Origin: Georgenia thermotolerans
GTDB lineage: Bacteria; Actinomycetota; Actinomycetes; Actinomycetales; Actinomycetaceae
NCBI RefSeq assembly: GCF_009193185.1
Contig: NZ_VUKF01000001.1
Span: forward strand, 1 to 64,000
Reading direction: 5' to 3'
DNA: 64,000 bases
This document shows, in pieces, positions 1-64,000 of this stretch (position 1 is its first letter; each line of letters begins with the position of its first letter). The translations under genes and the position numbers were made by a program. The notes below the pieces were generated by a model that ran no database searches, had not been told where the DNA came from, and saw nothing but the letters and a program-made list of their open reading frames with translations.

Positions 1-70
1 ATCGTTCGACTTGCATGTGTTAAGCACGCCGCCAGCGTTCGTCCTGAGCCAGGATCAAACTCTCCGTAAA
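1..70 (-). rRNA. 16S ribosomal RNA, 5' end (partial)
   Basis: Read on the minus strand, this is the start of 16S rRNA: the universal AGAGTTTGATCCTGGCTCAG is followed by the conserved GACGAACGCTGGCGGCGTG and GCAAGTCGAACGAT. The 5' end is set by the usual 11 nt before TTTGATC. Only about 70 nt are present; the rest of the rrn operon lies beyond position 1. The early V1 text fits Micrococcales, but this is too short for firm taxonomy. Confidence 0.97.
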
Positions 71-538
71 AAAATGCTGCCAAACCGGCCCCGAATAACC
101 GGCGACAAACCATACGAAGACAAACCCCACGAGAACGCGGGGCCAATCCATGGCATCACACCCCCCACCCGACGAGGCAGGCAAGGGCATGTGTAACCAA
201 AACAAAACAAAACCCGCGAACACCACCACACCAAACCAGACCGGCCGGCACGACGACGCCCACGAATCCATATGGCATCAAAAACTTGGCACACTGTTGA
301 GTTCTCAAAGAACAGACACACACCATCAGCAGCCAGGAACCCAGTTCCCAACCCCTCCGGGGCAACCTCTCAAGCCTATCCTATCGAAATCCGTGCTCTT
401 GCCATTCTCGACGAGACCTGGCTCACAGCGAATTTCTCAGGCAATCCTCCCTCGGACGCAGTTGACCTGCGAACCATTTGGCGGATTGTTCCCGCGGGAC
501 CGGCCACCATCTCGGTGTCCGTGCCTCCCTGGCGGGAC
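71..538 (-). promoter_or_regulatory. rrn leader (pre-16S transcript)
   Basis: This gene-free stretch of about 470 nt lies between the rrn promoter and 16S. It contains TTTGAGAACTCAACAGTG (about 290-310, minus strand), a motif typical of actinobacterial pre-16S leaders and linked to antitermination and processing. The part near 16S is T/G-rich. The few ORFs here lack ribosome binding sites and family resemblance and are not called. The processing stem cannot be checked because its 3' partner lies outside the window. Confidence 0.75.
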
Positions 539-544
539 TCCGAA

Positions 545-574
545 ATATTAGGCAGACCCCGAACCGACGGTCAA
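545..574 (-). promoter_or_regulatory. rrn promoter
   Basis: On the minus strand a -35 box TTGACC (569-574) and a -10 box TAATAT (545-550) are separated by 18 nt. This is close to the vegetative sigma consensus and is the only such strong pair upstream of the 16S leader. The expected transcription start is near 538. Confidence 0.75.
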
Positions 575-614
575 ACCACCGGCACATGGCCTGCGCCACA
601 CCGGAGCGGTGGCG

Positions 615-662
615 CCCTCGACGGCGTCCGCTGGCGTCAGCGCCACCGGACGCCGTCGAGGG
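615..662. terminator. long hairpin, probable terminator
   Basis: Two 22-nt arms (615-636 and 641-662) pair with one mismatch around the 4-nt loop TCAG. The stop codon of the upstream minus-strand gene (637-639) lies in the loop and its last codons form one arm, so the coding end doubles as terminator stem. It separates that gene from the rrn promoter. No U tract follows, which is common in actinobacteria. Confidence 0.6.
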
Positions 663-2225
663 TGGCCCGGAAGAACACCCCAGGACCGGCCGGCCAGCTC
701 GCCTCGAACGATCGCGGCACGGTCACCCGGCCGCCGCCGTCGGTCGCGACCGTCACCTCGTCCTCGAAGGTGACCGTGAAGAGGTGCTCGGCGTACCCGT
801 CCCCCACCGGGTTCCCCCAACGCGGTGCGGTCACCCGCCGCAGCGAGCCGTCGTCGTCGATCTCGACCTCGACGCGGTGCGTCGATCCTCCCAGCGCGAT
901 CTCGGCCGTCGCGCGGCGATCGTCGTCCGCCCGCCACACGATGGCCGGGTCGAGGGCGGCGCCGGGCAGCAGCATCGTCTCGGCGGCGAGGCGCCCGGCG
1001 GCGCTGCGGGGACGTCGGCGTCCCGGGCCGCCACGACGGGCACGAGACCGCCGAGCCGCCAGCGCATCTCCCCCTGCCCGTGGGTGTACCGGTCGAAGCC
1101 GCGAACCCGCAGCCCGCCTCGCCCCGCCCTCGCCGCCCAGACGTATCCCATGGGCGGCGCGAGCACCTGAAGGGCGGTGAAGGGTTGCCACCGGCCGAGC
1201 CGGATCTCGCCGTGCATCGCCAGGAGCGCGGCCCCCGGCACCTGGGTGCCGGGCGCGATCGCGTGGCGCAGCCACCGGGCCACCGGCGCGGGCAGGTGCT
1301 CGACGTCGGCCGGCTCGAACCTGCCAGGCTCGGGCCTCGGCGCGGCAACGGCCCGCCAGTCGCGGCGGACGGCGCGGGTGAGGCCGGCGGGAACGGCGGC
1401 GCCCGCGGCCGGCGGTACTGGGGAACGTGTGCTCGGCAGGCGGTCGCCGGTCCTGCCGGCCCAGGCGGCACGCTCGGCGCGCTCCTTCACCCCGAGCAGC
1501 ATGCGCCGGTCCATGACGTACCCGATCGGCTCCACGAGCGTGGGACCGAACGTGATCCGCGTGAGCGCGTCGCGAGAGCTCGCGCTGCGGAAACGGCTGA
1601 CGAACCGGCAGCGACCGCCAGGCAGGTCCTCGAGGTGGAAGAGCCAGGACACCGCCGTCCAGGGCTTGCCGGACGCCACCGCACCGGTGTCGGCGGCGGC
1701 GTGGGCGACGAACCACCGGCCCGGCTCGAGCGCCACCACCGGCAGCGCGGGGGACCTCGGGTGGAGCACCAGCCCGTCCCCGGTGCGCAATTGCCACGCC
1801 GGTTCGACGGTGTCGGCGTTGCGGACCCCGCAGCCGAAGAGGTCCTCCAACCAGGCGTAGCTGTAGAACCCGCCGCGGTCCGCACCCACCTGGGCGATCC
1901 AGGGCCACACCGCCGAGGCCGGGGCGTCGATCTCGATGCCGTGCGTCCACTGCCACCTCGGCGTCGGCACGAGGTCATCGCCCGGGTAGGAACGCCCGGC
2001 GTCGCGGCCCAGCCCCCACCGGCTGCGGCGCGGCCGGTCGAACGGCGTCACCATTGCGCCTGCCATCCGGGCGGCGCCGCCCAGCCCCTCGACCACCGCC
2101 CGCCAGCCCAGGTCGCGGGCCCGCGGGCGTGCGCCCTCGACGGCGGTGGGGCCACGACCGCCGTCGCGCTCGGCGGTGGGGTGGGCAGGGACGGTGGTCG
2201 CCACGACCTCGGTGTCGTTCGCCAT
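637..2225 (-). pseudogene. frameshifted SRPBCC plus DUF6544-like protein
   Basis: The reading frame is split. The N-terminal part is an SRPBCC (polyketide cyclase-like) lipid- or ligand-binding domain (HGIEIDAPASAVWPWIAQVG). The next part resembles the uncharacterised DUF6544/DUF6920 type (HLPAPVARWLRHAI, GFDRYTHGQGEMRWRL). Homologous text continues in another frame from LAAETMLLPGAAL to the stop at 637. One extra C in the run at 1008-1011 would restore a protein of about 529 residues. The ATG at 2225 is preferred over a GTG at 2258; neither has well-spaced ribosome binding. Function is unknown. The break may be a sequencing indel or a real lesion. Confidence 0.7.
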
Positions 2226-2250
2226 GCCTCCAGCGTGCCGACGGTAGGGA

Positions 2251-2351
2251 GGCGGCACGAGGGCCCAAGGTCACCGAGGCGGTGCGAGGGCCCAAGGTCA
2301 CCGGGGCGGTGCGAGGGCCCAAGGTCACCTACGCGGTGCGAGGGCCGAAGG
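2251..2351. repeat. 27-bp tandem repeat, nearly four copies
   Basis: The core GAGGGCCCAAGGTCACC starts at 2259, 2286, 2313 and (diverged) 2340, an exact 27-bp period. It sits in the divergent intergenic space between the SRPBCC gene and the reductase gene. No spacers separate the copies. Read on the other strand each unit contains GGTGACCTTGGGCCCTCGC, whose inverted ends (GGTG...CACC) resemble a regulator-binding box. Confidence 0.85.
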
Positions 2352-2388
2352 CGGGCGCGGCACGCGCCGTCGCCGCTACCCTCCCGGC

Positions 2389-2961
2389 ATGGCGCGAGTG
2401 ATCTACAACGCGGCGGCGACGCTCAACGGCTTCATCGCCGACGAGGCGGACTCGCTGGGCTGGCTCTTCGCCGTCGACGGCGAGGGCGCCCCGGACAACG
2501 CCGCGTTCATGGACCGCATCGGGGCGCTGGCGATGGGGTCGACGACGTACGAGTGGATCCTGCGCCAGGAGAACGTCGACGAGCAGCCCGAGCGGTGGCA
2601 CGAGCTGGCCTACGTCGGCGACCGGCCGACGTTCGTCTTCACGCGCCGGGTGCTCTCGGCGCCGCCGGGCGCCGACGTCCGCTTCGTCAGCGGCGCCGTG
2701 GCGCACGCGCTGCCCGAACTCGTCGGGGCGGCCGGCGGTCGGGCCGTCTGGGTGCTGGGCGGCGGCGACCTCGCCGGTCAGTTCCTCGACGCCGGCGCGC
2801 TCGACGAGATCCAGGTCTCCCTCGCCCCCGCCACGCTGGACGGCGGTGCCCCGCTGCTTCCCCGGCGGGTGGAGCCGGACCGGCTGCGGCTGCAGAGCGC
2901 CGAGCGGCACGGTCAGTTCGTCCACGTCGTCTATGCGGTGGTGAATCCGGCGCGCCCCTGA
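2389..2961 (+). CDS. dihydrofolate reductase family protein (RibD C-terminal-like)
   Basis: A protein of 190 residues with the fold hallmarks of the RibD-C/DHFR-like reductases: N-terminal strand ARVIYNAAATLNGFIA, the central ALAMGSTTYEW, and the late NADPH-binding glycine stretch VWVLGGGDLAGQF. Family members are NADPH-dependent reductases of pterin-like or other substrates; the substrate here is not known. There is no Shine-Dalgarno. A TACCCT box (2377-2382) lies 6 nt before the ATG, so the transcript may be leaderless. The 27-bp repeats directly upstream may be its control region. Confidence 0.85.
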   Translation: MARVIYNAAATLNGFIADEADSLGWLFAVDGEGAPDNAAFMDRIGALAMGSTTYEWILRQENVDEQPERWHELAYVGDRPTFVFTRRVLSAPPGADVRFVSGAVAHALPELVGAAGGRAVWVLGGGDLAGQFLDAGALDEIQVSLAPATLDGGAPLLPRRVEPDRLRLQSAERHGQFVHVVYAVVNPARP

Positions 2962-2996
2962 CCCGGCCCGCGGCCCCGTGACCCGACGGACTTCCC

Positions 2997-3857
2997 TCAG
3001 GGCACGCAGGGGCCCGAGCCGAGGGCCGCGAGACCTTCCCGGTCCCCGGGGCCGAAGCCCTGCAGGCCGTTGTTCTCCGAGGACATCAGCTCAGAGGGGT
3101 CGTCCACGTGGTCCAGGCCCACCAGATGTCCGAGCTCGTGCATGATGATCGCGCGCGCCTGCGCGGCGCCGTCCGGCCGCTGGAGGATGGCCGCGAGGTC
3201 CGGCCCGTCGAGCGCGACGCCGCCCGTGACGTAGTGCGCGAGCGCGCCGGGGGTCTGCTCGGCCGTGCTGCCGCCGACGCCGGCGATGTCCCCCTCCAGG
3301 CGCGGCACCTCGACGGGCGAGGCCCACGCGATGACCACCGGGCCGTGGTTGCCGAGCACGGAGGGCGCCGCGAAAGGCATCTCGTCCGTGGCGCCCGCCG
3401 CCTCGAACACCAGCCCCGTCGCCCGGGAGACCTCCCCGATCGCCTCGGCGAGCAGGCCGGCGCCGCCGGCCGGTGCGTACGCCTCGTTCACGACGTACCG
3501 GATCGGCTCGCACGGGCTGTAGGTGACCGACGTGCCGGGGCGCCCGGGCTGCTCCTGGGCGAAGGCGAAGGAGCCCACGCCGGTCGCCACGTCGGGGGGC
3601 GTCCCCAACGGCGCGTCGCGTCCGAGGATGCCCAGCGGCTCGCCGTCGCCGAAGGCGGTGTAGCCCACCATCGCCGCCGCGGCCGCGGCGGCGAGCACCA
3701 CCCACGCCCCCGCGCCACCTCGCCGACGGGGCCCGGGGCGACCGGGCGCGAGCGATCGTGCATCCATCCGGTCCAGCTCCCGGAGGAGGCGGCGCATCCG
3801 GCGCCGGCGCCGGGCCGGCCCGAACGCCAGCCGGTCGGCGAGCTCTCCCCTGGTCAC
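2997..3857 (-). CDS. membrane-anchored matrixin-like metalloprotease
   Basis: The C-terminal third carries HELGHLVGLDH (residues about 240-250), the HExxHxxGxxH zinc motif of metzincins, followed by SELM as a likely Met-turn, so this is a matrixin-type zinc endopeptidase. An N-terminal basic stretch (ARRRRRMRRLL) is followed by one hydrophobic segment (about 51-68), suggesting membrane anchoring with the protease outside. The GTG at 3857 is chosen because codon third positions are G/C-rich from there on; an ATG at 3767 with a GGAG sequence 8 nt upstream is the alternative. It converges with the reductase gene. The target is unknown. Confidence 0.8.
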   Translation of the reverse strand: MTRGELADRLAFGPARRRRRMRRLLRELDRMDARSLAPGRPGPRRRGGAGAWVVLAAAAAAAMVGYTAFGDGEPLGILGRDAPLGTPPDVATGVGSFAFAQEQPGRPGTSVTYSPCEPIRYVVNEAYAPAGGAGLLAEAIGEVSRATGLVFEAAGATDEMPFAAPSVLGNHGPVVIAWASPVEVPRLEGDIAGVGGSTAEQTPGALAHYVTGGVALDGPDLAAILQRPDGAAQARAIIMHELGHLVGLDHVDDPSELMSSENNGLQGFGPGDREGLAALGSGPCVP

Positions 3858-3953
3858 CGACGCAGCATTCCAGGTTCGGGACGGCTTTGGACCCTTTTTG
3901 GGCACCGACGCAGCGACCGACGGCGCCCGCCGCGACGGCGCCACGAGAACCCC

Positions 3954-3982
3954 TTGACGCGGTACTTGCTTTTTGCAAGTGT
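3954..3982 (+). promoter_or_regulatory. promoter with palindromic operator for the VOC/HxlR operon
   Basis: TTGACG (3954-3959) and a weak AAGTGT (3977-3982) are 17 nt apart. A perfect inverted repeat ACTTGC-N5-GCAAGT (3964-3980) fills the spacer and touches the -10. The position predicts repression when bound. The downstream HxlR protein is the obvious candidate binder. Confidence 0.65.
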
Positions 3983-4034
3983 GGTGCCGGTCCGCAGCAG
4001 CGGGCGGTGCCACACACGTCAAGGGAGACTGAGC

Positions 4035-4487
4035 ATGGCCACGGAGATGTTCGTCAATCTGCCCACCTCCGACCTGGAGCGGGCCAAGGCGTTCTACACC
4101 GGCCTCGGCTGGCGCATCAACGAGAACTTCACCGACGAGAACGCCGCGTGCGTCATCATCGACGAGCACCTGTACCTCATGATCCTCACGCGGGAGTTCT
4201 TCGCGACGTTCACTGACAAGCCGATCGCCGACCCGCACACCTCGCTGCAGGTCGAGACGGCGTTCAGCCGCGACAGCCGCGCCGAGGTCGACGCCATCAT
4301 CGAGCGCGCCGTCGCCGCCGGCGGCACCGAGCACCGCGAGGCCCAGGACTACGGCTTCATGTACTCCCGGGACTTCGAGGACCCGGACGGCAACCTCTTC
4401 AGCGCGCTGTGGATGGACCCGGTCGCGGCGGAGAAGGGCCCGGAGGCGTTCATGGCGCAGCAGGGGCAGCAGGAGGCGGGCGCCTGA
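4035..4487 (+). CDS. VOC family protein (glyoxalase/extradiol fold)
   Basis: A 150-residue protein beginning MATEMFVNLPTSDLERAKAF, the first beta-alpha-beta module of the vicinal-oxygen-chelate fold, and ending with DFEDPDGNLFSALWMDP, the second module. Single-domain members of this kind are often resistance or lyase-like proteins with unknown substrates. A GGGAG ribosome site lies 8 nt before the ATG. The HxlR regulator gene starts 3 nt after the stop, so the two form an operon and the VOC protein is likely its regulated output. Confidence 0.88.
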   Translation: MATEMFVNLPTSDLERAKAFYTGLGWRINENFTDENAACVIIDEHLYLMILTREFFATFTDKPIADPHTSLQVETAFSRDSRAEVDAIIERAVAAGGTEHREAQDYGFMYSRDFEDPDGNLFSALWMDPVAAEKGPEAFMAQQGQQEAGA

Positions 4488-4490
4488 CGC

Positions 4491-5156
4491 ATGCGTCCTC
4501 GCGCATACGGGCAGTACTGCGGCGTCGTCACGGCCCTCGAGCTGGTCGGCGAACGGTGGGCCCTGCTCATCGTTCGCGACCTGCTCGTGGGGCCGCGTCG
4601 CTACACCGACCTCAAGCAGGGCCTCCCGCGGATCCCGACCAACATCCTCAGCACCCGCCTCAAGGAGCTGCAGGCGGCCGGGGTCATCCACCGCGTGCCG
4701 CTCGCCCACGGCCTGGTCTACGAGCTCACCGAGTTCGGCCGCGGGCTGGAGGAGGTCGTCCTGGCGCTGGGCCGGTGGGGCTTCCGGGCCATGGGCGAGC
4801 CCGAGCCCGGCGACGTCGTCACCTCGGACTCGCTGACGATGGCGCTGCGCACGGCGTTCCACCCCGAGCGCGCCGCGGCGCTGCCGCCCACCGCGTACGA
4901 GGTGCACGTCGGCGACGTCGTCCTCGGGCTCGACGTCGCCGACGCGGCCCTCGCCGTCGCCCCCGGCCCGCGCCCCGGCGCCGACCTCGCTTTCGCGGCC
5001 GGGCCGGCGATCCGCTCGGTCATCGCCGGGGAGGTCTCCCCCGCCGAGGCCATCGAGCGCGGGGTCGTGCACGTGCTCGACGGGGACCCCGACCTGCTCG
5101 GGCGGTTCGCCACCACGTTCCACCTGGCCCCGCAGCCCGCGCCGGCGGCCGCGTGA
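4491..5156 (+). CDS. HxlR-type winged-helix regulator with C-terminal extension
   Basis: A 221-residue regulator. Residues about 1-105 form the HxlR winged helix (YCGVVTALELVGERWALLIV, RRYTDLKQGLPRIPTNILS). The Cys in QYCGV is at the place where redox- or electrophile-sensing members carry theirs. The remaining 110 residues form an alpha/beta domain resembling SCP2-like folds, found in a subset of actinobacterial HxlR proteins. It is translated directly after the VOC gene and probably binds the ACTTGC palindrome at 3964-3980. Confidence 0.88.
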   Translation: MRPRAYGQYCGVVTALELVGERWALLIVRDLLVGPRRYTDLKQGLPRIPTNILSTRLKELQAAGVIHRVPLAHGLVYELTEFGRGLEEVVLALGRWGFRAMGEPEPGDVVTSDSLTMALRTAFHPERAAALPPTAYEVHVGDVVLGLDVADAALAVAPGPRPGADLAFAAGPAIRSVIAGEVSPAEAIERGVVHVLDGDPDLLGRFATTFHLAPQPAPAAA

Positions 5157-5177
5157 GTGTCCCGGGGCTCGCGCCGC

Positions 5178-7409
5178 CTATCGCGCGGGCGCCGTGACCA
5201 GCAGCATCGTGGCGTCGTCCTCGGACTCGAGGCCGGCCAGGCGGTGCTCCAGGACCTCGAGGTCGAGGGTCACCTCGGTGGTGGCCCGCAGCTCCTCCAG
5301 CCGGGTCCGCATGGACGCGTCGCGCCGCTCGACGAGCCCGTCGCTGAACAGCAGCAGCGACTCGCCCGGCGCGAGGGTGAGCCGGCCGCCGTCGGGCCGG
5401 CCGCTCAGGAACCCCAGCGGCAGGTTGCGCGTCACCTCGGCCCACCGGGCGTGCCCGTCGCGCACCACCAACGGGGGCAGGTGCCCGGCGCAGACGTGGT
5501 CGACGACCCCGGTGTCCGGGTCGAGCACGCCGGCCCACAGCGTCGCCATCACCCCGGGCAGCAGCTGCTTGGCGAGCCGGTCCAGCGCCTCGAGCGCCGG
5601 TGCCACCGCGCCGTCGTGCGCCACGAGGAGCGAGCGCATGCCGTTGCGCAGCTGGTTCATGGACGACGCCGCCGGGAGCCCGTGGCCGGCGACGTCGCCG
5701 ACCACCAGGGCCACGTGGCCTGAGGCGAGCTCGAAGCTGTCGTACCAGTCGCCCCCGACCCGGCCGCCGTCGGCCGGGCGGTAGCGCGCCGCGACCTGCC
5801 ATCCGGCCGGCTGCGGCAGCCGCTCGGGCAGCGACGAGCGCTGCAGCGCCAGCGCCGCGCCGAGCTCGGGCCGGGTGCGGCGGTAGAGCATCTCGACGAC
5901 GAGCCGGCGCACCGCCGCGGCTGCCTCGACGTCCTCGACCGACCACGGCCGCGCGGTGCCGCGCACCACCTGCTGCCACCGGGCGAAGGACCGCCGCGGG
6001 CCGAGGCGGGCGACGCCGTCGTCCCCCACGGTGACGGGCTTGTCGTCCGGGTTGCCGCCCCAGGCGACCTCGCGGGCCACCTCGCGGCGGAACAGCGCGA
6101 AGGTGTCGCCGTCGGGCAGCGGCACCACCAGCGCCCCGGCCACCTCGCCGAGGTCGCCGTGGCCGGGCAGCGCGGTGGATAGCGCGTCGTAGGTACGCAG
6201 CCCGGTGGTGTCGGCGACGGTGGCGCCGTCGTCGGTCTCGCGCAGCGCCCGGACGACGTCGTCGACGTCGGGCGGCACGAGGCCGACGGCGGCCGAGGTG
6301 CCGCCGACCCGCAGCATCAGCCCGTCGGCGTCGAGCAGCTCGAGCAACCGCGGCTGGGCGACGGCCTCGGCGAGCGGGCCGTCGTCGGTCGCCCCGGTCA
6401 GTCGCCGCAGCTCGCCGGCCACCACCTGCGCGTACCGGGCGCGGTCGGCGGCGGCGCGCACCACGGCCTGCAGGGACAGGCCGGCGGCGAGCGTCTCCGT
6501 GGCGGCGCGCACGGCGAGGGAGGGAGTGTGCGGGCCGGCGACGTGGTGGCAGGCGATCATGCCCCACAGGCGCCCGTCGTCGAGCAGGGAGATGGACATA
6601 GACGAGCGCACGCCCATGTTGTGCAGGTACTGCACGTGCACGCCGGAGACCGCGCGCAGGGTGGAGAAGGTCAGGTCGGTCGGCGCCCCGGTGCGCGGGT
6701 GCAGCGCGGGGACGAGGCGGGCGGTGGGCGCCGCGGTGTCGGAGATCAGCCGGATCCAGTTCTTCTCGTACAGCGCCCGCGCCTGCGCGGGGATGTCCGA
6801 GGCCGGGTAGTGCAGCCCGAGGTAGGGCTCGAGATCCTCCCGGCGGGCCTCGGCCACCACCTGGCCGTTGTGGTCGCGGTCGAAGCGGTAGACCATCACG
6901 CGGTCGAAGCCGGTCAGCCGGCGCACCCCGTCGGCGGCGAGGTCGTAGATCTCCTCGACGCTCGAGGCCGCGGCGGCCTCGCGGAGCACGCCATGGGCCT
7001 GCTGGAAGACGGTGGCGTCCGGCGTGCCGTCGGCGCCCGGCGCGGGCAGCGGTTCGGCCTCCACGAGCGCCGACCCGTCGCTGCTGCGGTGCGTGGCCAC
7101 GAGCCAGTCGCCCCCGCGGATGGTCAGCTGCCGGACGGTGTCGCCGAGCGGGCCGCCGGCGCGGGACTCGGACAGGCGCAGACCCGACGCCGCCTCCTCG
7201 CCCAGCACGGCCGCCGGCGGCCGGCCCAGCGCCGCCTCGACCGCGACGCCGAGCAGGTCGGGCAGGTTGTCCGAGACCTGGACGACGACGTCGTCGTCCA
7301 CCACCAGCAGCACGCCGCGGCGCTGGACCGCGCCGGGCACGTGGATGGGCTCGGCCTCGCACGCCTGCAGGTCGACCTCGTCCAGGGCCGTCTGGTCGTC
7401 GATCGTCAT
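5178..7409 (-). CDS. bacteriophytochrome with PP2C/SpoIIE phosphatase output
   Basis: A 743-residue photoreceptor. PAS: ACEAEPIHVPGAVQ with Cys17, the usual biliverdin attachment site of bacteriophytochromes. GAF: YPASDIPAQAR (about 201-211), the chromophore-pocket signature. A PHY region follows (to about 530). The output is not a histidine kinase but a PP2C/SpoIIE serine phosphatase (about 535-741) with GGDWYD, GDVAGHG, FSDGLVE and DDATM metal-site motifs. It likely dephosphorylates an anti-anti-sigma or similar protein under red/far-red control. The ATG overlaps the heme oxygenase stop by 4 nt, so chromophore synthase and receptor are co-translated. Confidence 0.92.
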   Translation of the reverse strand: MTIDDQTALDEVDLQACEAEPIHVPGAVQRRGVLLVVDDDVVVQVSDNLPDLLGVAVEAALGRPPAAVLGEEAASGLRLSESRAGGPLGDTVRQLTIRGGDWLVATHRSSDGSALVEAEPLPAPGADGTPDATVFQQAHGVLREAAAASSVEEIYDLAADGVRRLTGFDRVMVYRFDRDHNGQVVAEARREDLEPYLGLHYPASDIPAQARALYEKNWIRLISDTAAPTARLVPALHPRTGAPTDLTFSTLRAVSGVHVQYLHNMGVRSSMSISLLDDGRLWGMIACHHVAGPHTPSLAVRAATETLAAGLSLQAVVRAAADRARYAQVVAGELRRLTGATDDGPLAEAVAQPRLLELLDADGLMLRVGGTSAAVGLVPPDVDDVVRALRETDDGATVADTTGLRTYDALSTALPGHGDLGEVAGALVVPLPDGDTFALFRREVAREVAWGGNPDDKPVTVGDDGVARLGPRRSFARWQQVVRGTARPWSVEDVEAAAAVRRLVVEMLYRRTRPELGAALALQRSSLPERLPQPAGWQVAARYRPADGGRVGGDWYDSFELASGHVALVVGDVAGHGLPAASSMNQLRNGMRSLLVAHDGAVAPALEALDRLAKQLLPGVMATLWAGVLDPDTGVVDHVCAGHLPPLVVRDGHARWAEVTRNLPLGFLSGRPDGGRLTLAPGESLLLFSDGLVERRDASMRTRLEELRATTEVTLDLEVLEHRLAGLESEDDATMLLVTAPAR

Positions 7410-8110
7410 GCGCCTGCTTCCTGTCCCGCGCCGGGGCGGGTGATGTGGATCGTGCCGAGCTCGGCGAAGACCGCGCGGTTGAGCCGGAAGGCCTCCTGGG
7501 CCTCGGCGACCGTGCGCGCGGTCTCCGCGGCGTCGAGCTCCAGGGCGTCGAGACGCTCGCGGTAGCGGTCCTTGAACGGTTTGGCTTTCGGGATGTCGGG
7601 GAAGTCGTAGAACGTCAGCCCGTCGCCGCCCACGCCGTAGTGGCGCTGCACCATCCGCTTGATGATCTGCCCGCCGGAGAGGTCGCCGAGGTAGCGGGTG
7701 TAGGCGTGGGCGGCGTACTCGGGCAGGTGGCCGGCGACGGCGCGCAGCCGCGCCGCGTAGGCGCGGGTGGCGGGCAGGATGCGGAGCCGGTCGCGCCAGC
7801 CGGGGCCGTGGAGGTGGGCGAGGTCGCGCTCGATGGAGGGCACGCGTTCCAGCGCGGAGAACACCAGGTGCCGCCCCCGCGGGTCCCGGCGCATCGCGGA
7901 GCCGCCGTCCTCGAGCGCGCGGTAGATCGCGAGCTGCTGGCCGGCCAGGTCGGCGTAGGCGGCGACGTCCAGCTCGCCGGCGAGCAGCGCGCTCACGAAG
8001 GGCTGGGACTCCGCCGCCCGGTGATCGTCCTGGGTGCCGTCACGCAGGCGCTGCGACAACGGCGCGCCCGTGAGGGTCGCCTCGAGCTGGGTCCCCCCGG
8101 AAACGCGCAT
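7406..8110 (-). CDS. heme oxygenase (biliverdin-producing)
   Basis: A 234-residue protein of the HO-1/HmuO family, which opens heme to biliverdin, iron and CO. DDHRAAE carries the proximal heme ligand (His30), and LGDLSGGQ (about 141-148) is the distal-helix signature. It is the first gene of a two-gene operon with the phytochrome, so its biliverdin probably supplies that receptor. There is no ribosome site; a TAACGT box (8118-8123) ends 7 nt before the ATG, consistent with a leaderless mRNA. Confidence 0.92.
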   Translation of the reverse strand: MRVSGGTQLEATLTGAPLSQRLRDGTQDDHRAAESQPFVSALLAGELDVAAYADLAGQQLAIYRALEDGGSAMRRDPRGRHLVFSALERVPSIERDLAHLHGPGWRDRLRILPATRAYAARLRAVAGHLPEYAAHAYTRYLGDLSGGQIIKRMVQRHYGVGGDGLTFYDFPDIPKAKPFKDRYRERLDALELDAAETARTVAEAQEAFRLNRAVFAELGTIHITRPGAGQEAGA

Positions 8111-8165
8111 TGGTGCGACGTTATCAGGCGGCCATCGCGCGCCGAGCCGTCCCGGCGGTGACGTT

Positions 8166-8660
8166 TCAGTCCAGGAGGCCGGGCACCGCGACGACGCGGT
8201 CGGCGAACGCGTCGACCTTGGTCTCCCAGCCGTCCTCCAGGGGTCCCCTCAGCCCGGTGACGAGGATGCGGTCCTCGCCGACCTTGTGCAGGCCCTTGGC
8301 GTCGAGCAGCTCGGTCATGATCGGCCGGACGCGTTGCCACCTGTCGAGGCTCTCGGCGCTGGGCAGCTGGCCGCTCTTCTTGTCCGGCTTGGGGGCGGCC
8401 TCGGTGGTGAGCAGGGCGTACGGGGTCCCCGCGGGCAGGGTCACCCGGCGCAGGAACCGGCGGGCGACGCCGATGGGCTTGCCCATCCGGCCCGGGGAGC
8501 TGAAGACGTACAGGTCCGCGGGCGGCAGGTGCTGCGGGTCGGCCTGCCGCACGTGGGCGACGTCGACGGTGATGCCCTTCGCCGCCATGACGTCGCGGAA
8601 CCGCTTCGCGACGGTGGCGCCGTTGCCGTACTTCGAGGCGTGGACGTAGGTAATGTTCAT
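8166..8660 (-). CDS. flavodoxin family protein
   Basis: A 164-residue protein starting MNITYVHASKYGNGATVAKR, the flavodoxin FMN phosphate-binding loop (T/S-x-T/Y-G-N/x-T). YVFSSPGRMGKP matches the second FMN loop. It probably carries electrons or acts as a small flavoprotein switch; the partner is unknown. A GGAGGAAG ribosome site precedes the ATG, which overlaps the stop of the DUF998 membrane gene by 4 nt. Confidence 0.82.
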   Translation of the reverse strand: MNITYVHASKYGNGATVAKRFRDVMAAKGITVDVAHVRQADPQHLPPADLYVFSSPGRMGKPIGVARRFLRRVTLPAGTPYALLTTEAAPKPDKKSGQLPSAESLDRWQRVRPIMTELLDAKGLHKVGEDRILVTGLRGPLEDGWETKVDAFADRVVAVPGLLD

Positions 8661-9346
8661 GGCTTCCTCCCTGCGGTGGTCCCGGCCGGACGGCGTTCGG
8701 CCCGGAGAAGGGCGACGGCGAGGACGAGGAGCCACGCCATCGTGGCGTAGATGTTCAGGCGCTCGAGCGCGCCGAGACCCGGGGTCGGCGCCCCGGCAGC
8801 GAGGTGCGGGGCCAGGGCGAAGGTCAGTGCGCCGCCGGCCAGGAGCGCGGCGATCGTGGCGATCGAGTAGATGCTGAACGCCTGGCCGTCCACGGCCGAG
8901 CCGACGGCGATGATCGCCAGCGCGAGCACCACCAGCGCAACGGTGACGACGATGTGCGCGGTGTCGGTGGCCGTACGCGTGGCGCCGCGCAGGTGGATCG
9001 GCGCGAACGGCCCGGCGGCACTGACTGCGCCGTAGGCGATGAGGCCGACGCCGAGGACGCGCCGCAGCGGCCGGCCCGCTGCCGTCACCAGGACGCCCGC
9101 CCCGAAGGCGAGCACGAGCGCGTCGAAGAGCAGGAACAGCGGGACGACCACCGCCCGCACCGGGGAGCCGATCGCCATGAGCTCGCTCACCGCCTGGTCG
9201 GCGTAGCGGTAGCCGGCCCAGCGGGACGCGGCAAGGACGTCGGCGACGACGTAGACGAGCGGGGCGACCACCCCGCACACCAGGAGCCACTCCCCCGGTG
9301 TCTGTCGAGCGGTGGGCGCCGGGGCCAGCACCGTCGCATGGGTCAT
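8657..9346 (-). CDS. DUF998-type integral membrane protein
   Basis: A 229-residue polytopic membrane protein with about six hydrophobic segments and a SRWAGYRYADQAVSELMAIG stretch after the first helix, typical of DUF998 proteins, whose function is unknown. The ATG at 9346 is preferred over an upstream in-frame start at 9394, because the protein then begins as family members do and a GAGG lies just upstream. It is co-translated with the flavodoxin gene. Confidence 0.78.
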   Translation of the reverse strand: MTHATVLAPAPTARQTPGEWLLVCGVVAPLVYVVADVLAASRWAGYRYADQAVSELMAIGSPVRAVVVPLFLLFDALVLAFGAGVLVTAAGRPLRRVLGVGLIAYGAVSAAGPFAPIHLRGATRTATDTAHIVVTVALVVLALAIIAVGSAVDGQAFSIYSIATIAALLAGGALTFALAPHLAAGAPTPGLGALERLNIYATMAWLLVLAVALLRAERRPAGTTAGRKP

Positions 9347-9388
9347 CGTCCTCACCCCCGACGGGCGCGAGTGCCGGGACGACGTCCG

Positions 9389-9413
9389 CGGCACGTGCCG
9401 TGTCCTCAGACAC
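9389..9413 (-). promoter_or_regulatory. adjacent palindromes, possible operator
   Basis: CGGCACGTGCCG (9389-9400) is a perfect 12-bp palindrome directly abutting GTGTC-N4-GACAC (9400-9413). Both lie 40-70 nt upstream of the DUF998/flavodoxin operon in the otherwise featureless interval 9347-9567. No clear -10/-35 pair was found. Confidence 0.35.
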
Positions 9414-9567
9414 CACTGTCGCTGCGCCGGCGGCCTGGCACCAGCGACCTACGTCCCCATGCGGCCGCGGGTGGGCGCGGCTGCGCGGTGGGACGCGGCT
9501 GCGCGGGCCGGCGACGACGCGGGCACCGCGCCCGGCGACGGCACAGGCATCGCGGCCCCCGCCGTCG

Positions 9568-10512
9568 TCAGCGCCGGCTCTCCCGCCAGGCCGTCCCCAC
9601 CGAGGGCAGGCCCTCGCGGACGCTCCGGTACGACGGCGCCCAGCCCAGCTCGCGCTTGGCCTTGGAGGTGTCGAGCCGGATGCTGGCCCGGGTCATCAGC
9701 CCGCCGAGGTAGGGCGAGAGGCGCAGCGCGGCGTCGGGCACCCGCCACGGGCGCGGCGCGCCGGCCGCCTCGGCGAGGGCGTCGAGATAGGCGGTCCAGG
9801 TGAGCGGGTGGTCGTCGGCGACGTTGTAGGCCCGCCCTGGGCGGCCGCGCTCCAGGGCCGCGACGGTCGCGGCGGCCGCGTCCTCGACGTGGAGGGCCGA
9901 CATCCACGTGCCGACGCGCGGGGCAGGCAGGACCCGCCGCGCGGCCATGTCGAGCAGGCCGTAGGTGCCCGGCTCGGGTCCGTAGAAGAACCCGTACCGC
10001 AGGGCAACGCCCTCGAGGCCCGGGGCGGTGAGCACGTGCCGTTCGTTGGCGCGCATCGCCGCCACGTGGACGTCGAAGCGCGCGCCGCCGGCCGGGCCGA
10101 GCGGGGCGTCCTCGCTGACCGGTCGCTCCCCGTGGTCGGTGAACCCGTACACGTAGAGGAAGGACTGGGTGACGAACCGGCGGGCCCCGACCTGGCGCGC
10201 CGCGGCCAGGAGGTTCGCGGTGCCGCGGGTGCGCAGGCGGTCGGTGGGGTACAGGTCGCGGTGGCGCATCGGCGCCCGGCTCAGCGCCGTGCCCTCGTGC
10301 ACGACGGCGTCGGCCCGGAGGCCGTCCAGCGCCCGCAGGAGCCCGCCGCGGTCGAGGACGTCGGCGACGACGCCCTCGACGCCGCCGTCGCGCAGCCGGC
10401 GGGCGCCGTCGGGGTGCCGGGTGAGGCCGACGACGTCGTGCCCGGCGGCCTGCAGCCGGCGCGTGAGCGGTCGGCCGATGACGCCGGTCGCCCCGGCGAC
10501 GAGGACCCTCAT
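9568..10512 (-). CDS. NAD-dependent epimerase/dehydratase family protein (extended SDR)
   Basis: A 314-residue extended SDR. MRVLVAGATGVIGRPL is the Rossmann GxxGxxG loop; VTQSFLYVYG with the downstream FDVHVAAMRAN region holds the Ser/Tyr area, though the canonical YxxxK lysine is not obvious, so catalysis may differ. LNVAD-type C-terminal text (AYNVADDHPLTW) is usual for the family. The substrate is unknown. A strong AGGAGGGG ribosome site precedes the ATG. A 27-codon open frame upstream overlaps the start (see rejected items). Confidence 0.82.
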   Translation of the reverse strand: MRVLVAGATGVIGRPLTRRLQAAGHDVVGLTRHPDGARRLRDGGVEGVVADVLDRGGLLRALDGLRADAVVHEGTALSRAPMRHRDLYPTDRLRTRGTANLLAAARQVGARRFVTQSFLYVYGFTDHGERPVSEDAPLGPAGGARFDVHVAAMRANERHVLTAPGLEGVALRYGFFYGPEPGTYGLLDMAARRVLPAPRVGTWMSALHVEDAAAATVAALERGRPGRAYNVADDHPLTWTAYLDALAEAAGAPRPWRVPDAALRLSPYLGGLMTRASIRLDTSKAKRELGWAPSYRSVREGLPSVGTAWRESRR

Positions 10513-10630
10513 TGCCCCTCCTGGAAGCGTGCGATCTCGCCGGCCACGGTAGCGAGGCAGGGCTCGGCCGGGGCGTGGATCGCGATGGCCACGCCGCGGG
10601 ACCCGGACACGGCGGCGCGGGCAGGTCCCG

Positions 10631-10659
10631 TTGACGCCGCCACCCGAGCGCGCCAGCAT
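10631..10659 (+). promoter_or_regulatory. leaderless promoter of the DUF1905 gene
   Basis: TTGACG (10631-10636) and CAGCAT (10654-10659) are 17 nt apart. The expected start point falls on the GTG start codon at 10666, which has no ribosome site. Confidence 0.45.
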
Positions 10660-10665
10660 GCCCCC

Positions 10666-10977
10666 GTGCCCTACGAGTTCGACGCGCCGCTGTGGGTCTG
10701 GGACGCCCGAAAGGTCGACACCTGGACCTTCGTCTCCGTGCCCACGGACATCGCCGACGAGGTGGACGAGCTGACCGCGCCGTTCGCGCGCGGCTTCGGG
10801 TCGGTGCGCGTGGAGGTCACCGTCGGTGCCACGGTGTGGCGCACGTCGATCTTCCCGAGCAAGCCGGAGCAGACCTACGTGCTGCCGATCAAGAAGGCGG
10901 TGCGGCACGCGGAGCGCCTGGAGCCGGGCGACACCGCCCGAGTGCGGATCGAGCTGCTCGACGTCGGGCGGGGCTGA
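10666..10977 (+). CDS. DUF1905 domain protein
   Basis: A 103-residue protein of the small beta-barrel DUF1905 type (FDAPLWVWDARKVDTWTFVS, WRTSIFPSKPEQTYVLPIKK). Function is unknown; the domain is often found alone or fused to bacteriocin-protection-like YdeI domains. Its GTG start has no Shine-Dalgarno and is placed where transcription should begin, so translation is probably leaderless. Two hairpins follow the stop. Confidence 0.85.
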   Translation: MPYEFDAPLWVWDARKVDTWTFVSVPTDIADEVDELTAPFARGFGSVRVEVTVGATVWRTSIFPSKPEQTYVLPIKKAVRHAERLEPGDTARVRIELLDVGRG

Positions 10978-11001
10978 CGCCTTCGGACGGGGCTGGCGCG
11001 G

Positions 11002-11091
11002 CTGACGCCGGGCGAGCCCGCGCCGTCGGGCGAGGCTCACGGCGTCAGACACGGGTGTGGGCCCGGCGCCGTCCGGCACCAGGCCCACACC
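11002..11091 (+). terminator. two successive hairpins
   Basis: CTGACGCCG (11002-11010) pairs with CGGCGTCAG (11040-11048) with further pairing inside the loop; GGTGTGGGCC (11054-11063) pairs with GGCCCACACC (11082-11091). They lie between the convergent DUF1905 and PfpI genes and probably stop transcription from both sides. Confidence 0.55.
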
Positions 11092-11144
11092 GTGGTCTTC
11101 TCCGACCGCGCTACCGGGATGCCCCTGGTGCGCGGCCCGGTGGA

Positions 11145-11693
11145 TCAGGCCACCTGCTCCTCGTGCTTGCCCTCGGCGAACTCCTCGACGAGCTTGGCGT
11201 TGAACGCGGGCAGGTCATCCGGCACCCGGCTGCTGACCAGCCCGGCGTCGACGACGACCTCCTCGTCCACCCAGTGCGCCCCGGCGTTGCGCAGGTCGGT
11301 CTTCAGGCTCGGGTACGAGGTCATCGTGCGGCCCTTGACCACGTCGGCGTCCGTGAGGATCCAGCCGCCGTGGCAGATCACCCCGACCGGCTTGTGCTGC
11401 TCGAAGAAGGCGCGGACGAACGCCACGGCCTTCTCGTCCATCCGGGTCTTGTCGCCGTTGGCGACGCCGCCGGGCAGGACGAGCCCGTCGAACTCGTCGG
11501 CCTTGGCCTCGCCGGTGGACGTGTCGACGCTGGCCTCGTGCCCGTTCTTGCCGGTGATCGTGCCCGACTCGGTCGAGACGAGGGTCGCCATCGCGCCGGC
11601 CGAGGTCACCGCCTCCCAGGGCGAGGTCAGCTCGGAGTCCTCGAAGCCGTTGTTGGCCAGGAAGGCGATGCGCTTACCGCTGAGGTCCGTCAT
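11145..11693 (-). CDS. DJ-1/PfpI family protein (type 1 glutamine amidotransferase-like)
   Basis: A 182-residue protein with the nucleophile elbow GVICHGGW (Cys107), the GF-E-D-SELTSPW loop carrying the partner Glu18, and VLPGGVANGD. This is the PfpI/YhbO branch of DJ-1 proteins, usually stress-related (protease, deglycase or chaperone activities have been claimed). The ATG at 11693 has GGAG 7 nt upstream and is preferred to one at 11714. Confidence 0.88.
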   Translation of the reverse strand: MTDLSGKRIAFLANNGFEDSELTSPWEAVTSAGAMATLVSTESGTITGKNGHEASVDTSTGEAKADEFDGLVLPGGVANGDKTRMDEKAVAFVRAFFEQHKPVGVICHGGWILTDADVVKGRTMTSYPSLKTDLRNAGAHWVDEEVVVDAGLVSSRVPDDLPAFNAKLVEEFAEGKHEEQVA

Positions 11694-11851
11694 TCCGTGC
11701 TCCTCTCGTTCCATGGGTTTGGGGTCCCTTCGACCGTACGAGGCCGACGCGCATCTCGCCTCTCGGCGGGTTGTCGGCGGGGCGTGCCCTGCCGGACGCC
11801 GCCGCCGAACGAGCCTGTGGAAGACGGGCGCCTCGCCGCGCCGAGGCCGGA

Positions 11852-12499
11852 ATGATGTCGCGCATGGCCGACTTCATGGGGTTCCCGGACTGGGGGCCGC
11901 GGTTCTACGCCGAGCTCGAGCAGCACAACACGCGCGACTTCTGGGCGGCGCACAAAGACCGGTGGGAGCGGGACGTGCGCGACCCGATGCGCGCGCTCCT
12001 CGCCGCGCTCGAGCCCGAGTTCGGCCCCGCCGTGATCTTCCGGCCCTACCGGGACGTCCGGTTCAGCGCCGACAAGTCGCCGTACAAGACCCACCAGGGC
12101 GCCATCGTCGGGCCGGCGCCCGGGCTGGGGTACTACGTCGCGCTCGACGCCGACGGCCTCACCGTCGGCGGCGGGTTCCGGACCCACTCCCCCGCCCAGA
12201 CCGACCAGTACCGGCGGGCGGTGGACGCCGACGACGACGGCGAGCTGCCCCGGATCGTCGGCACGCTTGTCGACCAGGGGTTCGCGCTCGAGGGCGCCAC
12301 GCTGAAGACCCGACCCCGGGGCTACCCGGCCGACCACCCGCGGATCGAGCTGCTGCGCCGCAAGGAGCTCATGGCCGTGACCAACGTCGGCACGCCGCCC
12401 TGGCTGGCCACGCCCGCGGCCCTGGACCACGTGCGCGGCATGTGGCGGCAGCTGCGGCCGCTGGCTGAGTGGATCGTCGCGCGGTGTGCCCCGGCGTAA
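11852..12499 (+). CDS. DUF2461 family protein
   Basis: A protein of about 215 residues of the DUF2461 type: RFYAELEQHNTRDFWAAHKD near the N terminus, RPYRDVRFSADKSPYKTHQG in the middle, YYVALDADGLTVGGGF. Function is unknown. Three in-frame ATGs lie at 11852, 11855 and 11864; GAGG upstream of the first favours it slightly. The rtcB gene follows 60 nt downstream on the same strand. Confidence 0.85.
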   Translation: MMSRMADFMGFPDWGPRFYAELEQHNTRDFWAAHKDRWERDVRDPMRALLAALEPEFGPAVIFRPYRDVRFSADKSPYKTHQGAIVGPAPGLGYYVALDADGLTVGGGFRTHSPAQTDQYRRAVDADDDGELPRIVGTLVDQGFALEGATLKTRPRGYPADHPRIELLRRKELMAVTNVGTPPWLATPAALDHVRGMWRQLRPLAEWIVARCAPA

Positions 12500-12559
12500 G
12501 ATCCGGCCGGCACGCCGCGCTCCGTGCCGCCCCTCCGGCGGGCTGGCACCCTGGCGGTG

Positions 12560-13735
12560 ATGCAGCAGATCAGCGACAAGCTCTACTCCTGGGCCTCCGT
12601 CGTCGACGAGGAGACGCTCGAGCAGGCCCGGCTCACCGCCACGATGCCGTTCGTCCACCCCCACGTCGCGCTCATGCCCGACGCGCACGTGGGCCTGGGC
12701 GCGACGGTCGGCTCGGTCATCCCGACCGTCGGCGCGGTGATGCCGGCCGCCGTCGGCGTCGACATCGGCTGCGGCATGGTGGCCGTGCGCACGCAGTTCA
12801 CCGCCGAGCAGGTCCGCGGCGTCGGCCGGCCGCTGGCGCAGCTGCGCGAGCAGATCGAGCACGCCGTCCCCCTCAGCGCGGGCCGGTACAACCGCAAGGT
12901 CCGGGGCACCGCGACCGCCGCCGTCGGCCAGCTCGAGCAGCTCGCGCGGGAGAGCGATGTCGCCCCAGCCAACTTCGGCAAGAACTGGCGGCTGCAGCTC
13001 GGCTCCCTCGGCGGGGGCAACCACTTCATCGAGATCTCCGACGACGAGCAGGGCGGCGTGTGGGTGTTCCTGCACTCCGGCAGCCGCGGGGTGGGCAACC
13101 ACATCGCCCGCCGCTTCATCGACCGGGCCAAGCACCTCGCCCGCTCGCGCGGGATCCACCTGCCCCACCGAGACCTGGCGTACCTGCCCGACGACGACCC
13201 CGCCTTCCACGACTACCTGGCCCACCTGCACTGGGCCCAGGAGTTCGCCCGGCTCAACCGCGAGGTGATGAAGGAGCGGGTCATCGACGAGCTGGCCCGC
13301 TTCATGGACGCGGACGTCGAACGGGTGGAGGAGGTCAACGCCCACCACAACTACACCGCCACCGAGACGCACTTCGGCACGGAGGTCCTCGTCTCCCGCA
13401 AGGGCGCCGTCGACGCCCACGCCGGCGTGCGCGGGCTCATCCCCGGCTCGATGGGCACCGCCTCCTACGTCGTCACCGGCAAGGGCAACGCGATGGCGTT
13501 GTGCTCGGCCCCGCACGGCGCCGGGCGGGTCTACTCCCGCGCCCGGGCCCGCAAGACCTTCACCCAGGACGACCTGCGCCGGCGCATGACCGGCATCGAG
13601 TACCGCGACCTGCCCGACTTCATCGACGAGATCCCCGACGCTTACAAGGACATCGACGTGGTCATGGCCGACGCCGCCGACCTCGTCTCCGTCGACCACG
13701 TGCTCCACCAGCTGCTCAACGTCAAGGGGCAGTGA
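12560..13735 (+). CDS. rtcB: RtcB family RNA ligase
   Basis: A 391-residue RtcB-family protein. RtcB joins 2',3'-cyclic phosphate and 5'-OH RNA ends using GTP and Mn2+. PDAHVGLGATVGSVIP, GVDIGCGM (metal-ligand Cys and Asp), GNHFIEI, HSGSRGVGNHIA and GLIPGSMGTASYVV cover the metal and guanylate site. It belongs to the shorter form of the family, common in actinobacteria. The ATG at 12560 gives a normal N terminus; a GTG at 12524 is less likely. A very strong hairpin follows the stop. Confidence 0.9.
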   Translation: MQQISDKLYSWASVVDEETLEQARLTATMPFVHPHVALMPDAHVGLGATVGSVIPTVGAVMPAAVGVDIGCGMVAVRTQFTAEQVRGVGRPLAQLREQIEHAVPLSAGRYNRKVRGTATAAVGQLEQLARESDVAPANFGKNWRLQLGSLGGGNHFIEISDDEQGGVWVFLHSGSRGVGNHIARRFIDRAKHLARSRGIHLPHRDLAYLPDDDPAFHDYLAHLHWAQEFARLNREVMKERVIDELARFMDADVERVEEVNAHHNYTATETHFGTEVLVSRKGAVDAHAGVRGLIPGSMGTASYVVTGKGNAMALCSAPHGAGRVYSRARARKTFTQDDLRRRMTGIEYRDLPDFIDEIPDAYKDIDVVMADAADLVSVDHVLHQLLNVKGQ

Positions 13736-13755
13736 CAACGGCAGCGGGCTCGACG

Positions 13756-13795
13756 GCGCGTCGGGGACGGTCCCGCAGGACCGTCCCCGACGCGC
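13756..13795. terminator. perfect 18-bp hairpin, bidirectional terminator
   Basis: Arms 13756-13773 and 13778-13795 pair perfectly around CGCA, between the convergent rtcB and ABC permease stops. Confidence 0.8.
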
Positions 13796-13802
13796 GCTCC
13801 GG

Positions 13803-16328
13803 CTACTGCGCGGCCACCGCTTGCAGCACGTCCAGCCGCGCGGCGCGGCGGGCGGGCAGCAGTCCGGCGACCAGGCCGCCGACGGCGGTCAGCGCCACCA
13901 CCAGCAGCAGCCGGTCCAGCGGCCAGGCCACGGGCACCGGATCGGCCCCGGACAGCGCCCGCACGGTCGCCGCGCCCAGGCCGGCGCCGAGCCCGACGCC
14001 GATGACCACGGCCAGGGCCGCGACCAGCACGGCCTCCCAGCGCACCATCCACCGCACCTGCCGGCGGGTGGTGCCGATCGCCCGCAGCAGCCCGATCTCC
14101 CGGGTCCGCTCGACGATGGACAGGGCGAGGGTGTTGGTGATGCCCAAGAGCGCGATCGCCACGGCCAGCAGGAGCAGCACCGTGACCATCCCGAGGATCT
14201 GGTCCACCGCGGAGGCACGGGCGGCGACGGCCTCGGCGAGGTCGCGCACGGCGGCGGTCGGGTAGGCCTCCAGCGCCGCGGTCACCGCGGCCTTGGTGGC
14301 CTGGGCGTCCGCGCCGTCGGCGAACCCGACGAGCAGGCTGGCGTCGACGTCCTCGGTGAAGTGCTGGGCGTAGGTGTCCATCGCGATGAGGAACCCGGTG
14401 GCCAGGGCCTGGGCGTCGCCGTCGTCGATGATGCCGACCACCGGCAGCTGCTGGTCGCCGGTGCGGGCGAACGTCATCGTCAGGGCGTCGCCCACGCCCA
14501 GCCCGCGGGCGGCGGCCTGCCCCTCGGCGAGCACGATGCCGCCGGCGGCGAGGTCCGCCAGCGAGCCGGCCACCATGTCGACGTCGGCCACCTTCCCCAG
14601 CGTGGCGGGGTCGACGGCGGTCAGGGCGCTGGTGGCGCCGGCGTCCTTCCAGTGCCCGTAGCGCATGCGGGAGACGACGGCGACGCCGAGCACCTCCTCG
14701 ACGGCGTGGTGGATCTCGTGCGAGAGCCCGCCGAGCATCTCCGCCCGGGCGCTCTCGATGACGAGGTCGGCGCGCACGACCTCCTCGTAGGTGCCGGCGA
14801 GAGAGGCCTTGACCGACGCGCCCACCACCGTCATGAACGTGATGAGGGTCAGCCCGATGGCCAGCGCCGTGGTGGTCGCCGCGGTGCGACGCGGCGCCCG
14901 GGCGGCGGACTCGCGGGCCAGCCGGCCGGTCAGCCCGGCGGCGTCGAGCGGGCGGCCCACCACCCGGGCCAGCCCGGGGGCGAGGACGGGCCCGAGCAGG
15001 GTCAGCGCCACCAGGGCGGCGACCGCCCCCGCGGCGACGACGGCCACGGGCGCGCCGGCCAGCGCCGACCCCACGGCGGCGACGGCGACCGTGGCCGCGA
15101 CCACGCCGGTGACGACCCGGCCGCGCCGGGCGGGCACCGCGGCGCTCTCGCGCATCGCCTCGATCGGCGCCACCTTCGCGGCCTTCCGGGCCGGGCCGAG
15201 CGCCCCGAGGACGGTGACGACCACGCCGATCGCGACGCTGACGAGCACCGTGCGCGGGGCGACCACCAGGCCGCCGTCGGGCAGGGCGACGCCGAACGCG
15301 CCGGCCATGCCGCGCAGCCCGTAGGCGGCGGCCACGCCCAGGGCGGTGCCGAGGGCGGAGCCGGCCAGGCCGATGACCGCCGCCTCGCCGAGCACCGAGC
15401 GGCGCAGCTGCCGGGCGGTGGCGCCGGCGGCGCGCAGCAGGGCCAGCTCGCGGGCGCGCTGGGCGATGACGATGGCGAAGGTGTTGGCGATGAGGAAGCC
15501 GCCCACGAGCAGCGCGGCGCCGGCCATGGACAGCAGCATCACCCGGATCATCGCCAGGCGGGAGCGGGCCGCGGCGGCGCCGGCGGCCAGGGTGTCCTGG
15601 GCGGTGGCGACGTCGTAGTCGGACCCGAGCTCGGCGGCCACCGCCGCCTGGAGGTCCGCCGGGGCGACGCCGTCGGCGGCGACGGCCTGGACCTGGGTGA
15701 CCTGGTCGCCCAGGTCGAGCAGCCGCTGGGCGGTGGGCAGGGCGACGAGCGCCATGGTGGTGTTGGCCAGGCCGTCCTCGGCGCCGAAACCGGCCAGGCC
15801 GACCACGGTGAGGGTCTCGGTGGTGTCGGCCTGGACGGTGACCCGGTCGCCGACGGCGAGGCCGTACGTCCTCGCGGTGGCGACGTCGAGGACCACCTCG
15901 CCGTCCGCCGTCGGCGCGTGGCCGGTGCGGATCTCGAACGCGCCGTACGGCGCCGGGGACCACGAGGCGAGCAGGGAGGCGCCGGCGGGGACGAGCGCCT
16001 CGCCGTCGACCTTGAGCAGGCCCTGCCCGGCGGCCGAGGCGGCGGCGTCGGCGACGCCGGGGACGGCGCGGACGTCGTCGAGCAGGGTGGCCGGCAGCGG
16101 GTCGCGCTCGACCTCGACACCCATGGCGGAATCGAAGGCGGCGGCGTCGCGCACGGTGAGGTCGACGCCGGCGGTGGCGGTGCGGAACTGGTCCTCGAAG
16201 AGGCGCTGGGAGGTGTCGGTCAGGACGAGGGAGCCGGCCACGAACGTCACGCCGAGGACGACGGCGAGCAGGGTCAGGGCGAAGCGGGAGCGGTGGGCGC
16301 GCACGTGCGCGAGGGTCAGGTGCCACAT
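13803..16328 (-). CDS. FtsX-type ABC transporter permease
   Basis: An 841-residue permease of the MacB/FtsX class: an N-terminal helix (SRFALTLLAVVLGVTFVAGS), a large extracytoplasmic domain, then two blocks of hydrophobic segments around a repeated FtsX core (NTFAIVIAQRARELALLRA and NTLALSIVERTREIGLLRA). Such proteins export lipids or peptides, or act as mechanotransmitters. GGAG precedes the ATG. The matching ATPase ends 5 nt upstream, so both are made from one mRNA. Confidence 0.92.
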   Translation of the reverse strand: MWHLTLAHVRAHRSRFALTLLAVVLGVTFVAGSLVLTDTSQRLFEDQFRTATAGVDLTVRDAAAFDSAMGVEVERDPLPATLLDDVRAVPGVADAAASAAGQGLLKVDGEALVPAGASLLASWSPAPYGAFEIRTGHAPTADGEVVLDVATARTYGLAVGDRVTVQADTTETLTVVGLAGFGAEDGLANTTMALVALPTAQRLLDLGDQVTQVQAVAADGVAPADLQAAVAAELGSDYDVATAQDTLAAGAAAARSRLAMIRVMLLSMAGAALLVGGFLIANTFAIVIAQRARELALLRAAGATARQLRRSVLGEAAVIGLAGSALGTALGVAAAYGLRGMAGAFGVALPDGGLVVAPRTVLVSVAIGVVVTVLGALGPARKAAKVAPIEAMRESAAVPARRGRVVTGVVAATVAVAAVGSALAGAPVAVVAAGAVAALVALTLLGPVLAPGLARVVGRPLDAAGLTGRLARESAARAPRRTAATTTALAIGLTLITFMTVVGASVKASLAGTYEEVVRADLVIESARAEMLGGLSHEIHHAVEEVLGVAVVSRMRYGHWKDAGATSALTAVDPATLGKVADVDMVAGSLADLAAGGIVLAEGQAAARGLGVGDALTMTFARTGDQQLPVVGIIDDGDAQALATGFLIAMDTYAQHFTEDVDASLLVGFADGADAQATKAAVTAALEAYPTAAVRDLAEAVAARASAVDQILGMVTVLLLLAVAIALLGITNTLALSIVERTREIGLLRAIGTTRRQVRWMVRWEAVLVAALAVVIGVGLGAGLGAATVRALSGADPVPVAWPLDRLLLVVALTAVGGLVAGLLPARRAARLDVLQAVAAQ

Positions 16329-16333
16329 GGCGC

Positions 16334-17095
16334 TCACTCCTTCCCCGCGCCGAGGCGGGCCATGCGGTCGAGGATGGCGGCGGTGCCGGGCCGGTCGACC
16401 TCGTCGACGATGCGGCCGTCGGCGAGGAAGACGACGCGGTCGGCGTGGGCGGCGGCACCGGGGTCGTGGGTGACCATGACGATGGTCTGGCCCAGGTCGT
16501 GGGCGGCGTAGCCGAGGAGGCCGAGGACGGCCTCGCCGGCGCGGGAGTCGAGGTTGCCGGTGGGTTCGTCGGCGAAGACGATGTCGGGCCGGGCCACCAG
16601 CGCCCGGGCGACGGCGACGCGCTGCTGCTGCCCGCCGGAGAGCTCGGTGGGGCGGTGGCCCAGGCGGTCGGTCAGGCCGACGACGTCGACCAGTTCGGCC
16701 AGCCACGCCTTGTCCGGGCGGGCGGCGGCGAGGGTGAGCGGCAGGGCGATGTTCTCCGCGGCGGTCAGGGACGGCACGAGGTTGAAGCTTTGGAAGACGA
16801 AGCCGACGCGCTGGCGGCGCAGCAGGGTGCGCTGCTCCTCGTCGAGGGTGGTCAGGTCGGTGCCGCCGAGCAGGATCTGGCCGGAGTCGACGGTGTCGAG
16901 GCCGGCGAGGGCGTGCATGAGGGTGGACTTGCCGGAGCCGGAGGGGCCCATCACGGCGGTGAAGCGGCCGACGGGCAGGCGCAGGTCGGCGCCGTCGAGG
17001 GCGCGGACCTCGGTGGCGCCGCGGCCGTAGGTCTTCACGATGGCGCGGGCCTCGGCGGCCACGGCGGTCGTGGCGGGGGCGGTGAGCGTGGTCAT
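16334..17095 (-). CDS. ABC transporter ATP-binding protein (LolD/MacB type)
   Basis: A 253-residue ATPase with Walker A GPSGSGKST, the Q-loop FVFQSFNLVPSL, signature LSGGQQQRVAVARAL, Walker B IVFADEPTGNLDS and switch His in VTHDPG. DEPTGNLDS is characteristic of the partners of FtsX-like permeases. It lies between a 40-residue basic protein gene and the permease. Confidence 0.94.
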   Translation of the reverse strand: MTTLTAPATTAVAAEARAIVKTYGRGATEVRALDGADLRLPVGRFTAVMGPSGSGKSTLMHALAGLDTVDSGQILLGGTDLTTLDEEQRTLLRRQRVGFVFQSFNLVPSLTAAENIALPLTLAAARPDKAWLAELVDVVGLTDRLGHRPTELSGGQQQRVAVARALVARPDIVFADEPTGNLDSRAGEAVLGLLGYAAHDLGQTIVMVTHDPGAAAHADRVVFLADGRIVDEVDRPGTAAILDRMARLGAGKE

Positions 17096-17106
17096 CGGGG
17101 GTCCTC

Positions 17107-17229
17107 TCAGCGGGTGGGGCGGCGGGTGGCGGGGCGACGGCGCCGGGCGAGCCGGCGGGTCCGGGCGGCCTGGGCCTCGCAGATGAGGTCGCGGGTGCGG
17201 ATGTCGTGAAGGTCCAGCCAGGTGTTCAT
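17107..17229 (-). CDS. small basic protein, 40 residues
   Basis: An ATG-started frame reading MNTWLDLHDIRTRDLICEAQ and then a run of Ala, Arg and Pro residues, ending 11 nt before the ATPase ATG and starting 7 nt after the stop of the HMA-like gene. Tight spacing on both sides supports real translation. It has no recognised domain; the Arg-rich tail suggests binding to nucleic acid or membrane surface. It may also serve translational coupling. Confidence 0.5.
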   Translation of the reverse strand: MNTWLDLHDIRTRDLICEAQAARTRRLARRRRPATRRPTR

Positions 17230-17236
17230 GGGGTCC

Positions 17237-17473
17237 TCAGCTCTCGAAGGTGGCGGCGACGGCGTCGATCGCGGCGGCGACGTCCGCCCGGTCGACGGGG
17301 AGCTCGGTGGTGACGGCGACGCAGCCCGTGGCGGGGTCGGCCTCCACCGCGGCGATGCCGGTGATCCCGGCGATGGCGGCGGTCAGCGCGGCGGCGCGGG
17401 ACCGGTCTGTCATGGCGGGGACGTGGAAGGTCGTGCTGCCCACGAACGAGCGGGGCGTGTGGCGCATCATCAT
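17237..17473 (-). CDS. HMA-fold-like small protein lacking CxxC
   Basis: A 78-residue protein whose beta-alpha-beta pattern (STTFHVPAMTDRSRAAALTA, GITGIAAVEADPATGCVAVT) matches heavy-metal-associated domains, but the metal loop reads AMTDRS instead of MxCxxC. It is therefore unlikely to bind copper in the usual way. The ATG triplet at 17473 has AGGAG 7 nt upstream. It heads the operon with the 40-residue protein and the ABC exporter and might be a regulatory or sensing subunit (inference). Confidence 0.7.
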   Translation of the reverse strand: MMMRHTPRSFVGSTTFHVPAMTDRSRAAALTAAIAGITGIAAVEADPATGCVAVTTELPVDRADVAAAIDAVAATFES

Positions 17474-17642
17474 CGGGGGCTCCTGGGGTGGTTCTCGGGA
17501 CACCACGAGGTTCCCGCCCGGAACGCCGGGGTCGCGCCGGGGAAATTGCCGGGTTCGGGGTGCGGCGGCGCCCGCACCGCGAGGTGGGCACCACCGCATG
17601 GCTTCGGCGGACCAGCTGGACCTCCACCTGTCGCCAGACGCA

Positions 17643-17681
17643 GACGGGGCCGCCGCGTGCCATGCACGCAGCGGCCCCGTC
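17643..17681 (-). terminator. hairpin after the cupin gene
   Basis: An 11-bp stem (17643-17653 with 17671-17681) extends through one mismatch into a further 6-bp stem around CAT. It lies 40 nt past the cupin stop. The rest of 17474-17720 shows nothing else recognisable beyond the ribosome site of the HMA-like gene. Confidence 0.75.
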
Positions 17682-17720
17682 ACCGTCGGGCGGCGAGCGC
17701 CGCACCGCCGGCGGGCGGGC

Positions 17721-18149
17721 CTACCCGGCGCGGTCGCCGGTCAGCTCAGGGTCGGCGAACTGGCTGAGCATGTTCACGTCCATCAGGAACGACTCCGAGC
17801 CGTCCTCGTTCAGGAACGCCGACGGCCCGTCGGCCATCATGATCTGAATGACTTCCTCCTCGAAGAAGAGGGGGCTGTGCACCGCGCCGTCGGGCTCGAT
17901 GACGTAGTCGCCGGTCTTGAAGTCACCCGCCTGCTCGTGGCGACCCGCCCCCTTGATGATGTAGATCTGCGACATGCCGATGTGCCGGTGGGGCGGCAGC
18001 ACCGAGCCCTTCTCGGAACGAATCATGATCGTCCAGGCACCGGTCTCCCGGTCCAGCCGCAGCACCTTGATCCCCACCCCGGGCGCGAGCTCGCGCCACG
18101 GCATCCCATCCGTGGCGATGACGATGCCACCGTCCTTGTCCAGCTCCAT
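17721..18149 (-). CDS. cupin protein, dihydroxyacetophenone-dioxygenase-like
   Basis: A 142-residue single-domain cupin. PPHRHIGMSQIYIIKGAGRH is the first cupin motif with metal-binding His residues, and DGAVHSPLFF the second. It resembles the 2,4'-dihydroxyacetophenone dioxygenase/ChrR-like subgroup, so it could be a ring- or C-C-bond-cleaving dioxygenase or a small-molecule binding protein. GGAGG precedes the ATG by 7 nt. It marks the left edge of the catabolic supercluster and has a relative at 44918-45463. The 255-nt interval upstream has no recognised promoter. Confidence 0.78.
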   Translation of the reverse strand: MELDKDGGIVIATDGMPWRELAPGVGIKVLRLDRETGAWTIMIRSEKGSVLPPHRHIGMSQIYIIKGAGRHEQAGDFKTGDYVIEPDGAVHSPLFFEEEVIQIMMADGPSAFLNEDGSESFLMDVNMLSQFADPELTGDRAG

Positions 18150-18371
18150 TGCTGATCCTCCACACTCGTGTGCGTCGTCGCTGTGACGACCGTTCCGTCG
18201 GGCGTTGCTCCAGCTGGCGCTGGCTCGCGCCCGTGTGCCTGCGCTCCCTGCCGGCGGGAATCGCGTCCTTGCGATGCCGGTGAGGCAGCAGCGTGCGGCG
18301 GGCGGGGTACTCACCCGCTGTGCGTTCGCGACCTCCTTTCCATCGACGGACAACCCTGACGGCGTGGGTAC

Positions 18372-18389
18372 GGACGCGTCGTCGCGTCC
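18372..18389 (-). terminator. hairpin after the xdhC-like gene
   Basis: GGACGCG-TCGT-CGCGTCC lies about 16 nt past the XdhC stop and probably separates it from the cupin transcript. A weaker GTCGTC/GACGAC hairpin lies further toward the cupin gene near 18175-18190. Confidence 0.5.
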
Positions 18390-18404
18390 GCCGACCCGCG
18401 ATCC

Positions 18405-19523
18405 TCAGGCACGGAGCGCCACCGGCGGCTGCTCCCGGTGGATCGGGGTGTCCACGTCGCTCAGGCGCCGGCCGGTGCCGCCCCACCGCAGGGCCACGAT
18501 CTCCCCGGCGATGGACACGGCCGTCTCCTCCGGGGTGTGGGCACCGAGGTCCAGGCCGATGGGCGAGGAGAGCCGGGCGAGCTGCTCCTCGGTGATGCCG
18601 TGCTCGAGGAGCTGCGCATTGCGCTCGACGTGGGTGCGCCTGCTACCCATCACCCCGATGTACGCGGCCGGGCCGTTCAGGGCCTCGACGAGCAGCGGGA
18701 TGTCGAACTTCGGGTCGTGGGTGAGCACGCACAGCACGGTGCGCTCGTCGACCGTGACCGAGCGCAGATACTCGTGCGGCCACTGCACCACGATCTCGTC
18801 CACCTCCGGGAAGCGCGCACGGGTGGCGAAGACCGGCCGGGCGTCGCAGACGGTGACGTGATAGCCGAGGAAGGAGCCCATCCGCGCCACCGCGGCGGCG
18901 AAGTCGATGGCCCCGAAGACGATCATGCGGGGCGCGGGGGCGAAGGACTCCACGAACACCGACAGCTCGTCCATGCGCCGCTCGCCGTGGGCGCCCAGAT
19001 GGACCATCTGGTTGCGGCCGTGCTCGAGCAGGCCGCTGGCGGCGTCGACGATCGCGGCGTCGAGCCGCTCCTCCCCGGTGCCGCCGCGGGCCACGCCGTC
19101 GACAAGCAGCAGGTGCCGTCCCACGAGGTTCCCGTCCTGGCTGACGGCGACCGTCGCCAGCGCCGCGGGCCGCTCGGCGTCGACGGCGGTGAGCAGGTCC
19201 GCCAGGTGGTCCGGCGCGGCAGGGTCCACGCGCTGCACGAACAGCTCGATGGTGCCCCCGCACGTCAGGCCCACCTCGAAGGCATCGTCGTCGCTGACGC
19301 CGTAGCGGACGAGCTGGGGCCGGCCGGTCTCCAGCACCTCCCGGCAGGCCTCGTAGACGGCGCCCTCGACGCACCCGCCGGAGACGCTGCCGACGGCCTC
19401 GCCCGCGACGTTGACAGCCATCGAGGCACCCGGCCCCCGTGGGGAGGACTTCCAGGTACGTACCACGGTCGCGACGGCGAACGGCTCCGTCCAGGACCGG
19501 ATGCTCTCGAGGATGTCACGCAC
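18405..19523 (-). CDS. XdhC/CoxI family molybdenum-hydroxylase maturation protein
   Basis: A 372-residue protein. The N-terminal part has SVSGGCVEGAV, the Cys motif of XdhC-CoxI proteins; the C-terminal part is a Rossmann domain (MIVFGAIDFAAAVA) ending in AYIGVMGSRRTHVERNAQLL. XdhC binds molybdopterin and helps insert sulfurated cofactor into xanthine-dehydrogenase-type enzymes. Its client is most likely the hydroxylase encoded at 36774-40635. The GTG start overlaps the end of the MocA-like gene by 8 nt and has AAGGAG upstream. Confidence 0.9.
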   Translation of the reverse strand: MRDILESIRSWTEPFAVATVVRTWKSSPRGPGASMAVNVAGEAVGSVSGGCVEGAVYEACREVLETGRPQLVRYGVSDDDAFEVGLTCGGTIELFVQRVDPAAPDHLADLLTAVDAERPAALATVAVSQDGNLVGRHLLLVDGVARGGTGEERLDAAIVDAASGLLEHGRNQMVHLGAHGERRMDELSVFVESFAPAPRMIVFGAIDFAAAVARMGSFLGYHVTVCDARPVFATRARFPEVDEIVVQWPHEYLRSVTVDERTVLCVLTHDPKFDIPLLVEALNGPAAYIGVMGSRRTHVERNAQLLEHGITEEQLARLSSPIGLDLGAHTPEETAVSIAGEIVALRWGGTGRRLSDVDTPIHREQPPVALRA

Positions 19524-20124
19524 GGCGTTCGTCTCCTTCGACGTCTGTCTGCGCCAGGGCGCGGGGGTCGTGGGGCCGGCGAGCGGCGCCCACCGGAGGG
19601 GTGTCGATGTCCCGGCCGGTGGCCAGGTCGCCGCACTCGACGGCGAGATGGGCGCGTCCGCGCAGGTACGGGCCGGCGCCGTCGGCGTCCGTCAGGGCGG
19701 CCAGCACCGGGGCGAGGTGGGTGCGTGGCAGGACAACGGGATGCCCGGGGCGGGTGTCGAAGACGGCGCGGGCGAGGCGGTCCCCGGCAGCGGTGAGGAC
19801 GCGCTCGACCACCTCGGGGCCGACGTCCGGGCAGTCGACGACGTGCACCACCACGCGCGCCGGACCGCCGCCTACGGCGGTGAGCCCGGCGCGCAACGAT
19901 GCCCCGATGCCCCGCTCCCAGCCCGCGCAGTGGATCTCCTCCGCCCCCGCGAGGTGCGGTGGGCGGGCCGCGCCGGTGACGACCCGGACGGCGGAGCAGC
20001 CGCCGTCGCGCAGGGCGCCCACCGCGCGCTCGAGCCACCCGGGCACGAGGATCTTGGGCATGCCGTACCGGCTGCCGGCGCCCGCGGCCAGGACGAGGCC
20101 GGCGGTCTCGGCGACGGCGACCAT
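19516..20124 (-). CDS. MocA-like molybdenum cofactor nucleotidyltransferase
   Basis: A 202-residue MobA-like NTP transferase with the nucleotide loop [17 protein letters not shown], the VDCPDVGPE metal motif and PGHPVVLP. Relatives of this type (MocA) attach CMP to molybdopterin to give the cytosine dinucleotide form used by CO-dehydrogenase/aldehyde-oxidase-type hydroxylases. Together with XdhC it should mature the hydroxylase of this cluster. GGAGG precedes the ATG. Promoter and operator 1 (20187-20216) drives it. Confidence 0.82.
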
Positions 20125-20186
20125 GGTCCCTCCTGCGGCGCTGGTCGAGGGTGGGCGTGGCCCGAGGGCCGGGCTACGATGACAGG

Positions 20187-20216
20187 ATTCTTGGGGATGA
20201 TTTGATCACATGTCAA
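20187..20216 (-). promoter_or_regulatory. regulon operator 1 with promoter (MocA/XdhC)
   Basis: On the minus strand TTGACATGTGATCAA (20202-20216) supplies the -35 TTGACA; AAGAAT (20187-20192) is the -10 after 18 nt. This is one of six copies of the exact 14-mer TTGACATGTGATCA. The site also sits about 30 nt upstream of divergent moaA. Confidence 0.75.
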
Positions 20217-20246
20217 CCATCAGCCGCGGTGGAACGGAGCTCTCAC

Positions 20247-21299
20247 ATGACGGTGCCGCTCGGTCTGCCTTCCCGCCTGCCACCTGACAGTCTCGGGCGC
20301 CCCCTGCGCGACCTGCGGATCTCGGTCACCGACCGGTGCAACTTCCGCTGCGTGTACTGCATGCCGAAGGAGGTCTTCGGACGCGACTACGCCTTCCTGC
20401 CCAAGAACGAGATCCTCACCTTCGAGGAGATCGCCCGCGTCGCCCGGGTGGCCGTCGCCCATGGGGTGGAGAAGATCCGCCTCACCGGCGGAGAGCCCCT
20501 CCTGCGTCGCGGGATCGAGGAGCTCGTCGCCGCGCTTGCGGAGCTGCGCACCTCGGAGGGTCGCCCCGTCGACGTCGCCCTGACCACCAACGGCTCCGCG
20601 CTCGCCGTCAAGGCGCGCGCCCTGAAGGACGCGGGCCTGTCGCGGGTGAGCGTCTCCCTCGACTCCCTCGACCCGGAGCGGTTCGCCGCGATGAACGACG
20701 TCGACTTCCCGGTCGCCAAGGTCCTGCGCGGCATCGACACCGCGCGCGAGGCCGGCCTCGACCCGGTCAAGGTCAACATGGTGGTCAAGCGCGGGACGAA
20801 CGACGCCGACGTCCTCCCCATGGCCCGGCACTTCAAGGGTACGGGCGTGATCGTGCGGTTCATCGAGTTCATGGACGTCGGCTCGACGAACGGCTGGCGG
20901 ATGGACGAGGTCCTGCCGTCGGCGGAGGTCGTCGCCCGGATCGACGCCGAGCTTCCGCTCGAGCCGGCGGCGCCCAGCTACCGAGGCGAGACCGCCGCCC
21001 GGTGGCGCTACCGCGACGGCGGCGGCGAGATCGGCGTCATCTCCTCCGTCACCGCGGCCTTCTGCAGGACGTGCACCCGCGCCCGCCTCTCCACCGACGG
21101 CAAGCTGTTCACGTGCCTGTTCGCCGAGCGGGGTCAGGACCTTCGCGCCGTCCTCCGCGACCCCTCGCGGACCGATGCCGACCTCGCCGCGACCCTCGGG
21201 GGGATCTGGGCCGCGCGGGAGGACCGATACTCCGAGCTGCGGGCCACCCTGAAGGACCGCCGCGCCGGACGGATCGAGATGTCCTACATCGGCGGGTGA
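20247..21299 (+). CDS. moaA: GTP 3',8-cyclase MoaA
   Basis: A 350-residue radical SAM enzyme that starts molybdenum cofactor synthesis from [11 protein letters not shown] (Cys31, 35, 38) binds the radical SAM cluster; Cys273, Cys276 and Cys290 bind the second, substrate-side cluster; LTGGEPLLR and the C-terminal GG are family hallmarks. Full length. No moaC or other moa genes are nearby, so this copy was probably recruited to boost cofactor supply for the cluster's hydroxylase. It is divergent from the MocA-like gene across operator 1. Confidence 0.95.
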
Positions 21300-21358
21300 C
21301 CCGCAGGGGCTGACAGGGCGACCGGCTCGGCGACCACGCCTCCGGTCGCACCCCGGCC

Positions 21359-21382
21359 GGCGCCGCGACGCGCCGCGGCGCC
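21359..21382. terminator. hairpin between convergent genes
   Basis: GGCGCCGCG (21359-21367) pairs perfectly with CGCGGCGCC (21374-21382) around ACGCGC, between the moaA stop and the stop of the flavoprotein gene. Confidence 0.6.
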
Positions 21383-21453
21383 GACCGCCACCTCCGCGCC
21401 GGGCAGGGCGCCGCACCCACCCCAGCGGTGCCGGTGCGGGCGCTGACGGCTCC

Positions 21454-23145
21454 TCAGCGCGCGGCCCGGCGACGGGCCCGGCCGCCCGCCGACCGAGCCA
21501 GGCTCGTCGCACCGGCCAGCGCACGCCCGCCAAGGTCCGTCGCACCGGCCAGCGCACGCCCGCCGAGCGTCGTCGGGCGGAGGAGCAGCTCGGCGCACAG
21601 GTACCCGGACAGGGCGTTGGTACCGGCACCCGGCCAGGTCGCGGCCCCCACCTGGTACAGCCCCGGCACGCCGGTGACGTACCCGGAGGCCCCCAGCCAC
21701 GGCCGGAAGAGGAAGTTCTGGGCCACGTGGTGGCTGCCGGCCACGCTGTCCCCGCCGACGAGGTTCGCGTTCGACCGCTCCAGGTCCAGCGGCGAGAGGA
21801 CGGTCCGCGCACGCACCAGCGCGCCGAAGCCGGGCGCGTACGCCTCGATCTTGGCGACCACCCGGTCGGCCACCGCCTCCTTGGCGGCGTCCCAGTCATC
21901 CGCGGTGATCTCGCCGGCGGCGTCACCGCGGATGGTGGAGGGCAGGCTGCGGACCTGGACCCAGACGACCTGCCGGCCGTCGGGGCTGCGACTGGGGTCC
22001 ACCTGGCTGGTCTGGCCGACCACCAGCAGGGGGCTGTCGGGGATCAGGCCCGCGAGCGACTGGGTGTACGTGCGGGCCAGGTCGTCGACGTAGGGCCCGA
22101 CGTGGACATAGGCGAACGAGGCCAGGTCCGGGTGCCCGGACCACGGGATCGGCCCGTCTAGGGCGAGGTGCACCATCATCGTGCCCGGGCCGTAGCTGAA
22201 GCGCCGGGCCTGCTCGCGCTCGGTGGCCGGGACGCCCGGAGCGCCGTCGAGAAGGTCGCCGTACAGGTGCACCGGCGCGGTGCCCGCGACGACGGCGCGG
22301 CGGGCCGCGATGTGCTCGCCGCCGACTACCACGCCGCGGGCGCGGCCGCCCTCGACCACGACGCGCTCGACGCGGGCGCCGGTGCGCACCTCGCCGCCCG
22401 CCTCCTCGACGAGGGCCCCCAGGGCGCGCGGCAGGCTGGAGACGCCGCCCTCGGCGATGGCGATGCCGGCCTCCATGTCCCCGAACGTCTCGACGAAGGG
22501 GAACATGGCGCCGAAGGAGACATCGGGACCGTAGTCCAGGTGCATCCCCCAGGCGGCCAGCAACGACCGCGCCTCCGCCGTGGCGAACCACCGCTCGCCC
22601 AGCTCGCGGGTCGAGCAGGCCAGCAGCTGGGCGAAGGACGCCAGGCGGCGCACGCCGGCCCGCCGGACCGCACCGGCCAGGTGCTGCAGGGCCGCCCGGC
22701 TGGGCAGCCGCGTGCCGTACAGCGGCATCAGGGTGGTCATGAACTCGTGCTGGAGCTCCCGCAGCCGCCGCCAGCCGGCGAGGTCCGCCTCGCTGTGGGC
22801 ACCGAGCTCTCGCTCCGTGCGCGCGGCGTCCTGATAGACGCGCAGGCTCTTCCCGCCCGGGAAGACGCTGGCGTACGGCCGCTCGGAGACGACGGGCCGG
22901 AACCCGGTGCGGGCGAGATCCTCGCGCAGCTCGGCGTAGACGGGGCTGGCCAGGAAGAGGTTGAGGTTCGTCGCGTACAGGTCGTGGACCAGCCCGGGCT
23001 CGGTCACCTCGCCGCTGCGGGTGGCGCCGCCGACGTCGTCGTTGGCCTCCAAGACGACGACGTCCCAGCCGGCCCGGGCGAGGTACAGGGCGGTGACGAG
23101 GCCGTTGTGACCGGCCCCGATGACGACGGCGTCGCAGGTTCGCAC
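21454..23145 (-). CDS. phytoene-desaturase-like FAD oxidoreductase (copy 1)
   Basis: A 563-residue flavoprotein: VVIGAGHNGLVTALYLARAG is the dinucleotide-binding fold, and YQVGAATWPGAGTNALSGY near the C terminus is the second FAD motif of the phytoene desaturase/CrtI-like family. Members catalyse desaturation or oxidation of hydrophobic or ring substrates; the substrate here is unknown. GGAGG stands 8 nt before the GTG at 23145. It is the last gene of the transporter-led operon and a paralogue of 32922-34574. Its C terminus contains an 11-residue duplication. Confidence 0.85.
   Translation of the reverse strand: MRTCDAVVIGAGHNGLVTALYLARAGWDVVVLEANDDVGGATRSGEVTEPGLVHDLYATNLNLFLASPVYAELREDLARTGFRPVVSERPYASVFPGGKSLRVYQDAARTERELGAHSEADLAGWRRLRELQHEFMTTLMPLYGTRLPSRAALQHLAGAVRRAGVRRLASFAQLLACSTRELGERWFATAEARSLLAAWGMHLDYGPDVSFGAMFPFVETFGDMEAGIAIAEGGVSSLPRALGALVEEAGGEVRTGARVERVVVEGGRARGVVVGGEHIAARRAVVAGTAPVHLYGDLLDGAPGVPATEREQARRFSYGPGTMMVHLALDGPIPWSGHPDLASFAYVHVGPYVDDLARTYTQSLAGLIPDSPLLVVGQTSQVDPSRSPDGRQVVWVQVRSLPSTIRGDAAGEITADDWDAAKEAVADRVVAKIEAYAPGFGALVRARTVLSPLDLERSNANLVGGDSVAGSHHVAQNFLFRPWLGASGYVTGVPGLYQVGAATWPGAGTNALSGYLCAELLLRPTTLGGRALAGATDLGGRALAGATSLARSAGGRARRRAAR
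21506..21564 (-). repeat. 33-bp in-frame tandem duplication
   Basis: The block starting GTCGCACCGGCCAGCGCACG at 21506 recurs at 21539. It encodes LGGRALAGAT twice near the end of the flavoprotein, outside the conserved fold. Confidence 0.75.
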
Positions 23146-23171
23146 GGATGATCCTCCGGGTGTTGTAGGGG

Positions 23172-24896
23172 TCAGTTCTCGGGCCGCGGGCGGGTGACGT
23201 GGAACCTGCCGTCGTGGAACAGCAGCGGGTCCCCGCCGGCCCAGGAGTAGCGCTCGACCTGGCCGACGTGGATGTCGTGGTCGCCGGCGTCGTGGACGGC
23301 TACGCGCCGGCACTCGAAGGAGGCGACGGCACCGGCGAGGACCGGCGCGCCGCCGAGCCCGTCGGTGTACTCCACGCCCGCGAACTTCTCGGGTGACCCC
23401 GACACGGAGAACTGGCGCGAGAGGTGGTGCTGGGCGTCGGCGAGGATGTTGACGGCGAAGTGCTCCGCGCCGGCGAAGGCGGGCAGGCTCGTGGCCCGCT
23501 TCGAGGGGCACCACAGAATGAGCGGGGGGTCGATCGAGACGGACGTGAAGGAGTTCGCCGTCATGCCGTGGCACACGCCGTCGGCGTCCCTGGTCGTGAC
23601 CACCGCCACGCCCGTGGCGTACTGGCCGAGGGCGGCGCGGAAGTCGCGGGGGTCCACCGGGCCGCGCGCCTCCGCGACACTGCGGGAGATCAGCTCAGCG
23701 GCGTCGGCCGCCTCGAACCACCAGCGGTACGCGGTGCGGGGGTCCTCGAGGCTGTTCGCCACCGCCTGGGCGACGCCGGGGACCGTCCCGGCCGCGGTGA
23801 GCAGCTTGCGCTGGTGCGCGGTGAGGTCCACGAGGACGGAGTTCGTCCACAGGACCGCCCACTTCGCCCATCCCCGCCAGAATGCCTCGAACGTCCGTCG
23901 CTGCCACCCGGCGTCGAACTCCCGCTCCCCCCGGCGCAGGATGGCGTCGAGGTAGAAGTCCGCTGCGAGGGTGGCGTTGTTTGACGGCTGCGAGGCGATG
24001 GGATCGGTCGCCACGACGGCGGTGCCCAGCCCGAGCACCGTGCGCCCCGACGGCAGGGTGCCCACCGGCTGGCGGACCACGGGCGTGACCCGGCCGCGGG
24101 CGACGGACGTCTCGTCCAGGAGGCGCGCGCCCGCGAAGCGTCCCGCCTGCGAGGGGAAGTGCTCGCCGAGCAGCTCGAGGGTGGTGGCGAGGTGGTCGTC
24201 GGCGTCGGTGACGGCCTCGAGGCGCCGAGCCAGGTCCGTGCCGGGCCGCCCCTCGAACATCATGACCTGGGCGACCCCCCGCTCGGTGAGCATGGGGTAG
24301 TTGAGGAACTCCCCGGCGGCGGGATCGACGGCCAGGTGCAGGGCGGCGCCGGCCGGGTCCGGGGCGACGCCCGTGACGAGGGCGACGGCGAGCACCCGCT
24401 GGGGCGCGGTGAAAGCGGTGCGGGAGTGGTCGGTGGGGAACACCGTGCCTACCTCGCCCTTGCCGGTGGCCACGATCGTGAGGTCGTGGGTGGCCGCCAG
24501 CTCCTCGGTGGCCGCCACGGTCATCGACTCGATCCGCAGCGTCCCTCCCCGCGACTGGAACAGCTCGAGCCAGGCGCTGTACTTCAGGCGCAGGTCGACG
24601 GAGCGCGCCGGCGAGTCGAAGGCGGTGCGCCAGTGCACCGGCTGGGGGCCGGTGAGGGTGAGGTCGAGGTCGCCGATCGTGGGCGCCTCACCCTCCCAGG
24701 TGGGCAGGTCGGAGTTGTCCTCCACCTCGAGCGCGGGAGCGAACAGGCACGAGGTCGCCATGACCGCGCCCGCGCGGATCTCCGCCGGGGCGCGGTCGGT
24801 GACCAGCGAGACCTCGTAGCCGTGGTGCTGGAGACCGAGGGCGAGCTGGATGCCCGCCTGCCCGGCGCCCACGATGGCGATGCGGCGTCCCGTCAC
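23172..24896 (-). CDS. fused flavin monooxygenase and flavin reductase (StyA2B-like)
   Basis: A 574-residue fusion. Residues 1 to about 410 are a group E FAD monooxygenase of the styrene/indole monooxygenase type (RRIAIVGAGQAGIQLALGL; DFYLDAILRRGEREF). Residues about 415-574 are an FMN/FAD reductase domain (FRAALGQYATGVAVVTTRDA, HGMTANSFTSVSIDPP). Such fusions (StyA2B of Rhodococcus) supply their own reduced flavin and epoxidise or hydroxylate styrene- and indole-like rings. The GTG at 24896 is chosen because AGGAGGAGG lies 7 nt before it; an in-frame ATG at 24917 overlaps that site and has none of its own. Confidence 0.88.
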   Translation of the reverse strand: MTGRRIAIVGAGQAGIQLALGLQHHGYEVSLVTDRAPAEIRAGAVMATSCLFAPALEVEDNSDLPTWEGEAPTIGDLDLTLTGPQPVHWRTAFDSPARSVDLRLKYSAWLELFQSRGGTLRIESMTVAATEELAATHDLTIVATGKGEVGTVFPTDHSRTAFTAPQRVLAVALVTGVAPDPAGAALHLAVDPAAGEFLNYPMLTERGVAQVMMFEGRPGTDLARRLEAVTDADDHLATTLELLGEHFPSQAGRFAGARLLDETSVARGRVTPVVRQPVGTLPSGRTVLGLGTAVVATDPIASQPSNNATLAADFYLDAILRRGEREFDAGWQRRTFEAFWRGWAKWAVLWTNSVLVDLTAHQRKLLTAAGTVPGVAQAVANSLEDPRTAYRWWFEAADAAELISRSVAEARGPVDPRDFRAALGQYATGVAVVTTRDADGVCHGMTANSFTSVSIDPPLILWCPSKRATSLPAFAGAEHFAVNILADAQHHLSRQFSVSGSPEKFAGVEYTDGLGGAPVLAGAVASFECRRVAVHDAGDHDIHVGQVERYSWAGGDPLLFHDGRFHVTRPRPEN

Positions 24897-24923
24897 GACC
24901 GGCCTCCTCCTGGGCATGGCGCG

Positions 24924-25130
24924 TCAGTGCCCCTGACCGGCGGCCTGTCGCTCGGCGAGGGTCTCCCCCGCGATCATGAGCTCCGCGGCGGGGACCTCGA
25001 CGATCCAGGCGCGGACCGCCGAGAGCGGGGTCCCGGTGCTCTCCTGCGCCGCGCGGGTGACGGCGGCGAGCAGCTCGCGCTTCTGCTCGTCGCTGCGGCC
25101 GGAGCCCATGGTGATCTGGATGAGGGGCAT
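24924..25130 (-). CDS. 4-oxalocrotonate tautomerase family protein
   Basis: A 68-residue protein beginning MPLIQITMGSGRSDEQKREL; after removal of Met, Pro1 is the catalytic base of this family, which interconverts enol and keto acids in aromatic ring-cleavage pathways. AGGAGG precedes the ATG. It lies between the dehydrogenase and the fused monooxygenase, so it probably handles a dienol or hydroxydienoate intermediate of the same pathway (inference). Confidence 0.85.
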   Translation of the reverse strand: MPLIQITMGSGRSDEQKRELLAAVTRAAQESTGTPLSAVRAWIVEVPAAELMIAGETLAERQAAGQGH

Positions 25131-25199
25131 GTCGTCCTCCTGGTGGTGTCGGTCGCCCGGCGTTGCCGGGCGGGGAACGTGAAGAGTGGCGGCGACGCC

Positions 25200-26270
25200 T
25201 CAGCGGGCGCGGGTCGTCTCGAGCGGGCCGGCCGGCAGCTGCGCGCCGACCCGCTCGGCGGCGCGCCGGATCCCGTCCATGACGGTGGCGTCGATCTCGA
25301 TGCCCTCGGTCTCGGCGCGCTGGCGCCGTTCGGCCTCCGGCTGGCCGGGCAGCATGATGCGCTCGACGCCGGGGCGAGGGCGCGAGCCGGTGACCTCGGC
25401 GGCCAGCGCGGCGACGCGCTCGTCGAAGCCCGGGCCGAACAGGGCGGGGTTGATGGCCAGGAAGAAGTGCGCGCAGTCGTAGGGAACCGTCGCGTCCTTG
25501 TAGAGCGGCTGGACGCCGGCGCCGAACGCGCCGCCGGACAGCACGCCCGAGAGGACGTCGATGACCAGCGCCAGCCCGAAGCCCTTGGGGCCGCCGGTGG
25601 GCAGGAGCATCCCCGCGATGGCGGCCAACGGGTCGGTGGTGGGCTCGCCGTCCGCGTCGGTCGCCCAGGTGTCGGGGATGGGGCGTCCCTCCGCCTCGGC
25701 GATGCGGATCTTCCCCATCGCGGCCTCTGAGAGCGCCATGTCCAAGGAGATGACGGGGCCGCCGTCGCCAGGGACGGCGATGGCGAGGGGGTTGTTGCCC
25801 ACCACCGGCTGTGCGCCGCCGACGGCGGGCATGAGGGGCCTGGTGTTGGAGGTGGCGAGCCCGATGCAGCCACGCTCGGCGGCCATCTCCGTGTAGCTGG
25901 CGGCCCGCCCGAAGTGGAAGGCGTGGCGGACGGCGACGGCACCGAGCCCGTAACGGTGCGCCTTGTCGATGGCCAGCTCCATCGCCTGGTGCCCGGTGAG
26001 TTGGCCCAGGGCGTGCCGGCCGTCGAGGACGGCGACGGCACCGAAGTCCTCGACCACCTCGCCCTGCTCGTGGGTCGAGACCGACCCGCCGAGCAGGCGG
26101 TCAACGTACATCGGGAGCAGCATGCTGCCGTGCGACGGCACGCCGGACATGTCCGCCTCGACGAGGCTCTCGGCGACGAGGCCGGCGGCGTGGTCCGAGA
26201 AGCCGACGGACCGGAACACGGAGCTCACGGCTCCGCGTAGCCACTCGGCGCTGACGTGGTGGGCGCTCAT
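25200..26270 (-). CDS. Ldh family NAD(P)-dependent oxidoreductase (copy 1)
   Basis: A 356-residue member of the malate/L-lactate dehydrogenase-like (YlbC/AllD) family: HGSMLLPMYVDRLLGG with the catalytic His, FHFGRAASYTEMAAERGCIG, PVVGNNPLAIAVP. These enzymes reduce or oxidise 2-oxo/2-hydroxy or imine acids (malate, ureidoglycolate, diketogulonate, piperideine-carboxylate). The specific substrate is unknown. It begins 180 nt after the permease stop, with its own operator-like region, and is a paralogue of 48556-49626. Confidence 0.9.
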   Translation of the reverse strand: MSAHHVSAEWLRGAVSSVFRSVGFSDHAAGLVAESLVEADMSGVPSHGSMLLPMYVDRLLGGSVSTHEQGEVVEDFGAVAVLDGRHALGQLTGHQAMELAIDKAHRYGLGAVAVRHAFHFGRAASYTEMAAERGCIGLATSNTRPLMPAVGGAQPVVGNNPLAIAVPGDGGPVISLDMALSEAAMGKIRIAEAEGRPIPDTWATDADGEPTTDPLAAIAGMLLPTGGPKGFGLALVIDVLSGVLSGGAFGAGVQPLYKDATVPYDCAHFFLAINPALFGPGFDERVAALAAEVTGSRPRPGVERIMLPGQPEAERRQRAETEGIEIDATVMDGIRRAAERVGAQLPAGPLETTRAR

Positions 26271-26285
26271 GCGCGTCCCCCTCTG

Positions 26286-26323
26286 TGTTGTGATCTGTGA
26301 TATCTGATTGTCATCATGTCATG
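26286..26323 (-). promoter_or_regulatory. operator-like half-sites upstream of Ldh copy 1
   Basis: This AT-rich island in a GC-rich interval contains TTGTGATC, TGTGATA, TTGTCA and ATGTCAT elements, recalling scrambled TGTGATCA and TGACAT halves of the regulon operator. It is immediately upstream of the Ldh ATG at 26270. The rest of 26324-26450 shows nothing recognisable. Confidence 0.4.
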
Positions 26324-26450
26324 CGAGGGGCCGTCCGGGAAGGGGCGACACCCTGTTCGGGCGGAGCGCCGCACCGCCGGAGCGTGCCGGCGTGGCACCC
26401 CTGTTCGCACGACCGGCGCCGTGGCCGGCCGGCGTGCCGCCCACCCCGCC

Positions 26451-27638
26451 TCAGGCCGGGACGTCGTCGGTGCGGCCGCCCCGTGCAGCGCCTTCCAGGG
26501 GCGCGTCGGCAGCCGTGTCCTGCGACGCCGACGTCTCCGCAGGAATCGACGCCGGGCGTCCGGTCCGCACTCTCCCCCGCCCGGCGAGCCGGTCCCAGGG
26601 CCGGCGCAGGGCGAACTCCCGCCCGCCGGTGATGCCCTCGGGGCGCAGGAGCAGCACGAGGACGAGGACGGCGCCGAGGACGATGAGCCGGGCGCCCTCG
26701 GGAACCGTGACGATGACGGGCCCGAGGACGACGCCGCCCTGGAAGAGCTGGAGGGCGGAGTCGAGGACCGAATACGTGATGGTGCCGACCACGGCGCCCC
26801 ACAGGCTCTGGCGACCACCGAGGACCAGCATGGCGATGAGGGTGAAGGTGAACTCGATCCCGAGCTGGGAGGCCTGCACGACGCGGTTGGTCTCCGCCCA
26901 CAGGGCCCCGCCGAGCCCGGCGACCGCCCCGGAGAGCGCGAACGCAACGATCCGGTGCCAGGTGACGTTCACGCCCGACGCCGGCGCGGCGATGAGGGAC
27001 TCCCGGCTCGCGCGAAGCAGGCGGGCGCTGCGGGTCTGCTGGTAGAGCCAGGAGACGACGATGGCCGCGAGGGCGAAGAAGAGCAGCTGCTGCAGCCCGA
27101 GGGAGTTGGGGATGCCGACCATGGACTGCCCGCTGGGCGGGGCGATCTTCGTCCAGTAGGTCAGCACCTGCCCCACCATCAGCAGCAGGGCGAAGGTGGC
27201 GATGCCGGCCTGGAGGCCGTTGGCGCGCATGAGGAACGGGGCGACCACGGCGGCGAAGACGCCGCCGCCGATCAGCGCGAGTACGACTGCCGTGCCGAGT
27301 GGGAGCTGGGTGTCGATGAGGACCGGGAAGGCGTTGGAGAGGAGGTTGGCCTTGAGCACCGGGTCGATGACCATGAGCCCGAAGATCCAAGCTCCGACGG
27401 CGACGAAGGCCACGTGCCCGAAGGAGAGCACCCCGGAGTTGCCGATGAAGATCTGCAGGCCGACCACGATGACGAGGTTGACCAGCGCGTACTCGGCCTG
27501 GACCGGCAGGGCGCCGCCCATGAGGCTCGCCAGGAGGATCCAGACGTAGACGACCACGAGCGGGCCGGCGAGGGCGACGAGCCGGGTCCCGAGGCCGGGG
27601 CGGGCGGGAGCGTGCCCGCCGGAGGTGTCGGTGTTCAT
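26451..27638 (-). CDS. branched-chain-type ABC transporter permease (LivM-like)
   Basis: A 395-residue permease with about ten hydrophobic segments and the LivM loop LRASRESLIAAPASGVNVTW, the EAA-like coupling region, plus VLGGRQSLWGAVVG. It has a hydrophilic C-terminal tail of about 55 residues. It forms the channel with the LivH-like protein, whose stop overlaps its ATG by 4 nt. It follows solute-binding, ATPase and LivH genes in one operon, so it imports the same ligand, probably an amino-acid-like or aromatic acid. Confidence 0.93.
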   Translation of the reverse strand: MNTDTSGGHAPARPGLGTRLVALAGPLVVVYVWILLASLMGGALPVQAEYALVNLVIVVGLQIFIGNSGVLSFGHVAFVAVGAWIFGLMVIDPVLKANLLSNAFPVLIDTQLPLGTAVVLALIGGGVFAAVVAPFLMRANGLQAGIATFALLLMVGQVLTYWTKIAPPSGQSMVGIPNSLGLQQLLFFALAAIVVSWLYQQTRSARLLRASRESLIAAPASGVNVTWHRIVAFALSGAVAGLGGALWAETNRVVQASQLGIEFTFTLIAMLVLGGRQSLWGAVVGTITYSVLDSALQLFQGGVVLGPVIVTVPEGARLIVLGAVLVLVLLLRPEGITGGREFALRRPWDRLAGRGRVRTGRPASIPAETSASQDTAADAPLEGAARGGRTDDVPA

Positions 27639-28516
27639 GCGCGCTCCAGGACGGGGCCGCGGACCAGCAGGCCGGACGGCTTGAGGATGAGGATCACCAT
27701 GACGACCGCGAAGACGAAGGCGTTCCGGAAGTTCACCGCCTCGCTCGGCAGGTACGTGGTCAGGGCCGAGCTGGCGAAGCCGACCAGGAAGCCGCCCACC
27801 AGCGAGGTCCCGAGCTTGTCGATCCCGCCGATGACGGCGCCGATGAGCGCGAGCACCGTGATGTTCACGCCGAAGGTGGGGGCGACCGCACCGGTCTGCA
27901 CCGTGAGGACGAACGCGACCACGGCGGCCAGCGCTCCGCTGATGCCGAACGTCAGCGCGATGACCTTGTTCGCCCGGACCCCGAGCAGCCGCGCGGTGGC
28001 GAAGTCGGCCGACGCCGCCTGGACCTGGAGACCCAGGCTCGAGCGGTTGAGGAACTGGTGCAGGGCGAGGAGCAGGATCGCCGCCGCGAGGATCGTCACG
28101 AGCGAGAGCATCTGCACCCGCATGCCGCCGATCTCGACCGAGCGTGCCAGCGCCGGCGCCACCGGAGCGGTGCGGACGTTGTTGCCGAAGGCGATCTCGT
28201 AGACGCGCTGGAGCAGGAAGCTGAGCCCGAAGCTGGCGATGAGCAGGGTCGCGGGGTTGGCGCGGCGCATCCGCCGGAAGACGGCGAACTCCAGCAGCAG
28301 GGCGAGCACGACGGAGGCGACCAGCGCCAGCGGGAGCGCGACCCACGGCCCGAGGTGCCAGGTGAGCACCAGCGTGTAGGCGGCGATCGTGATGAGCTCG
28401 CCGTGCGCGAAGTTGGCCAGGCGCATGACGCCGAAGACGAGGCCGATGCCCAGCGCGGCGAGCCCGTAGAGGGCGCCGTTGGAGATGGCGTCGATGAGTG
28501 CTTGGACGTTGGTCAT
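27635..28516 (-). CDS. branched-chain-type ABC transporter permease (LivH-like)
   Basis: A 293-residue permease of the LivH class: ISNGALYGLAALGIGLVFGV at the N terminus, RLLGVRANKVIALTFGISGA as coupling loop, and GGIDKLGTSLVGGFLVG. About eight membrane segments. Its ATG overlaps the LivF-like stop by 4 nt. It is the first permease of the transporter. Confidence 0.93.
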   Translation of the reverse strand: MTNVQALIDAISNGALYGLAALGIGLVFGVMRLANFAHGELITIAAYTLVLTWHLGPWVALPLALVASVVLALLLEFAVFRRMRRANPATLLIASFGLSFLLQRVYEIAFGNNVRTAPVAPALARSVEIGGMRVQMLSLVTILAAAILLLALHQFLNRSSLGLQVQAASADFATARLLGVRANKVIALTFGISGALAAVVAFVLTVQTGAVAPTFGVNITVLALIGAVIGGIDKLGTSLVGGFLVGFASSALTTYLPSEAVNFRNAFVFAVVMVILILKPSGLLVRGPVLERA

Positions 28517-29238
28517 GATCCGAAGTAGGCCTTCGTGAGGAGGGCTTCGTCGTCGGCGGCCTCGGGCGTGAGCTCGAGGGTGATCTCGCCGTCGTGCAGC
28601 ACGTAGGTGCGGTCGGCGAAGGCGATGGTGAACTCGGCGCGCTGCTCGACGACGAGCACGGCGGTGCCCTGGGCGCGCACGGTCTCGAGGGCCTCGAAGA
28701 CCGTGTCGACCGCCGTGGGCGAGAGCCCGAGGGACGGCTCGTCGAGCATGAGGACGTCGGGCCGGGCCAGGAGCGCCCGGCCGATCGCCAGCTGCTGCTG
28801 CTGGCCGCCGGAGAGCAGCCCGGCCGTCCGGTCCGCGAACTCGCGCAGGATCGGGAAGAGCTCCAGGACGGCCTCGAGGTCCTCGGCGGCGCCGGCGCGG
28901 TCCCGCCGGCCGACCAGGCCCAGGCGCAGGTTGTTGCGCACGGAGAGGTCCCCGAAGATGTGCCGCCCCTCGGGCACCAGGGCCAGGCCCCGGCGGATCA
29001 CGGTCTCCGGGGCCAGCCCGGTGATGTCCGCGCCGCCGAGGCGCACGTCGCCCGTGCAGCGGACGGCGCCCATCAGCGCCTGGAGCGTGGAGGACTTCCC
29101 GGCGCCGTTGGGCCCGATGAGGCCCACCGTCTCGCCGCGCCCCACGGTGAAGGAGATGCCCTTCACCGCGGGGACGCCGCTGTAGCGAACCTCCAGGCGG
29201 TCCACCTCGAGGGCGGGGTCAGGCGGCGTCGTGGACAC
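28513..29238 (-). CDS. branched-chain-type ABC transporter ATPase (LivF-like)
   Basis: A 241-residue ATPase: Walker A GPNGAGKSS, ALVPEGRHIFGDLSVRNNL typical of LivF, signature LSGGQQQQLAIGRAL, Walker B VLMLDEPSLGLSP. The GTG start lies inside the end of the LivG-like gene (20-nt overlap) with AAGGAG upstream, so translation is coupled. Confidence 0.94.
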   Translation of the reverse strand: MSTTPPDPALEVDRLEVRYSGVPAVKGISFTVGRGETVGLIGPNGAGKSSTLQALMGAVRCTGDVRLGGADITGLAPETVIRRGLALVPEGRHIFGDLSVRNNLRLGLVGRRDRAGAAEDLEAVLELFPILREFADRTAGLLSGGQQQQLAIGRALLARPDVLMLDEPSLGLSPTAVDTVFEALETVRAQGTAVLVVEQRAEFTIAFADRTYVLHDGEITLELTPEAADDEALLTKAYFGS

Positions 29239-29974
29239 GTCCGCTCCTTCCCAGGTAGGCCTCGGCCAGGGACTCGCTGCCCTGGACCTCCGCGGGCGTG
29301 CCTTCGAGGAAGCTCTTCCCCTGGACGACGACGTGGATCAGGTCGCAGACGGCCATGATGAGGCGGATGTTGTGGTCGATGAGCAGCACGCCCGTCCCGG
29401 CGGCCGCGATGGAGCGCACCACCTCGCCGAACTCCCCGATCTCGCCCTCGTTGAGGCCGGCCGCGGGCTCGTCGAGCAGGAGGTAGCGCGGTTCCACGGC
29501 GAGCGCCCGGGCGACGCCGAGGCGCCGTTCGGTGCCGTGCGGGAGGGTGGCGGCCATCTGGTTGGCGCGGTCGGCGATGCCGAGCCGCTCCATCAGCTCC
29601 TCCGCCCGGCGGCGGGCCTCCGCCCGCCGCCGGCCGGTGCCGAGGGCAGCCACCTCGATGTTCTCGCGCACCGACAGCCCGTGGTAGGTGTGCCCGTGCT
29701 GGAAGGTGCGGGCCAGCCCCGACCGCGCCTTGGTGCGCGCGTCGGTGCGGGTCACGTCCGTGCCGTCCATCGTGACGGTCCCGGTGTCGGGGCGGTCGTA
29801 GCCGCTGATGATGTTCACCAGCGTCGACTTCCCCGCCCCGTTGGGGCCGATGAGGCCCAGCACGGCCCCCCGGGTCACCGCGAGGTCGACGCCGGAGAGC
29901 GCCTTGACCCCGCGGAAGGACCGGGTGATGCCGCTGGCCGCGAGCGTGTCGGTCATGGCTGCCTGCGCGCTCAT
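29219..29974 (-). CDS. branched-chain-type ABC transporter ATPase (LivG-like)
   Basis: A 251-residue ATPase: Walker A GPNGAGKST, ARTFQHGHTYHGLSVRENIE typical of LivG, signature reduced to LPHGTERRLGVARAL as often in this subfamily, Walker B YLLLDEPAAGLNEGE. The ATG at 29974 overlaps the binding-protein stop by 4 nt. Confidence 0.94.
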   Translation of the reverse strand: MSAQAAMTDTLAASGITRSFRGVKALSGVDLAVTRGAVLGLIGPNGAGKSTLVNIISGYDRPDTGTVTMDGTDVTRTDARTKARSGLARTFQHGHTYHGLSVRENIEVAALGTGRRRAEARRRAEELMERLGIADRANQMAATLPHGTERRLGVARALAVEPRYLLLDEPAAGLNEGEIGEFGEVVRSIAAAGTGVLLIDHNIRLIMAVCDLIHVVVQGKSFLEGTPAEVQGSESLAEAYLGRSGRVHDAA

Positions 29975-31194
29975 CCGGCGAAGGTCACCTTCTCGGGGGC
30001 GCGCTCCTCCACGAAGGCGAGCTTGCCGTCCTTAACGACCAGCACCCGCATGGGGCGCTCGACCGAGATGTGCAGGTCCGTCGAGAACTCGGTGGGGCCA
30101 GCGAGCAGGTCCAGCGGGCCCATGGTCTCCAGCGCGGTGGTGAGCTTGTCGCCGTCCCAGCTGCCGGCCTTCTCGTAGGCCGCCTTGATGGCCTGAAGGG
30201 TCGAGGGCCCCGCGACGAACGCGCCGACGGAGGGCCGCTCGCCGTACGCCTTCTCGTAGGCGTCGGCCGCCTCGTTCACGGCGGGCTCGGGGTCGTCGCC
30301 GTTCTTCGCGGCGTAGGTGACGATGTAGTAGTCGCTCAGGCCGGGGATGCCGCCGGTCCAGAAGTCGCCGTCCATGCCGAAGCCGGAGATGATCGGGGCG
30401 GTGACGCCGCCGTCGCGCATCTCCTTGGCGACCGTCGCGCCGCCCGGGGAGTAGCCGCAGTTGGCGATGACGGCGGGCGCCTCGCCCGCGGCCACGGAGG
30501 AGACCGTCTCGCGGACAGAGTCGCCCTGCTGGTAGTCGTACTTGGCGATGATCGTGCCGCCGAGCTCGGTGAACCGCTTCTCGAAGATCTCGCACTGGTT
30601 CTGCGTGTACTTCAGCGTGGTGTCGGTCAGCAGGACGGCGCTGGTCCAGCCCTGCTCGTAGGCGAACTCGGCCTGGACGGTCGCCTCGCCCGGCGTCCCG
30701 CTGCCCATCGAGAAGCCGTTCTTCAGGCCGCCGGCCGGACCGTAGATCGGGTCGCCGATGCACGGGGCGATGCTCAGGACGTTCTCGGACTCGGCCACGA
30801 GGGCGGCGGGCGAGGAGACGTCGTAGTCGCAGGTGACCACGAGCGCCTTCGCGCCGCCACCGATGAGCTCCGTGGCGGCGGAGGCGTACCGGTCGAGGTT
30901 CGTGCCGGTGTCGATGACCTTCAGCTCGACCTCCTGGCCGCCGATGCCGCCGTCGGCGTTGAGGCGGTCCGCCTCGAGCTTCATGGCGTTGAGCGGCGGG
31001 GTGTCGATCGGACCCATGAATCCGGAGCTGGCCATGACCACGCCGATGGTGACCTTGCCGCCGGCGGAGGCCGAGGTCGAGGCGTCGTCGGTCGCCGCGT
31101 CCCCGCCCGTGGGGGCGCTGGAGACGCAGCCGGACAGGAGCAGGGCCGCCCCGGCGAGGCCGGCGAGCGGGACAGAGAGGCGGGGGAGGGACAT
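29971..31194 (-). CDS. substrate-binding lipoprotein of the branched-chain-type ABC transporter
   Basis: A 407-residue periplasmic-binding-type protein. The lipobox LLLSGC places the lipid anchor on Cys23, followed by a Ser/Thr/Ala linker. VTIGVVMASSGFMGPIDTPP and GGQEVELKVIDTGTNLDRY match the type I (LivK/AmiC) fold. This family in catabolic clusters often binds aromatic acids, amides or urea rather than leucine; the ligand is not deducible. It is the first gene of the operon running to 21454. Confidence 0.92.
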   Translation of the reverse strand: MSLPRLSVPLAGLAGAALLLSGCVSSAPTGGDAATDDASTSASAGGKVTIGVVMASSGFMGPIDTPPLNAMKLEADRLNADGGIGGQEVELKVIDTGTNLDRYASAATELIGGGAKALVVTCDYDVSSPAALVAESENVLSIAPCIGDPIYGPAGGLKNGFSMGSGTPGEATVQAEFAYEQGWTSAVLLTDTTLKYTQNQCEIFEKRFTELGGTIIAKYDYQQGDSVRETVSSVAAGEAPAVIANCGYSPGGATVAKEMRDGGVTAPIISGFGMDGDFWTGGIPGLSDYYIVTYAAKNGDDPEPAVNEAADAYEKAYGERPSVGAFVAGPSTLQAIKAAYEKAGSWDGDKLTTALETMGPLDLLAGPTEFSTDLHISVERPMRVLVVKDGKLAFVEERAPEKVTFAG

Positions 31195-31284
31195 GTCACC
31201 ACCGAGTTTCGGTTGGGGGTCGAAGGACCCTGGGAGGGACAGGGACGGCGCATCGGTGCGCGGTCGTGATGGCTGATCTTGCCA

Positions 31285-31296
31285 CTGTGATCACAG
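31285..31296 (-). promoter_or_regulatory. GTGATCAC-type operator upstream of the transporter operon
   Basis: CTGTGATCACAG is a perfect 12-bp palindrome sharing the TGTGATCACA core with the regulon operator but lacking the attached TTGACA. ATATGACAG flanks it. It lies about 90 nt before the binding-protein ATG and just past the neighbouring monooxygenase stop. A CAAGAT box follows it on the minus strand. Confidence 0.55.
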
Positions 31297-31338
31297 ATAT
31301 GACAGGGGCTGAGGTCACGGAATGGTTAAGGATTCTCC

Positions 31339-32925
31339 TCAGGCGCGGGTCAGCGCGGGCGCACCGACGACGTCCGCGTACCGGGCGGTGATCTCCTCCG
31401 CGCGGCCCAGCGGCAGGATCGCCGCGACGTGGGCGTCGGGGCGCAGGAGCACGACGGCGTCCTCCCCCAGCCCGAAGCGGCGGCGCAGCCGGTCGGCGGG
31501 GTCGAACAGCGCCCGGTCGCGCAGGCCGGAGTCGTGCGGCGCGTCCCACCGGCTGACGACGTAGTGGCGCAGGCCCGCCACGGTCGGGCGCGGGATGGAC
31601 GGCTGGCGCCGGGCGTCGGCGAAGTGCAGCGCCACGAAGGAGTCCGCGCACAGGTCGTGCAGGTGGACGAGGCCCTCGGGACCGAAGACCGGCAGGTCGG
31701 GTGCCCGGTCCCCCGCGACCACCGGCAGCGGTGCGTCGCCGGACTTGACCATCGACCAGTCGCCGTCGCCGTCGACGTCGAGGCGGACGCCGAGCAGGGC
31801 CCGGGTGAAGGCGTTGCCCCAGTTCCCCTCCCCCATGGCGGAGACGCCGTCGGCGCGGCGGCCCATGTTCGCCCGCGCCGCCTCGGCCAGCGCGCCGGAC
31901 CCCTGGATCGCCACCGGCGCCTGCTCCCGCTCGTACCCGCCCAGCACGGTCTCGTCGGCCCAGCCGCGGAAGAGCCACGCGAGGCGCCAGGGCAGGTTGG
32001 AGGCGTCGAGGATCCCGGTGTTGAGGCCCAGCGCCCACATGGGGGTGATGAGGTGCGCGGCGTCACCCATGAGGAAGACCCGGCCCACGTTCCACGTCTC
32101 GGCCACCCGGTGGTGGACGCTGTAGATGTTGGTGCCCAGGATCTCCATGCTGTCGGTCTCGCCGATGAAGCGGGCGACCTTCTCGGCGAACTCCTCCCGG
32201 CTGGGTTCGGGGCGGCCGGGCGCGAGGGGGAAGAGGAAGCGCCAGCAGTGGGGCTGGCGCACCAGCACCATCCACTCCTGCGGGTCGCCGAAGTAGGCCA
32301 GGTACGGGTAGTCGCGCGGGTTGGCCAGGTCGAGGTCGACCTTGAGGTCGACGAGGGTGTACCGCTCCTCGAGGGTCTTGCCCTCCACCGTGATGCCGAG
32401 CTGCTCGCGGATGGTCGACCGGCCGCCGTCGCAGCCCAGCACGTAGCTGACCTCCTCGCGGACCTCCCCCGCCGGGCCGTCGAGGACCAGCGAGACGCCG
32501 TCGCCGTGGTCGGTGAAGTCGCGCAGCCGGTGCCCCATGCGCAGCGCGCCGGGGGCCTTGCGCTCGAGCGCGTCGCGCAGGAGCGGCTCGAGCTCGTGCT
32601 GGGGGATGTTGATGACGAAGGGGTAGCGGGTGTCCTCGGTGAGGTCGCCGGTGCGCACGGAGAGCGTGGAGGCGTTTGTGGCCCGGTCCAGCTCCCCGAT
32701 CTCGTCGACCCGCACGGCGGCGCGCATCACGTCGTCCAGCGCCCCGTAGCGGTGGAGCACCTCCAGGGTGCGGGTGAGGATCGTCCCCGCCTTGGTGTCC
32801 AGCGAGAGGCGGTCGTCCTCCTCGAAGACGACGACGGGCACCCCGTAGTGGGCCAGGCCGATGGCGGTCACGAGCCCGACCGGGCCGCCGCCGACGACGG
32901 CCACCGGGCGTTCGAGGTTGGTCAC
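31339..32925 (-). CDS. FAD-dependent aromatic hydroxylase with thioredoxin-like C terminus (copy 1)
   Basis: A 528-residue group A flavoprotein monooxygenase (MhpA/phenol-hydroxylase type). AVVGGGPVGLVTAIGL binds FAD; YVLGCDGGRSTIR is the DG motif for FAD and NAD(P)H; FLMGDAAHLITPMWALGLNT is the GD motif. About 150 C-terminal residues form a thioredoxin-like dimer domain (LCADSFVALHFADAR). Enzymes of this class ortho-hydroxylate phenolic or amino-aromatic rings. The GTG at 32925 overlaps the preceding flavoprotein stop and has AAGGAGG upstream. Paralogue at 46143-47825. Confidence 0.9.
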   Translation of the reverse strand: MTNLERPVAVVGGGPVGLVTAIGLAHYGVPVVVFEEDDRLSLDTKAGTILTRTLEVLHRYGALDDVMRAAVRVDEIGELDRATNASTLSVRTGDLTEDTRYPFVINIPQHELEPLLRDALERKAPGALRMGHRLRDFTDHGDGVSLVLDGPAGEVREEVSYVLGCDGGRSTIREQLGITVEGKTLEERYTLVDLKVDLDLANPRDYPYLAYFGDPQEWMVLVRQPHCWRFLFPLAPGRPEPSREEFAEKVARFIGETDSMEILGTNIYSVHHRVAETWNVGRVFLMGDAAHLITPMWALGLNTGILDASNLPWRLAWLFRGWADETVLGGYEREQAPVAIQGSGALAEAARANMGRRADGVSAMGEGNWGNAFTRALLGVRLDVDGDGDWSMVKSGDAPLPVVAGDRAPDLPVFGPEGLVHLHDLCADSFVALHFADARRQPSIPRPTVAGLRHYVVSRWDAPHDSGLRDRALFDPADRLRRRFGLGEDAVVLLRPDAHVAAILPLGRAEEITARYADVVGAPALTRA

Positions 32926-34574
32926 TTCTCCTCCTTGCGTGGGCCCCGCGGGGCGGGGCCGGGACGGGGGCCGGGGCGGTGGATGGCCGGCCGGTCGGTG
33001 CGCCGGACGAGCCGGGTGGCGGCCCGGTATCCCGAGCCTGCGCCCAGGCCCGGCCCGGGATGGACGGCGGCGCCGATGTGCACGAGGGCGTCCACGCCGG
33101 TGCGGCCCGCACCGTCGGGGAAGGGCCGCCACCACAGGTTCTGGTCGAGCTCGGCCGAGCCGCCGTAGGGGTCGCCCGCCACCGCGTTCGGGTTGCGCGC
33201 GACCAGGTCGAGCGGGGTGGTCACCCGCACGTCGCGGATCGCGGCGTCGAGGTTCGGCGCGTGGGCGGCCACCCGCTGGAGGACCCGCTCGGCGTAGGCC
33301 CGCGCCAGCGCCGCGGTCCAGCCGCCGTCGGTGCGCAGCTGACCGGCGGCGTCGCCCACCGGTGCGAAGGGCACCTCCTGCAGCTGCAGCCACAGCGCGC
33401 CGGCGCCGGGCGGCACCCGGGAGTGGTCGAGCAGGTGCTGACGCCCCACGACGACGGTGGGCCTCCTGGGGAGCAGGCCCGCCTCCGCCTCGGCGCAGGC
33501 GATGCCGGTCGACGCCGATCCGTCGCTGACGTGCACGAGGGGGACGTCGGCCAGCCGCTCGTCGGTCCAGGCCAGGGGCCGGTCGAGGGTGACGTGGACG
33601 TGCATCGCCGCCCGGCCGGGCCGGTAGGAGCCGGCGGCCGCGCGGTGCCGCGGGGGTGCGGCGTCTCCGAGCAGCCGGCCGTAGAGGGCCTGCGGGGAGA
33701 CGGACGCCAGCACCGCTCGCCGGGCGGGGATGCGCCGTCCGCCGGCTGACACGCCCACGGCCCGCCCGCCCCTGACGAGGATCCGGTCGACCGACGTGCC
33801 GGTCATCACCCGCACGCCGAGCTCGGCGAGCAGCCCCTCGAACGCGGCCACGAAGTTCCCGGCGCCGCCCTCCACCACCGGCAGTCCGGCCAGGTGGGTC
33901 GAGGCCGCGAAGACCGGCAGCATGAACCCGCCCGAGGCGCTGTCCGGGGACAGGCCGGCGTGCAGCAGCCACGGCACCCACAGGTGGTCGACCTCCGGGC
34001 CACGGAAGGACCGGGCCGCCCAGGACCGGCCCGAGGCGAGCAGGTCCCGGGCCAGGTGCTCGGTCCCGCGCAGGCCGAGCCGACCGCCGAGGCCGAGGGC
34101 CGCCCGGACGCCGCCCACGGAGCGCAGGTCCGCGCCCATGAGCGCCCCGACGTGGCCGGCGCGGGCGGCGAAGCCCTCCACCATGGCCAGGTATGCGCTC
34201 CGGTCGGCCGGGTCGGTGAGGCCGCTGGCGGTGGCCTCGGGGTCCCGGTGGGCGACCGTGACGCGCCCGCCGTCGCCCACGCTGGCCGTGACCGAGCCCT
34301 CGGTGTTGCGGTAGCTCAGGCCGTGCCGGGCCAGGTCCGCGCCGAGCTCGGCGAAGGCCGGGGAGGTGACGAAGAGCGGGTGCCAGGAGGAGTACAGGTC
34401 GTCGACGTACCCCGGCGTGGTGGCCTCGCCGGAGGCGATGAAGCCCCCGATCCGCTCGTTGCGGTCGATGAGCACCACGTCCCAGCCCGCGCGGGCCAGA
34501 ACGGCCGCCGCGACCATGCCGTTGACCCCGGCGCCGACGACGACGGCGTCGGGAGCCTGGGCCGGCGCGCTCAC
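32922..34574 (-). CDS. phytoene-desaturase-like FAD oxidoreductase (copy 2)
   Basis: A 550-residue flavoprotein with VVVGAGVNGMVAAAVLARAG, FIASGEATTPGYVDDLYSSW, and late GAAVHPGPGLGAGSGYRAA as the second FAD motif. Same family as copy 1 at 21454-23145 and of similar length. The GTG overlaps the stop of the FMN reductase by 4 nt. It acts in a pathway with the RutA-like enzyme and the aromatic hydroxylase; its substrate is unknown. Confidence 0.86.
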   Translation of the reverse strand: MSAPAQAPDAVVVGAGVNGMVAAAVLARAGWDVVLIDRNERIGGFIASGEATTPGYVDDLYSSWHPLFVTSPAFAELGADLARHGLSYRNTEGSVTASVGDGGRVTVAHRDPEATASGLTDPADRSAYLAMVEGFAARAGHVGALMGADLRSVGGVRAALGLGGRLGLRGTEHLARDLLASGRSWAARSFRGPEVDHLWVPWLLHAGLSPDSASGGFMLPVFAASTHLAGLPVVEGGAGNFVAAFEGLLAELGVRVMTGTSVDRILVRGGRAVGVSAGGRRIPARRAVLASVSPQALYGRLLGDAAPPRHRAAAGSYRPGRAAMHVHVTLDRPLAWTDERLADVPLVHVSDGSASTGIACAEAEAGLLPRRPTVVVGRQHLLDHSRVPPGAGALWLQLQEVPFAPVGDAAGQLRTDGGWTAALARAYAERVLQRVAAHAPNLDAAIRDVRVTTPLDLVARNPNAVAGDPYGGSAELDQNLWWRPFPDGAGRTGVDALVHIGAAVHPGPGLGAGSGYRAATRLVRRTDRPAIHRPGPRPGPAPRGPRKEEK

Positions 34575-35083
34575 CCGGCCCGCCGGGCGGCGAGGGCGGG
34601 ACGCAGCACGGCCAGGTGCGTGGCGCACCAGGCCTCGAGGGCGGCGTCCGGGTCGGCCAGGTCGGCGTCGAGCACGAACACCCCGCGGGTGGGCATGCTC
34701 GCGCCGATCTCCACGAGCACCGGGCGCAGGGAGGTCTCGACGGCGAGGGCGTGGTGCGGGGCGCCGGCCACCATGAGCGGCACGGTGGGGATGCCGAGCA
34801 GCGCGTCGGCGCCGAACCGGTCGAGGAACGCCTTGAGCAGCCCGGTGTAGGTGGCCTTGTACGTGGGCGAGGCGACGACGAGGGCGGCGGCCTCGCGCAC
34901 GGCCTCCACGGCCGCGGCGACCCCGGGCGAGGAAGGGTCGAAGAGCTCCCCGGCGAGGTCGGCGAGCTCGACGACGCGGACCTCGCCGTCACCGGCCACC
35001 CGCCGGCCCAGCGCGGCCGCCGCCGCGGCGGTGCGCGAGCCGGCCCGGGGGTTCCCCACCACGACGACGACGGGGCGGCTCAT
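34571..35083 (-). CDS. NAD(P)H-dependent FMN reductase
   Basis: A 170-residue flavodoxin-fold reductase: VVVVVGNPRAGSRTAAAA is the FMN phosphate loop and VVASPTYKATYTGLLKAFLD the central active-site motif (SsuE/MsuE-like). It should supply reduced FMN to the RutA-like monooxygenase, whose stop overlaps its ATG by 4 nt; in the Rut pathway RutF plays that part. Confidence 0.88.
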   Translation of the reverse strand: MSRPVVVVVGNPRAGSRTAAAAAALGRRVAGDGEVRVVELADLAGELFDPSSPGVAAAVEAVREAAALVVASPTYKATYTGLLKAFLDRFGADALLGIPTVPLMVAGAPHHALAVETSLRPVLVEIGASMPTRGVFVLDADLADPDAALEAWCATHLAVLRPALAARRAG

Positions 35084-36204
35084 CGCGGCTTCCGCACGCC
35101 CTTGCGCTCCAGGCGCGGGAGGACCTCCTGGGCGAAGTACTCGAGCTCGGAGACGTAGTCGACGAACGCGAGGGTCAGGCCGGAGAAACCGGCCCGGTAG
35201 TAGCGCTCGAGCTCGTCGGCGACGTCGTCGGGCGTGCCGTACAGCGGGACGGAGCCGTGCCCGGCGGCGAAGCGCGACCGGTAGGTGGCCAGCATCTCCG
35301 GGGTGAAGGACTTGGCGTGCAGGTTCTGCAGGCGCATGAGGTTGTCGACGGCGGACCAGTCGGCGTTCTCCTCGGCGTAGTAGCGCAGGAACTCCTCGGC
35401 CTCCCCGCGGGTGGGGCGGCAGACCACGTGGCTGGGCGTGAACACGCCGAACTTGCGGCCGTAGGCCTCGCGGGCGTGGCTGGTGAGCTTCTCGACCACC
35501 CCGGCGCCGTCGTCGGGCCCGAAGACGTTGGTGAAGACGTAGTCGGCGTTGCGGGCGCCGAACTCCCGCCCCTGCCCGGAGGAGCCGGCGTTGAGGATGG
35601 GCATGCGGCCCGCGAACGGCTTGGGGTTGCCGTAGATGTGCTTGCCCTGGAAGAACCGGCCCTGGTGGTCGAACGGCTCGTCCTCGCTCCAGATGCGCTC
35701 GATGAGGTCGAACCACTCCTGGGCCATTGCGTAGCGGTCGTCGTGCTCGGTGGGCAGGTCCACCCCGAAGATCTCGTACTCGGGCTGGTTCCAGCCAGCG
35801 ACGACGTTCAGCCCCGCGCGGCCGTGGCTGAGCTGGTCGATGGTGGCCAGCTGCTTGGCGACGACGATCGGGTGGTTGAAGGCGGTGTGGACGGTGGAGA
35901 AGATGGTGATGTTCTTGGTCTTGGCGAGCAGCCCTGCCGCCCACGTGATGGTCTCGAGGACGCCGCCGTGGAAGTTCGTCTCGCCGCCGTAGCCGATCCA
36001 CCGGGCGATCGGCAGCAGGAAGTCGATGCCCACCTCGTCGGCGAGGACCGCCATCCGCTCGTTGTCGTCCCAGCTGGCGCTCCAGCGCTCCTCGATCTTG
36101 GTCACGGCGAACCCGCCGGAGCAGTTCGCGCTGAACAGGCCGAGCTTCAGGCCGGTGTCGGTGAGCATCGGGCGCTGCAGCCCGGTCTGGGTCGTCTGGG
36201 TCAT
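35080..36204 (-). CDS. LLM-class flavin monooxygenase, RutA-like (copy 1)
   Basis: A 374-residue bacterial-luciferase-fold monooxygenase close to pyrimidine oxygenase RutA: FSANCSGGFAVT, ARWIGYGGETNFHGG, TVHTAFNHPIVVAKQLAT, NVVAGWNQPEYEIFG. RutA opens the uracil ring using a flavin-N5-peroxide; the conserved Thr, Asn and Trp of these motifs are the equivalents of its oxygen-pocket residues. The other Rut genes (RutB amidohydrolase, RutD, RutG) are absent, so a different amide- or N-heterocycle-type substrate is likely. AGGAGA precedes the ATG. Paralogue at 55098-56231. Confidence 0.9.
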   Translation of the reverse strand: MTQTTQTGLQRPMLTDTGLKLGLFSANCSGGFAVTKIEERWSASWDDNERMAVLADEVGIDFLLPIARWIGYGGETNFHGGVLETITWAAGLLAKTKNITIFSTVHTAFNHPIVVAKQLATIDQLSHGRAGLNVVAGWNQPEYEIFGVDLPTEHDDRYAMAQEWFDLIERIWSEDEPFDHQGRFFQGKHIYGNPKPFAGRMPILNAGSSGQGREFGARNADYVFTNVFGPDDGAGVVEKLTSHAREAYGRKFGVFTPSHVVCRPTRGEAEEFLRYYAEENADWSAVDNLMRLQNLHAKSFTPEMLATYRSRFAAGHGSVPLYGTPDDVADELERYYRAGFSGLTLAFVDYVSELEYFAQEVLPRLERKGVRKPR

Positions 36205-36249
36205 CGGGGTCTCCTGATGGTGCTGGAAGGGTGGGAGGGCACGCCTGAC

Positions 36250-36327
36250 CGCGGCGGCCGGCGTACGGCCGCCGCGAGGGCGGGGGGGCGACCGGCGGTC
36301 CGGCCCCGCGTGCCGGTCGGCACGCGG
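36250..36327 (-). terminator. tandem hairpins between coxG-like and rutA-like genes
   Basis: Directly past the CoxG stop lies CCGCGTGCCG/CGGCACGCGG (36306-36315 with 36318-36327), then CGCGGCGGCCG/CGGCCGCCGCG (36250-36260 with 36266-36276). Both pair perfectly. They probably end or attenuate the molybdenum hydroxylase transcript before the monooxygenase genes. Confidence 0.65.
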
Positions 36328-36342
36328 CCGCGCCGACCGGGC

Positions 36343-36777
36343 TCAGCCGCGCGTGCTGGCGGCGGCGGCCGCCTGGAGGACGTCGCAGATGGCTCGGGCG
36401 ACGATCTCGGCGCCCACGCGCTGGCCCACGCTGGCGGCGGTGCCGCCGAGGAGGACGTCGGCCTCCCAGCGCACCGTCGAGCCGCCGGCGGCGGGCTCGA
36501 AGCTCAGCAGGAGGTCGGCGTCGACGAGGTTGCTGCCCCGGGTGGCACGCACGGCGACCGCCGCGGAGGAGTCGGTGACCCGCCCGGGGGTGATCGTCGT
36601 CGCGAACCGGATCGGGCCGAGGGAGATGACCGGGTAGTACTCCACCCGGAGCGTGCCGTCCTCGGTGACCTCGACGTCCCGGAAGGCCGGGACGCCGGCG
36701 AGCACCTCGGGCGAGGCGGCGAGCGACCGCAGCGCGTCGGGCCCGGCGGGGGTGTCGAACGTGCCGGCGAGCTTCAT
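36343..36777 (-). CDS. CoxG/SRPBCC family protein of the molybdenum hydroxylase operon
   Basis: A 144-residue SRPBCC-fold protein: AGTFDTPAGPDALRSLAASP, LAGVPAFRDVEV and GRVTDSSAAVAV match the CoxG (carbon monoxide dehydrogenase subunit G) type. CoxG proteins help anchor or assemble the hydroxylase at the membrane; this one lacks an obvious C-terminal membrane helix. Its ATG overlaps the large-subunit stop by 4 nt. Confidence 0.85.
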   Translation of the reverse strand: MKLAGTFDTPAGPDALRSLAASPEVLAGVPAFRDVEVTEDGTLRVEYYPVISLGPIRFATTITPGRVTDSSAAVAVRATRGSNLVDADLLLSFEPAAGGSTVRWEADVLLGGTAASVGQRVGAEIVARAICDVLQAAAAASTRG

Positions 36778-39221
36778 CGGATCACCTTGACCTTGGCGGA
36801 GTTGGCCCCGGCGAGAAGGTCGAGGACCACCTCGGAGGGGATGTGGCTGTCGAGGACCATGCCCGTGTCGCGCAGCGCGTCCTGCACCGCGGCGCCGAGG
36901 GTGTGCTGGGGAGCGCCGCCGCCCTCGCCCATGCCCTTGGCGCCGGTGGGCGTGAACGGCGAGGGGCTGACGACGTTGTCGTAGCGCAACGTCGGCATGT
37001 CGTAGGAGGTGGCGGCGTGGTAGTCGTAGAAGTTCGCGCCGAGCAGCTGCCCGTCCGGCGTGTAGTGGAAGTTCTCGAAGAGCGCCGCGGACAGGCCGTG
37101 CGCCGTGGCGCCGTGCACCTGGCCCTGGATGAGCATCGGGTTGATGGGATTGCCGCAGTCGTCGACCATCCCGTACCGCAGCACCGTCACCTGACCGGTC
37201 TCCTCGTCGATCTCCACGACGGCCGCGTGGACCTGGGTGGAGTACGTGAGGGTGAGGTTGCCCTTCTTCGTCTCGATGTCCGGCACGGTGAAGGGGGCGT
37301 TGTACACGCCGCGGCCGACCAGGGTGACGGTCTCGGCCAGCTCGCGAGGCAGCTCCGCCGGAGACATGTGAACCAGCCAGCCCACCGCCTGGATGGGCAT
37401 TTGCCGGTCCGGGTCGCCGGCGACCTTGACCATGCCGTCCTCGAGGACGAGCTCGTCGGGGGTAGCGCCCAGCTGGGAGCCGGCCACGAGCTTGATCTCG
37501 CGGACGAGCTTGTTGGTCGCGTCGATCAGCGCCCCGATGCCGGTGACGACGAACTGGGAGGCGTAGGAGCCGGAGAAGCCGGTCTGCGCGCCCAGCAGCG
37601 AGTCCCCGCCCCGGTGGGTGATGAGGTCCTCGGGCCGCAGGCCCAGCATGTCCGCGACGACCTGAGCCATCGTGGTCTCGTGCCCCTGGCCGTAGGCCAC
37701 GCCGCCGGTGACGACATAGACGGAGCCGTCCGAGCCCATGCGCACCAGCCCGGCCTCGGTGTTGCCGCTCATCCCGGAGTTGGGGTTGATGTAGCGCGAC
37801 TGGCCGAAGTTGTTGGTCCCCGAGTCGAGCGTGGACCCGATGCCGATGCCGATCCGCTTGCCGGTGCCCACGGCGGCCGCTTGCAGGCGCCGGGCGTCCT
37901 CGTAGTCGATGAGCTCGAGCACCTTGCGCAGGCTGAGCGGGAGGTTGCCCGAGTCGTACACGCACTCGTTGACGGTGGTGTAGGGATACTGCTCGGGCTG
38001 GATGTAGTTCTTCAGCCGGAACTCCACCGGGTCGAGTCCGAGCTTGGTGGCGGCGATGTCGAACAGGCGCTCCATCGCCCACAGGTGCTGCATGCGGGAG
38101 TAGCCGCGCACCGGCAGGGTCGGGCCCTTGTTGGTGTACACCGACTTCCAGTTCACCCGCAGGTGCTTGATCTGGTAGCAGGCGTTGGCCACCTGGGACC
38201 AGATCGGGGCGCCGAGCGGCTCGTAGCGGGTGTAGGCGCCGTGGTCGTCCAGGGCGTCGTAGGTCACGCCGAGGACGGTGCCGTCGTTCTGCACGGCGAT
38301 CTTGAGGTTGGTGAAGGTGCGCTCGTTGGAGTGGCCGCCCTCCATGTGCGCCTCGGAGCGCGTCTGGGTCCAGCGCACGGGCCGGCGGAACTTCCGGGCC
38401 ATGAGCGCCAGGGCGACCATGGGGATGAACATCCCGACCTTGACGCCGAAGGAGCCGCCGATGTCCTTGCTCAGCAGGCGGATCTTCTCCACGGGGTGAC
38501 GCAGCGCCTTGGAGATCATCAGCAGCGTCAGCTGCGGCTGGGCGCACCCGCTCTGGATCGTGAAAGTGTCCATGCCCGCGTCGTAGTCGACCGAGACGAC
38601 GAAGGTCTCCAGCGGCGTCGGGGAGAAGCGGTGGAAGTGCAGCTCGTCGACCTCGATGACGTGGTCGGCGTTCTCCAGGGCGAAGTCGATGTCGCCGAAG
38701 TCGAAGTCGCCCTGCCAGGAGACGTTCGAGCCGATGCCCTCGTGGAGCACCGGTGCCTCGGGCCGCACGGCGTCGCGGGCGTCGACGACGACGGGCAGCG
38801 GCTCGTACTCCACCACGACGGCGGCGGCGGCGTCGCGGGCCGCCTCGCGGGAGTCGGCGGCGACGGCGACCACGGGCTCGCCGACGTACCGGACCTTGCC
38901 GCCGCTGGCCAGGGGCCGGTCGACCTCGGCCGCGCCGGGGCCGGCCTGGTACTCGATGAAGGGGTCGCTGAGCTCCTCGACGTCCTGCGGGGTCAGCGTG
39001 CCGACGAAGCCCTCGACCAGTGCGGCGCCGGAGACGTCGATCTTCGTGATGCGGGCGTGGGCGTAGGGGGACCGGACGAACTGGACGTAGGCGAGGCGGT
39101 AGGTGGGGGTGTCGTCGGCGAACTCGCCCTCGGCACGCAGGAGGCGGTCGTCCTCGCGGCGGAGGATCGCCTGGCCCTCGTACTTCTCCTTGGCGGTCGC
39201 CGTCGTGGAGGTGATGGTCAT
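36774..39221 (-). CDS. molybdenum hydroxylase large subunit (xanthine dehydrogenase family)
   Basis: An 815-residue molybdopterin subunit: DDRLLRAEGEFADDTPTYRL, GGSFGVKVG, NEAGL-type SGNTEAGLVRMG, GGVAYGQGHETTMAQVVAD, and GAKGMGEGG near residue 765 with the catalytic Glu. The copper-ligand Cys loop of true CO dehydrogenase (AYRCSFR) is not present; the local text is PVRGYSR, so this is an aromatic, heterocycle or aldehyde hydroxylase, not CODH. Such enzymes add water-derived hydroxyl next to ring nitrogens. Full length; 4-nt overlaps on both sides. Confidence 0.94.
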   Translation of the reverse strand: MTITSTTATAKEKYEGQAILRREDDRLLRAEGEFADDTPTYRLAYVQFVRSPYAHARITKIDVSGAALVEGFVGTLTPQDVEELSDPFIEYQAGPGAAEVDRPLASGGKVRYVGEPVVAVAADSREAARDAAAAVVVEYEPLPVVVDARDAVRPEAPVLHEGIGSNVSWQGDFDFGDIDFALENADHVIEVDELHFHRFSPTPLETFVVSVDYDAGMDTFTIQSGCAQPQLTLLMISKALRHPVEKIRLLSKDIGGSFGVKVGMFIPMVALALMARKFRRPVRWTQTRSEAHMEGGHSNERTFTNLKIAVQNDGTVLGVTYDALDDHGAYTRYEPLGAPIWSQVANACYQIKHLRVNWKSVYTNKGPTLPVRGYSRMQHLWAMERLFDIAATKLGLDPVEFRLKNYIQPEQYPYTTVNECVYDSGNLPLSLRKVLELIDYEDARRLQAAAVGTGKRIGIGIGSTLDSGTNNFGQSRYINPNSGMSGNTEAGLVRMGSDGSVYVVTGGVAYGQGHETTMAQVVADMLGLRPEDLITHRGGDSLLGAQTGFSGSYASQFVVTGIGALIDATNKLVREIKLVAGSQLGATPDELVLEDGMVKVAGDPDRQMPIQAVGWLVHMSPAELPRELAETVTLVGRGVYNAPFTVPDIETKKGNLTLTYSTQVHAAVVEIDEETGQVTVLRYGMVDDCGNPINPMLIQGQVHGATAHGLSAALFENFHYTPDGQLLGANFYDYHAATSYDMPTLRYDNVVSPSPFTPTGAKGMGEGGGAPQHTLGAAVQDALRDTGMVLDSHIPSEVVLDLLAGANSAKVKVIR

Positions 39222-39772
39222 GCCCGCGCCTCCTCGGCCTCGGTGTGCCGGCCGTGCGGCAGCGGGGCGTCGGCCCCGCCGGCGGCGCAGACGGCGTTGA
39301 CGATGTTCTCGTAGCCGGTGCAGCGGCAGATGTTGCCCTTCAGGGCCCGGCGCACCGACTCGTTGGTGACCTCTTCACCCGACTCGAGGAAGTCGGTGGC
39401 GGTCATGAGGAACCCGGAGGTGCAGTAGCCGCACTGGAGGGCGTGGTGCTCCTTGAACTTCTGCTGCAGGTCGTTCAGGGTGCCGTCCTCAGCGGCGAGC
39501 GACGCGGCGGTCTCGACCTCGGAGCCGTCGGCCTGGACGGCCAGGATCATGCAGGACTTCGCCAGCTTGCCGTCCCAGCGGACGGTGCAGGCGCCGCAGT
39601 TGCCCGTGTCGCAGCCGATCTTCGGGCCGCGTCGGTCGAGGTCGTCGCGCAGCCAGTGCACGAGCAGCTTGCGGGAGGGGACGACGCCCGTGCGCGTCTC
39701 GCCGTCGACGGTGACGGTGATGGTGTGGAGGTCCGGACCGGTGAGCAGGTCCGCCGTGGTCTGCTGGCTCAT
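39218..39772 (-). CDS. molybdenum hydroxylase small [2Fe-2S] subunit
   Basis: A 184-residue iron-sulfur subunit: plant-type cluster at Cys54, 59, 62 and 74 (GCDTGNCGACTVRWDGKLAK) and the second cluster at Cys114, 117, 149 and 151 (CGYCTSG, NICRCTGY). It passes electrons from the molybdenum centre to FAD. Residues 160-184 form a short tail with no domain. Confidence 0.96.
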   Translation of the reverse strand: MSQQTTADLLTGPDLHTITVTVDGETRTGVVPSRKLLVHWLRDDLDRRGPKIGCDTGNCGACTVRWDGKLAKSCMILAVQADGSEVETAASLAAEDGTLNDLQQKFKEHHALQCGYCTSGFLMTATDFLESGEEVTNESVRRALKGNICRCTGYENIVNAVCAAGGADAPLPHGRHTEAEEARA

Positions 39773-40635
39773 GCCTGCTCCTTCTCGGTGAGGGCGACCA
39801 GGGCGCGGCGCAGCTGCACCTTGGCCATCGCGCGCCGGTACTGGGCGCTGCCGTGGGTGTCGGAGATGGTCTCGAACGGCTCGGTGTCGAACGCCTTCAG
39901 GGCCGCCGTGACGGTCTCGGCGGCGGCCGGGCGCCCGGCGAGGGCTGCCTCCACCGCGGGCAGGCGCACCGGGGAGCCGGGCACCGCGCCGAGGAAGACG
40001 CGCGGGTCGGCGAGCGTGCCGCCGCTGACGCCGGCTCGCACCACCACCCGGGCCAGCGCCCAGGAGTCCCGGGCGAGCTGCATGTGGCGGTGGACCAGGA
40101 CGTCCGTCGCCGGCAGCGCGGGCACGTGCACGGCGACGAGCAGCCCGCCGCCCGTCACCGCGGTGCACAGGGCGCCGCGGAAGAAGTCCGCGGCGGGCAG
40201 GGTGGCCGTGCCGTCGTCGACGATGACCTCGAACGCGGCGCCGAGGGCCGAGAGCAGCGGCGGGAAGTTGTTCGTGGGGTCGTTCAGCGAGACGTTCCCG
40301 CCGATCGTGCCCCGGTTGCGGACCTGGCGGTCCACCAGGCCGGCGGCCATCTCTGCCACGGCCGGGGCCACCTCGTTGACGAGGGGACCGGCGGCCAGCT
40401 CCGCGTACGTCGTCGCGGCGCCGATGCGCACACCGTCGGCGGATCGCGAGACGCCGCGCAGCTCCTCGAGGGCGTGCACGTCGATCAGCGCCGACGGCGA
40501 GACCAGATCGAGCTTGAGGGCGTTGATCAGCGTCTGCCCGCCGGCCAGCACGGCCGAGCCGGGCACCTCGCGCAGAAGGGTGGCGGCATGCCCGGCGCTC
40601 TGCGGCCGGACGTACCGGAAGGGCGGAAGAATCAT
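39769..40635 (-). CDS. molybdenum hydroxylase medium FAD subunit
   Basis: A 288-residue FAD subunit: AGGQTLINALKLDLVSPSAL (first FAD loop) and RNRGTIGGNVSLNDP (second). It is the first gene of the operon. GAGGAAGG lies before the ATG at 40635; longer frames upstream run into the operator and are rejected. Together with the next two genes it forms the usual heterotrimer. Confidence 0.93.
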   Translation of the reverse strand: MILPPFRYVRPQSAGHAATLLREVPGSAVLAGGQTLINALKLDLVSPSALIDVHALEELRGVSRSADGVRIGAATTYAELAAGPLVNEVAPAVAEMAAGLVDRQVRNRGTIGGNVSLNDPTNNFPPLLSALGAAFEVIVDDGTATLPAADFFRGALCTAVTGGGLLVAVHVPALPATDVLVHRHMQLARDSWALARVVVRAGVSGGTLADPRVFLGAVPGSPVRLPAVEAALAGRPAAAETVTAALKAFDTEPFETISDTHGSAQYRRAMAKVQLRRALVALTEKEQA

Positions 40636-40696
40636 GAAGGGGACCTTCCTCTCGAGCCCGAGGGCTCGGTCGTCGTCGTCGACTCGAATGGCGGGA

Positions 40697-40725
40697 AGCA
40701 TCGCGAATCTGTGATCACATGTCAA
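40697..40725 (-). promoter_or_regulatory. regulon operator 2 with promoter (molybdenum hydroxylase)
   Basis: On the minus strand TTGACATGTGATCAC (40711-40725) gives the -35 TTGACA; GATGCT (40697-40702) is the -10 after 17 nt. It drives the hydroxylase operon and lies in the region divergent with gntR copy 1. Confidence 0.75.
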
Positions 40726-40830
40726 GAGGATCAGATACGCGTGTCCCGCCCATCCTGCTCCGTCGTGGCACCGGCGTGCGGCTTTTCGGCCGGAGGCCTC
40801 TGCTCGCGGCTTCCCGCGGCCCCGCCGTCC

Positions 40831-40851
40831 GTGATCACACATCGGTACACT
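40831..40851 (+). promoter_or_regulatory. GTGATCAC half-operator and -10 box of gntR copy 1
   Basis: GTGATCACAC (40831-40840) lies just before TACACT (40846-40851), a good -10. The ATG is about 50 nt downstream. The palindrome matches the core of the regulon operators, suggesting autoregulation. Confidence 0.55.
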
Positions 40852-40902
40852 CGGTGCACGCCCGGCAACCCGGGTCCGTCCCGCGCGAAGGTTCCGAACA
40901 CC

Positions 40903-41598
40903 ATGACGTCCACCGACCACGACCTGTTCGAGCTCTCCCCCGACGGCCCCGCCGGGATCCACCGGACGATGGCGGACCGCGTCACGGTCGAGATCCACCG
41001 GCTCATCATCATGGGTGACCTCGAGCCCGGGGCCGCCCTGCCCATCCGCGACCTCGCCGACCGCTTCGGCACCAGCTCCATGCCGGTGCGGGAGGCGCTG
41101 CGCCGCCTGGATGCGCTAGGCCTCGTCGAGATCACCCCGCACCGCGGGGCCCGGGTCGCCGAGACCTCGGTGGAGGACCTCGAGGACACCTACCGGGTCC
41201 GGCTCCTCCTCGAGCCGCTCGCCGTCGCCGCGGCCGCCGAGTCCGTCGACGACGCCCACCTCGAGCGGGCGGCCGACGCCCTCGCCCGGCACAACGCCGC
41301 TATGGACGCCGGGGACCTCGACCGGGCCCGCACCGCCCACACGGAGTTCCACTTCCTCCTCTACCAGGGGGCCGGCTCCCGGTGGCTCCAGCGGGCGATC
41401 GAGCCGGTCTGGCAGAACAGCGACCGCTACCGCTTCGCCGCCTCCGGCGGCGAGAAGGACCGCAGCCGCGCCGAGCACACCGAGATCCTCGAGGCGTGCC
41501 GGGCGCACGACGCCGCCGCCGCCGAGGCGGCCATGCGCCGCCATCTCGAGGGGGCGCGCGACCGCATCAGGGCCGCGATGCGGTCCCACCGCGTCTGA
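40903..41598 (+). CDS. GntR/FadR-type regulator (copy 1)
   Basis: A 231-residue regulator: N-terminal winged helix (DLADRFGTSSMPVREALRRL, TPHRGARV) and C-terminal all-helical FCD ligand domain (ARTAHTEFHFLLYQGAGS, AIEPVWQNSDRYRF). It lies divergent to the molybdenum hydroxylase operon with GTGATCAC sites between. It is very similar to copies 2 and 3, including the stretch IEPVWQNS. Probably a repressor relieved by a pathway metabolite. Confidence 0.92.
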   Translation: MTSTDHDLFELSPDGPAGIHRTMADRVTVEIHRLIIMGDLEPGAALPIRDLADRFGTSSMPVREALRRLDALGLVEITPHRGARVAETSVEDLEDTYRVRLLLEPLAVAAAAESVDDAHLERAADALARHNAAMDAGDLDRARTAHTEFHFLLYQGAGSRWLQRAIEPVWQNSDRYRFAASGGEKDRSRAEHTEILEACRAHDAAAAEAAMRRHLEGARDRIRAAMRSHRV

Positions 41599-41599
41599 C

Positions 41600-41622
41600 C
41601 GCCCTCCTCGCGGGGAGGGGCG
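41600..41622 (+). terminator. possible terminator after gntR copy 1
   Basis: CGCCCTCC and GGAGGGGCG pair with one bulge, just past the stop. The rest of 41623-41754 shows only the upstream side of operator 3. Confidence 0.35.
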
Positions 41623-41754
41623 CCCCAGCCTTGCCCGGCCCCTCCTCCGCACGGGCGGGGAGACCGGAGGGCCGCGGCCGCACACCGGCGACCCGTCCGG
41701 GTGAGCCGGCCCCCGACCGGCCCGGACACGCACCCGTTCCCATAGCCAACTTCA

Positions 41755-41769
41755 TTGACATGTGATCAC
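41755..41769 (+). promoter_or_regulatory. regulon operator 3 (gntR copy 2)
   Basis: TTGACATGTGATCAC on the plus strand, 66 nt before the GTG of gntR copy 2. TTGACA is a full -35; the -10 at the right distance (CAGGGC) is poor, so the exact promoter is uncertain. Confidence 0.7.
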
Positions 41770-41834
41770 ATACTCCCCAGGGCGGCGCGCGGCGCAGTGA
41801 GGGCGCCCGCCGCCAAGCTGACGAGAGGGAACCG

Positions 41835-42533
41835 GTGACCACTGCCTTCGAGCCCGCCCCGGACCGGACGGGCGGGCTGCACGACACCCTGTCGGACCGG
41901 GTGACCGCCGAGCTGCACCGCCTGATCCTGACCGGTGAGCTGCCCGCGGGGTCGGCCCTGCCGATCCAGGAGCTGGCCGAGCGGTTCACCACGAGCGCCA
42001 TGCCCGTCCGCGAGGCCCTGCGGCGCCTCGCCGGTCTCGGCGTGGTGGAGATCGTGGCGCACCGGGGCGCCCGGGTGCGCGACCTGACCGAGGAGGACCT
42101 CGCGGACACGTACCGGATGCGGCTCACGCTCGAGCCGCTGGCCGTCTCGCTCGCCGCCGAGCGCAGCGACGAGGCGGTCGCCCGGAAGGCTATGGAGGCG
42201 CTCGAGCGCCACGAACGGCACCGCGAGGCCGGCGACCTCGAGCGCGCGCGGCGCGCGCACACGGATTTCCACTTCGGCCTGTACCGCGCCTCGGGCTCGC
42301 GCTGGCTGCTGCGGGCGATCGAGCCGGTCTGGCAGAACAGCGAGCGTTACCGCTTCAGCGCCCGCCGCGCGCACGCCGCGGTGCACCGGAGCGCCACCGA
42401 CGCCTTGCGCAGCCACGAGGAGCACGTCCACATCCTCGACGCCTACCGGGCGGGGGACGCCGCGGCCGCCGAGCGGGCCATGCGCGAGCACCTCGAGGGC
42501 GCCATGACGCGCATGCAGGCCGCGATCAGCTGA
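41835..42533 (+). CDS. GntR/FadR-type regulator (copy 2)
   Basis: A 232-residue regulator with winged helix (ELAERFTTSAMPVREALRRL, VAHRGARV) and FCD domain (RRAHTDFHFGLYRASGS, AIEPVWQNSERYRF). It is adjacent to copy 1 on the same strand, suggesting tandem duplication. The GTG at 41835 has GAGAGGGA upstream. It converges with the end of the 12-gene operon. Confidence 0.92.
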   Translation: MTTAFEPAPDRTGGLHDTLSDRVTAELHRLILTGELPAGSALPIQELAERFTTSAMPVREALRRLAGLGVVEIVAHRGARVRDLTEEDLADTYRMRLTLEPLAVSLAAERSDEAVARKAMEALERHERHREAGDLERARRAHTDFHFGLYRASGSRWLLRAIEPVWQNSERYRFSARRAHAAVHRSATDALRSHEEHVHILDAYRAGDAAAAERAMREHLEGAMTRMQAAIS

Positions 42534-42565
42534 CGCGGGCGTGCCCCGCCCGGTCGACGCGGGTG

Positions 42566-43525
42566 TCAGGCCCCCGACCGTCCCGCCGCGGCGCCGAGGA
42601 ACGCGGCCGCGTTGTCCGCTGCCACCCGGTCCGCGGCCGCCGGGCCGCGGTGCGCCAGCAGCGCCAGCGGGTCGTCGGTGCCCATGGGGAAGGGCCAGTC
42701 GCTGCCCACCAGGAGGTGCTCCTCGCCGACGACGCCGACGGCGAGGTCGAGCGCGGCGGCGTCGTGGGCGAGGCAGTCGACCCACAGCCGGGCGGCCTCC
42801 TCCCGCAGGTCCGCGTCCCGCCGGGGCACGCCGGGGCGGTCGGTGTCCAGCCCCCGCTGGTACCGGCCCAGCACCGCCGGCAGCACGCCGCCGCAGTGCA
42901 CGAGGGCGATCCGCAGGCCCGGGTGGCGCTGGAGCACCCCACCGAGGAGGAGCTGGGCCGCGGCGAGACCGGTCTCGACGGGGTTGCCGAGGAGGTTCCC
43001 GAGGTAGAGCTCGTCGAGCCGCTCGTCCGGGGAGGCGCCGGGGTGCAGCACCAGGGGTGCGTCGAGAGCGACGAGTCCCGCCCACAGCGGGGCGAGCCGG
43101 TCGTCGGCCAGGCTCACCGAGCGCCCGCCGGCCGAGGCGGTGAACCCGACCGACCTCTCCCCGAGCCGACCGAGCTCGGCGACGGCCAGGTCGGGGTGCT
43201 CCAGCGGCAGGTAAGCGAGCGGCACGAGGGCCGGGTAGCCCCGGGTGAGCTCCCGCAGGCCGTCGTTGAGGGCCCGCACCCACCGTTCGGCCTGCTCGGG
43301 CGCCAGGTGCTGGCGGTACAGCGGCGGCGGCACCGAGACTAGGGCGCGCTCCAGCCCGGCGCCGGCGAGCCACTCGACCAGCCGCTCGGGGGCGTACAGG
43401 CCCGGCGGGCCGATGACGTGCTCGCCGGCGGCCAGCCGGCCGCCGGCGTCCCGCAGCCCGGCGGCTGCGAGGACGTCGGCGGCCGGGACCGGCACCAGGT
43501 GCGTGTGGATGTCCGTCCGGGTCAT
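42566..43525 (-). CDS. amidohydrolase 2 family protein (ACMSD-like)
   Basis: A 319-residue TIM-barrel metal enzyme: TDIHTHLVPVPA with the HxH pair, PLVLHPGASPDERLDELY, VHCGGVLPAVLGRY and GSDWPFPMG with the conserved Asp. This is the amidohydrolase-2 branch that contains aminocarboxymuconate-semialdehyde decarboxylase and other non-oxidative decarboxylases and hydrolases. It is the last gene of the run and overlaps the FAH gene by 4 nt. Decarboxylation of a ring or ring-cleavage product is the likeliest role (inference). Confidence 0.85.
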   Translation of the reverse strand: MTRTDIHTHLVPVPAADVLAAAGLRDAGGRLAAGEHVIGPPGLYAPERLVEWLAGAGLERALVSVPPPLYRQHLAPEQAERWVRALNDGLRELTRGYPALVPLAYLPLEHPDLAVAELGRLGERSVGFTASAGGRSVSLADDRLAPLWAGLVALDAPLVLHPGASPDERLDELYLGNLLGNPVETGLAAAQLLLGGVLQRHPGLRIALVHCGGVLPAVLGRYQRGLDTDRPGVPRRDADLREEAARLWVDCLAHDAAALDLAVGVVGEEHLLVGSDWPFPMGTDDPLALLAHRGPAAADRVAADNAAAFLGAAAGRSGA

Positions 43526-44415
43526 CCCACCACCTGATAGGCGGACAGGGAGCTCGCCGTGACGGTGTTGCGCAGCTCGCCGAGCCCCGTGACGCGCGTG
43601 ACCAGCTCGTCCCCCGCGCCGAGGAAGATCTGCGGCTCGCGGGCGTTGCCGATCCCGCTCGGGGTGCCGGTGAGGATCACGTCGCCCGGCAGCAGGGTCA
43701 TGCCCCAGCTGAGCTCGGCGATGATCTGGCCGATGGTGAAGGCCATCTGCCGCGTGCTCGCCGACTGCAGCTCGCGCCCGTTGAGCTCGAACGTGATCCG
43801 TAGGTCGGCCACGTCGACCTCGTCCGGCGTGGTGACCCAGGGCCCGATGGGCATCGAGGCGTCGATGCTCTTGCCCTTGAGCCACTGGCCGCCGTGGGCC
43901 CGCTGGAGGTCGCGCTGGGAGACGTCGTTGGCCACGAGCAGGCCCGCGACGTGCTCCATCGCCCGGTCCTCCGGGATCGACCGGCCGCCGCGGCCGATGA
44001 CGACGGCGACCTCCGCCTCGTAGTCCCACTTCGCCGAGAGGTCCGGGTCCCACGCGATGGGGTCGCGCGGGCCGATGACGCTCAGCGGGCCCTTGGTGAA
44101 GAAGGTCGGGTGCTCCGGCCGGCTCGCCGGGTCCTGCCCCTCACGCTTGCCCTTCGACTCCTCGAAGTGGTCCCAGTAGTTCCAGCCGGTGCACAGCACG
44201 TCCCGGTTGAACCGGGTCAGCGGTGCGAGCAGGTCCAGGGCGGCCGTGGCCACCCGCTCTGCGCCCGCCGCGGCCGCGGCGGCCGCCGCGGCGGCCGCCG
44301 GGTCGCGGACGATCTCGTCCGGGGTGGGGGCGCCGGCCGGCAGGACGAGCGCCTCCTCCCCCTCGACGAGGAACGTGCGCCTCTCCCCCGCGTGGCGCGC
44401 GGCTCCGAAGCGCAT
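43522..44415 (-). CDS. fumarylacetoacetate hydrolase family protein
   Basis: A 297-residue FAH-fold enzyme: FTKGPLSVIGPRDPI, KWDYEAEVAVVIGRGGRSIP (metal Glu pair), ANDVSQRDLQ, KSIDASMPIGPWV, LLPGDVILTGTPSGIG. Family reactions include C-C hydrolysis, hydration and decarboxylation of oxo-dienoates in meta-cleavage routes. An alanine run (about residues 40-50) replaces a normally less regular linker. The ATG shares one base with the RidA stop. Confidence 0.92.
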   Translation of the reverse strand: MRFGAARHAGERRTFLVEGEEALVLPAGAPTPDEIVRDPAAAAAAAAAAAGAERVATAALDLLAPLTRFNRDVLCTGWNYWDHFEESKGKREGQDPASRPEHPTFFTKGPLSVIGPRDPIAWDPDLSAKWDYEAEVAVVIGRGGRSIPEDRAMEHVAGLLVANDVSQRDLQRAHGGQWLKGKSIDASMPIGPWVTTPDEVDVADLRITFELNGRELQSASTRQMAFTIGQIIAELSWGMTLLPGDVILTGTPSGIGNAREPQIFLGAGDELVTRVTGLGELRNTVTASSLSAYQVVG

Positions 44416-44822
44416 CAGCCCGCCTCGGGCAGGACGGCGATGGCGTTGATCTCGATGAGGTAGTCCTTGTTGACGAACTTCGAGACCTCCACCATCGTCG
44501 AGGCCGGCGCGACGCCGGTGAAGTACTGGCTGCGGACGGCGTGGATGGCCTGGAAGTCCTCCATGTTCCGCACGTACACGTCGACGCGGACGATGTCGTC
44601 CAGGGTGCCGCCGGCGGCCTCGACCGCCGCCTGGAGGTTCTGGCACACCTGGTGGGTCTGGGCGCTGACGTCGCCGACGCCGGTGACCCCGCCCTCGGCG
44701 TTGCGGGCCGTCATGCCGGAGATGAACACCAGCGTGCCCTGGGCCTTGATGGCCGTGGCCTGGGCGAAGTGGCCGTTCGGCACGGCCAGCTTGTCGCTGC
44801 GGATCTCAGTCTTGGTTGCCAT
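44415..44822 (-). CDS. RidA family protein (copy 1)
   Basis: A 135-residue RidA/YjgF-fold protein: LVFISGMTARNAEGGVTGVG, QTHQVCQNLQAAVEAAGGTL, RVDVYVRNMEDF, STMVEVSKF. The catalytic Arg of enamine deaminases, normally in a P-A-R-x-x-V-x-V context, is replaced here (PASTMVEV), so it may belong to a subgroup with another role. Relatives act as 2-aminomuconate deaminase or RutC. It sits between cupins and FAH in the operon; 95 nt separate it from the cupin gene. Confidence 0.87.
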   Translation of the reverse strand: MATKTEIRSDKLAVPNGHFAQATAIKAQGTLVFISGMTARNAEGGVTGVGDVSAQTHQVCQNLQAAVEAAGGTLDDIVRVDVYVRNMEDFQAIHAVRSQYFTGVAPASTMVEVSKFVNKDYLIEINAIAVLPEAG

Positions 44823-44917
44823 GTGGTCTTTCCTTTCGGTGGAAGGGGTTGTGGCCCTGCGGCGGGTGCGGTCGTCCTGCCCGCCCTGGGGCCGGTGGGG
44901 TTGGATCAGCGGATGGA

Positions 44918-45463
44918 TCAGCGCGCGTCGGCGGGGTCGGAGTACCAGCTGGGCTGGGTCGGGTAGTGCGGGCCGTCGTAGATCTCCAGCAGCACGGTCT
45001 CCTCCTCGGCGAGGGTCGGACCGTGCATGCTCCCGCGCGGGTTCCAGTAGAAGGAGCCGGCGGTCAGGGTGACGTCGGTGGGGACGTAGGTGTAGCGCCC
45101 CGACAGGCAGAACATGAACTGGTTGGAGGCGTGGGAGTGCCGGCTCGGGATGCCCGAGCCCTTCTCGAACTTCACCAGCGTGATCGAGGCACCGGTGTCC
45201 TCGTTGCGCCACAGCGTCTTGTGGCTCAGCCCGGCGAGGGTCTTGTCCACCCACTCCAGGTCGCCGCTCTGCACGAGGATCTCCCGGAACCGGTAGGTCG
45301 CCTCGCCGTCGAGGACGGGGCCGGCCTGCTCGCGGGAGCGGTCCGGCGCCTCGCCGCCGTAGCGGGCCGGCTCGGAGAGGTTCTCGGCCCACTCGTGGGC
45401 GTCGACGGCCTCGGGGCGCGGGGGCGTGGGGACGAGCGGCAGGGGCGTGCTGATCTCGGTCAT
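44918..45463 (-). CDS. cupin dioxygenase-like protein (copy 2)
   Basis: A 181-residue ChrR/dihydroxyacetophenone-dioxygenase-like cupin: IPSRHSHASNQFMFCLSGRY is cupin motif 1 and NPRGSMHGPTLAEEET motif 2, with metal His residues. It is longer at the N terminus than the cupin at 17721-18149. A ring-cleavage or C-C-cleavage role fits its place after the aromatic hydroxylase. ATG overlaps the preceding stop by 4 nt. Confidence 0.82.
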   Translation of the reverse strand: MTEISTPLPLVPTPPRPEAVDAHEWAENLSEPARYGGEAPDRSREQAGPVLDGEATYRFREILVQSGDLEWVDKTLAGLSHKTLWRNEDTGASITLVKFEKGSGIPSRHSHASNQFMFCLSGRYTYVPTDVTLTAGSFYWNPRGSMHGPTLAEEETVLLEIYDGPHYPTQPSWYSDPADAR

Positions 45464-46146
45464 GCGTGGTCCTTTCCGGTGCCGTGCGCCAGGTAGTCCA
45501 GCGCGACGACGAAGAACGTGCGGTCGTGGTCGGTCTCGTTGTCGAGCTTGTAGGTCCCGCCCTCGTGGTAGCTCACGGAGGCGGCCAGCGCGTCGTCCTC
45601 GAGGTCGGCGTCGAGCTCGGCCACCACGTGACCGACGTCCTCGAGTTCGAGGGCGAGGCGCGTGCGGGCGGGCACCGTAGCCGTCCAGACCCGGACGTAG
45701 TCGGTGCCGATGACGGGCACGCGGCCGTCGTCGGGGCGGGGCAGGTCGGGCACCTCGCCCTCGATGCTGCGGGCCCCCGGGCCGACGTCGAGGATGCCCT
45801 CGGCCCGGTTCTCGCCCAGGTCCTTGAGCTCGAGGAGCCGGTTGCGGTACCGGGTGCCGCCCGTGTTGGTCAGGCGGTGGATCGGCGAGACGGGACGGAA
45901 GACGGCGCCGCCAGAGTACTCCGAGACGTGGCGCGGCTCGCTGCCGTCGAGCCAGTCCATGCGCCCCGAGGAACCGGCGACCGACAGCACGACGTAGGGG
46001 TTGTGGTGCTGGTGCCACGGGTGCGTGCCCCCCGGGGGCAGGACGACGTCCCACACCCGCACGACCGGGGTGTCGAGGATGACGCTCGTTCCCACCCCGA
46101 CCAGGGTGATCTCCGTTCCGTCCGGCGCGGTGACGACGTCGTTCAT
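45460..46146 (-). CDS. two-domain cupin protein
   Basis: A 228-residue bicupin. The first domain keeps the metal motif (HPWHQHHNPYVVLSVAG and SPIHRLTNTGGTRYRN); the second (VWTATVPARTRLALEL, YHEGGTYKLDNETDHDRTF) is degenerate. Possible ring-cleavage dioxygenase or accessory protein. It is co-translated with the hydroxylase upstream and the cupin downstream. Confidence 0.8.
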   Translation of the reverse strand: MNDVVTAPDGTEITLVGVGTSVILDTPVVRVWDVVLPPGGTHPWHQHHNPYVVLSVAGSSGRMDWLDGSEPRHVSEYSGGAVFRPVSPIHRLTNTGGTRYRNRLLELKDLGENRAEGILDVGPGARSIEGEVPDLPRPDDGRVPVIGTDYVRVWTATVPARTRLALELEDVGHVVAELDADLEDDALAASVSYHEGGTYKLDNETDHDRTFFVVALDYLAHGTGKDHA

Positions 46147-47825
46147 GCGAGGACCTCCTCGGGCTGGGGGGCCGCGGCGGCCCCGTCGGGTTCGGCGCCC
46201 GCGTCCGGGGCGCCACGGAGCTCCGCCGGGCCCGGCCGGACGATGCGGGCGTAGATCTCCTCGGCCACCTGGGAGCCGGTGGACCAGTCGGCGATGGCCG
46301 CGATGTGGCCGTCGGGGCGCAGGAGCACGACCGTGCCGTCCTCGACCCCGAGGCGCCGGCGCAGCCGCTCGCCCGGGTCGAAGCAGGACCGCTCGCGCAG
46401 GCCAGAGTCGTGCGGGGCGTCCCAGCGGCTGACCAGCAGGTGGGTCAGGCCGGGCGTGCCCGCCGGGGGCAGCACGGGCCGGCGGCGGGCGTCGGCGAAG
46501 TGCAGCGCGACGAAGCTGTCGGCGGCCAGCCGGTGGAGGTGGGCCTCCTCGCCGTCGGGGCCGTACACGGGCACGTCGGGCACCCGGTCGCCGACCCGGA
46601 CGGGCTGGGGCTCCTGGCCCGCGCGGACCATCGACCACTCCCCCGTGCCGGCCACGTCGAGGCGGACCCCGAGCAGCGAGCGGGTCATCGCCCAGCCCCA
46701 GCCGCCCTGCCCGCCGCTCTCGACGCGTCCGGCGCCCCCCATGGCCAGGCGGGCGCTCTCCGCCATCTCGCCGGAGCCGCGGATCGCGACGGAGGACTGC
46801 TCGGCCTCGTAGCCGGCCAGCAGGGCCGGGTCGGCCCAGCCGCGCAGCACCCAGGCCAGGCGCCAGGGCAGGTTGGAGGCGTCCAGCACGCCGGTGTTCA
46901 GGCCCAGCGCCCACATCGGGGTGATGAGGTGGGCGGCGTCGCCCATGAGGAAGACCCGGCCCTCGCCCCAGCGGTCGGCCACGCGCTGGTGGACGGTGTA
47001 GACGTTCGTGCCGAGCAGCTCGACGTCGTCCACCTCCCCGATGAACCGCAGCGCCTTGTCGCGCAGCTCCTCCGGTCCCGGCTGCGGCGCGTCGGGCCGC
47101 AGCGGGAAGAGGAACCGCCAGCAGTGCGGCTGGCGCACGAGGATCATCCACTCCGCCGGGTCGGCGAAGTAGGCCAGGTAGGGGTAGTCACGGGGGTTGC
47201 CGACGTCGAGGTCGACCTTGAGGTCGACGAGCATGTACCGCTCCTCGAGGGTCTTGCCCTCGACGGTGATGCCGAGCTGGTCGCGGATGCCGGACCGGCC
47301 GCCGTCGCAGGCGAGGACGTACCGGGCGTCGAGCTCGTGCACGCCGTCGGGACCCTCGACGGTCAGGGTGACGTGGTCGGGTTGCTGGACGAGGCCCGTC
47401 ACGCGGTGGCGCAGCCGCAGCACCTCGGGGTCGCGTCCGCGCAGCACCTCCTCCAGGACGGCCTCGAGGCTGTTCTGGGGGATGTTGACGACGAAGGGGA
47501 AGCGGGTGTCGCCGGCCAGGACGTCGGTCTTCACGCTCGGCGCGGCGGCGTTGGTGGCCCGGTCGACCTCGCCGATCTCGTCCATCCGCAGCGCGGCGCG
47601 CAGCACCGGGGCGGCGGCGCCGTAGCGGTCGAGGACCTCGATCGTCCGGGTCAGCACGGTGCCGGCCTTGGTGTCCAGCGAGAGCCGCTCGTCCTCCTCC
47701 AGGACGACGACGGGGATCCCGTAGTGCTTCAGGCCGAGGGCGGTGATGAGGCCGACGGGCCCGGCGCCGACGACCACGACGGGCAGCTCGCCGGTGGGGG
47801 CGCCAGGAGGGGCGGTGGGTGCCAT
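46143..47825 (-). CDS. FAD-dependent aromatic hydroxylase with thioredoxin-like C terminus (copy 2)
   Basis: A 560-residue group A monooxygenase: VVVGAGPVGLITALGLKHYG, YVLACDGGRSGIR, FLMGDAAHLITPMWALGLNT and a C-terminal thioredoxin-like domain. It shares long identical stretches with copy 1 (NPRDYPYLAYF, VRQPHCWRFLFPL), so the two are recent paralogues that probably hydroxylate related rings. It has a 30-residue Ala/Pro-rich tail copy 1 lacks. The stop overlaps the bicupin ATG by 4 nt. Confidence 0.9.
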   Translation of the reverse strand: MAPTAPPGAPTGELPVVVVGAGPVGLITALGLKHYGIPVVVLEEDERLSLDTKAGTVLTRTIEVLDRYGAAAPVLRAALRMDEIGEVDRATNAAAPSVKTDVLAGDTRFPFVVNIPQNSLEAVLEEVLRGRDPEVLRLRHRVTGLVQQPDHVTLTVEGPDGVHELDARYVLACDGGRSGIRDQLGITVEGKTLEERYMLVDLKVDLDVGNPRDYPYLAYFADPAEWMILVRQPHCWRFLFPLRPDAPQPGPEELRDKALRFIGEVDDVELLGTNVYTVHQRVADRWGEGRVFLMGDAAHLITPMWALGLNTGVLDASNLPWRLAWVLRGWADPALLAGYEAEQSSVAIRGSGEMAESARLAMGGAGRVESGGQGGWGWAMTRSLLGVRLDVAGTGEWSMVRAGQEPQPVRVGDRVPDVPVYGPDGEEAHLHRLAADSFVALHFADARRRPVLPPAGTPGLTHLLVSRWDAPHDSGLRERSCFDPGERLRRRLGVEDGTVVLLRPDGHIAAIADWSTGSQVAEEIYARIVRPGPAELRGAPDAGAEPDGAAAAPQPEEVLA

Positions 47826-47830
47826 GCGGG

Positions 47831-48559
47831 TCACTCCTTGGGGTAGGAACGGTCGCGGCTCAGCGTCGAGCCGGTCATCGTGGCGGCGTCGGAGAGCAGG
47901 AACAGCAGGGGCCCGACGACGTCCTCGGGCGTGCCGATGCCGGTGGTGCGGGCCCAGTGCTCGCGCTCCGCCCCGTCGGGGTTGGCGGCGCGGAACTGCG
48001 GGGTGTCGACGACCCCGGGGGCCAGGACGTTGACGCGCACCCGGTGCTCGGCCACCTCGGCGGCGAGGGACTTGGCGAACGGGATGAGCGCCCCCTTGCT
48101 CGCCGCGTAGGCGGAGGCCTCGGCCCGGCCCATGTGCGCCAGGCCGGAGGTGAACAGCACGATCGAGCCGTCGCGGCGCGCGACCATGGACGGCAGCACC
48201 GCCTGGCAGGCCCACACGACGCCGTCGAGGTTCACGCCGAGCACCTTGCGCCACTCGTCGGGGTCCATGTCGGCGACGGCGGTGCGCGGCTGGATCGCGG
48301 CTCCCGCCACCAGGCCGGTGACGTGCCCGTGCTCGGCGACGACGGCGTCCACGGCACCGTGGACGGCGTCGCGGTCGGCGACGTCCACCCGCAGCTGGCT
48401 GACGCCCGGGGCGCCCACGAGGGCGTCGGAGTGCGCGACGTCGAGGACGACGGCCTGCCCGCCCGCGGCGCCGACGGCCCGCGCAAGGGCGGCGCCGATG
48501 CCGTTGGCACCGCCGGTGACGAGGACGACGTCCCCTGTCGAGTCGAAGCTGGTCTTCAC
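47831..48559 (-). CDS. SDR family oxidoreductase
   Basis: A 242-residue classical short-chain dehydrogenase: VVLVTGGANGIGAALA for NAD(P), and ASAYAASKGALIPFAKSLA with the YxxxK pair; FTSGLAHMG holds the Ser. PGVVDTPQFR is the usual substrate loop. The substrate is unknown; it likely oxidises an alcohol or dihydrodiol-type intermediate. The GTG overlaps the Ldh stop by 4 nt. Confidence 0.9.
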   Translation of the reverse strand: MKTSFDSTGDVVLVTGGANGIGAALARAVGAAGGQAVVLDVAHSDALVGAPGVSQLRVDVADRDAVHGAVDAVVAEHGHVTGLVAGAAIQPRTAVADMDPDEWRKVLGVNLDGVVWACQAVLPSMVARRDGSIVLFTSGLAHMGRAEASAYAASKGALIPFAKSLAAEVAEHRVRVNVLAPGVVDTPQFRAANPDGAEREHWARTTGIGTPEDVVGPLLFLLSDAATMTGSTLSRDRSYPKE

Positions 48560-49626
48560 CTGATGGCCTCCATGTCGGTTCGGGGAAGGTCCACGCCGAC
48601 GGCCGCGGCCGCCCGCTGCAGGCCCTCGAGGGTGCTCGGGTCCATGACGATGCCCTCGGCGGCGGCCCTGGCTGCGAGGGCGGCGCCGCGCTGGCCGGGC
48701 AGAACGACCGGGTCGGCGCCCGGGCGGGGCCGCGAGCCGAGGACGCCCGCGGCGAGCTGCGCCATGCCGGCGGCGAAGGCCTCGCGGCCCACGAAGTGCT
48801 CGACGTCGATGGCGAGGAAGAAGTGCGCGCAGTCGTTGGGGACCGCGGTGTCCTGGTAGAGCGGCGCCACCGCGGTGCCGAACGCCCCGCCGGAGAGCAC
48901 GCCCGCGAGGACGTCGACGACCAGGGCCAGGCCGAAGCCCTTGGCGCCCCCGGCGGGCAGGAGCATGCCCTCCAGGGCGGCCGCCGGATCCGCGGTGGGC
49001 ACGCCGTCGGCGTCGGTGGCCCAGGTCTCGGGGATGGGCCGCCCCTCCGCGGCGGCGATGCGGATCTTGCCCAGCGCGGCCTCGGACAGGGCCATGTCCA
49101 CACCGAGACCGGGGTCGCCGGGGGCGGCGACGGCCACGGGGTTGTTGCCCACGACCGGCTCGGCACCGCCCGGCGCGGGCATGAGCGGGCGGGTGTTGGC
49201 CATGGCCACCCCGATGCAGCCCTGGGCCGCGGCGAGCTGGGCGAAGGGCAGGGCGCGACCGAAGTGGAAGGCCCCGCGCACGGCGACCGCGCCGACGCCC
49301 AGCCGCTTGGCCTTCTCGACGGCCAGGCCCATGGCCTGCACGGCGGTGAGCTGGCCCAGCGCGTGGCCGGCGTCGAGGACGGCGCCGGCTCCGCCGTCGT
49401 CCCGGACGACGTGAGCGGTGGCGGCGGTGCTGACGGAGCCGGCCCGCAGGCGCTCGACGTACATCGGCACGAGCATCACCCCGTGCGAGGCGACGCCGTG
49501 GGCGTCGGCGTCGACGAGGCTGTCGGCGAGGGCGCGCGCCGGCTCGGGGGCGAGCCCGGCGCCCTCGAGGACGGCCGCCGTCGCGGCGGTGAGCCAGGCG
49601 GGGCTCACAGTGGATGGTGTGGTCAA
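48556..49626 (-). CDS. Ldh family NAD(P)-dependent oxidoreductase (copy 2)
   Basis: A 356-residue malate/lactate-dehydrogenase-like protein, same length as copy 1 and closely alike (HGVMLVPMYVERLRAGSVST, RPLMPAPGGAEPVVGNNPVA, GMLLPAGGAKGFGLALVVDV). The first in-frame start is a TTG at 49626 behind GAGAGAGGGAAG; a GTG at 49608 would shorten the protein by six residues. It follows gntR copy 3 by 48 nt. Confidence 0.88.
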   Translation of the reverse strand: MTTPSTVSPAWLTAATAAVLEGAGLAPEPARALADSLVDADAHGVASHGVMLVPMYVERLRAGSVSTAATAHVVRDDGGAGAVLDAGHALGQLTAVQAMGLAVEKAKRLGVGAVAVRGAFHFGRALPFAQLAAAQGCIGVAMANTRPLMPAPGGAEPVVGNNPVAVAAPGDPGLGVDMALSEAALGKIRIAAAEGRPIPETWATDADGVPTADPAAALEGMLLPAGGAKGFGLALVVDVLAGVLSGGAFGTAVAPLYQDTAVPNDCAHFFLAIDVEHFVGREAFAAGMAQLAAGVLGSRPRPGADPVVLPGQRGAALAARAAAEGIVMDPSTLEGLQRAAAAVGVDLPRTDMEAIR

Positions 49627-49674
49627 CGGTTCTTCCCTCTCTCGGGCGCGGGCGGCGGTGCGGGCTGGGTGGGA

Positions 49675-50364
49675 TCAGACGGTCATCGCCCGGCGCATGC
49701 GCTCCTTGGCGCCGGTGAGGTGGCGCCGCATCGCCCGCGCGGCGGCACCGGCGTCGTGGTCCAGGCAGGCCTGGAGGATCTCCGTGTGCTCGGCATGGCT
49801 GCGGGCGAGCGCCTCGGGGTCGCCCGGGGAGGCGAAGCGGTACCGCTCGCTGTTCTGCCACACCGGCTCGATGGCCCGGAGCATCCAGCGCGAGCCGGAG
49901 GCCCGGTACAGGAGGAAGTGGAACTCGGTGTGGGCGGCGCGGGCGGCGTCCACCTCCCCGCCGTGGAGCAGACGCTCGTGGCGCTCGAGCGCCACGCCGG
50001 CCTCGCCGCCCTGTTCCAGGGTGAACTGCCGGGCGGCGGCCGCGACGATCACGGGCTCGAGGGCGAGCCGGGTCGCGTACGTGTCCTCGAGGTCCACCAC
50101 CGACAGCTCGGCGACCCGGGCGCCGCGGTGCGGGACCACCTCGACGAGGCCGAGCGCGCCGAGGCGCCGCAGCGCCTCGCGCACCGGCATCGCGCTGGTC
50201 TCGTACTGCTCGGCGAGCTCCTGGATCCGCAGCCAGGACCCGGCCTCGAAGTCCCCGCCGAGGATGGCCCGGTGGAGCTCGACGGCGACGCGGTCGGCGA
50301 GGGTGCGCTGAAAGCCGGAGCCGTCGCCCGGGGAGAGCTCGAAGAGCTGGCTGGTGCTGCTCAC
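49675..50364 (-). CDS. GntR/FadR-type regulator (copy 3)
   Basis: A 229-residue regulator with winged helix (ELAEQYETSAMPVREALRRL, VPHRGARV) and FCD domain (ARAAHTEFHFLLYRASGS, AIEPVWQNSERYRF). It lies inside the operon, its GTG overlapping the permease stop by 4 nt, so it is made together with the transporter and catabolic genes. The N-terminal FELSP segment is shared with copy 1. Confidence 0.92.
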   Translation of the reverse strand: MSSTSQLFELSPGDGSGFQRTLADRVAVELHRAILGGDFEAGSWLRIQELAEQYETSAMPVREALRRLGALGLVEVVPHRGARVAELSVVDLEDTYATRLALEPVIVAAAARQFTLEQGGEAGVALERHERLLHGGEVDAARAAHTEFHFLLYRASGSRWMLRAIEPVWQNSERYRFASPGDPEALARSHAEHTEILQACLDHDAGAAARAMRRHLTGAKERMRRAMTV

Positions 50365-51194
50365 CGGTGCTCCTCCGCCCAGGGCAGCAGCGCCTTTTCC
50401 AGCCAGGCCAGCAGGTAGAACAGCACGATGCTCATCAGCGCCAGCAGGACGATCGCGGCGAAGGCGAGCGCGGTGTCGGCGCTGGCGCCGGACTGGACGA
50501 TGACGAAGCCCAGGCCCGATGACGCGCCGACGAACTCGGCGATGACCGCGCCGATGACGGCCAGCGAGATGGCGTTCTTCAGCCCGACGAAGACCTGCGG
50601 CAGGGCCCAGCGGAAGCGGATCTTGGCGAACTCCTGCATCTCGGAGGCGTCCAGCGAGCGGGAGAGCTCCACGAGCTCGGCCGGGGTCGAGCGCAGGCCC
50701 GAGACGGTGGAGAGCACGATCGGGAAGAAGCACAGCAGGATGACCATGACGATCTTGGGCGTCTGCCCGAAGCCCATCCACACGACGAGGATCGGGGCGA
50801 TGGCCACCTTGGGCACCGAGTTCACCGCGAGGAGCAGCGGGTAGAGCATCAGCTCCACCACCCGGAACCGGGAGATGGCCATGGCGACCGGGATGCCGAT
50901 GAGGATCGACAGCGCGAAGCCGAGGAGCGTCTCCCCCAGCGTGACCCAGGTCTGCTCGAGCAGGTAGGGCCCGAGCTCGACGAGCGTGCCGGCCACCACC
51001 TGGGGCCCGGGCACGAGGTACTCGGGGATCTCGAACAGGACGGTGGCCAGCCACCACAGCGCCGCGATGAGCACGACGGCCAGGACCGGCAGGCCCACGG
51101 TGGCCAGGGACTGCGAGCTGCGGCCACGGCGCCGGGCCGGGACCGTGCGGGTCGCCGGGGCGGTGCCGTTCTTCGGGGCGGTCACGGCGGTCAT
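50361..51194 (-). CDS. SsuC/TauC-type ABC transporter permease
   Basis: A 277-residue permease of the nitrate/sulfonate/taurine class with about six membrane segments and the EAA loop ELSRSLDASEMQEFAKIRFR; ALPQVFVGLKNAISLAVIGA is typical. It forms the channel of an importer with the next two genes. Ligands of this class include sulfonates, thiamin precursors and aromatic acids. Confidence 0.93.
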   Translation of the reverse strand: MTAVTAPKNGTAPATRTVPARRRGRSSQSLATVGLPVLAVVLIAALWWLATVLFEIPEYLVPGPQVVAGTLVELGPYLLEQTWVTLGETLLGFALSILIGIPVAMAISRFRVVELMLYPLLLAVNSVPKVAIAPILVVWMGFGQTPKIVMVILLCFFPIVLSTVSGLRSTPAELVELSRSLDASEMQEFAKIRFRWALPQVFVGLKNAISLAVIGAVIAEFVGASSGLGFVIVQSGASADTALAFAAIVLLALMSIVLFYLLAWLEKALLPWAEEHR

Positions 51195-51961
51195 GCGGCT
51201 GCTCCTTCGGGCTCGGGCATCAGCAGGTCGTGCAGCCTGGCGCTGACCCGCGTGACCTCGTCGGCGTGGGCGTTCTGCCCCAGGGTGCGGGGCCGGGGGA
51301 TGCCGACGTCGACGACCTCACGCAGCCGCCCGGGCCGCGGGCTGAGGACGACGACGCGGTCGGCCAGCAGCACGGCCTCGTCGATGGAGTGGGTGACGAA
51401 CACGATCGTGGTGTTCTCCTCGGCGACCACGCGCTGGAGCTCGACGGACAGCTCGGCCCGGGTCAGGGCGTCCAGGGCGGAGAAGGGCTCGTCCATGAGG
51501 AGGACCTTCGGACGCTGGATCAGCGAGCGGCACAGGGACACCCGCTGCTGCATACCGCCGGAGAGCTCGTGCGGGAGCTTGTCCTCGAAGCCCTTCAGGC
51601 CGGCGAGCTCGAGGAGCTGGTGCGCCCGCTCGCGGTGTGCGTCGCGGTCGAGCCGCAGGATCTCCACCGGCAGCATGAGGTTGTCCAGGACCGACCGCCA
51701 GGGCAGCAGCGCCGGACGCTGGAACATCACGCTGACGTCCCGGCGGGGCCGGCGCACCGGCTCGCCCGCCACCTTGACCGTGCCGGCGGTGGGGGTGATG
51801 AGCCCGGCAATCACCCGCAGGAGCGTGGACTTCCCGCAGCCGGAGCGGCCCACGAGGGTGACGAACTCGTTGGTGGCGACCTCGAGGTTGATGTTCTCCA
51901 GCGCGTGGACGGTGCCGGTTTTCGTGGTGAAGACCTGGGAGACGTTGTCGATGGAGATCAT
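51191..51961 (-). CDS. SsuB/TauB-type ABC transporter ATPase
   Basis: A 256-residue ATPase: Walker A GRSGCGKST, SVMFQRPALLPWRSVLDNLM typical of SsuB/TauB, signature LSGGMQQRVSLCRSL, Walker B VLLMDEPFSALDAL. The stop overlaps the permease ATG by 4 nt. Confidence 0.94.
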   Translation of the reverse strand: MISIDNVSQVFTTKTGTVHALENINLEVATNEFVTLVGRSGCGKSTLLRVIAGLITPTAGTVKVAGEPVRRPRRDVSVMFQRPALLPWRSVLDNLMLPVEILRLDRDAHRERAHQLLELAGLKGFEDKLPHELSGGMQQRVSLCRSLIQRPKVLLMDEPFSALDALTRAELSVELQRVVAEENTTIVFVTHSIDEAVLLADRVVVLSPRPGRLREVVDVGIPRPRTLGQNAHADEVTRVSARLHDLLMPEPEGAAA

Positions 51962-51968
51962 GGCCTGC

Positions 51969-53003
51969 TCACTTCCCGGGCGCGAGGTCGAAGTCGACGA
52001 CGTCCTCCGGGGTCACCGGGTTCTTCAGGGCCGGGCCCATGATGTCGATAGTCGACTGGACCCGGTCGGGGTCGATCGCGCCGACCTTCGTGCCGTCCAC
52101 CTCGACGTAGGGCGCCATGAGCTTGACCTCGGCGGTCGCGACGTCCTGGTTCTGGGTGGGCTGGTACTTGCGGAGGATCTCCCCGGTCTCCTCAGGGTTC
52201 TCCACCGAGTACTCCAGGCCCTTGAGCAGCGCCTCGGTGAACCGGCTCACCAGCTCCGGGTCGGCCTCGGCGAGCTTGTCGGAGGTGAACAGGACGTTGC
52301 CGTACAGGTCCGGCAGCACGTCGCCGTAGGGCAGGACGACGACGTCCTTGCCCTGCGCCGCCGCGGCGATGAGCGGCTCGCCCACGACGAACTGACCGAT
52401 CGCGTCGACCTGGCCGCTGACGAGCAGCTGAGGCAGGGCCGGGGGCGCGGCGGGGACGAACTCCACCGAGGCCGGGTCGAGGCCGGCGGCCTTGGCGTAG
52501 GTGGGGAAGATGACCTGGTTCGTCGAGCCGGGCTGGTCGCCGACCTTCTTGCCGGCGAGGTCGGCCGGCTCGGCGATGCCGCGGTCCCCGAGGGTGACGA
52601 CGGCGGCGAGGGACTTCTGGTGGATGACGCCGACGGTCGTCACCGGCAGCTGCTCGTTGGCGACGGTGACGACGACGGTGGAGAAGTCCCCGGTGCCGAA
52701 GTCCGCGCTGCCGGAGGCGACGAGCTTCATGACGTCGACCGTGCCGGAGCCGGGCTCGATGGTGACGTCGATGCCCGCCTCGTCGAAGAAGCCCTTCTCC
52801 TCGGCGACGTAGGCGTAGGCGTCGCGGCCGAAGGTGTTGAAGGACGTCAGGTACGTGACCTTGGCGGTCTCGCCCGCCGCGGAGGAGGACTTCCCGCCGG
52901 CGCTCGGGGCGGCCCCGGCGTCGTCGCTGGCTCCGCCGCAGGCGGCGAGGGCGAGGACGCCGACGAGGGCGGCGGCGGCGCTGAGGGTGCGTCGTGTCTG
53001 CAT
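51969..53003 (-). CDS. SsuA/NMT1-type substrate-binding lipoprotein
   Basis: A 344-residue lipoprotein with lipobox LALAAC (Cys22) and an SsuA/NMT1-like body (FFDEAGIDVTIEPGSGTVDV, SGSADFGTGDFSTVVV, DLAGKKVGDQPGSTNQV). It captures the substrate for the importer and starts the 12-gene run ending at 42566. The ligand is unknown, but the co-transcribed genes suggest it is the aromatic compound being degraded. Confidence 0.93.
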   Translation of the reverse strand: MQTRRTLSAAAALVGVLALAACGGASDDAGAAPSAGGKSSSAAGETAKVTYLTSFNTFGRDAYAYVAEEKGFFDEAGIDVTIEPGSGTVDVMKLVASGSADFGTGDFSTVVVTVANEQLPVTTVGVIHQKSLAAVVTLGDRGIAEPADLAGKKVGDQPGSTNQVIFPTYAKAAGLDPASVEFVPAAPPALPQLLVSGQVDAIGQFVVGEPLIAAAAQGKDVVVLPYGDVLPDLYGNVLFTSDKLAEADPELVSRFTEALLKGLEYSVENPEETGEILRKYQPTQNQDVATAEVKLMAPYVEVDGTKVGAIDPDRVQSTIDIMGPALKNPVTPEDVVDFDLAPGK

Positions 53004-53151
53004 GGATGTTTCCTGTCGCTTGGTGCTTGGCGGGCGCCTTCGCTCGCCGGAGGGGGTGGCACCGCGTACCCCGGGGTGGTGGGGCTCGCTGCGGTTGTTC
53101 TGGGGCGCTTGTTGCGTCAGGCGATGTGATCTTCATTGACCGCCTGGCCAG

Positions 53152-53181
53152 AGCCTGCCCGAGAATTTGATCACATGTCAA
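53152..53181 (-). promoter_or_regulatory. regulon operator 4 with promoter (12-gene operon)
   Basis: On the minus strand TTGACATGTGATCAA (53167-53181) provides -35 TTGACA; CAGGCT (53152-53157) is a weak -10 after 18 nt. Further toward the gene, 53124-53140 has TGTGATCTTCATTGAC, a second degenerate half-site pair. The remaining parts of the gene-free interval 53004-53370 show nothing else recognisable. Confidence 0.7.
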
Positions 53182-53370
53182 GTTGCTGAATCGGCGCGTA
53201 TCGGTCGCAGCCGTACCGGCGCCGCACGGCGGCGTGGAAGGGCAGGGCGCGCCGGGTCGCGCGCACCTCCGGAGGGCGCGGTGGACGTCTCCCGCCCGTG
53301 TCGTGAACGGCGCCCAGCGCCCCGTCATGGACGACGCCCAGCGCTCCCGCGCGCCTGACGTGGAGGCACG

Positions 53371-54686
53371 TCAGGGCCTGCCGGCTCCCGCCGGAACCAC
53401 CGGGTCCGCCCCGACGAACCGTGCCCGGCCGGCGAAGCACCCGAGCACCAGCTGGGCCAGTGCCACGGCGATGATGAAGACGATCGCCGGCGCCCAGGAG
53501 CCGGTCCAGTCGCGGATCGCCGCCATGACGAGCGGACCGGCGGCTGCCATGAGGTAGCCCACCGTGTGGGCCATCGCCGAGAGACCGGGGACGTCGGCGG
53601 CAGTCCGGCTCCGCAGCACGATGAGAGAGAGCGCGAGGGGGAAGGTGCCCCCTCGCCGATGCCGAGCAGCACGGCCCACAGCCACGGCGCGGCGGCCGGC
53701 GCCAGGGCGAGCCCGGCCAGCCCGGCCAGGATGAACACGACCATCCCGGCCGCCGCGACCCGCTGGTCCCGGGCCCGGGAGCTGAGCACGGGGACGAGCA
53801 GGCCCGAGCCCGCACCGACGAGGATCGACGTCGAGAGCAGCAGTCCGGCGTTCGTGGCCGTCATGCCGGACTCGCGGGCGATGCTCGGCAGCCAGGCGAC
53901 GACGCAGTAGAAGCCCACCGACTGCGTGCCGAGGTAGGCCGAGACCTGCCAGGCGAGGGGGTGGCGCCACAGCTGCCGGGTCGCGGCCGAACCGAGGTCC
54001 GCCGCCGCGCCGCCCCGGCCCCTCGGCGCCCAGAGCACCAGGGCCACGACGGCGAGCAGGGCCCAGGAGGCGAGGCCCCAGCGCCACCCGCCCAGCCAGC
54101 CCGCGATGGGCACGGTGACCCCCGCCGCGATCGTGGCGCCGAGGGCGAGCGTGAGGGAGTACGCGCCCATCACCGCCATGGCCCGGCTGGGCAGCTCCCG
54201 GCGGATCAGTGCCGGGACCAGCACGTTCGCGACCGCGATGGCCCCGGCGGCGACCGCCGTGCCCAGGAGGAGCAACGCGAACCCTCCCCAGGGGCGGGCC
54301 GCCAGGGCCAGCGCCACGACGGCCAGGACGGCGAGGACGGTCCGCTCGAGGCCGAACCTCCGGGCGAGGCGGGGCGCGAGCGGCGCGCCCAGGGCGAAGA
54401 ACAGCAGCGGCGCCGTCGTGAGCACCCCGGCCTGGGTCACGCCGAGGCCGAGCCCGAGGTCGTCCCGGCGGATCTCGGGCAGGAGCGGACCCACGCTCGT
54501 CAGGGCGGGCCGGAGGTTGACGGCGACGGCGAGGAGGCTGAGGACGAACACCGCTGCGCCACCCCGCGTGAGGCGCCGGCCCACCGCCGGCGAGTCGTCC
54601 CCCTCCCCCGCGACGGTGAGGCCGTCGGGACCCTCCGGCGGGCGTGGCGAGACGCGCCGCGGCGCCCCCTCTCTCAGATCGCACAT
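53371..54686 (-). pseudogene. frameshifted MFS transporter (CynX/NimT-like)
   Basis: A 12-helix major facilitator: GVTQAGVLTTAPLLFFALGA, GAIAVANVLVPALIRRELPS and WGLASWALLAVVALVLW fit the CynX/NimT group (small anions, nitroimidazoles). After LLGIGEG the frame leaves homologous text, which resumes in another frame as TFPLALSLIVLRSRTAADVP and runs to the stop at 53371. One extra base in the C run at 53648-53652 restores about 440 residues. The ATG at 54686 is tentative. Operator 5 upstream ties it to the regulon. The break may be an assembly error. Confidence 0.75.
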
Positions 54687-54806
54687 GGCTGAGGCGCCTC
54701 CCCGTGTCGTGTCGCGGCACCCTCCGCCGGACGGCGCCTCGCGCGGCCTGGCGGCCGAGCGGAGCACGTACCAGGGACGACGGCGGCGCTCGGCGGGGGC
54801 GTCGGG

Positions 54807-54835
54807 ATTCTTCAACCGATTTGATCACATGTCAA
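54807..54835 (-). promoter_or_regulatory. regulon operator 5 with promoter (MFS gene)
   Basis: On the minus strand TTGACATGTGATCAA (54821-54835) gives -35 TTGACA; AAGAAT (54807-54812) is the -10 after 17 nt, the same -10 as at operator 1. The rest of the gene-free 54687-55097 shows no clear promoter for the divergent RutA-like gene. Confidence 0.78.
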
Positions 54836-55097
54836 CGCGCGTCGGCCCCTCCGCCGAACGTTCAGCTGACTGCGCCTCCTGGACGAGCCCACACGACCGC
54901 GCGTCCCGCGGGAGCCGGCGCACGACCGCGCATCTCGGAGCGCAGTCCGCGCGAGGTGGATAGACGCCGCCTCCGCCCCCGCCACAGACTCGATGCATCG
55001 GCCGCCCGACGTCGCGCGCGCCGCACCGCTCCATCACCGGGCCCGGCGCCGTCCGGGCCGTCCAGGACAAGTACCCCCTCGACCCACGGAGGTTCAG

Positions 55098-56231
55098 ATG
55101 GCTCGACCGATCAAGGAAGCCCCGGACTTCAAGCTCGGCACCTTCAGCTCGAACTGCTCGTCCGGTCTGGCGGTGACGAAGGCACCCGACCGGTGGTCGG
55201 GCAGCTGGGCGGACAACCTCCGGCTCGCGAAGATCGCCGACGAGGCGGGTATCGACTTCATGCTGCCCATCGCGCGCTGGATCGGGTACGGCGGCAAGAC
55301 CAACTTCCACGAGGGCGTGCTCGATCCCACCGTCTGGGCCGGGGCGTTGCTCGCCCACACCCGGCACCTCTCCGTCTTCGCCACCGTGCACACGGCGTTC
55401 AACCACCCCATCGTCGTCGCCAAGCAGCTGGCGACCGTCGACCAGGTCGGGCAGGGACGGGCGGGCATCAACATCGTGGCCGGCTGGAACAAGCCGGAGT
55501 ACGACACCTTCGGTGTCGAGCTTCCCCAGGACCACGACGACCGCTACGCCCTCGCCCAGGAGTGGTGGGACGTCATCCGCAAGATCTGGACGACACCGGG
55601 CAAGTTCGACCATGACGGCAGGTTCTTCCATCTCCGACACGTCGAGGGCATGCCCAAGCCCTACGACGGCGTCCTGCCCGTGCTGAACGCCGGCTCGTCC
55701 AAGCAGGGACGGGAGTTCGCCGCGCGCAACGCCGACTTCGGGTTCACGATCGTCGGCGGCCCCGAGGACGGGCGCGAGATCGCCGCCTCCATGAAGGCTC
55801 AGGCCCGCAACCAGTACGGCCGCGAGGCCGGCGTCTTCACCCTCGGTCACGTCGTGTGCCGCCCCAGCCGGAAGGAGGCCGACGAGTTCCTCCACTACTA
55901 CGCGGACGAGCAGGCCGACTGGTCCGCCGTCGACAACCTCATGGCCCTCCAGGGCCTGCACGCGCAGTCCTTCACGCCGGAGATGCTCGCCACGTTCCGC
56001 GCCCGCTTCGCCGCCGGCCACGGCAGCTGCCCGCTCATCGGCACGCCCGACGACGTCGCCGACGAGATCCAGCGGTTCCACGAGGCAGGCTTCGACGGGA
56101 TGACCGTGGCGTTCTTCGACTACGCCGGTGAGCTGGAGTACTTCGCCGCCGAGGTCCTCCCTCGCCTCGAGGCCCGGGGTGTCCGCCAGGCCCGCGACTG
56201 GGACCGGGAACCCGCGACGCTGAAAGCCTAG
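55098..56231 (+). CDS. LLM-class flavin monooxygenase, RutA-like (copy 2)
   Basis: A 377-residue RutA-like monooxygenase: FSSNCSSGLAVT, ARWIGYGGKTNFHEG, TVHTAFNHPIVVAKQLAT, NIVAGWNKPEYDTFG. It keeps the same Thr/Asn/Trp oxygen-pocket positions as copy 1. No flavin reductase gene is adjacent, so it may use the reductase at 34571-35083. GGAGG stands 6 nt before the ATG. It is transcribed toward araC and ridA copy 2. Confidence 0.9.
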   Translation: MARPIKEAPDFKLGTFSSNCSSGLAVTKAPDRWSGSWADNLRLAKIADEAGIDFMLPIARWIGYGGKTNFHEGVLDPTVWAGALLAHTRHLSVFATVHTAFNHPIVVAKQLATVDQVGQGRAGINIVAGWNKPEYDTFGVELPQDHDDRYALAQEWWDVIRKIWTTPGKFDHDGRFFHLRHVEGMPKPYDGVLPVLNAGSSKQGREFAARNADFGFTIVGGPEDGREIAASMKAQARNQYGREAGVFTLGHVVCRPSRKEADEFLHYYADEQADWSAVDNLMALQGLHAQSFTPEMLATFRARFAAGHGSCPLIGTPDDVADEIQRFHEAGFDGMTVAFFDYAGELEYFAAEVLPRLEARGVRQARDWDREPATLKA

Positions 56232-56245
56232 ACGGCCCGGCCGCG

Positions 56246-56262
56246 TGTGATGGATGATCACA
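56246..56262 (+). promoter_or_regulatory. operator-like site at the araC start
   Basis: TGTGATGGATGATCACA pairs a TGTGAT half with TGATCACA, the regulon core. The first possible ATG of the regulator gene (56254) lies inside it, so either the true start is further downstream or the site controls a leaderless mRNA. Confidence 0.4.
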
Positions 56263-57357
56263 TCCTCAGTCGAGGAGGTGGTCCTCCTGATCACGCAGCA
56301 GCCGGCTGGGGGTCGCACGGCGCCGCGCCCCCAGCAGCCGGTGCCACCGCCGGCGAAGTCACGCACTCCCCAGGCCACCGCGGCGGGCGCAGCCGCCGCG
56401 CCCGCCGCGGTGGCCCGCATGCGCACGCGCCGGTTGCACGAGCTTCGTGACTCGGTGGCGCGGGCGGCGACTCCCCACGAGATCACGTTGCGGGGCGGGA
56501 AACTCGACGGCGCCATGGAAGCGTCGCCGGTGGCCCAGACGAACGTCGTGTTCATCCGCTACGGGGCGGACGTCCTCGTTGAGGCGGGGCCCACCGGCGA
56601 CCGCTTCGTCCTCACCCTCCCGCTGGGACCGATGGGGGTGGGCAGGGACACGGTGGAGCGCCGGCTCTCCTCCCCCTTCGTGCTCGCGCCCGACCGCCGG
56701 ACGCTGATGGCCCCGGAGCCGGTGGACGGTGCCCTGGTGGTGGCGACGAGCATCGCCCGGGTACGGGACCAGCTCGCGGCCCTCGCCGGCACAGCCCCCG
56801 ACGGCGACCTCGAGTTCCGGTCGGAGTCCGCCGAGCGCGCGCCCCTGCCGCCGGCGTACCTGGAATCTGCCTGCCGGTCGGTGGCCGAGACGCTCTTCCG
56901 CTGCTCCGGCCTTCCCGACCTTGCCGCCCGGTCGCTCGAGCAGACCCTGCTCTCCGCGGCGCTGCTGGCCGTGCCGCACAACCACTCGCGGATGCTGCTG
57001 AGCGGGTCGGCGCGGGTGTCGACGTCGCACGCGGAGACGGCCAGGGCGTGGATGGCGGACAACCACGGGGTCACCGTCACGGTGCCGGACGTCGCGGGCG
57101 CGGTGGGCCTGTCGGTGCGCCAGCTGCAGAGCGTCACCATGGAGCGTTTCGGCCTCACGCCGACCGCGCTCCTGCGGGGGATCCGGCTGGCCGACGCGCG
57201 CCGCCGCCTGACCGGGGACGGCGGCGACGTCGCCACCACCGTGGCCAGCGCCGCTCATCAAGCGGGTTTTGCCCATCTCGGGAGGTTCGCGCAGGTCTAC
57301 AGGAGGACGTACGGCGAGACGCCGTACCAGAGCCTGGTCCGCGCGCAGGGGCGTTGA
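56254..57357 (+). CDS. AraC family regulator
   Basis: The C-terminal 100 residues are a double helix-turn-helix (TVPDVAGAVGLSVRQLQSVT and FAHLGRFAQVYRRTYGETPY). The middle (about 60-230) is the AraC-binding-like domain (NVVFIRYGADVLVEAG). The first 55 residues are Ala/Pro-rich and may not be translated: the ATG at 56254 lies inside an operator-like sequence without a ribosome site; other starts are a GTG at 56275 or an ATG at 56419. It is a probable activator of the neighbouring genes. Confidence 0.8.
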   Translation: MITSSVEEVVLLITQQPAGGRTAPRPQQPVPPPAKSRTPQATAAGAAAAPAAVARMRTRRLHELRDSVARAATPHEITLRGGKLDGAMEASPVAQTNVVFIRYGADVLVEAGPTGDRFVLTLPLGPMGVGRDTVERRLSSPFVLAPDRRTLMAPEPVDGALVVATSIARVRDQLAALAGTAPDGDLEFRSESAERAPLPPAYLESACRSVAETLFRCSGLPDLAARSLEQTLLSAALLAVPHNHSRMLLSGSARVSTSHAETARAWMADNHGVTVTVPDVAGAVGLSVRQLQSVTMERFGLTPTALLRGIRLADARRRLTGDGGDVATTVASAAHQAGFAHLGRFAQVYRRTYGETPYQSLVRAQGR

Positions 57358-57382
57358 CATGTGATCACACTGATCGTAGGTT
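57354..57382 (+). promoter_or_regulatory. regulon operator 6 with promoter (ridA copy 2)
   Basis: TTGACATGTGATCAC (57354-57368) overlaps the araC stop; -35 TTGACA and -10 TAGGTT (57377-57382) are 17 nt apart. Of the six sites this has the best promoter. The ATG lies about 35 nt past the expected start point. Confidence 0.8.
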
Positions 57383-57422
57383 CGCGCCACGCTGCGACTC
57401 TTACCGATCGGAGAAACACGGC

Positions 57423-57824
57423 ATGTCGACCTCGACCCGCGAGCTGGTCAATCCGCCGGCGCTCCACCCGGCGCCCGGCTTCAGCCACATCTGCATCGCC
57501 CCGCCCGGCCGCGTGGCTTACATCGCGGGACAGACCGCCCTCGCCCCAGACTTCAGCGTCATCGGCGGCGACGACCTCGGCGAGCAGACGCGGGCGGCCA
57601 TGGAGAACGTCAGGCTGGCGCTCGAAGCGGTCGGAGCCGGCTGGCACGACGTGGTGCGGCGCACCATCTACACGCTACGGCCCACCGAGTACGAGGTGAT
57701 CACGGCCGCCGTCGAAGATGTCCAGGGCTCCGACCAGCACCCCGCCCAGACGATCGTCGGCGTCACCGGTCTCGCCGTCGAGGGGCTGCTCATCGAGATC
57801 GAGGTCACCGTCCACCTGCCGTGA
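57423..57824 (+). CDS. RidA family protein (copy 2)
   Basis: A 133-residue RidA/YjgF-fold protein: VAYIAGQTALAPDFSVIGGD, EQTRAAMENVRLALEAVGAG, AQTIVGVTGLAVEGLLIEIE. The usual catalytic Arg position reads QTIVGV, so classic enamine deaminase activity is doubtful. GGAGAA precedes the ATG. It is the right-most gene carrying a regulon operator. Confidence 0.88.
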   Translation: MSTSTRELVNPPALHPAPGFSHICIAPPGRVAYIAGQTALAPDFSVIGGDDLGEQTRAAMENVRLALEAVGAGWHDVVRRTIYTLRPTEYEVITAAVEDVQGSDQHPAQTIVGVTGLAVEGLLIEIEVTVHLP

Positions 57825-57918
57825 GGCCGACGGAAGACCGTCGAGCCGGCGGGGCTGACCGTTCCGTCCCGGCGCGCGCACGATGTCTCGCACCTGCGGA
57901 CGTCGCTGCCGGAATGCG

Positions 57919-58533
57919 TCATACCGGCCGGCGGGCCACCGCCAGGAACACCGAGTAGCTGACGCCGTCGCGGTCGAACTCGGTGCAGTCCCGGACCGAG
58001 ACGTCGACCAGGCCGGCCTCCGTCAGCTGCGCGGACAGCTCGTCGCGGTCGAAGCCGTGGTGGCCGTCGAAGTCATGGCCGTGGAAGGAGCCGTCCTCGC
58101 GGTCCAGGTCGGCGATGCACAGGTGTCCGCCCGGTTCCAGGAGCTCGGCGAAGCGGGACAGCACCCGGTCCAGGGCGTGGACGTGGTGCAGCACGAGCGA
58201 GGTGACGATGAGGTCGAACCGCTCGTCCGGCGCGGGCTGGGACTCCAGATCCAGGTCCCAGACGCGGGCGCTCTCGGGGAGCGCCCCGGCAGCGATCTTG
58301 TCCTGGATGACAGCGCGCATCCCGGTCGAGTTGTCCGCCAGGGTCGCCGCGCCCACCTGGTCGCCGAGCGCCTGCGTCACCAGGCCGGTCCCGGCACCGT
58401 ACTCGAGGAGCCGGGTGGAGGGCCTCAAGGGAACCGCTGCTGCCACGGCGCGTGCGACCTGCCGCGCCCGGACGACCTTCTGCTCATCACGGTCCCAGTC
58501 CGCCGCGACCGCATCGAAGTGCTCGGATCCCAT
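57919..58533 (-). CDS. class I SAM-dependent methyltransferase
   Basis: A 204-residue methyltransferase: LLEYGAGTGLVTQAL is SAM motif I, DLIVTSLVLHHV motif II/post, LLEPGGHLCIADLDREDG motif III. Substrate unknown. It is divergent from the dehydrogenase operon and carries no regulon operator. The 94 nt separating it from ridA copy 2 has no feature I can name. Confidence 0.88.
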   Translation of the reverse strand: MGSEHFDAVAADWDRDEQKVVRARQVARAVAAAVPLRPSTRLLEYGAGTGLVTQALGDQVGAATLADNSTGMRAVIQDKIAAGALPESARVWDLDLESQPAPDERFDLIVTSLVLHHVHALDRVLSRFAELLEPGGHLCIADLDREDGSFHGHDFDGHHGFDRDELSAQLTEAGLVDVSVRDCTEFDRDGVSYSVFLAVARRPV

Positions 58534-58710
58534 GGCCCCACCTTGGCATGCGACCGGCCCGTTCTCGCCGCGGCACAGCCCGGACCGTCCTACATTGCGA
58601 AGGACGCCGGCGACCCCGGCGACCGTGAACCATCCGACCGCAACGGAGCGGCGGAGGACGCGCGAACGCTTCTCCCGCGCTCCGCACCACCAGGTGAGGG
58701 GTTAGACGTG

Positions 58711-59694
58711 ATGACCGTCGACGACGACCAGCTTCGCGAGATGTACCGCCGGATGACGCGGATCCGGCAGTTCGAGAACACCACCAAGGAGCTCCTGCTC
58801 CGGGGCGAGCTCTACGGCGCGTTCCACACCTCCACCGGGCAGGAGGCCTCCATCGTCGGCTCCTGCATGGCGCTGCGGTCGGACGACTACATGGTCGGCA
58901 CGCACCGCTCCCACGGGCATCCGATCGGCAAGGGCGCCAAGGTCGACCGGCTGCTCGCCGAGCTCATGGGCAAGGAGACGGGCATCAACCACGGCAAGGG
59001 CGGGTCGATGCACCTGTCCGACTTCGGTGTCGGATCCCTCGGCGAGACCTCGATCGTCGGCTCGGGGCTGCCGGTGGCCACGGGCGCGGCCCTGGGCTCG
59101 AAGATGCAGGGCAGCGACCGCGTCACCCTGTGCTTCTTCGGCGACGGCGCCTCCTCCGAGGGCACGTTCCACGAGTCCCTCAACCTCGCGGCGCTCTGGA
59201 CGCTGCCGGTGGTCTACGTCTGCGAGAACAACGGCTACGGCGAGATGACCGCCACCCGGGACGCGGTGGCCATCGAGCACATCGCCGACCGCGCCGCTGG
59301 GTACAACATGCCCGGCGTGACCGTGGACGGCCAGGACGTCCTCGCCGTCTACGAGGCGGTCGACGCCGCCGTCCGCCGCGCCCGCGTCGGGCAGGGCCCC
59401 TCCCTGGTGGAGACGAAGACCTACCGGTTCGAGAACCACGCGATCGGGCTGCCGATCGAGAACTACCGCCCGGCCGAGGAGGTCGAGGACTGGAAGGTCA
59501 ACCGCGATCCGCTCGAGCTCTACCGCGCCGCCCTCACCGAGCGCGGCTGGGACCCGATCGACCTCAAGGAGATCGACGAGGAGGTGGCCGGAGAGATCGC
59601 CGCCGCCGTGGAGTTCGGTCGCTCGAGCGCCACTCCCCCGGTCGACGCCGCCTACACCAACGTGTTCACCAATCCCGTCCCGATCGCGCGCTGA
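58711..59694 (+). CDS. thiamine-dependent dehydrogenase E1 component, alpha subunit
   Basis: A 327-residue E1-alpha of the acetoin/pyruvate (AcoA-like) type: STGQEASIVGSCMALRSDDY, GKGGSMHLSDFGVGSLG, and the TPP motif GDGASSEGTFHESLNLAALW ending in NNGYG. With beta and E2 genes downstream it oxidatively cleaves acetoin or a 2-oxoacid to an acyl-CoA. The ATG at 58711 has GTG in front (58708) as an alternative start. The 177-nt upstream interval contains TACATT at 58591 but no convincing -35. Confidence 0.93.
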   Translation: MTVDDDQLREMYRRMTRIRQFENTTKELLLRGELYGAFHTSTGQEASIVGSCMALRSDDYMVGTHRSHGHPIGKGAKVDRLLAELMGKETGINHGKGGSMHLSDFGVGSLGETSIVGSGLPVATGAALGSKMQGSDRVTLCFFGDGASSEGTFHESLNLAALWTLPVVYVCENNGYGEMTATRDAVAIEHIADRAAGYNMPGVTVDGQDVLAVYEAVDAAVRRARVGQGPSLVETKTYRFENHAIGLPIENYRPAEEVEDWKVNRDPLELYRAALTERGWDPIDLKEIDEEVAGEIAAAVEFGRSSATPPVDAAYTNVFTNPVPIAR

Positions 59695-59716
59695 GCGGCG
59701 CAGGAAGCAGGACACC

Positions 59717-60685
59717 ATGCACACCGTGACCTACCTGCAGGCGCTCAACGAGGCCCTGCACGAGGAGATGGCCCGCGACGAGAGGGTCTTCATCATGGGC
59801 GAGGACGTCGGGTGGAACATGCTCGGCGCCACCGGCGGCCTGAAGGAGGTGTTCGGCACCGACCGGGTGCGCAACACCCCCATCGCCGAGGCCGGGTTCG
59901 TCGGCGCCGGCGCGGGCGCCGCCATGGTGGGCATGCGCCCGGTCGTCGACATGCTCATCGCCCCGTTCCTCTACGTCGCGTTCGACCAGATCGCCTCGAT
60001 CATCGCCAAGTCCACCTACCTCTACGGCGGCCAGGCGAAGATGCCGCTGACGCTGCGCGCCCCGATGATCTACGGCGCGGGCAACGCGGCCCAGCACTCC
60101 GACCGCCCGTACTCGACCTTCATGTCCATCCCCGGGCTGAAGATCATCGCCCCGGCCTCGCCCTTCGACGCCAAGGGCATGCTCAAGGCCGCGATCCGCG
60201 ACGACGACCCGGTGATCTCCTTCGAGGACTTCGGCCTCGCCGGCCTGCGCGAGGACATCCCGGACGACGACTACCTCGTGGACCTGGGCCAGGCCGCCGT
60301 GCGTCGCGAGGGCACCGACCTGACCATCGTGGCCGTCGCCGGGGCGGTGCCTCAGGCCCTGCAGGCCGCCGAGCAGCTCGACGGCGCCGGCGTCTCCGCC
60401 GAGGTCATCGACCTGCGCTCGATCGTGCCGCTGGACCGCGAGACGATCCTGGCATCGGTGGCCAAGACCGGCCGGCTCGTCGTCGCCGACCCGGCGCACG
60501 AGATGGGCTCGGTGGCGTCGGAGATCTCCGCCGTCGTGGCCCAGGAGGGCTTCTGGGACCTGCAGGCGCCCATCGTCCGGGTGACGACGCCGCACACCCA
60601 CATCCCCTTCAGCGCCCCGCTCGAGCGACCTCTCTACCCCAGCGCCGAGCGGATCCTGGCGGCCGCCCAGCGCGTCATGGCCTAA
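59717..60685 (+). CDS. thiamine-dependent dehydrogenase E1 component, beta subunit
   Basis: A 322-residue E1-beta/AcoB-like protein: LNEALHEEMARDERVFIMGE, RVRNTPIAEAGFVGAGAGAA, RAPMIYGAGNAAQHSD, EVIDLRSIVPLDRETI. The alpha gene ends 22 nt upstream and the E2 gene follows within 12 nt, so one mRNA encodes the complex. Confidence 0.94.
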   Translation: MHTVTYLQALNEALHEEMARDERVFIMGEDVGWNMLGATGGLKEVFGTDRVRNTPIAEAGFVGAGAGAAMVGMRPVVDMLIAPFLYVAFDQIASIIAKSTYLYGGQAKMPLTLRAPMIYGAGNAAQHSDRPYSTFMSIPGLKIIAPASPFDAKGMLKAAIRDDDPVISFEDFGLAGLREDIPDDDYLVDLGQAAVRREGTDLTIVAVAGAVPQALQAAEQLDGAGVSAEVIDLRSIVPLDRETILASVAKTGRLVVADPAHEMGSVASEISAVVAQEGFWDLQAPIVRVTTPHTHIPFSAPLERPLYPSAERILAAAQRVMA

Positions 60686-60696
60686 GGAGGAGCGGC

Positions 60697-61950
60697 GTGG
60701 GCATGGAGATCCGGATGCCGATGTGGGGCATGGGCATGCTCGAGGGCACCGTCGTCGAGTGGTACAAGCGGGAGGGCGACGCCGTCGAGGAGGGCGAGCC
60801 GCTCGCCGAGATCGAGGCGGCCAAGACGATCGAGGACCTCGTCGCGCCGGCCGCGGGGATCGTGGAGCGGATCGTGGTGCCCGAGGGGGCGACGGTGCCG
60901 GTGCAGGAGGTGCTCGCGATCCTTGCCGCCGACGGTGTGGGCAGCGAATCGGCCGAGGACGGCGCAGCAGGCGTGCGTGGCTCGGCCGCTGCGCCCGCGG
61001 GACCCCCGGTGCCCGGCCCGGTCCCGACGGCGGCCGGCGGCCTGGTGCCTGCGGCCGCCCCGGCGGGCGGGGCGGCGGAGGCCCCGCCCCCCGGGCCGGT
61101 GCGCAACGTGGTCCCACGAGCCAGACAGCGCGCCAAGGAGCTCGGCGTCGACCTGGCGGCCGTGACGGGCAGCGGGCCGGGCGGGCGGATCGGCGTGGAG
61201 GACGTCGAGCGGGCCGCCGCCGTGCCCGCCGCTTCTAAGCCGGCAGCCGCCGGTCTGGCCCCGCCCCCGCCGGCGTCGCCCGGCGCCGAGAGCAGCGTCG
61301 CCCTGACGGGCATGCGCGGCACCATCGCCCGGCGCATGCACGAGTCGCTGCAGTCGACGGCGCAGCTCACCCTCGTCACTACCGCCGACGTCACCGAGCT
61401 CGTCGAGTACCGGGAGTCGCTGGAGCGGCGGCCGACCTACACCGACTTCGTCGTCAAGGCCGCCGCGCTCGCGCTACGCGAGCACCCCCGGCTGAACGCC
61501 ACCATCGACGGCGACCGCATCCGGCTGCTGCCCGACGTCCACATCGGGATCGCGACGGCGGTGCCGGACGGCCTGGTGGTGCCGGTCGTCCGGCATGCCG
61601 ACACCATGCCGCTGGCCCGGATCGCCGAGGAGTCCGCCGCTCTCGTGGCCAAGGTGCGCGCAGGCGCGTTCGGCGCCGACGACGTCACCGGCTCCACCTT
61701 CACGGTCACATCGCTCGGCGGGCAGGGCATCGACGCCTTCACGCCGATCCTCAACCCGCCGGAGGTGGCCATCCTCGGCGTGGGCCGGGTCGTCGACCAG
61801 GCCGCCCGCGACGGCGACGCACTCGTCTGGCGCAAGGTGATCAACCTCAGCCTCACGATCGACCATCAGGTCGTCGACGGCGCACCCGGGGCGGCGTTCC
61901 TCCAGACGCTGGGCGAGCTCCTGGGGAGGCCGGAGCAGCTGGCGCGGTGA
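60697..61950 (+). CDS. dihydrolipoamide acyltransferase (E2) component
   Basis: A 417-residue E2. Lipoyl domain (1 to about 80) with the lipoyl Lys43 in EAAKTIEDL; a long Ala/Pro/Gly linker; subunit-binding domain NVVPRARQRAKELGVDLAAV (about 139-175); catalytic domain ending DHQVVDG (389-395), where Gln replaces the usual Arg of DHRxxDG. The GTG at 60697 stands 6 nt after AAGGAGG; an ATG at 60703 is spaced less well. No E3 gene follows, so lipoamide dehydrogenase must come from elsewhere. Confidence 0.93.
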   Translation: MGMEIRMPMWGMGMLEGTVVEWYKREGDAVEEGEPLAEIEAAKTIEDLVAPAAGIVERIVVPEGATVPVQEVLAILAADGVGSESAEDGAAGVRGSAAAPAGPPVPGPVPTAAGGLVPAAAPAGGAAEAPPPGPVRNVVPRARQRAKELGVDLAAVTGSGPGGRIGVEDVERAAAVPAASKPAAAGLAPPPPASPGAESSVALTGMRGTIARRMHESLQSTAQLTLVTTADVTELVEYRESLERRPTYTDFVVKAAALALREHPRLNATIDGDRIRLLPDVHIGIATAVPDGLVVPVVRHADTMPLARIAEESAALVAKVRAGAFGADDVTGSTFTVTSLGGQGIDAFTPILNPPEVAILGVGRVVDQAARDGDALVWRKVINLSLTIDHQVVDGAPGAAFLQTLGELLGRPEQLAR

Positions 61951-61971
61951 CCCGTGGGTGGACGGAACCGC

Positions 61972-62658
61972 TCACCCCTCGTTCTTGCGGCGCACCATCT
62001 CGTTGATCCAGATCGGCGCGAAGGGCGACGTGCAGTTGGGCGGGGTCGGGTAGTCCCTGAGCACCTCGAGGCGCTCGCCGATGGCGAGCGCACGGGCACG
62101 GTGCTCGGCGTGCTCGATCCCGATCTGGGCCAGGCAGGTGTTCATCGCCCACTGCAGCCGGTCGGGCGCGTCCTTCATCTCCGCCTCGATGACGTCGAGC
62201 AGGCCCGGCAGGTCCAGCCCCTCGGGCTTCTTGGCCACCCGCTCGCTCGTCAGCGCCCAGCCGGCACTGGCGACGACGGGATCGGGGTCGGCGGACCAGC
62301 CCAGGCGCAGCTCCTCGGCATGGGGGCTCTTCTTCACGACGTAGTTGACGAGCCAGTCGTGCACCTTCGGCGTCCGCGCCTCCCGCAACATGGTGTCCAG
62401 CTTGTCGCGCGTGAAGGCCTTGGGGCGGCAGATCAGCAACGCCAGCAGCCTGGCGGCGCTGTCGCCGGTCGCCCAGAGGTCTTGCGCGAGGTCCTGCTGG
62501 GTCTTCAGCCGCTTGGCGAGCGCCCGCAGCTTGGTCAGGTTCACCCCGTGGTCATCGCCGTGCCGCTCGTTGACCGCGCGCACCTTGGGGTCCTCGAGCG
62601 CGGCCAGCTCAGCCATCACCTCGGTCACCGTCGCCTGGGTCTCCGCCGCCTGCGCCAC
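61972..62658 (-). CDS. DNA alkylation repair family protein (AlkD-like HEAT repeats)
   Basis: A 228-residue all-helical protein: VMAELAALEDPKVRAVNERH, GVNLTKLRALAKRLKTQQDL, VHDWLVNYVVKKSPHAEELR. These match AlkD-like HEAT-repeat proteins, some of which remove alkylated bases. Whether the catalytic aromatic/Asp residues of AlkD are kept cannot be judged by eye. The GTG at 62658 has GGGAGG 6 nt upstream and is preferred to the ATG at 62616. Confidence 0.82.
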   Translation of the reverse strand: MAQAAETQATVTEVMAELAALEDPKVRAVNERHGDDHGVNLTKLRALAKRLKTQQDLAQDLWATGDSAARLLALLICRPKAFTRDKLDTMLREARTPKVHDWLVNYVVKKSPHAEELRLGWSADPDPVVASAGWALTSERVAKKPEGLDLPGLLDVIEAEMKDAPDRLQWAMNTCLAQIGIEHAEHRARALAIGERLEVLRDYPTPPNCTSPFAPIWINEMVRRKNEG

Positions 62659-62749
62659 GCGCGCCTCCCGTCTCTCGCCAGAACGGCTCAGCCTAATGGC
62701 CACCGCGAGGCCCGATCGGAGCTGCTCCACCGGCGACAGGCTCACCAAA

Positions 62750-62802
62750 GTGCAATGGAAGGGTTGCACCTGCGGCCTCGTAGTGCAACTCTGGAGTTGC
62801 AC
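62750..62802 (+). promoter_or_regulatory. twin palindromic operators of the SRPBCC/ArsR operon
   Basis: GTGCAA-N8-TTGCAC (62750-62769) and GTGCAACT-CTGG-AGTTGCAC (62783-62802, perfect) share the GTGCAA arm and have centres 33 nt apart, three helical turns. TTGCAC (62764-62769) can serve as -35 with AACTCT (62787-62792) as -10 at 17 nt, so binding would block the promoter. ArsR encoded downstream is the probable ligand. Confidence 0.7.
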
Positions 62803-62832
62803 ACACATTCCACCTTCGAAGGGCAGCGCACC

Positions 62833-63285
62833 ATGGACGAGCTGGACAGGATCGAGAAGCAGATCGACATCGACGCACCCGCGGCGAAGGTGTGGGCGCT
62901 GATCAGCGAACCGGGCTGGTTCATCAACGACAACCAGATCGTCGAGCACCGGATCGAGCGGGACGGCGACCTCGACATCGTCCACGACCCCGTCCACGGC
63001 GCGTTCGCCATCAGGACCGTCACGCTCGATGAACCGCACTACGCCGCATTCCGCTGGGTGGCCGACCCGACGGCGCCCGACGCCGCCTCCACGCTCGTGG
63101 AGTTCTTCGTCGAGGAGACGTCGCCGAGCGCGGTCGTGCTCCGTGTCGTCGAGAGCGGCTTCGCGTCGCTTCCCGGCACCGACGCCGAGCGGCGGAAGCA
63201 CTTCGACGGGAACACCGAGGGCTGGAACGTCGAGCTGGCGCTGGCCAAGCGCCACCTCGAGGGCGTGGCGGCCCGTGAAGGCTGA
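62833..63285 (+). CDS. SRPBCC family protein (AHSA1-like)
   Basis: A 150-residue START/SRPBCC-fold protein: RIEKQIDIDAPAAKVWALIS at the start and GWNVELALAKRHLEGVA at the end, the AHSA1/YndB type often paired with ArsR regulators in actinobacteria. It probably binds a small hydrophobic ligand. Co-transcribed with the ArsR gene, which overlaps its end by 11 nt. Confidence 0.9.
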   Translation: MDELDRIEKQIDIDAPAAKVWALISEPGWFINDNQIVEHRIERDGDLDIVHDPVHGAFAIRTVTLDEPHYAAFRWVADPTAPDAASTLVEFFVEETSPSAVVLRVVESGFASLPGTDAERRKHFDGNTEGWNVELALAKRHLEGVAAREG

Positions 63286-63646
63286 CGCGCGCCCCACCGC
63301 GGCCGCCGAGGAGGCGCCGTCGATCCCTGCCGTCTGCGCCGTGCTGGCCGACGAGACCCGGTGGGCGATCCTCGTGCGACTGGGGACGGCGCCGGCGTCA
63401 GCCTCGGCGCTGGCGGCGGAGATGCCCGTCTCGCGCCAGGCGATCGCGAAGCACCTGGCCGTCCTGCGCGACACCGGGCTGGTCTCCGCCGAGCGCGTCG
63501 GCCGGGAGGTGCGGTTCGTCGCCGTCGGCTCCGAGCTGAGCCGGATCGGCCGTGCCATCGAGTCCGTCGCCGCCGGGTGGGACCGCCGCCTCGGGCGGAT
63601 CAAGGCGCAGGCGGAGAAGGGACACCCCGGCGCCGCCGGAACCTGA
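63275..63646 (+). CDS. ArsR family winged-helix regulator
   Basis: A 123-residue regulator: VCAVLADETRWAILVRLGTA, the recognition region MPVSRQAIAKHLAVLRDTGL and wing AERVGREVRFVAVG. No cysteine metal site is apparent; this subgroup lies next to SRPBCC proteins and is thought to sense a ligand or work with its partner. The GTG start overlaps the SRPBCC stop. It likely binds the GTGCAA palindromes. Confidence 0.9.
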   Translation: MKADARPTAAAEEAPSIPAVCAVLADETRWAILVRLGTAPASASALAAEMPVSRQAIAKHLAVLRDTGLVSAERVGREVRFVAVGSELSRIGRAIESVAAGWDRRLGRIKAQAEKGHPGAAGT

Positions 63647-63654
63647 CGGCGCGA

Positions 63655-64000
63655 TCAGCGCACCGGCGCAGCAGGCTCGGGCGGAGTCCAGCCCATCGCG
63701 GCCCGCGCCCCGCGGAGGACGGCGGTCGCGGGGGTGAGCCGCATGAGGGCGTTCCGCCCGGTCTGCCGCCATCCGCCGCCGAGGTGGGCGCCGATGCGGC
63801 CCGACGCCACGGAGGCGCGGGCGAGCGCGCGGCATCGCGGGCGTCGCGCGGCGTCGAACCCTGCGAGCGCGGGGCCGAGTCGACCGCCGGCTCTGACGGG
63901 CTCGCCTACCAGCAGCCCCAGGCACAGTCCGTCCTCGAGCGCGGTCGCGGCGCCCTGCCCCATGGTAGGCAGGGTGCCGTGGGCGGCGTCGCCGACCAGG
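63655..64000 (-). CDS. FAD-dependent monooxygenase, C-terminal part (cut by window edge)
   Basis: The visible 115 codons begin LVGDAAHGTLPTMGQGAATA, the GD motif of group A FAD monooxygenases, followed by LEDGLCLGLL and a short C terminus with no thioredoxin domain. The N-terminal FAD and substrate domains lie beyond position 64000. Substrate unknown; it carries no visible link to the catabolic regulon. Confidence 0.85.
   Translation of the reverse strand, partial: LVGDAAHGTLPTMGQGAATALEDGLCLGLLVGEPVRAGGRLGPALAGFDAARRPRCRALARASVASGRIGAHLGGGWRQTGRNALMRLTPATAVLRGARAAMGWTPPEPAAPVR

Follow-up and report, generated by a model that had tools for sequence, protein, structure and literature searches.

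The window analyzed here, a stretch of 64,000 nucleotides from the soil bacterium Georgenia thermotolerans, carries eight copies of the palindrome TGTGATCACA with 0 or 1 mismatch, each before a gene of a catabolic cluster that also encodes three GntR proteins, and this arrangement most probably represents a local, pathway-specific regulon in which FCD-type GntR proteins act as repressors from a position between the -35 and -10 elements. A preliminary description had taken the 14-mer TTGACATGTGATCA as the repeated unit and proposed a regulon of six copies. All six exact copies were recovered, at 20203-20216(-), 40712-40725(-), 41755-41768(+), 53168-53181(-), 54822-54835(-), and 57354-57367(+), the coordinates given before being one base too wide, and all six are directed at a cluster gene, as had been claimed (with some doubt over where the MFS gene starts); one of them overlaps a gene edge. 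Two sites lie beyond the six, namely 31286-31295 (exact TGTGATCACA) and 40830-40839 (one mismatch). Since both are devoid of TTGACA, it is the palindrome and not the 14-mer that forms the unit, and the regulon has at least eight sites, with TTGACA joined to the core in six of the eight promoters. The sites are as follows.

Site 1, 20203..20216, minus strand: TTGACA plus putative operator, core 20201-20210 TGTGATCAAA, -10 candidate AAGAAT at 18 nt; lies between the divergent moaA (20247) and the mocA/xdhC-like genes, which it precedes.
Site 2, 31286..31295, minus strand: perfect TGTGATCACA, CATATC in place of TTGACA, CAAGAT 4 nt past the core; before the branched-chain-type ABC operon.
Site 3, 40712..40725, minus strand: TTGACA plus TGTGATCACA, core 40710-40719, -10 candidate GATGCT at 17 nt; before coxM-coxS-coxL-coxG.
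Site 4, 40830..40839, plus strand: CGTGATCACA, without TTGACA, TACACT 6 nt further on; before gntR1.
Site 5, 41755..41768, plus strand: TTGACA plus TGTGATCACA, core 41761-41770, lacking a clear -10 at 17-18 nt; before gntR2.
Site 6, 53168..53181, minus strand: TTGACA plus TGTGATCAAA, core 53166-53175, -10 candidate CAGGCT at 18 nt; before the SsuA-type ABC operon whose last gene is gntR3.
Site 7, 54822..54835, minus strand: TTGACA plus TGTGATCAAA, core 54820-54829, -10 candidate AAGAAT at 17 nt; before the CynX/NimT-type MFS gene.
Site 8, 57354..57367, plus strand: TTGACA plus TGTGATCACA, core 57360-57369, -10 candidate TAGGTT at 17 nt; before the RidA-type gene.

At Site 8, the TGA within TTGACA at 57354 serves as the stop codon of the upstream AraC-type gene. 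A -10-like hexamer (nAnnnT) lies 17-18 nt from TTGACA in five of the six exact copies, gntR2 being the exception, which reproduces the count reported earlier. Using a matrix built from the other three Georgenia genomes, Site 4 scored only 12.6, on the strand opposite gntR1, and its gene-oriented reading fell outside the 22 best; it was counted on two other grounds, a palindrome with one mismatch and its presence in each of the four genomes. Another candidate, TGTGATGGATGATCACA (56246-56262) before the AraC-type gene, was not counted despite its recurrence in G007, since its score of 14.3 is below the best of 10 Markov simulations (18.3). Some cluster genes, e.g., 35080-36204, have no recognizable site of their own, unless they are read through from upstream.

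The preliminary claim that such repetition is not due to chance was borne out. A first-order Markov estimate puts the expected number of exact copies of TTGACATGTGATCA at 2.6e-5 for the window and 0.0019 for the genome; the 14-mer tops the list of the 12 most repeated 14-mers in the window. With up to 3 mismatches allowed, the window yielded 7 matches, whereas 100 dinucleotide-preserving shuffles of it averaged 1.03 and never reached 7. No further exact copy occurs outside the window in the whole Georgenia genome (4,638,305 bases, 116 contigs), in agreement with the regulon reading, and the whole-genome search revealed a single 1-mismatch copy elsewhere (C20:44929). Perfect TGTGATCACA occurs four times in the genome, every time inside the window, and the genome-wide search for the palindrome returned 10 further matching places outside those of the cluster. 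Chance or a recent segmental duplication as the origin of the repeats was rejected as next to impossible, given that only ~0.00003 exact copies are expected and that, outside the element, the flanking sequences vary from site to site.

The genes of the cluster are listed below; coxM was taken to start at 40635 and not at 40701 (the ATG is preceded by GAGGAAGG).

18405..20124, minus strand: XdhC-type and MocA-type (NTP transferase) genes, molybdenum hydroxylase maturation; NCBIfam, below curated cut-offs.
26451..31194, minus strand: branched-chain-type (Liv-like) ABC transporter genes, downstream of Site 2; named from ORF sequences, with orthologs in relatives.
36343..40635, minus strand: molybdenum hydroxylase genes coxG, coxL, coxS, and coxM; NCBIfam below cut-offs, CoxG by Pfam.
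40903..41598, plus strand: gntR1, GntR and FCD domains (Pfam); ortholog in 3 of 8 congeners.
41835..42533, plus strand: gntR2, GntR and FCD domains; 62% identical to gntR1.
42566..49608, minus strand: lower-pathway genes (ACMSD-like amidohydrolase, FAA-hydrolase type, RidA type, cupins, FAD monooxygenase, SDR, malate/lactate-type dehydrogenase); their orthologs form clusters in other genera.
49675..50364, minus strand: gntR3, GntR and FCD domains; 63% identical to gntR1; follows the SsuABC-type genes as the last gene.
50361..53003, minus strand: SsuA/SsuB/SsuC-type ABC transporter genes, downstream of Site 6; SsuA by NCBIfam below cut-off, neighbors conserved; SsuB and SsuC named by sequence reading.
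53325..54551, minus strand: CynX/NimT-type MFS transporter; start uncertain, frame seemingly disrupted near the C-terminal end (the NCBIfam match stops at profile position 301 of 355).
56419-57357: AraC-type gene, adjoining Site 8.
57423..57824, plus strand: RidA-type gene, downstream of Site 8; NCBIfam below curated cut-off.

The enzymes encoded suggest that the pathway substrate is an N-containing aromatic or heterocycle. All three GntR proteins combine an N-terminal GntR winged helix domain (PF00392, E 7.9e-17 to 1.5e-16) with a C-terminal FCD domain (PF07729, E 7.6e-27 to 8.2e-24), and they have the helix TS[AS]MPVREALRRL in common. Residues H150, H192, and H214 of gntR1 are invariant across the three paralogues and may act as metal ligands; a metal site of three histidines plus Asp/Asn is described for several FCD-type GntR members in the accessible part of one report (PMC7797058).

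The cluster and its sites are also present in three congeners, G003, G007, and G008. The exact 14-mer was found in four of nine Georgenia genomes (G000, G003, G007, and G008), all four of which carry gntR1 and gntR2; a gntR3 ortholog is present in G003 and G. subflava, and none was seen in G007 or G008. G. subflava (G004) has one GntR relative at 61% and one TTGACATCTGAT before its SsuA operon, and the remaining four Georgenia genomes showed neither a GntR relative above 38% (E 1e-20) nor an exact 14-mer. When this genome was compared with G007 and G008, the two more distant of these congeners, over 12 pairs of promoters, the core was identical at 115 of 120 positions (96%), a figure that is partly by construction because sites were picked by their core, and the preceding hexamer, which is free of that bias, at 62 of 72 (86%), versus 199 of 528 (38%) for the upstream and 213 of 528 (40%) for the downstream flanks. 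The pair formed by the ridA2 site (the Site 8 counterpart) with G007 was excluded, since this site has two core changes in G007. At Site 2, both the core and CATATC are unchanged in G003 and G008, and G007 has one change in each; the gntR2 promoter of G003 reads ATGACA.

Beyond the four Georgenia genomes, 20 loci with genes for related GntR proteins were fetched, and 17 of them contain TTGACATNTGAT, which upholds the earlier proposal that the element is linked to GntR genes. It is missing from Jiangella L039, where nothing with fewer than 4 mismatches to TTGACATBTGATCAAA was detected, and from Phyllobacterium L053 and L054 (35% and 32% identical). Over 19 genomes, 33 of 39 motif matches fell inside GntR clusters, and the reversed control gave 0. 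TTGACATNTGAT is not exclusive to the GntR regulator, as 55 of 389 class genomes that gave no GntR match (E 1e-35) contain it too, nearly always once; the reversed control was far rarer (1 of 394 class genomes). In a protein search, GntR3 relatives appeared in 5 of 394 class genomes at E 1e-35 (the own genome counted where drawn), and cupin relatives in 1 of 396 genomes of the order (the own genome only) and in 2 of 22 in the family of G283. An element related to Site 6 precedes the ssuA ortholog of G. subflava, Actinotalea, G274, and four Micromonospora.

These loci bear on the role of TTGACA, which the preliminary description regarded as a -35 hexamer welded to the operator. Of the 20 GntR-linked sites tested beyond the four Georgenia genomes, 14, from 8 of 10 lineages, have a -10-like nAnnnT 17-18 nt downstream, against an average of 1.4 of 20 for pairs of offsets further downstream, and thus TTGACA is likely the -35 in most lineages. 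The hexamer probably belongs to the operator as well, an aspect that the earlier view lacked, because it is kept in two lineages where it is not -35-like: TTGACATTTGAT is retained at the -10 position in four Micromonospora and is reversed in two genomes of family f51. The consensus -35 and the -10-like hexamer at 17-18 nt would also fit strong housekeeping promoters with similar flanks and no operator function, yet this is very improbable, since the conserved part reaches 10 bp into the spacer, two promoters keep the core without TTGACA in all four genomes, and the Micromonospora and f51 placements do not suit a -35 hexamer.

It could also be argued that the operator belongs to another cluster regulator, e.g., the AraC-type protein, whose gene lies in the cluster next to Site 8 and is preceded, here and in G007, by the related sequence TGTGATGGATGATCACA. 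We regard this as improbable: the fetched G003 and G008 regions have no ortholog of that gene and yet possess the sites, and the loci of other genera were found via GntR alone, although that choice makes them a biased test of other regulators.

Under the repressor reading, a dimer of FCD-type GntR, supplied by one or more of the three cluster-encoded proteins, would bind the palindromic core TNTGATCANA in the -35/-10 spacer and so block RNA polymerase at the cluster promoters. The repressed units would comprise the molybdenum-hydroxylase and maturation genes, two ABC transporters, the MFS transporter, and the RidA-type gene, as well as gntR1 and gntR2, such that the regulators would also control their own genes. 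In six of the eight promoters the outer arm of the predicted operator would be TTGACA, doubling as the -35 hexamer. Release of the repressor would be triggered by a substrate or intermediate of the pathway, for which the FCD domain is the probable binding site. That a GntR protein instead activates from these sites appears unlikely, as a dimer on a core between -35 and -10 elements of normal 17-18 nt spacing should exclude polymerase, and two published FCD repressors, Atu1419 and AlkR, have sites there according to the accessible parts of the reports (PMC7797058, PMC12042122).

A bolder and rather doubtful extension is that these sites represent an uncharacterized class of operators in Actinomycetota, with one set of bases acting both as -35 hexamer and as outer arm of the repressor site, and that the three repressors share every operator. 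A single promoter-operator cassette could then be copied before new genes, and Georgenia would have grown from the one recognized site of most other lineages to eight. With near-identical recognition helices on shared operators, a promoter would open only once all three repressors were released, each by its own pathway metabolite.

Literature searches for the 14-mer TTGACATGTGATCA, for TGTGATCACA with GntR, and for the cluster genes gave no match, and a search for TGATCAAA with GntR led to one paper whose accessible part has the string within primers; no described motif for this GntR group was met in these searches. The analysis assigns a testable putative operator to a group without a described motif in the literature searched and brings a catabolic pathway together in one predicted regulon. 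It also provides a small-scale example of how the fusion of an operator with a promoter hexamer may let a regulon grow, and the conserved sites could serve as exact probes with which to look for the inducer and, through it, the substrate.

Among known systems, Atu1419 of Agrobacterium fabrum is a VanR-group FCD GntR repressor with sites over the -10 or between the -10 and -35, as described in the accessible part of the report (PMC7797058). It resembles the Georgenia system in its GntR and FCD domains and in a short even-length palindrome (ATGTATACAT there) common to the promoters of a catabolic cluster, including its own. It differs in core sequence (the Georgenia core has a TGATCA centre) and in having three identical palindromes versus eight sites, and Georgenia has three paralogues, with operators predicted from sequence. 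AlkR, the GntR/VanR repressor of alkB2 in Pseudomonas aeruginosa SJTD-1, is likewise an FCD-type GntR controlling an oxygenase gene, via a palindrome over the -10; its motif, ATTGTCAGACAAT with GT-N3-AC boxes in the accessible part of that paper (PMC12042122), contrasts with TNTGATCANA in Georgenia. FadR-subfamily regulons were catalogued by comparative genomics, and the accessible part of that study places GT and AC 3 or 2 nt apart in most groups and names NanR and BioR as exceptions (PMC4494728). Those operators, too, are palindromes found through genome comparison, and the Georgenia sites are palindromic and near a regulator gene or operon. In contrast, the Georgenia core has GT-GATC-AC, 4 nt apart, or only half of it (TGTGATCAAA), and the TCTGATCAAA and TTTGATCAAA forms of other lineages, like most sites outside Georgenia, are without the GT/AC boxes usual for FadR-type operators. 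The putative operator would thus be another exception, beside NanR and BioR.

Scanning the window for the 14-mer TTGACATGTGATCA revealed the six exact copies claimed in the preliminary description:

20203-20216, minus strand, exact match
40712-40725, minus strand, exact match
41755-41768, plus strand, exact match
53168-53181, minus strand, exact match
54822-54835, minus strand, exact match
57354-57367, plus strand, exact match

The GC content of the window is 73.5%, and about 2.6 × 10−5 exact copies were expected in it, in agreement with the earlier view that the repetition is not due to chance. The whole-genome search proposed at that stage, allowing one mismatch, yielded no seventh exact copy and a single one-mismatch copy, located on another contig. 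The 14-mer comprises the hexamer TTGACA joined to most of a 10-bp palindromic core, TGTGATCACA, whose four exact occurrences in the genome all fall inside the window; with up to one mismatch, the core was found at 18 places (eight in the window and ten elsewhere; reversed control, 5). The original six-member set thus stood but was incomplete, as the palindrome adds 31286-31295, preceding a branched-chain-type (Liv-like) ABC operon, and 40830-40839, preceding gntR1, both without TTGACA. A −10-like hexamer lies shortly after the core at these two sites (CAAGAT and TACACT, respectively) and at five of the six exact 14-mer sites, as first described, the exception being gntR2. With a scoring matrix built only from 22 sites of three other Georgenia genomes (G003, G007, and G008), the six exact sites scored 33.6 and site 31286-31295 scored 21.7, the maximum of 10 simulations being 18.3; site 40830-40839 scored 12.6, below this maximum, and was counted for its recurrence.

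The eight sites precede mocA (lying between it and the divergent moaA), the Liv-like ABC operon, coxM, gntR1, gntR2, ssuA, an MFS gene, and the second ridA. For coxM, a start at 40635 was preferred over 40701, giving a site-to-start distance of 90 nt. The AraC-type gene ends in the TGA of TTGACA at 57354-57359. Upstream of this gene, TGTGATGGATGATCACA (56246-56262) is an inverted repeat whose halves lie 5 nt apart, kept in G007 (2500642), possibly a spaced operator variant or an AraC site.

Gene names here denote families, and many profile matches fall under curated cut-offs. The cluster encodes molybdenum-hydroxylase subunits, XdhC-/MocA-type maturation proteins, MoaA, FAD and luciferase-type monooxygenases, an FAA-hydrolase type, an ACMSD-like amidohydrolase, two RidA types, cupins, and dehydrogenases, together with ABC and MFS transporters, one AraC-type regulator, and three GntR regulators. 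The CynX/NimT-type MFS gene (53325-54828) appears frame-disrupted, by sequencing error or decay, judging from a family match that breaks off at position 301 of the 355-position profile, with a membrane-protein-like tail running on in another frame. At 23172-24917, a StyA-like monooxygenase is fused to a flavin reductase domain, an arrangement shared with one-protein styrene/indole monooxygenases. Paralogous pairs in 21454-57824 (FAD monooxygenase, luciferase-type monooxygenase, dehydrogenase, RidA type, and carotenoid-desaturase-like), plus the three GntR genes, were also observed, the enzyme pairs looking as if two related pathways had been stacked.

The exact 14-mer was present in 4 of 99 genomes, every one Georgenia (the studied genome, G003, G007, and G008), and in the latter three the gene clusters are rearranged, with the sites moving together with their genes. 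Across 12 promoter pairs between the studied genome and G007 or G008, identity was 115/120 in the core, partly by construction since sites were picked by core, and 62/72 in the hexamer, compared with 199/528 and 213/528 in the ungapped flanks; the closer G003 pairs and the G007 ridA2 pair (site TTGACATATGAGCACA) were excluded. Variants include ATGACA in place of TTGACA at gntR2 of G003, TCTGATCAAA at ssuA of G007, and TGTGATCAAC at mocA/moaA of G008. Neither G007 nor G008 showed a gntR3 ortholog, leaving gntR1 and gntR2 as the conserved regulator candidates there; additional GntR relatives occur elsewhere in G007 (two, 42-43%) and in the studied genome (one, 38%).

Two peptide patterns derived from the three GntR proteins hit 22 loci in genome_contigs (84,980 species), of which 20 (L035-L054) remained once two Georgenia loci were set aside. 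Within the sequence retrieved around each, up to 10 kb per side, TTGACATNTGAT was present in 17 of the 20; among these are Actinotalea, Streptosporangiales, Micromonospora, and Thermoleophilia bins, where GntR identity is 42-46%. It lies directly upstream of gntR in Thermoleophilia-like loci and upstream of the operon in others; in three Streptosporangiales loci it precedes a dehydrogenase gene about 9.5 kb from gntR. At the genome level, 17 of 19 genomes carried it, the misses (G283 and G795) probably being one Jiangella genome, given identical gene matches. Inside GntR clusters fell 33 of the 39 matches (reversed control, 0). Five of the six outside were fetched: one lies 66 nt upstream of a more distant GntR gene (L079:10223; 30% identical), one upstream of SsuABC-like genes (L075:10186), and a third is 4.4 kb away from a partial match to GntR (L081); the remaining two had no window-gene matches beside them. 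The first two suggest an operator class wider than this regulon. Class-wide, at least one match occurred in 59/394 genomes (reversed control, 1/394), namely, 4/5 with a GntR match and 55/389 without (the GntR search having apparently covered the same genome draw); specificity for GntR-bearing genomes is not absolute.

TTGACA had been described as the −35 element. Among 20 GntR-linked sites outside the four 14-mer Georgenia genomes, 14 carry nAnnnT after it at a distance of 17 or 18 nt, representing 8 of 10 lineages as we grouped them, whereas offset pairs from 24 nt onward gave 0-5 (mean, 1.4); seven of the 20 come from one Thermoleophilia-like lineage, including L041 (labelled Burkholderiales, placed by sequence likeness), and the five out-of-cluster sites were excluded. 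Including those five and omitting Micromonospora, the motif stood at 17 nt in 8 sites and at 18 nt in 8 (n = 21). The two lineages without the motif are represented by four Micromonospora genomes and by two genomes of family f51. In the former, the element lies over the −10 of a TTGACG-17-TTTGAT promoter with AGGAGG shortly downstream; in the latter, its orientation is opposite to that of the transporter gene that comes next. Since the hexamer is kept in both groups, where a −35 role is unlikely, TTGACA would best be read as one arm of the operator, doubling as the −35 in most lineages. Near-complete 22-bp palindromes in Actinotalea (TTGACATCTGATCAAATGTCAG) and at G007 2509848 fit such an arm.

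All three regulators carry GntR and FCD domains; GntR2 and GntR3 are 62-63% identical to the gntR1 product, and the recognition helix is common to all except for one S/A difference. In a tree of 27 proteins, each falls in a clade of its own, and the three clades belong to one supported group that also holds proteins of Actinotalea and of a further genome (G274), gntR3 grouping with G. subflava. We infer that one or more of these proteins bind the sites, act as repressors, and have a ligand; a dimer on a site between the −35 and −10 would block polymerase. No publication containing the 14-mer, or TGTGATCACA together with GntR, was found in the open-licence literature. Published FCD repressors have sites over the −10 or between the −10 and −35 (PMC7797058, PMC12042122). 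FadR-subfamily motifs usually hold GT and AC 3 or 2 nt apart (PMC4494728), whereas the Georgenia core spaces them by 4 nt and the forms common in other lineages lack them, which puts the operator outside the usual pattern. The GntR proteins are ordinary FCD members, and it is their putative operator that is unusual.
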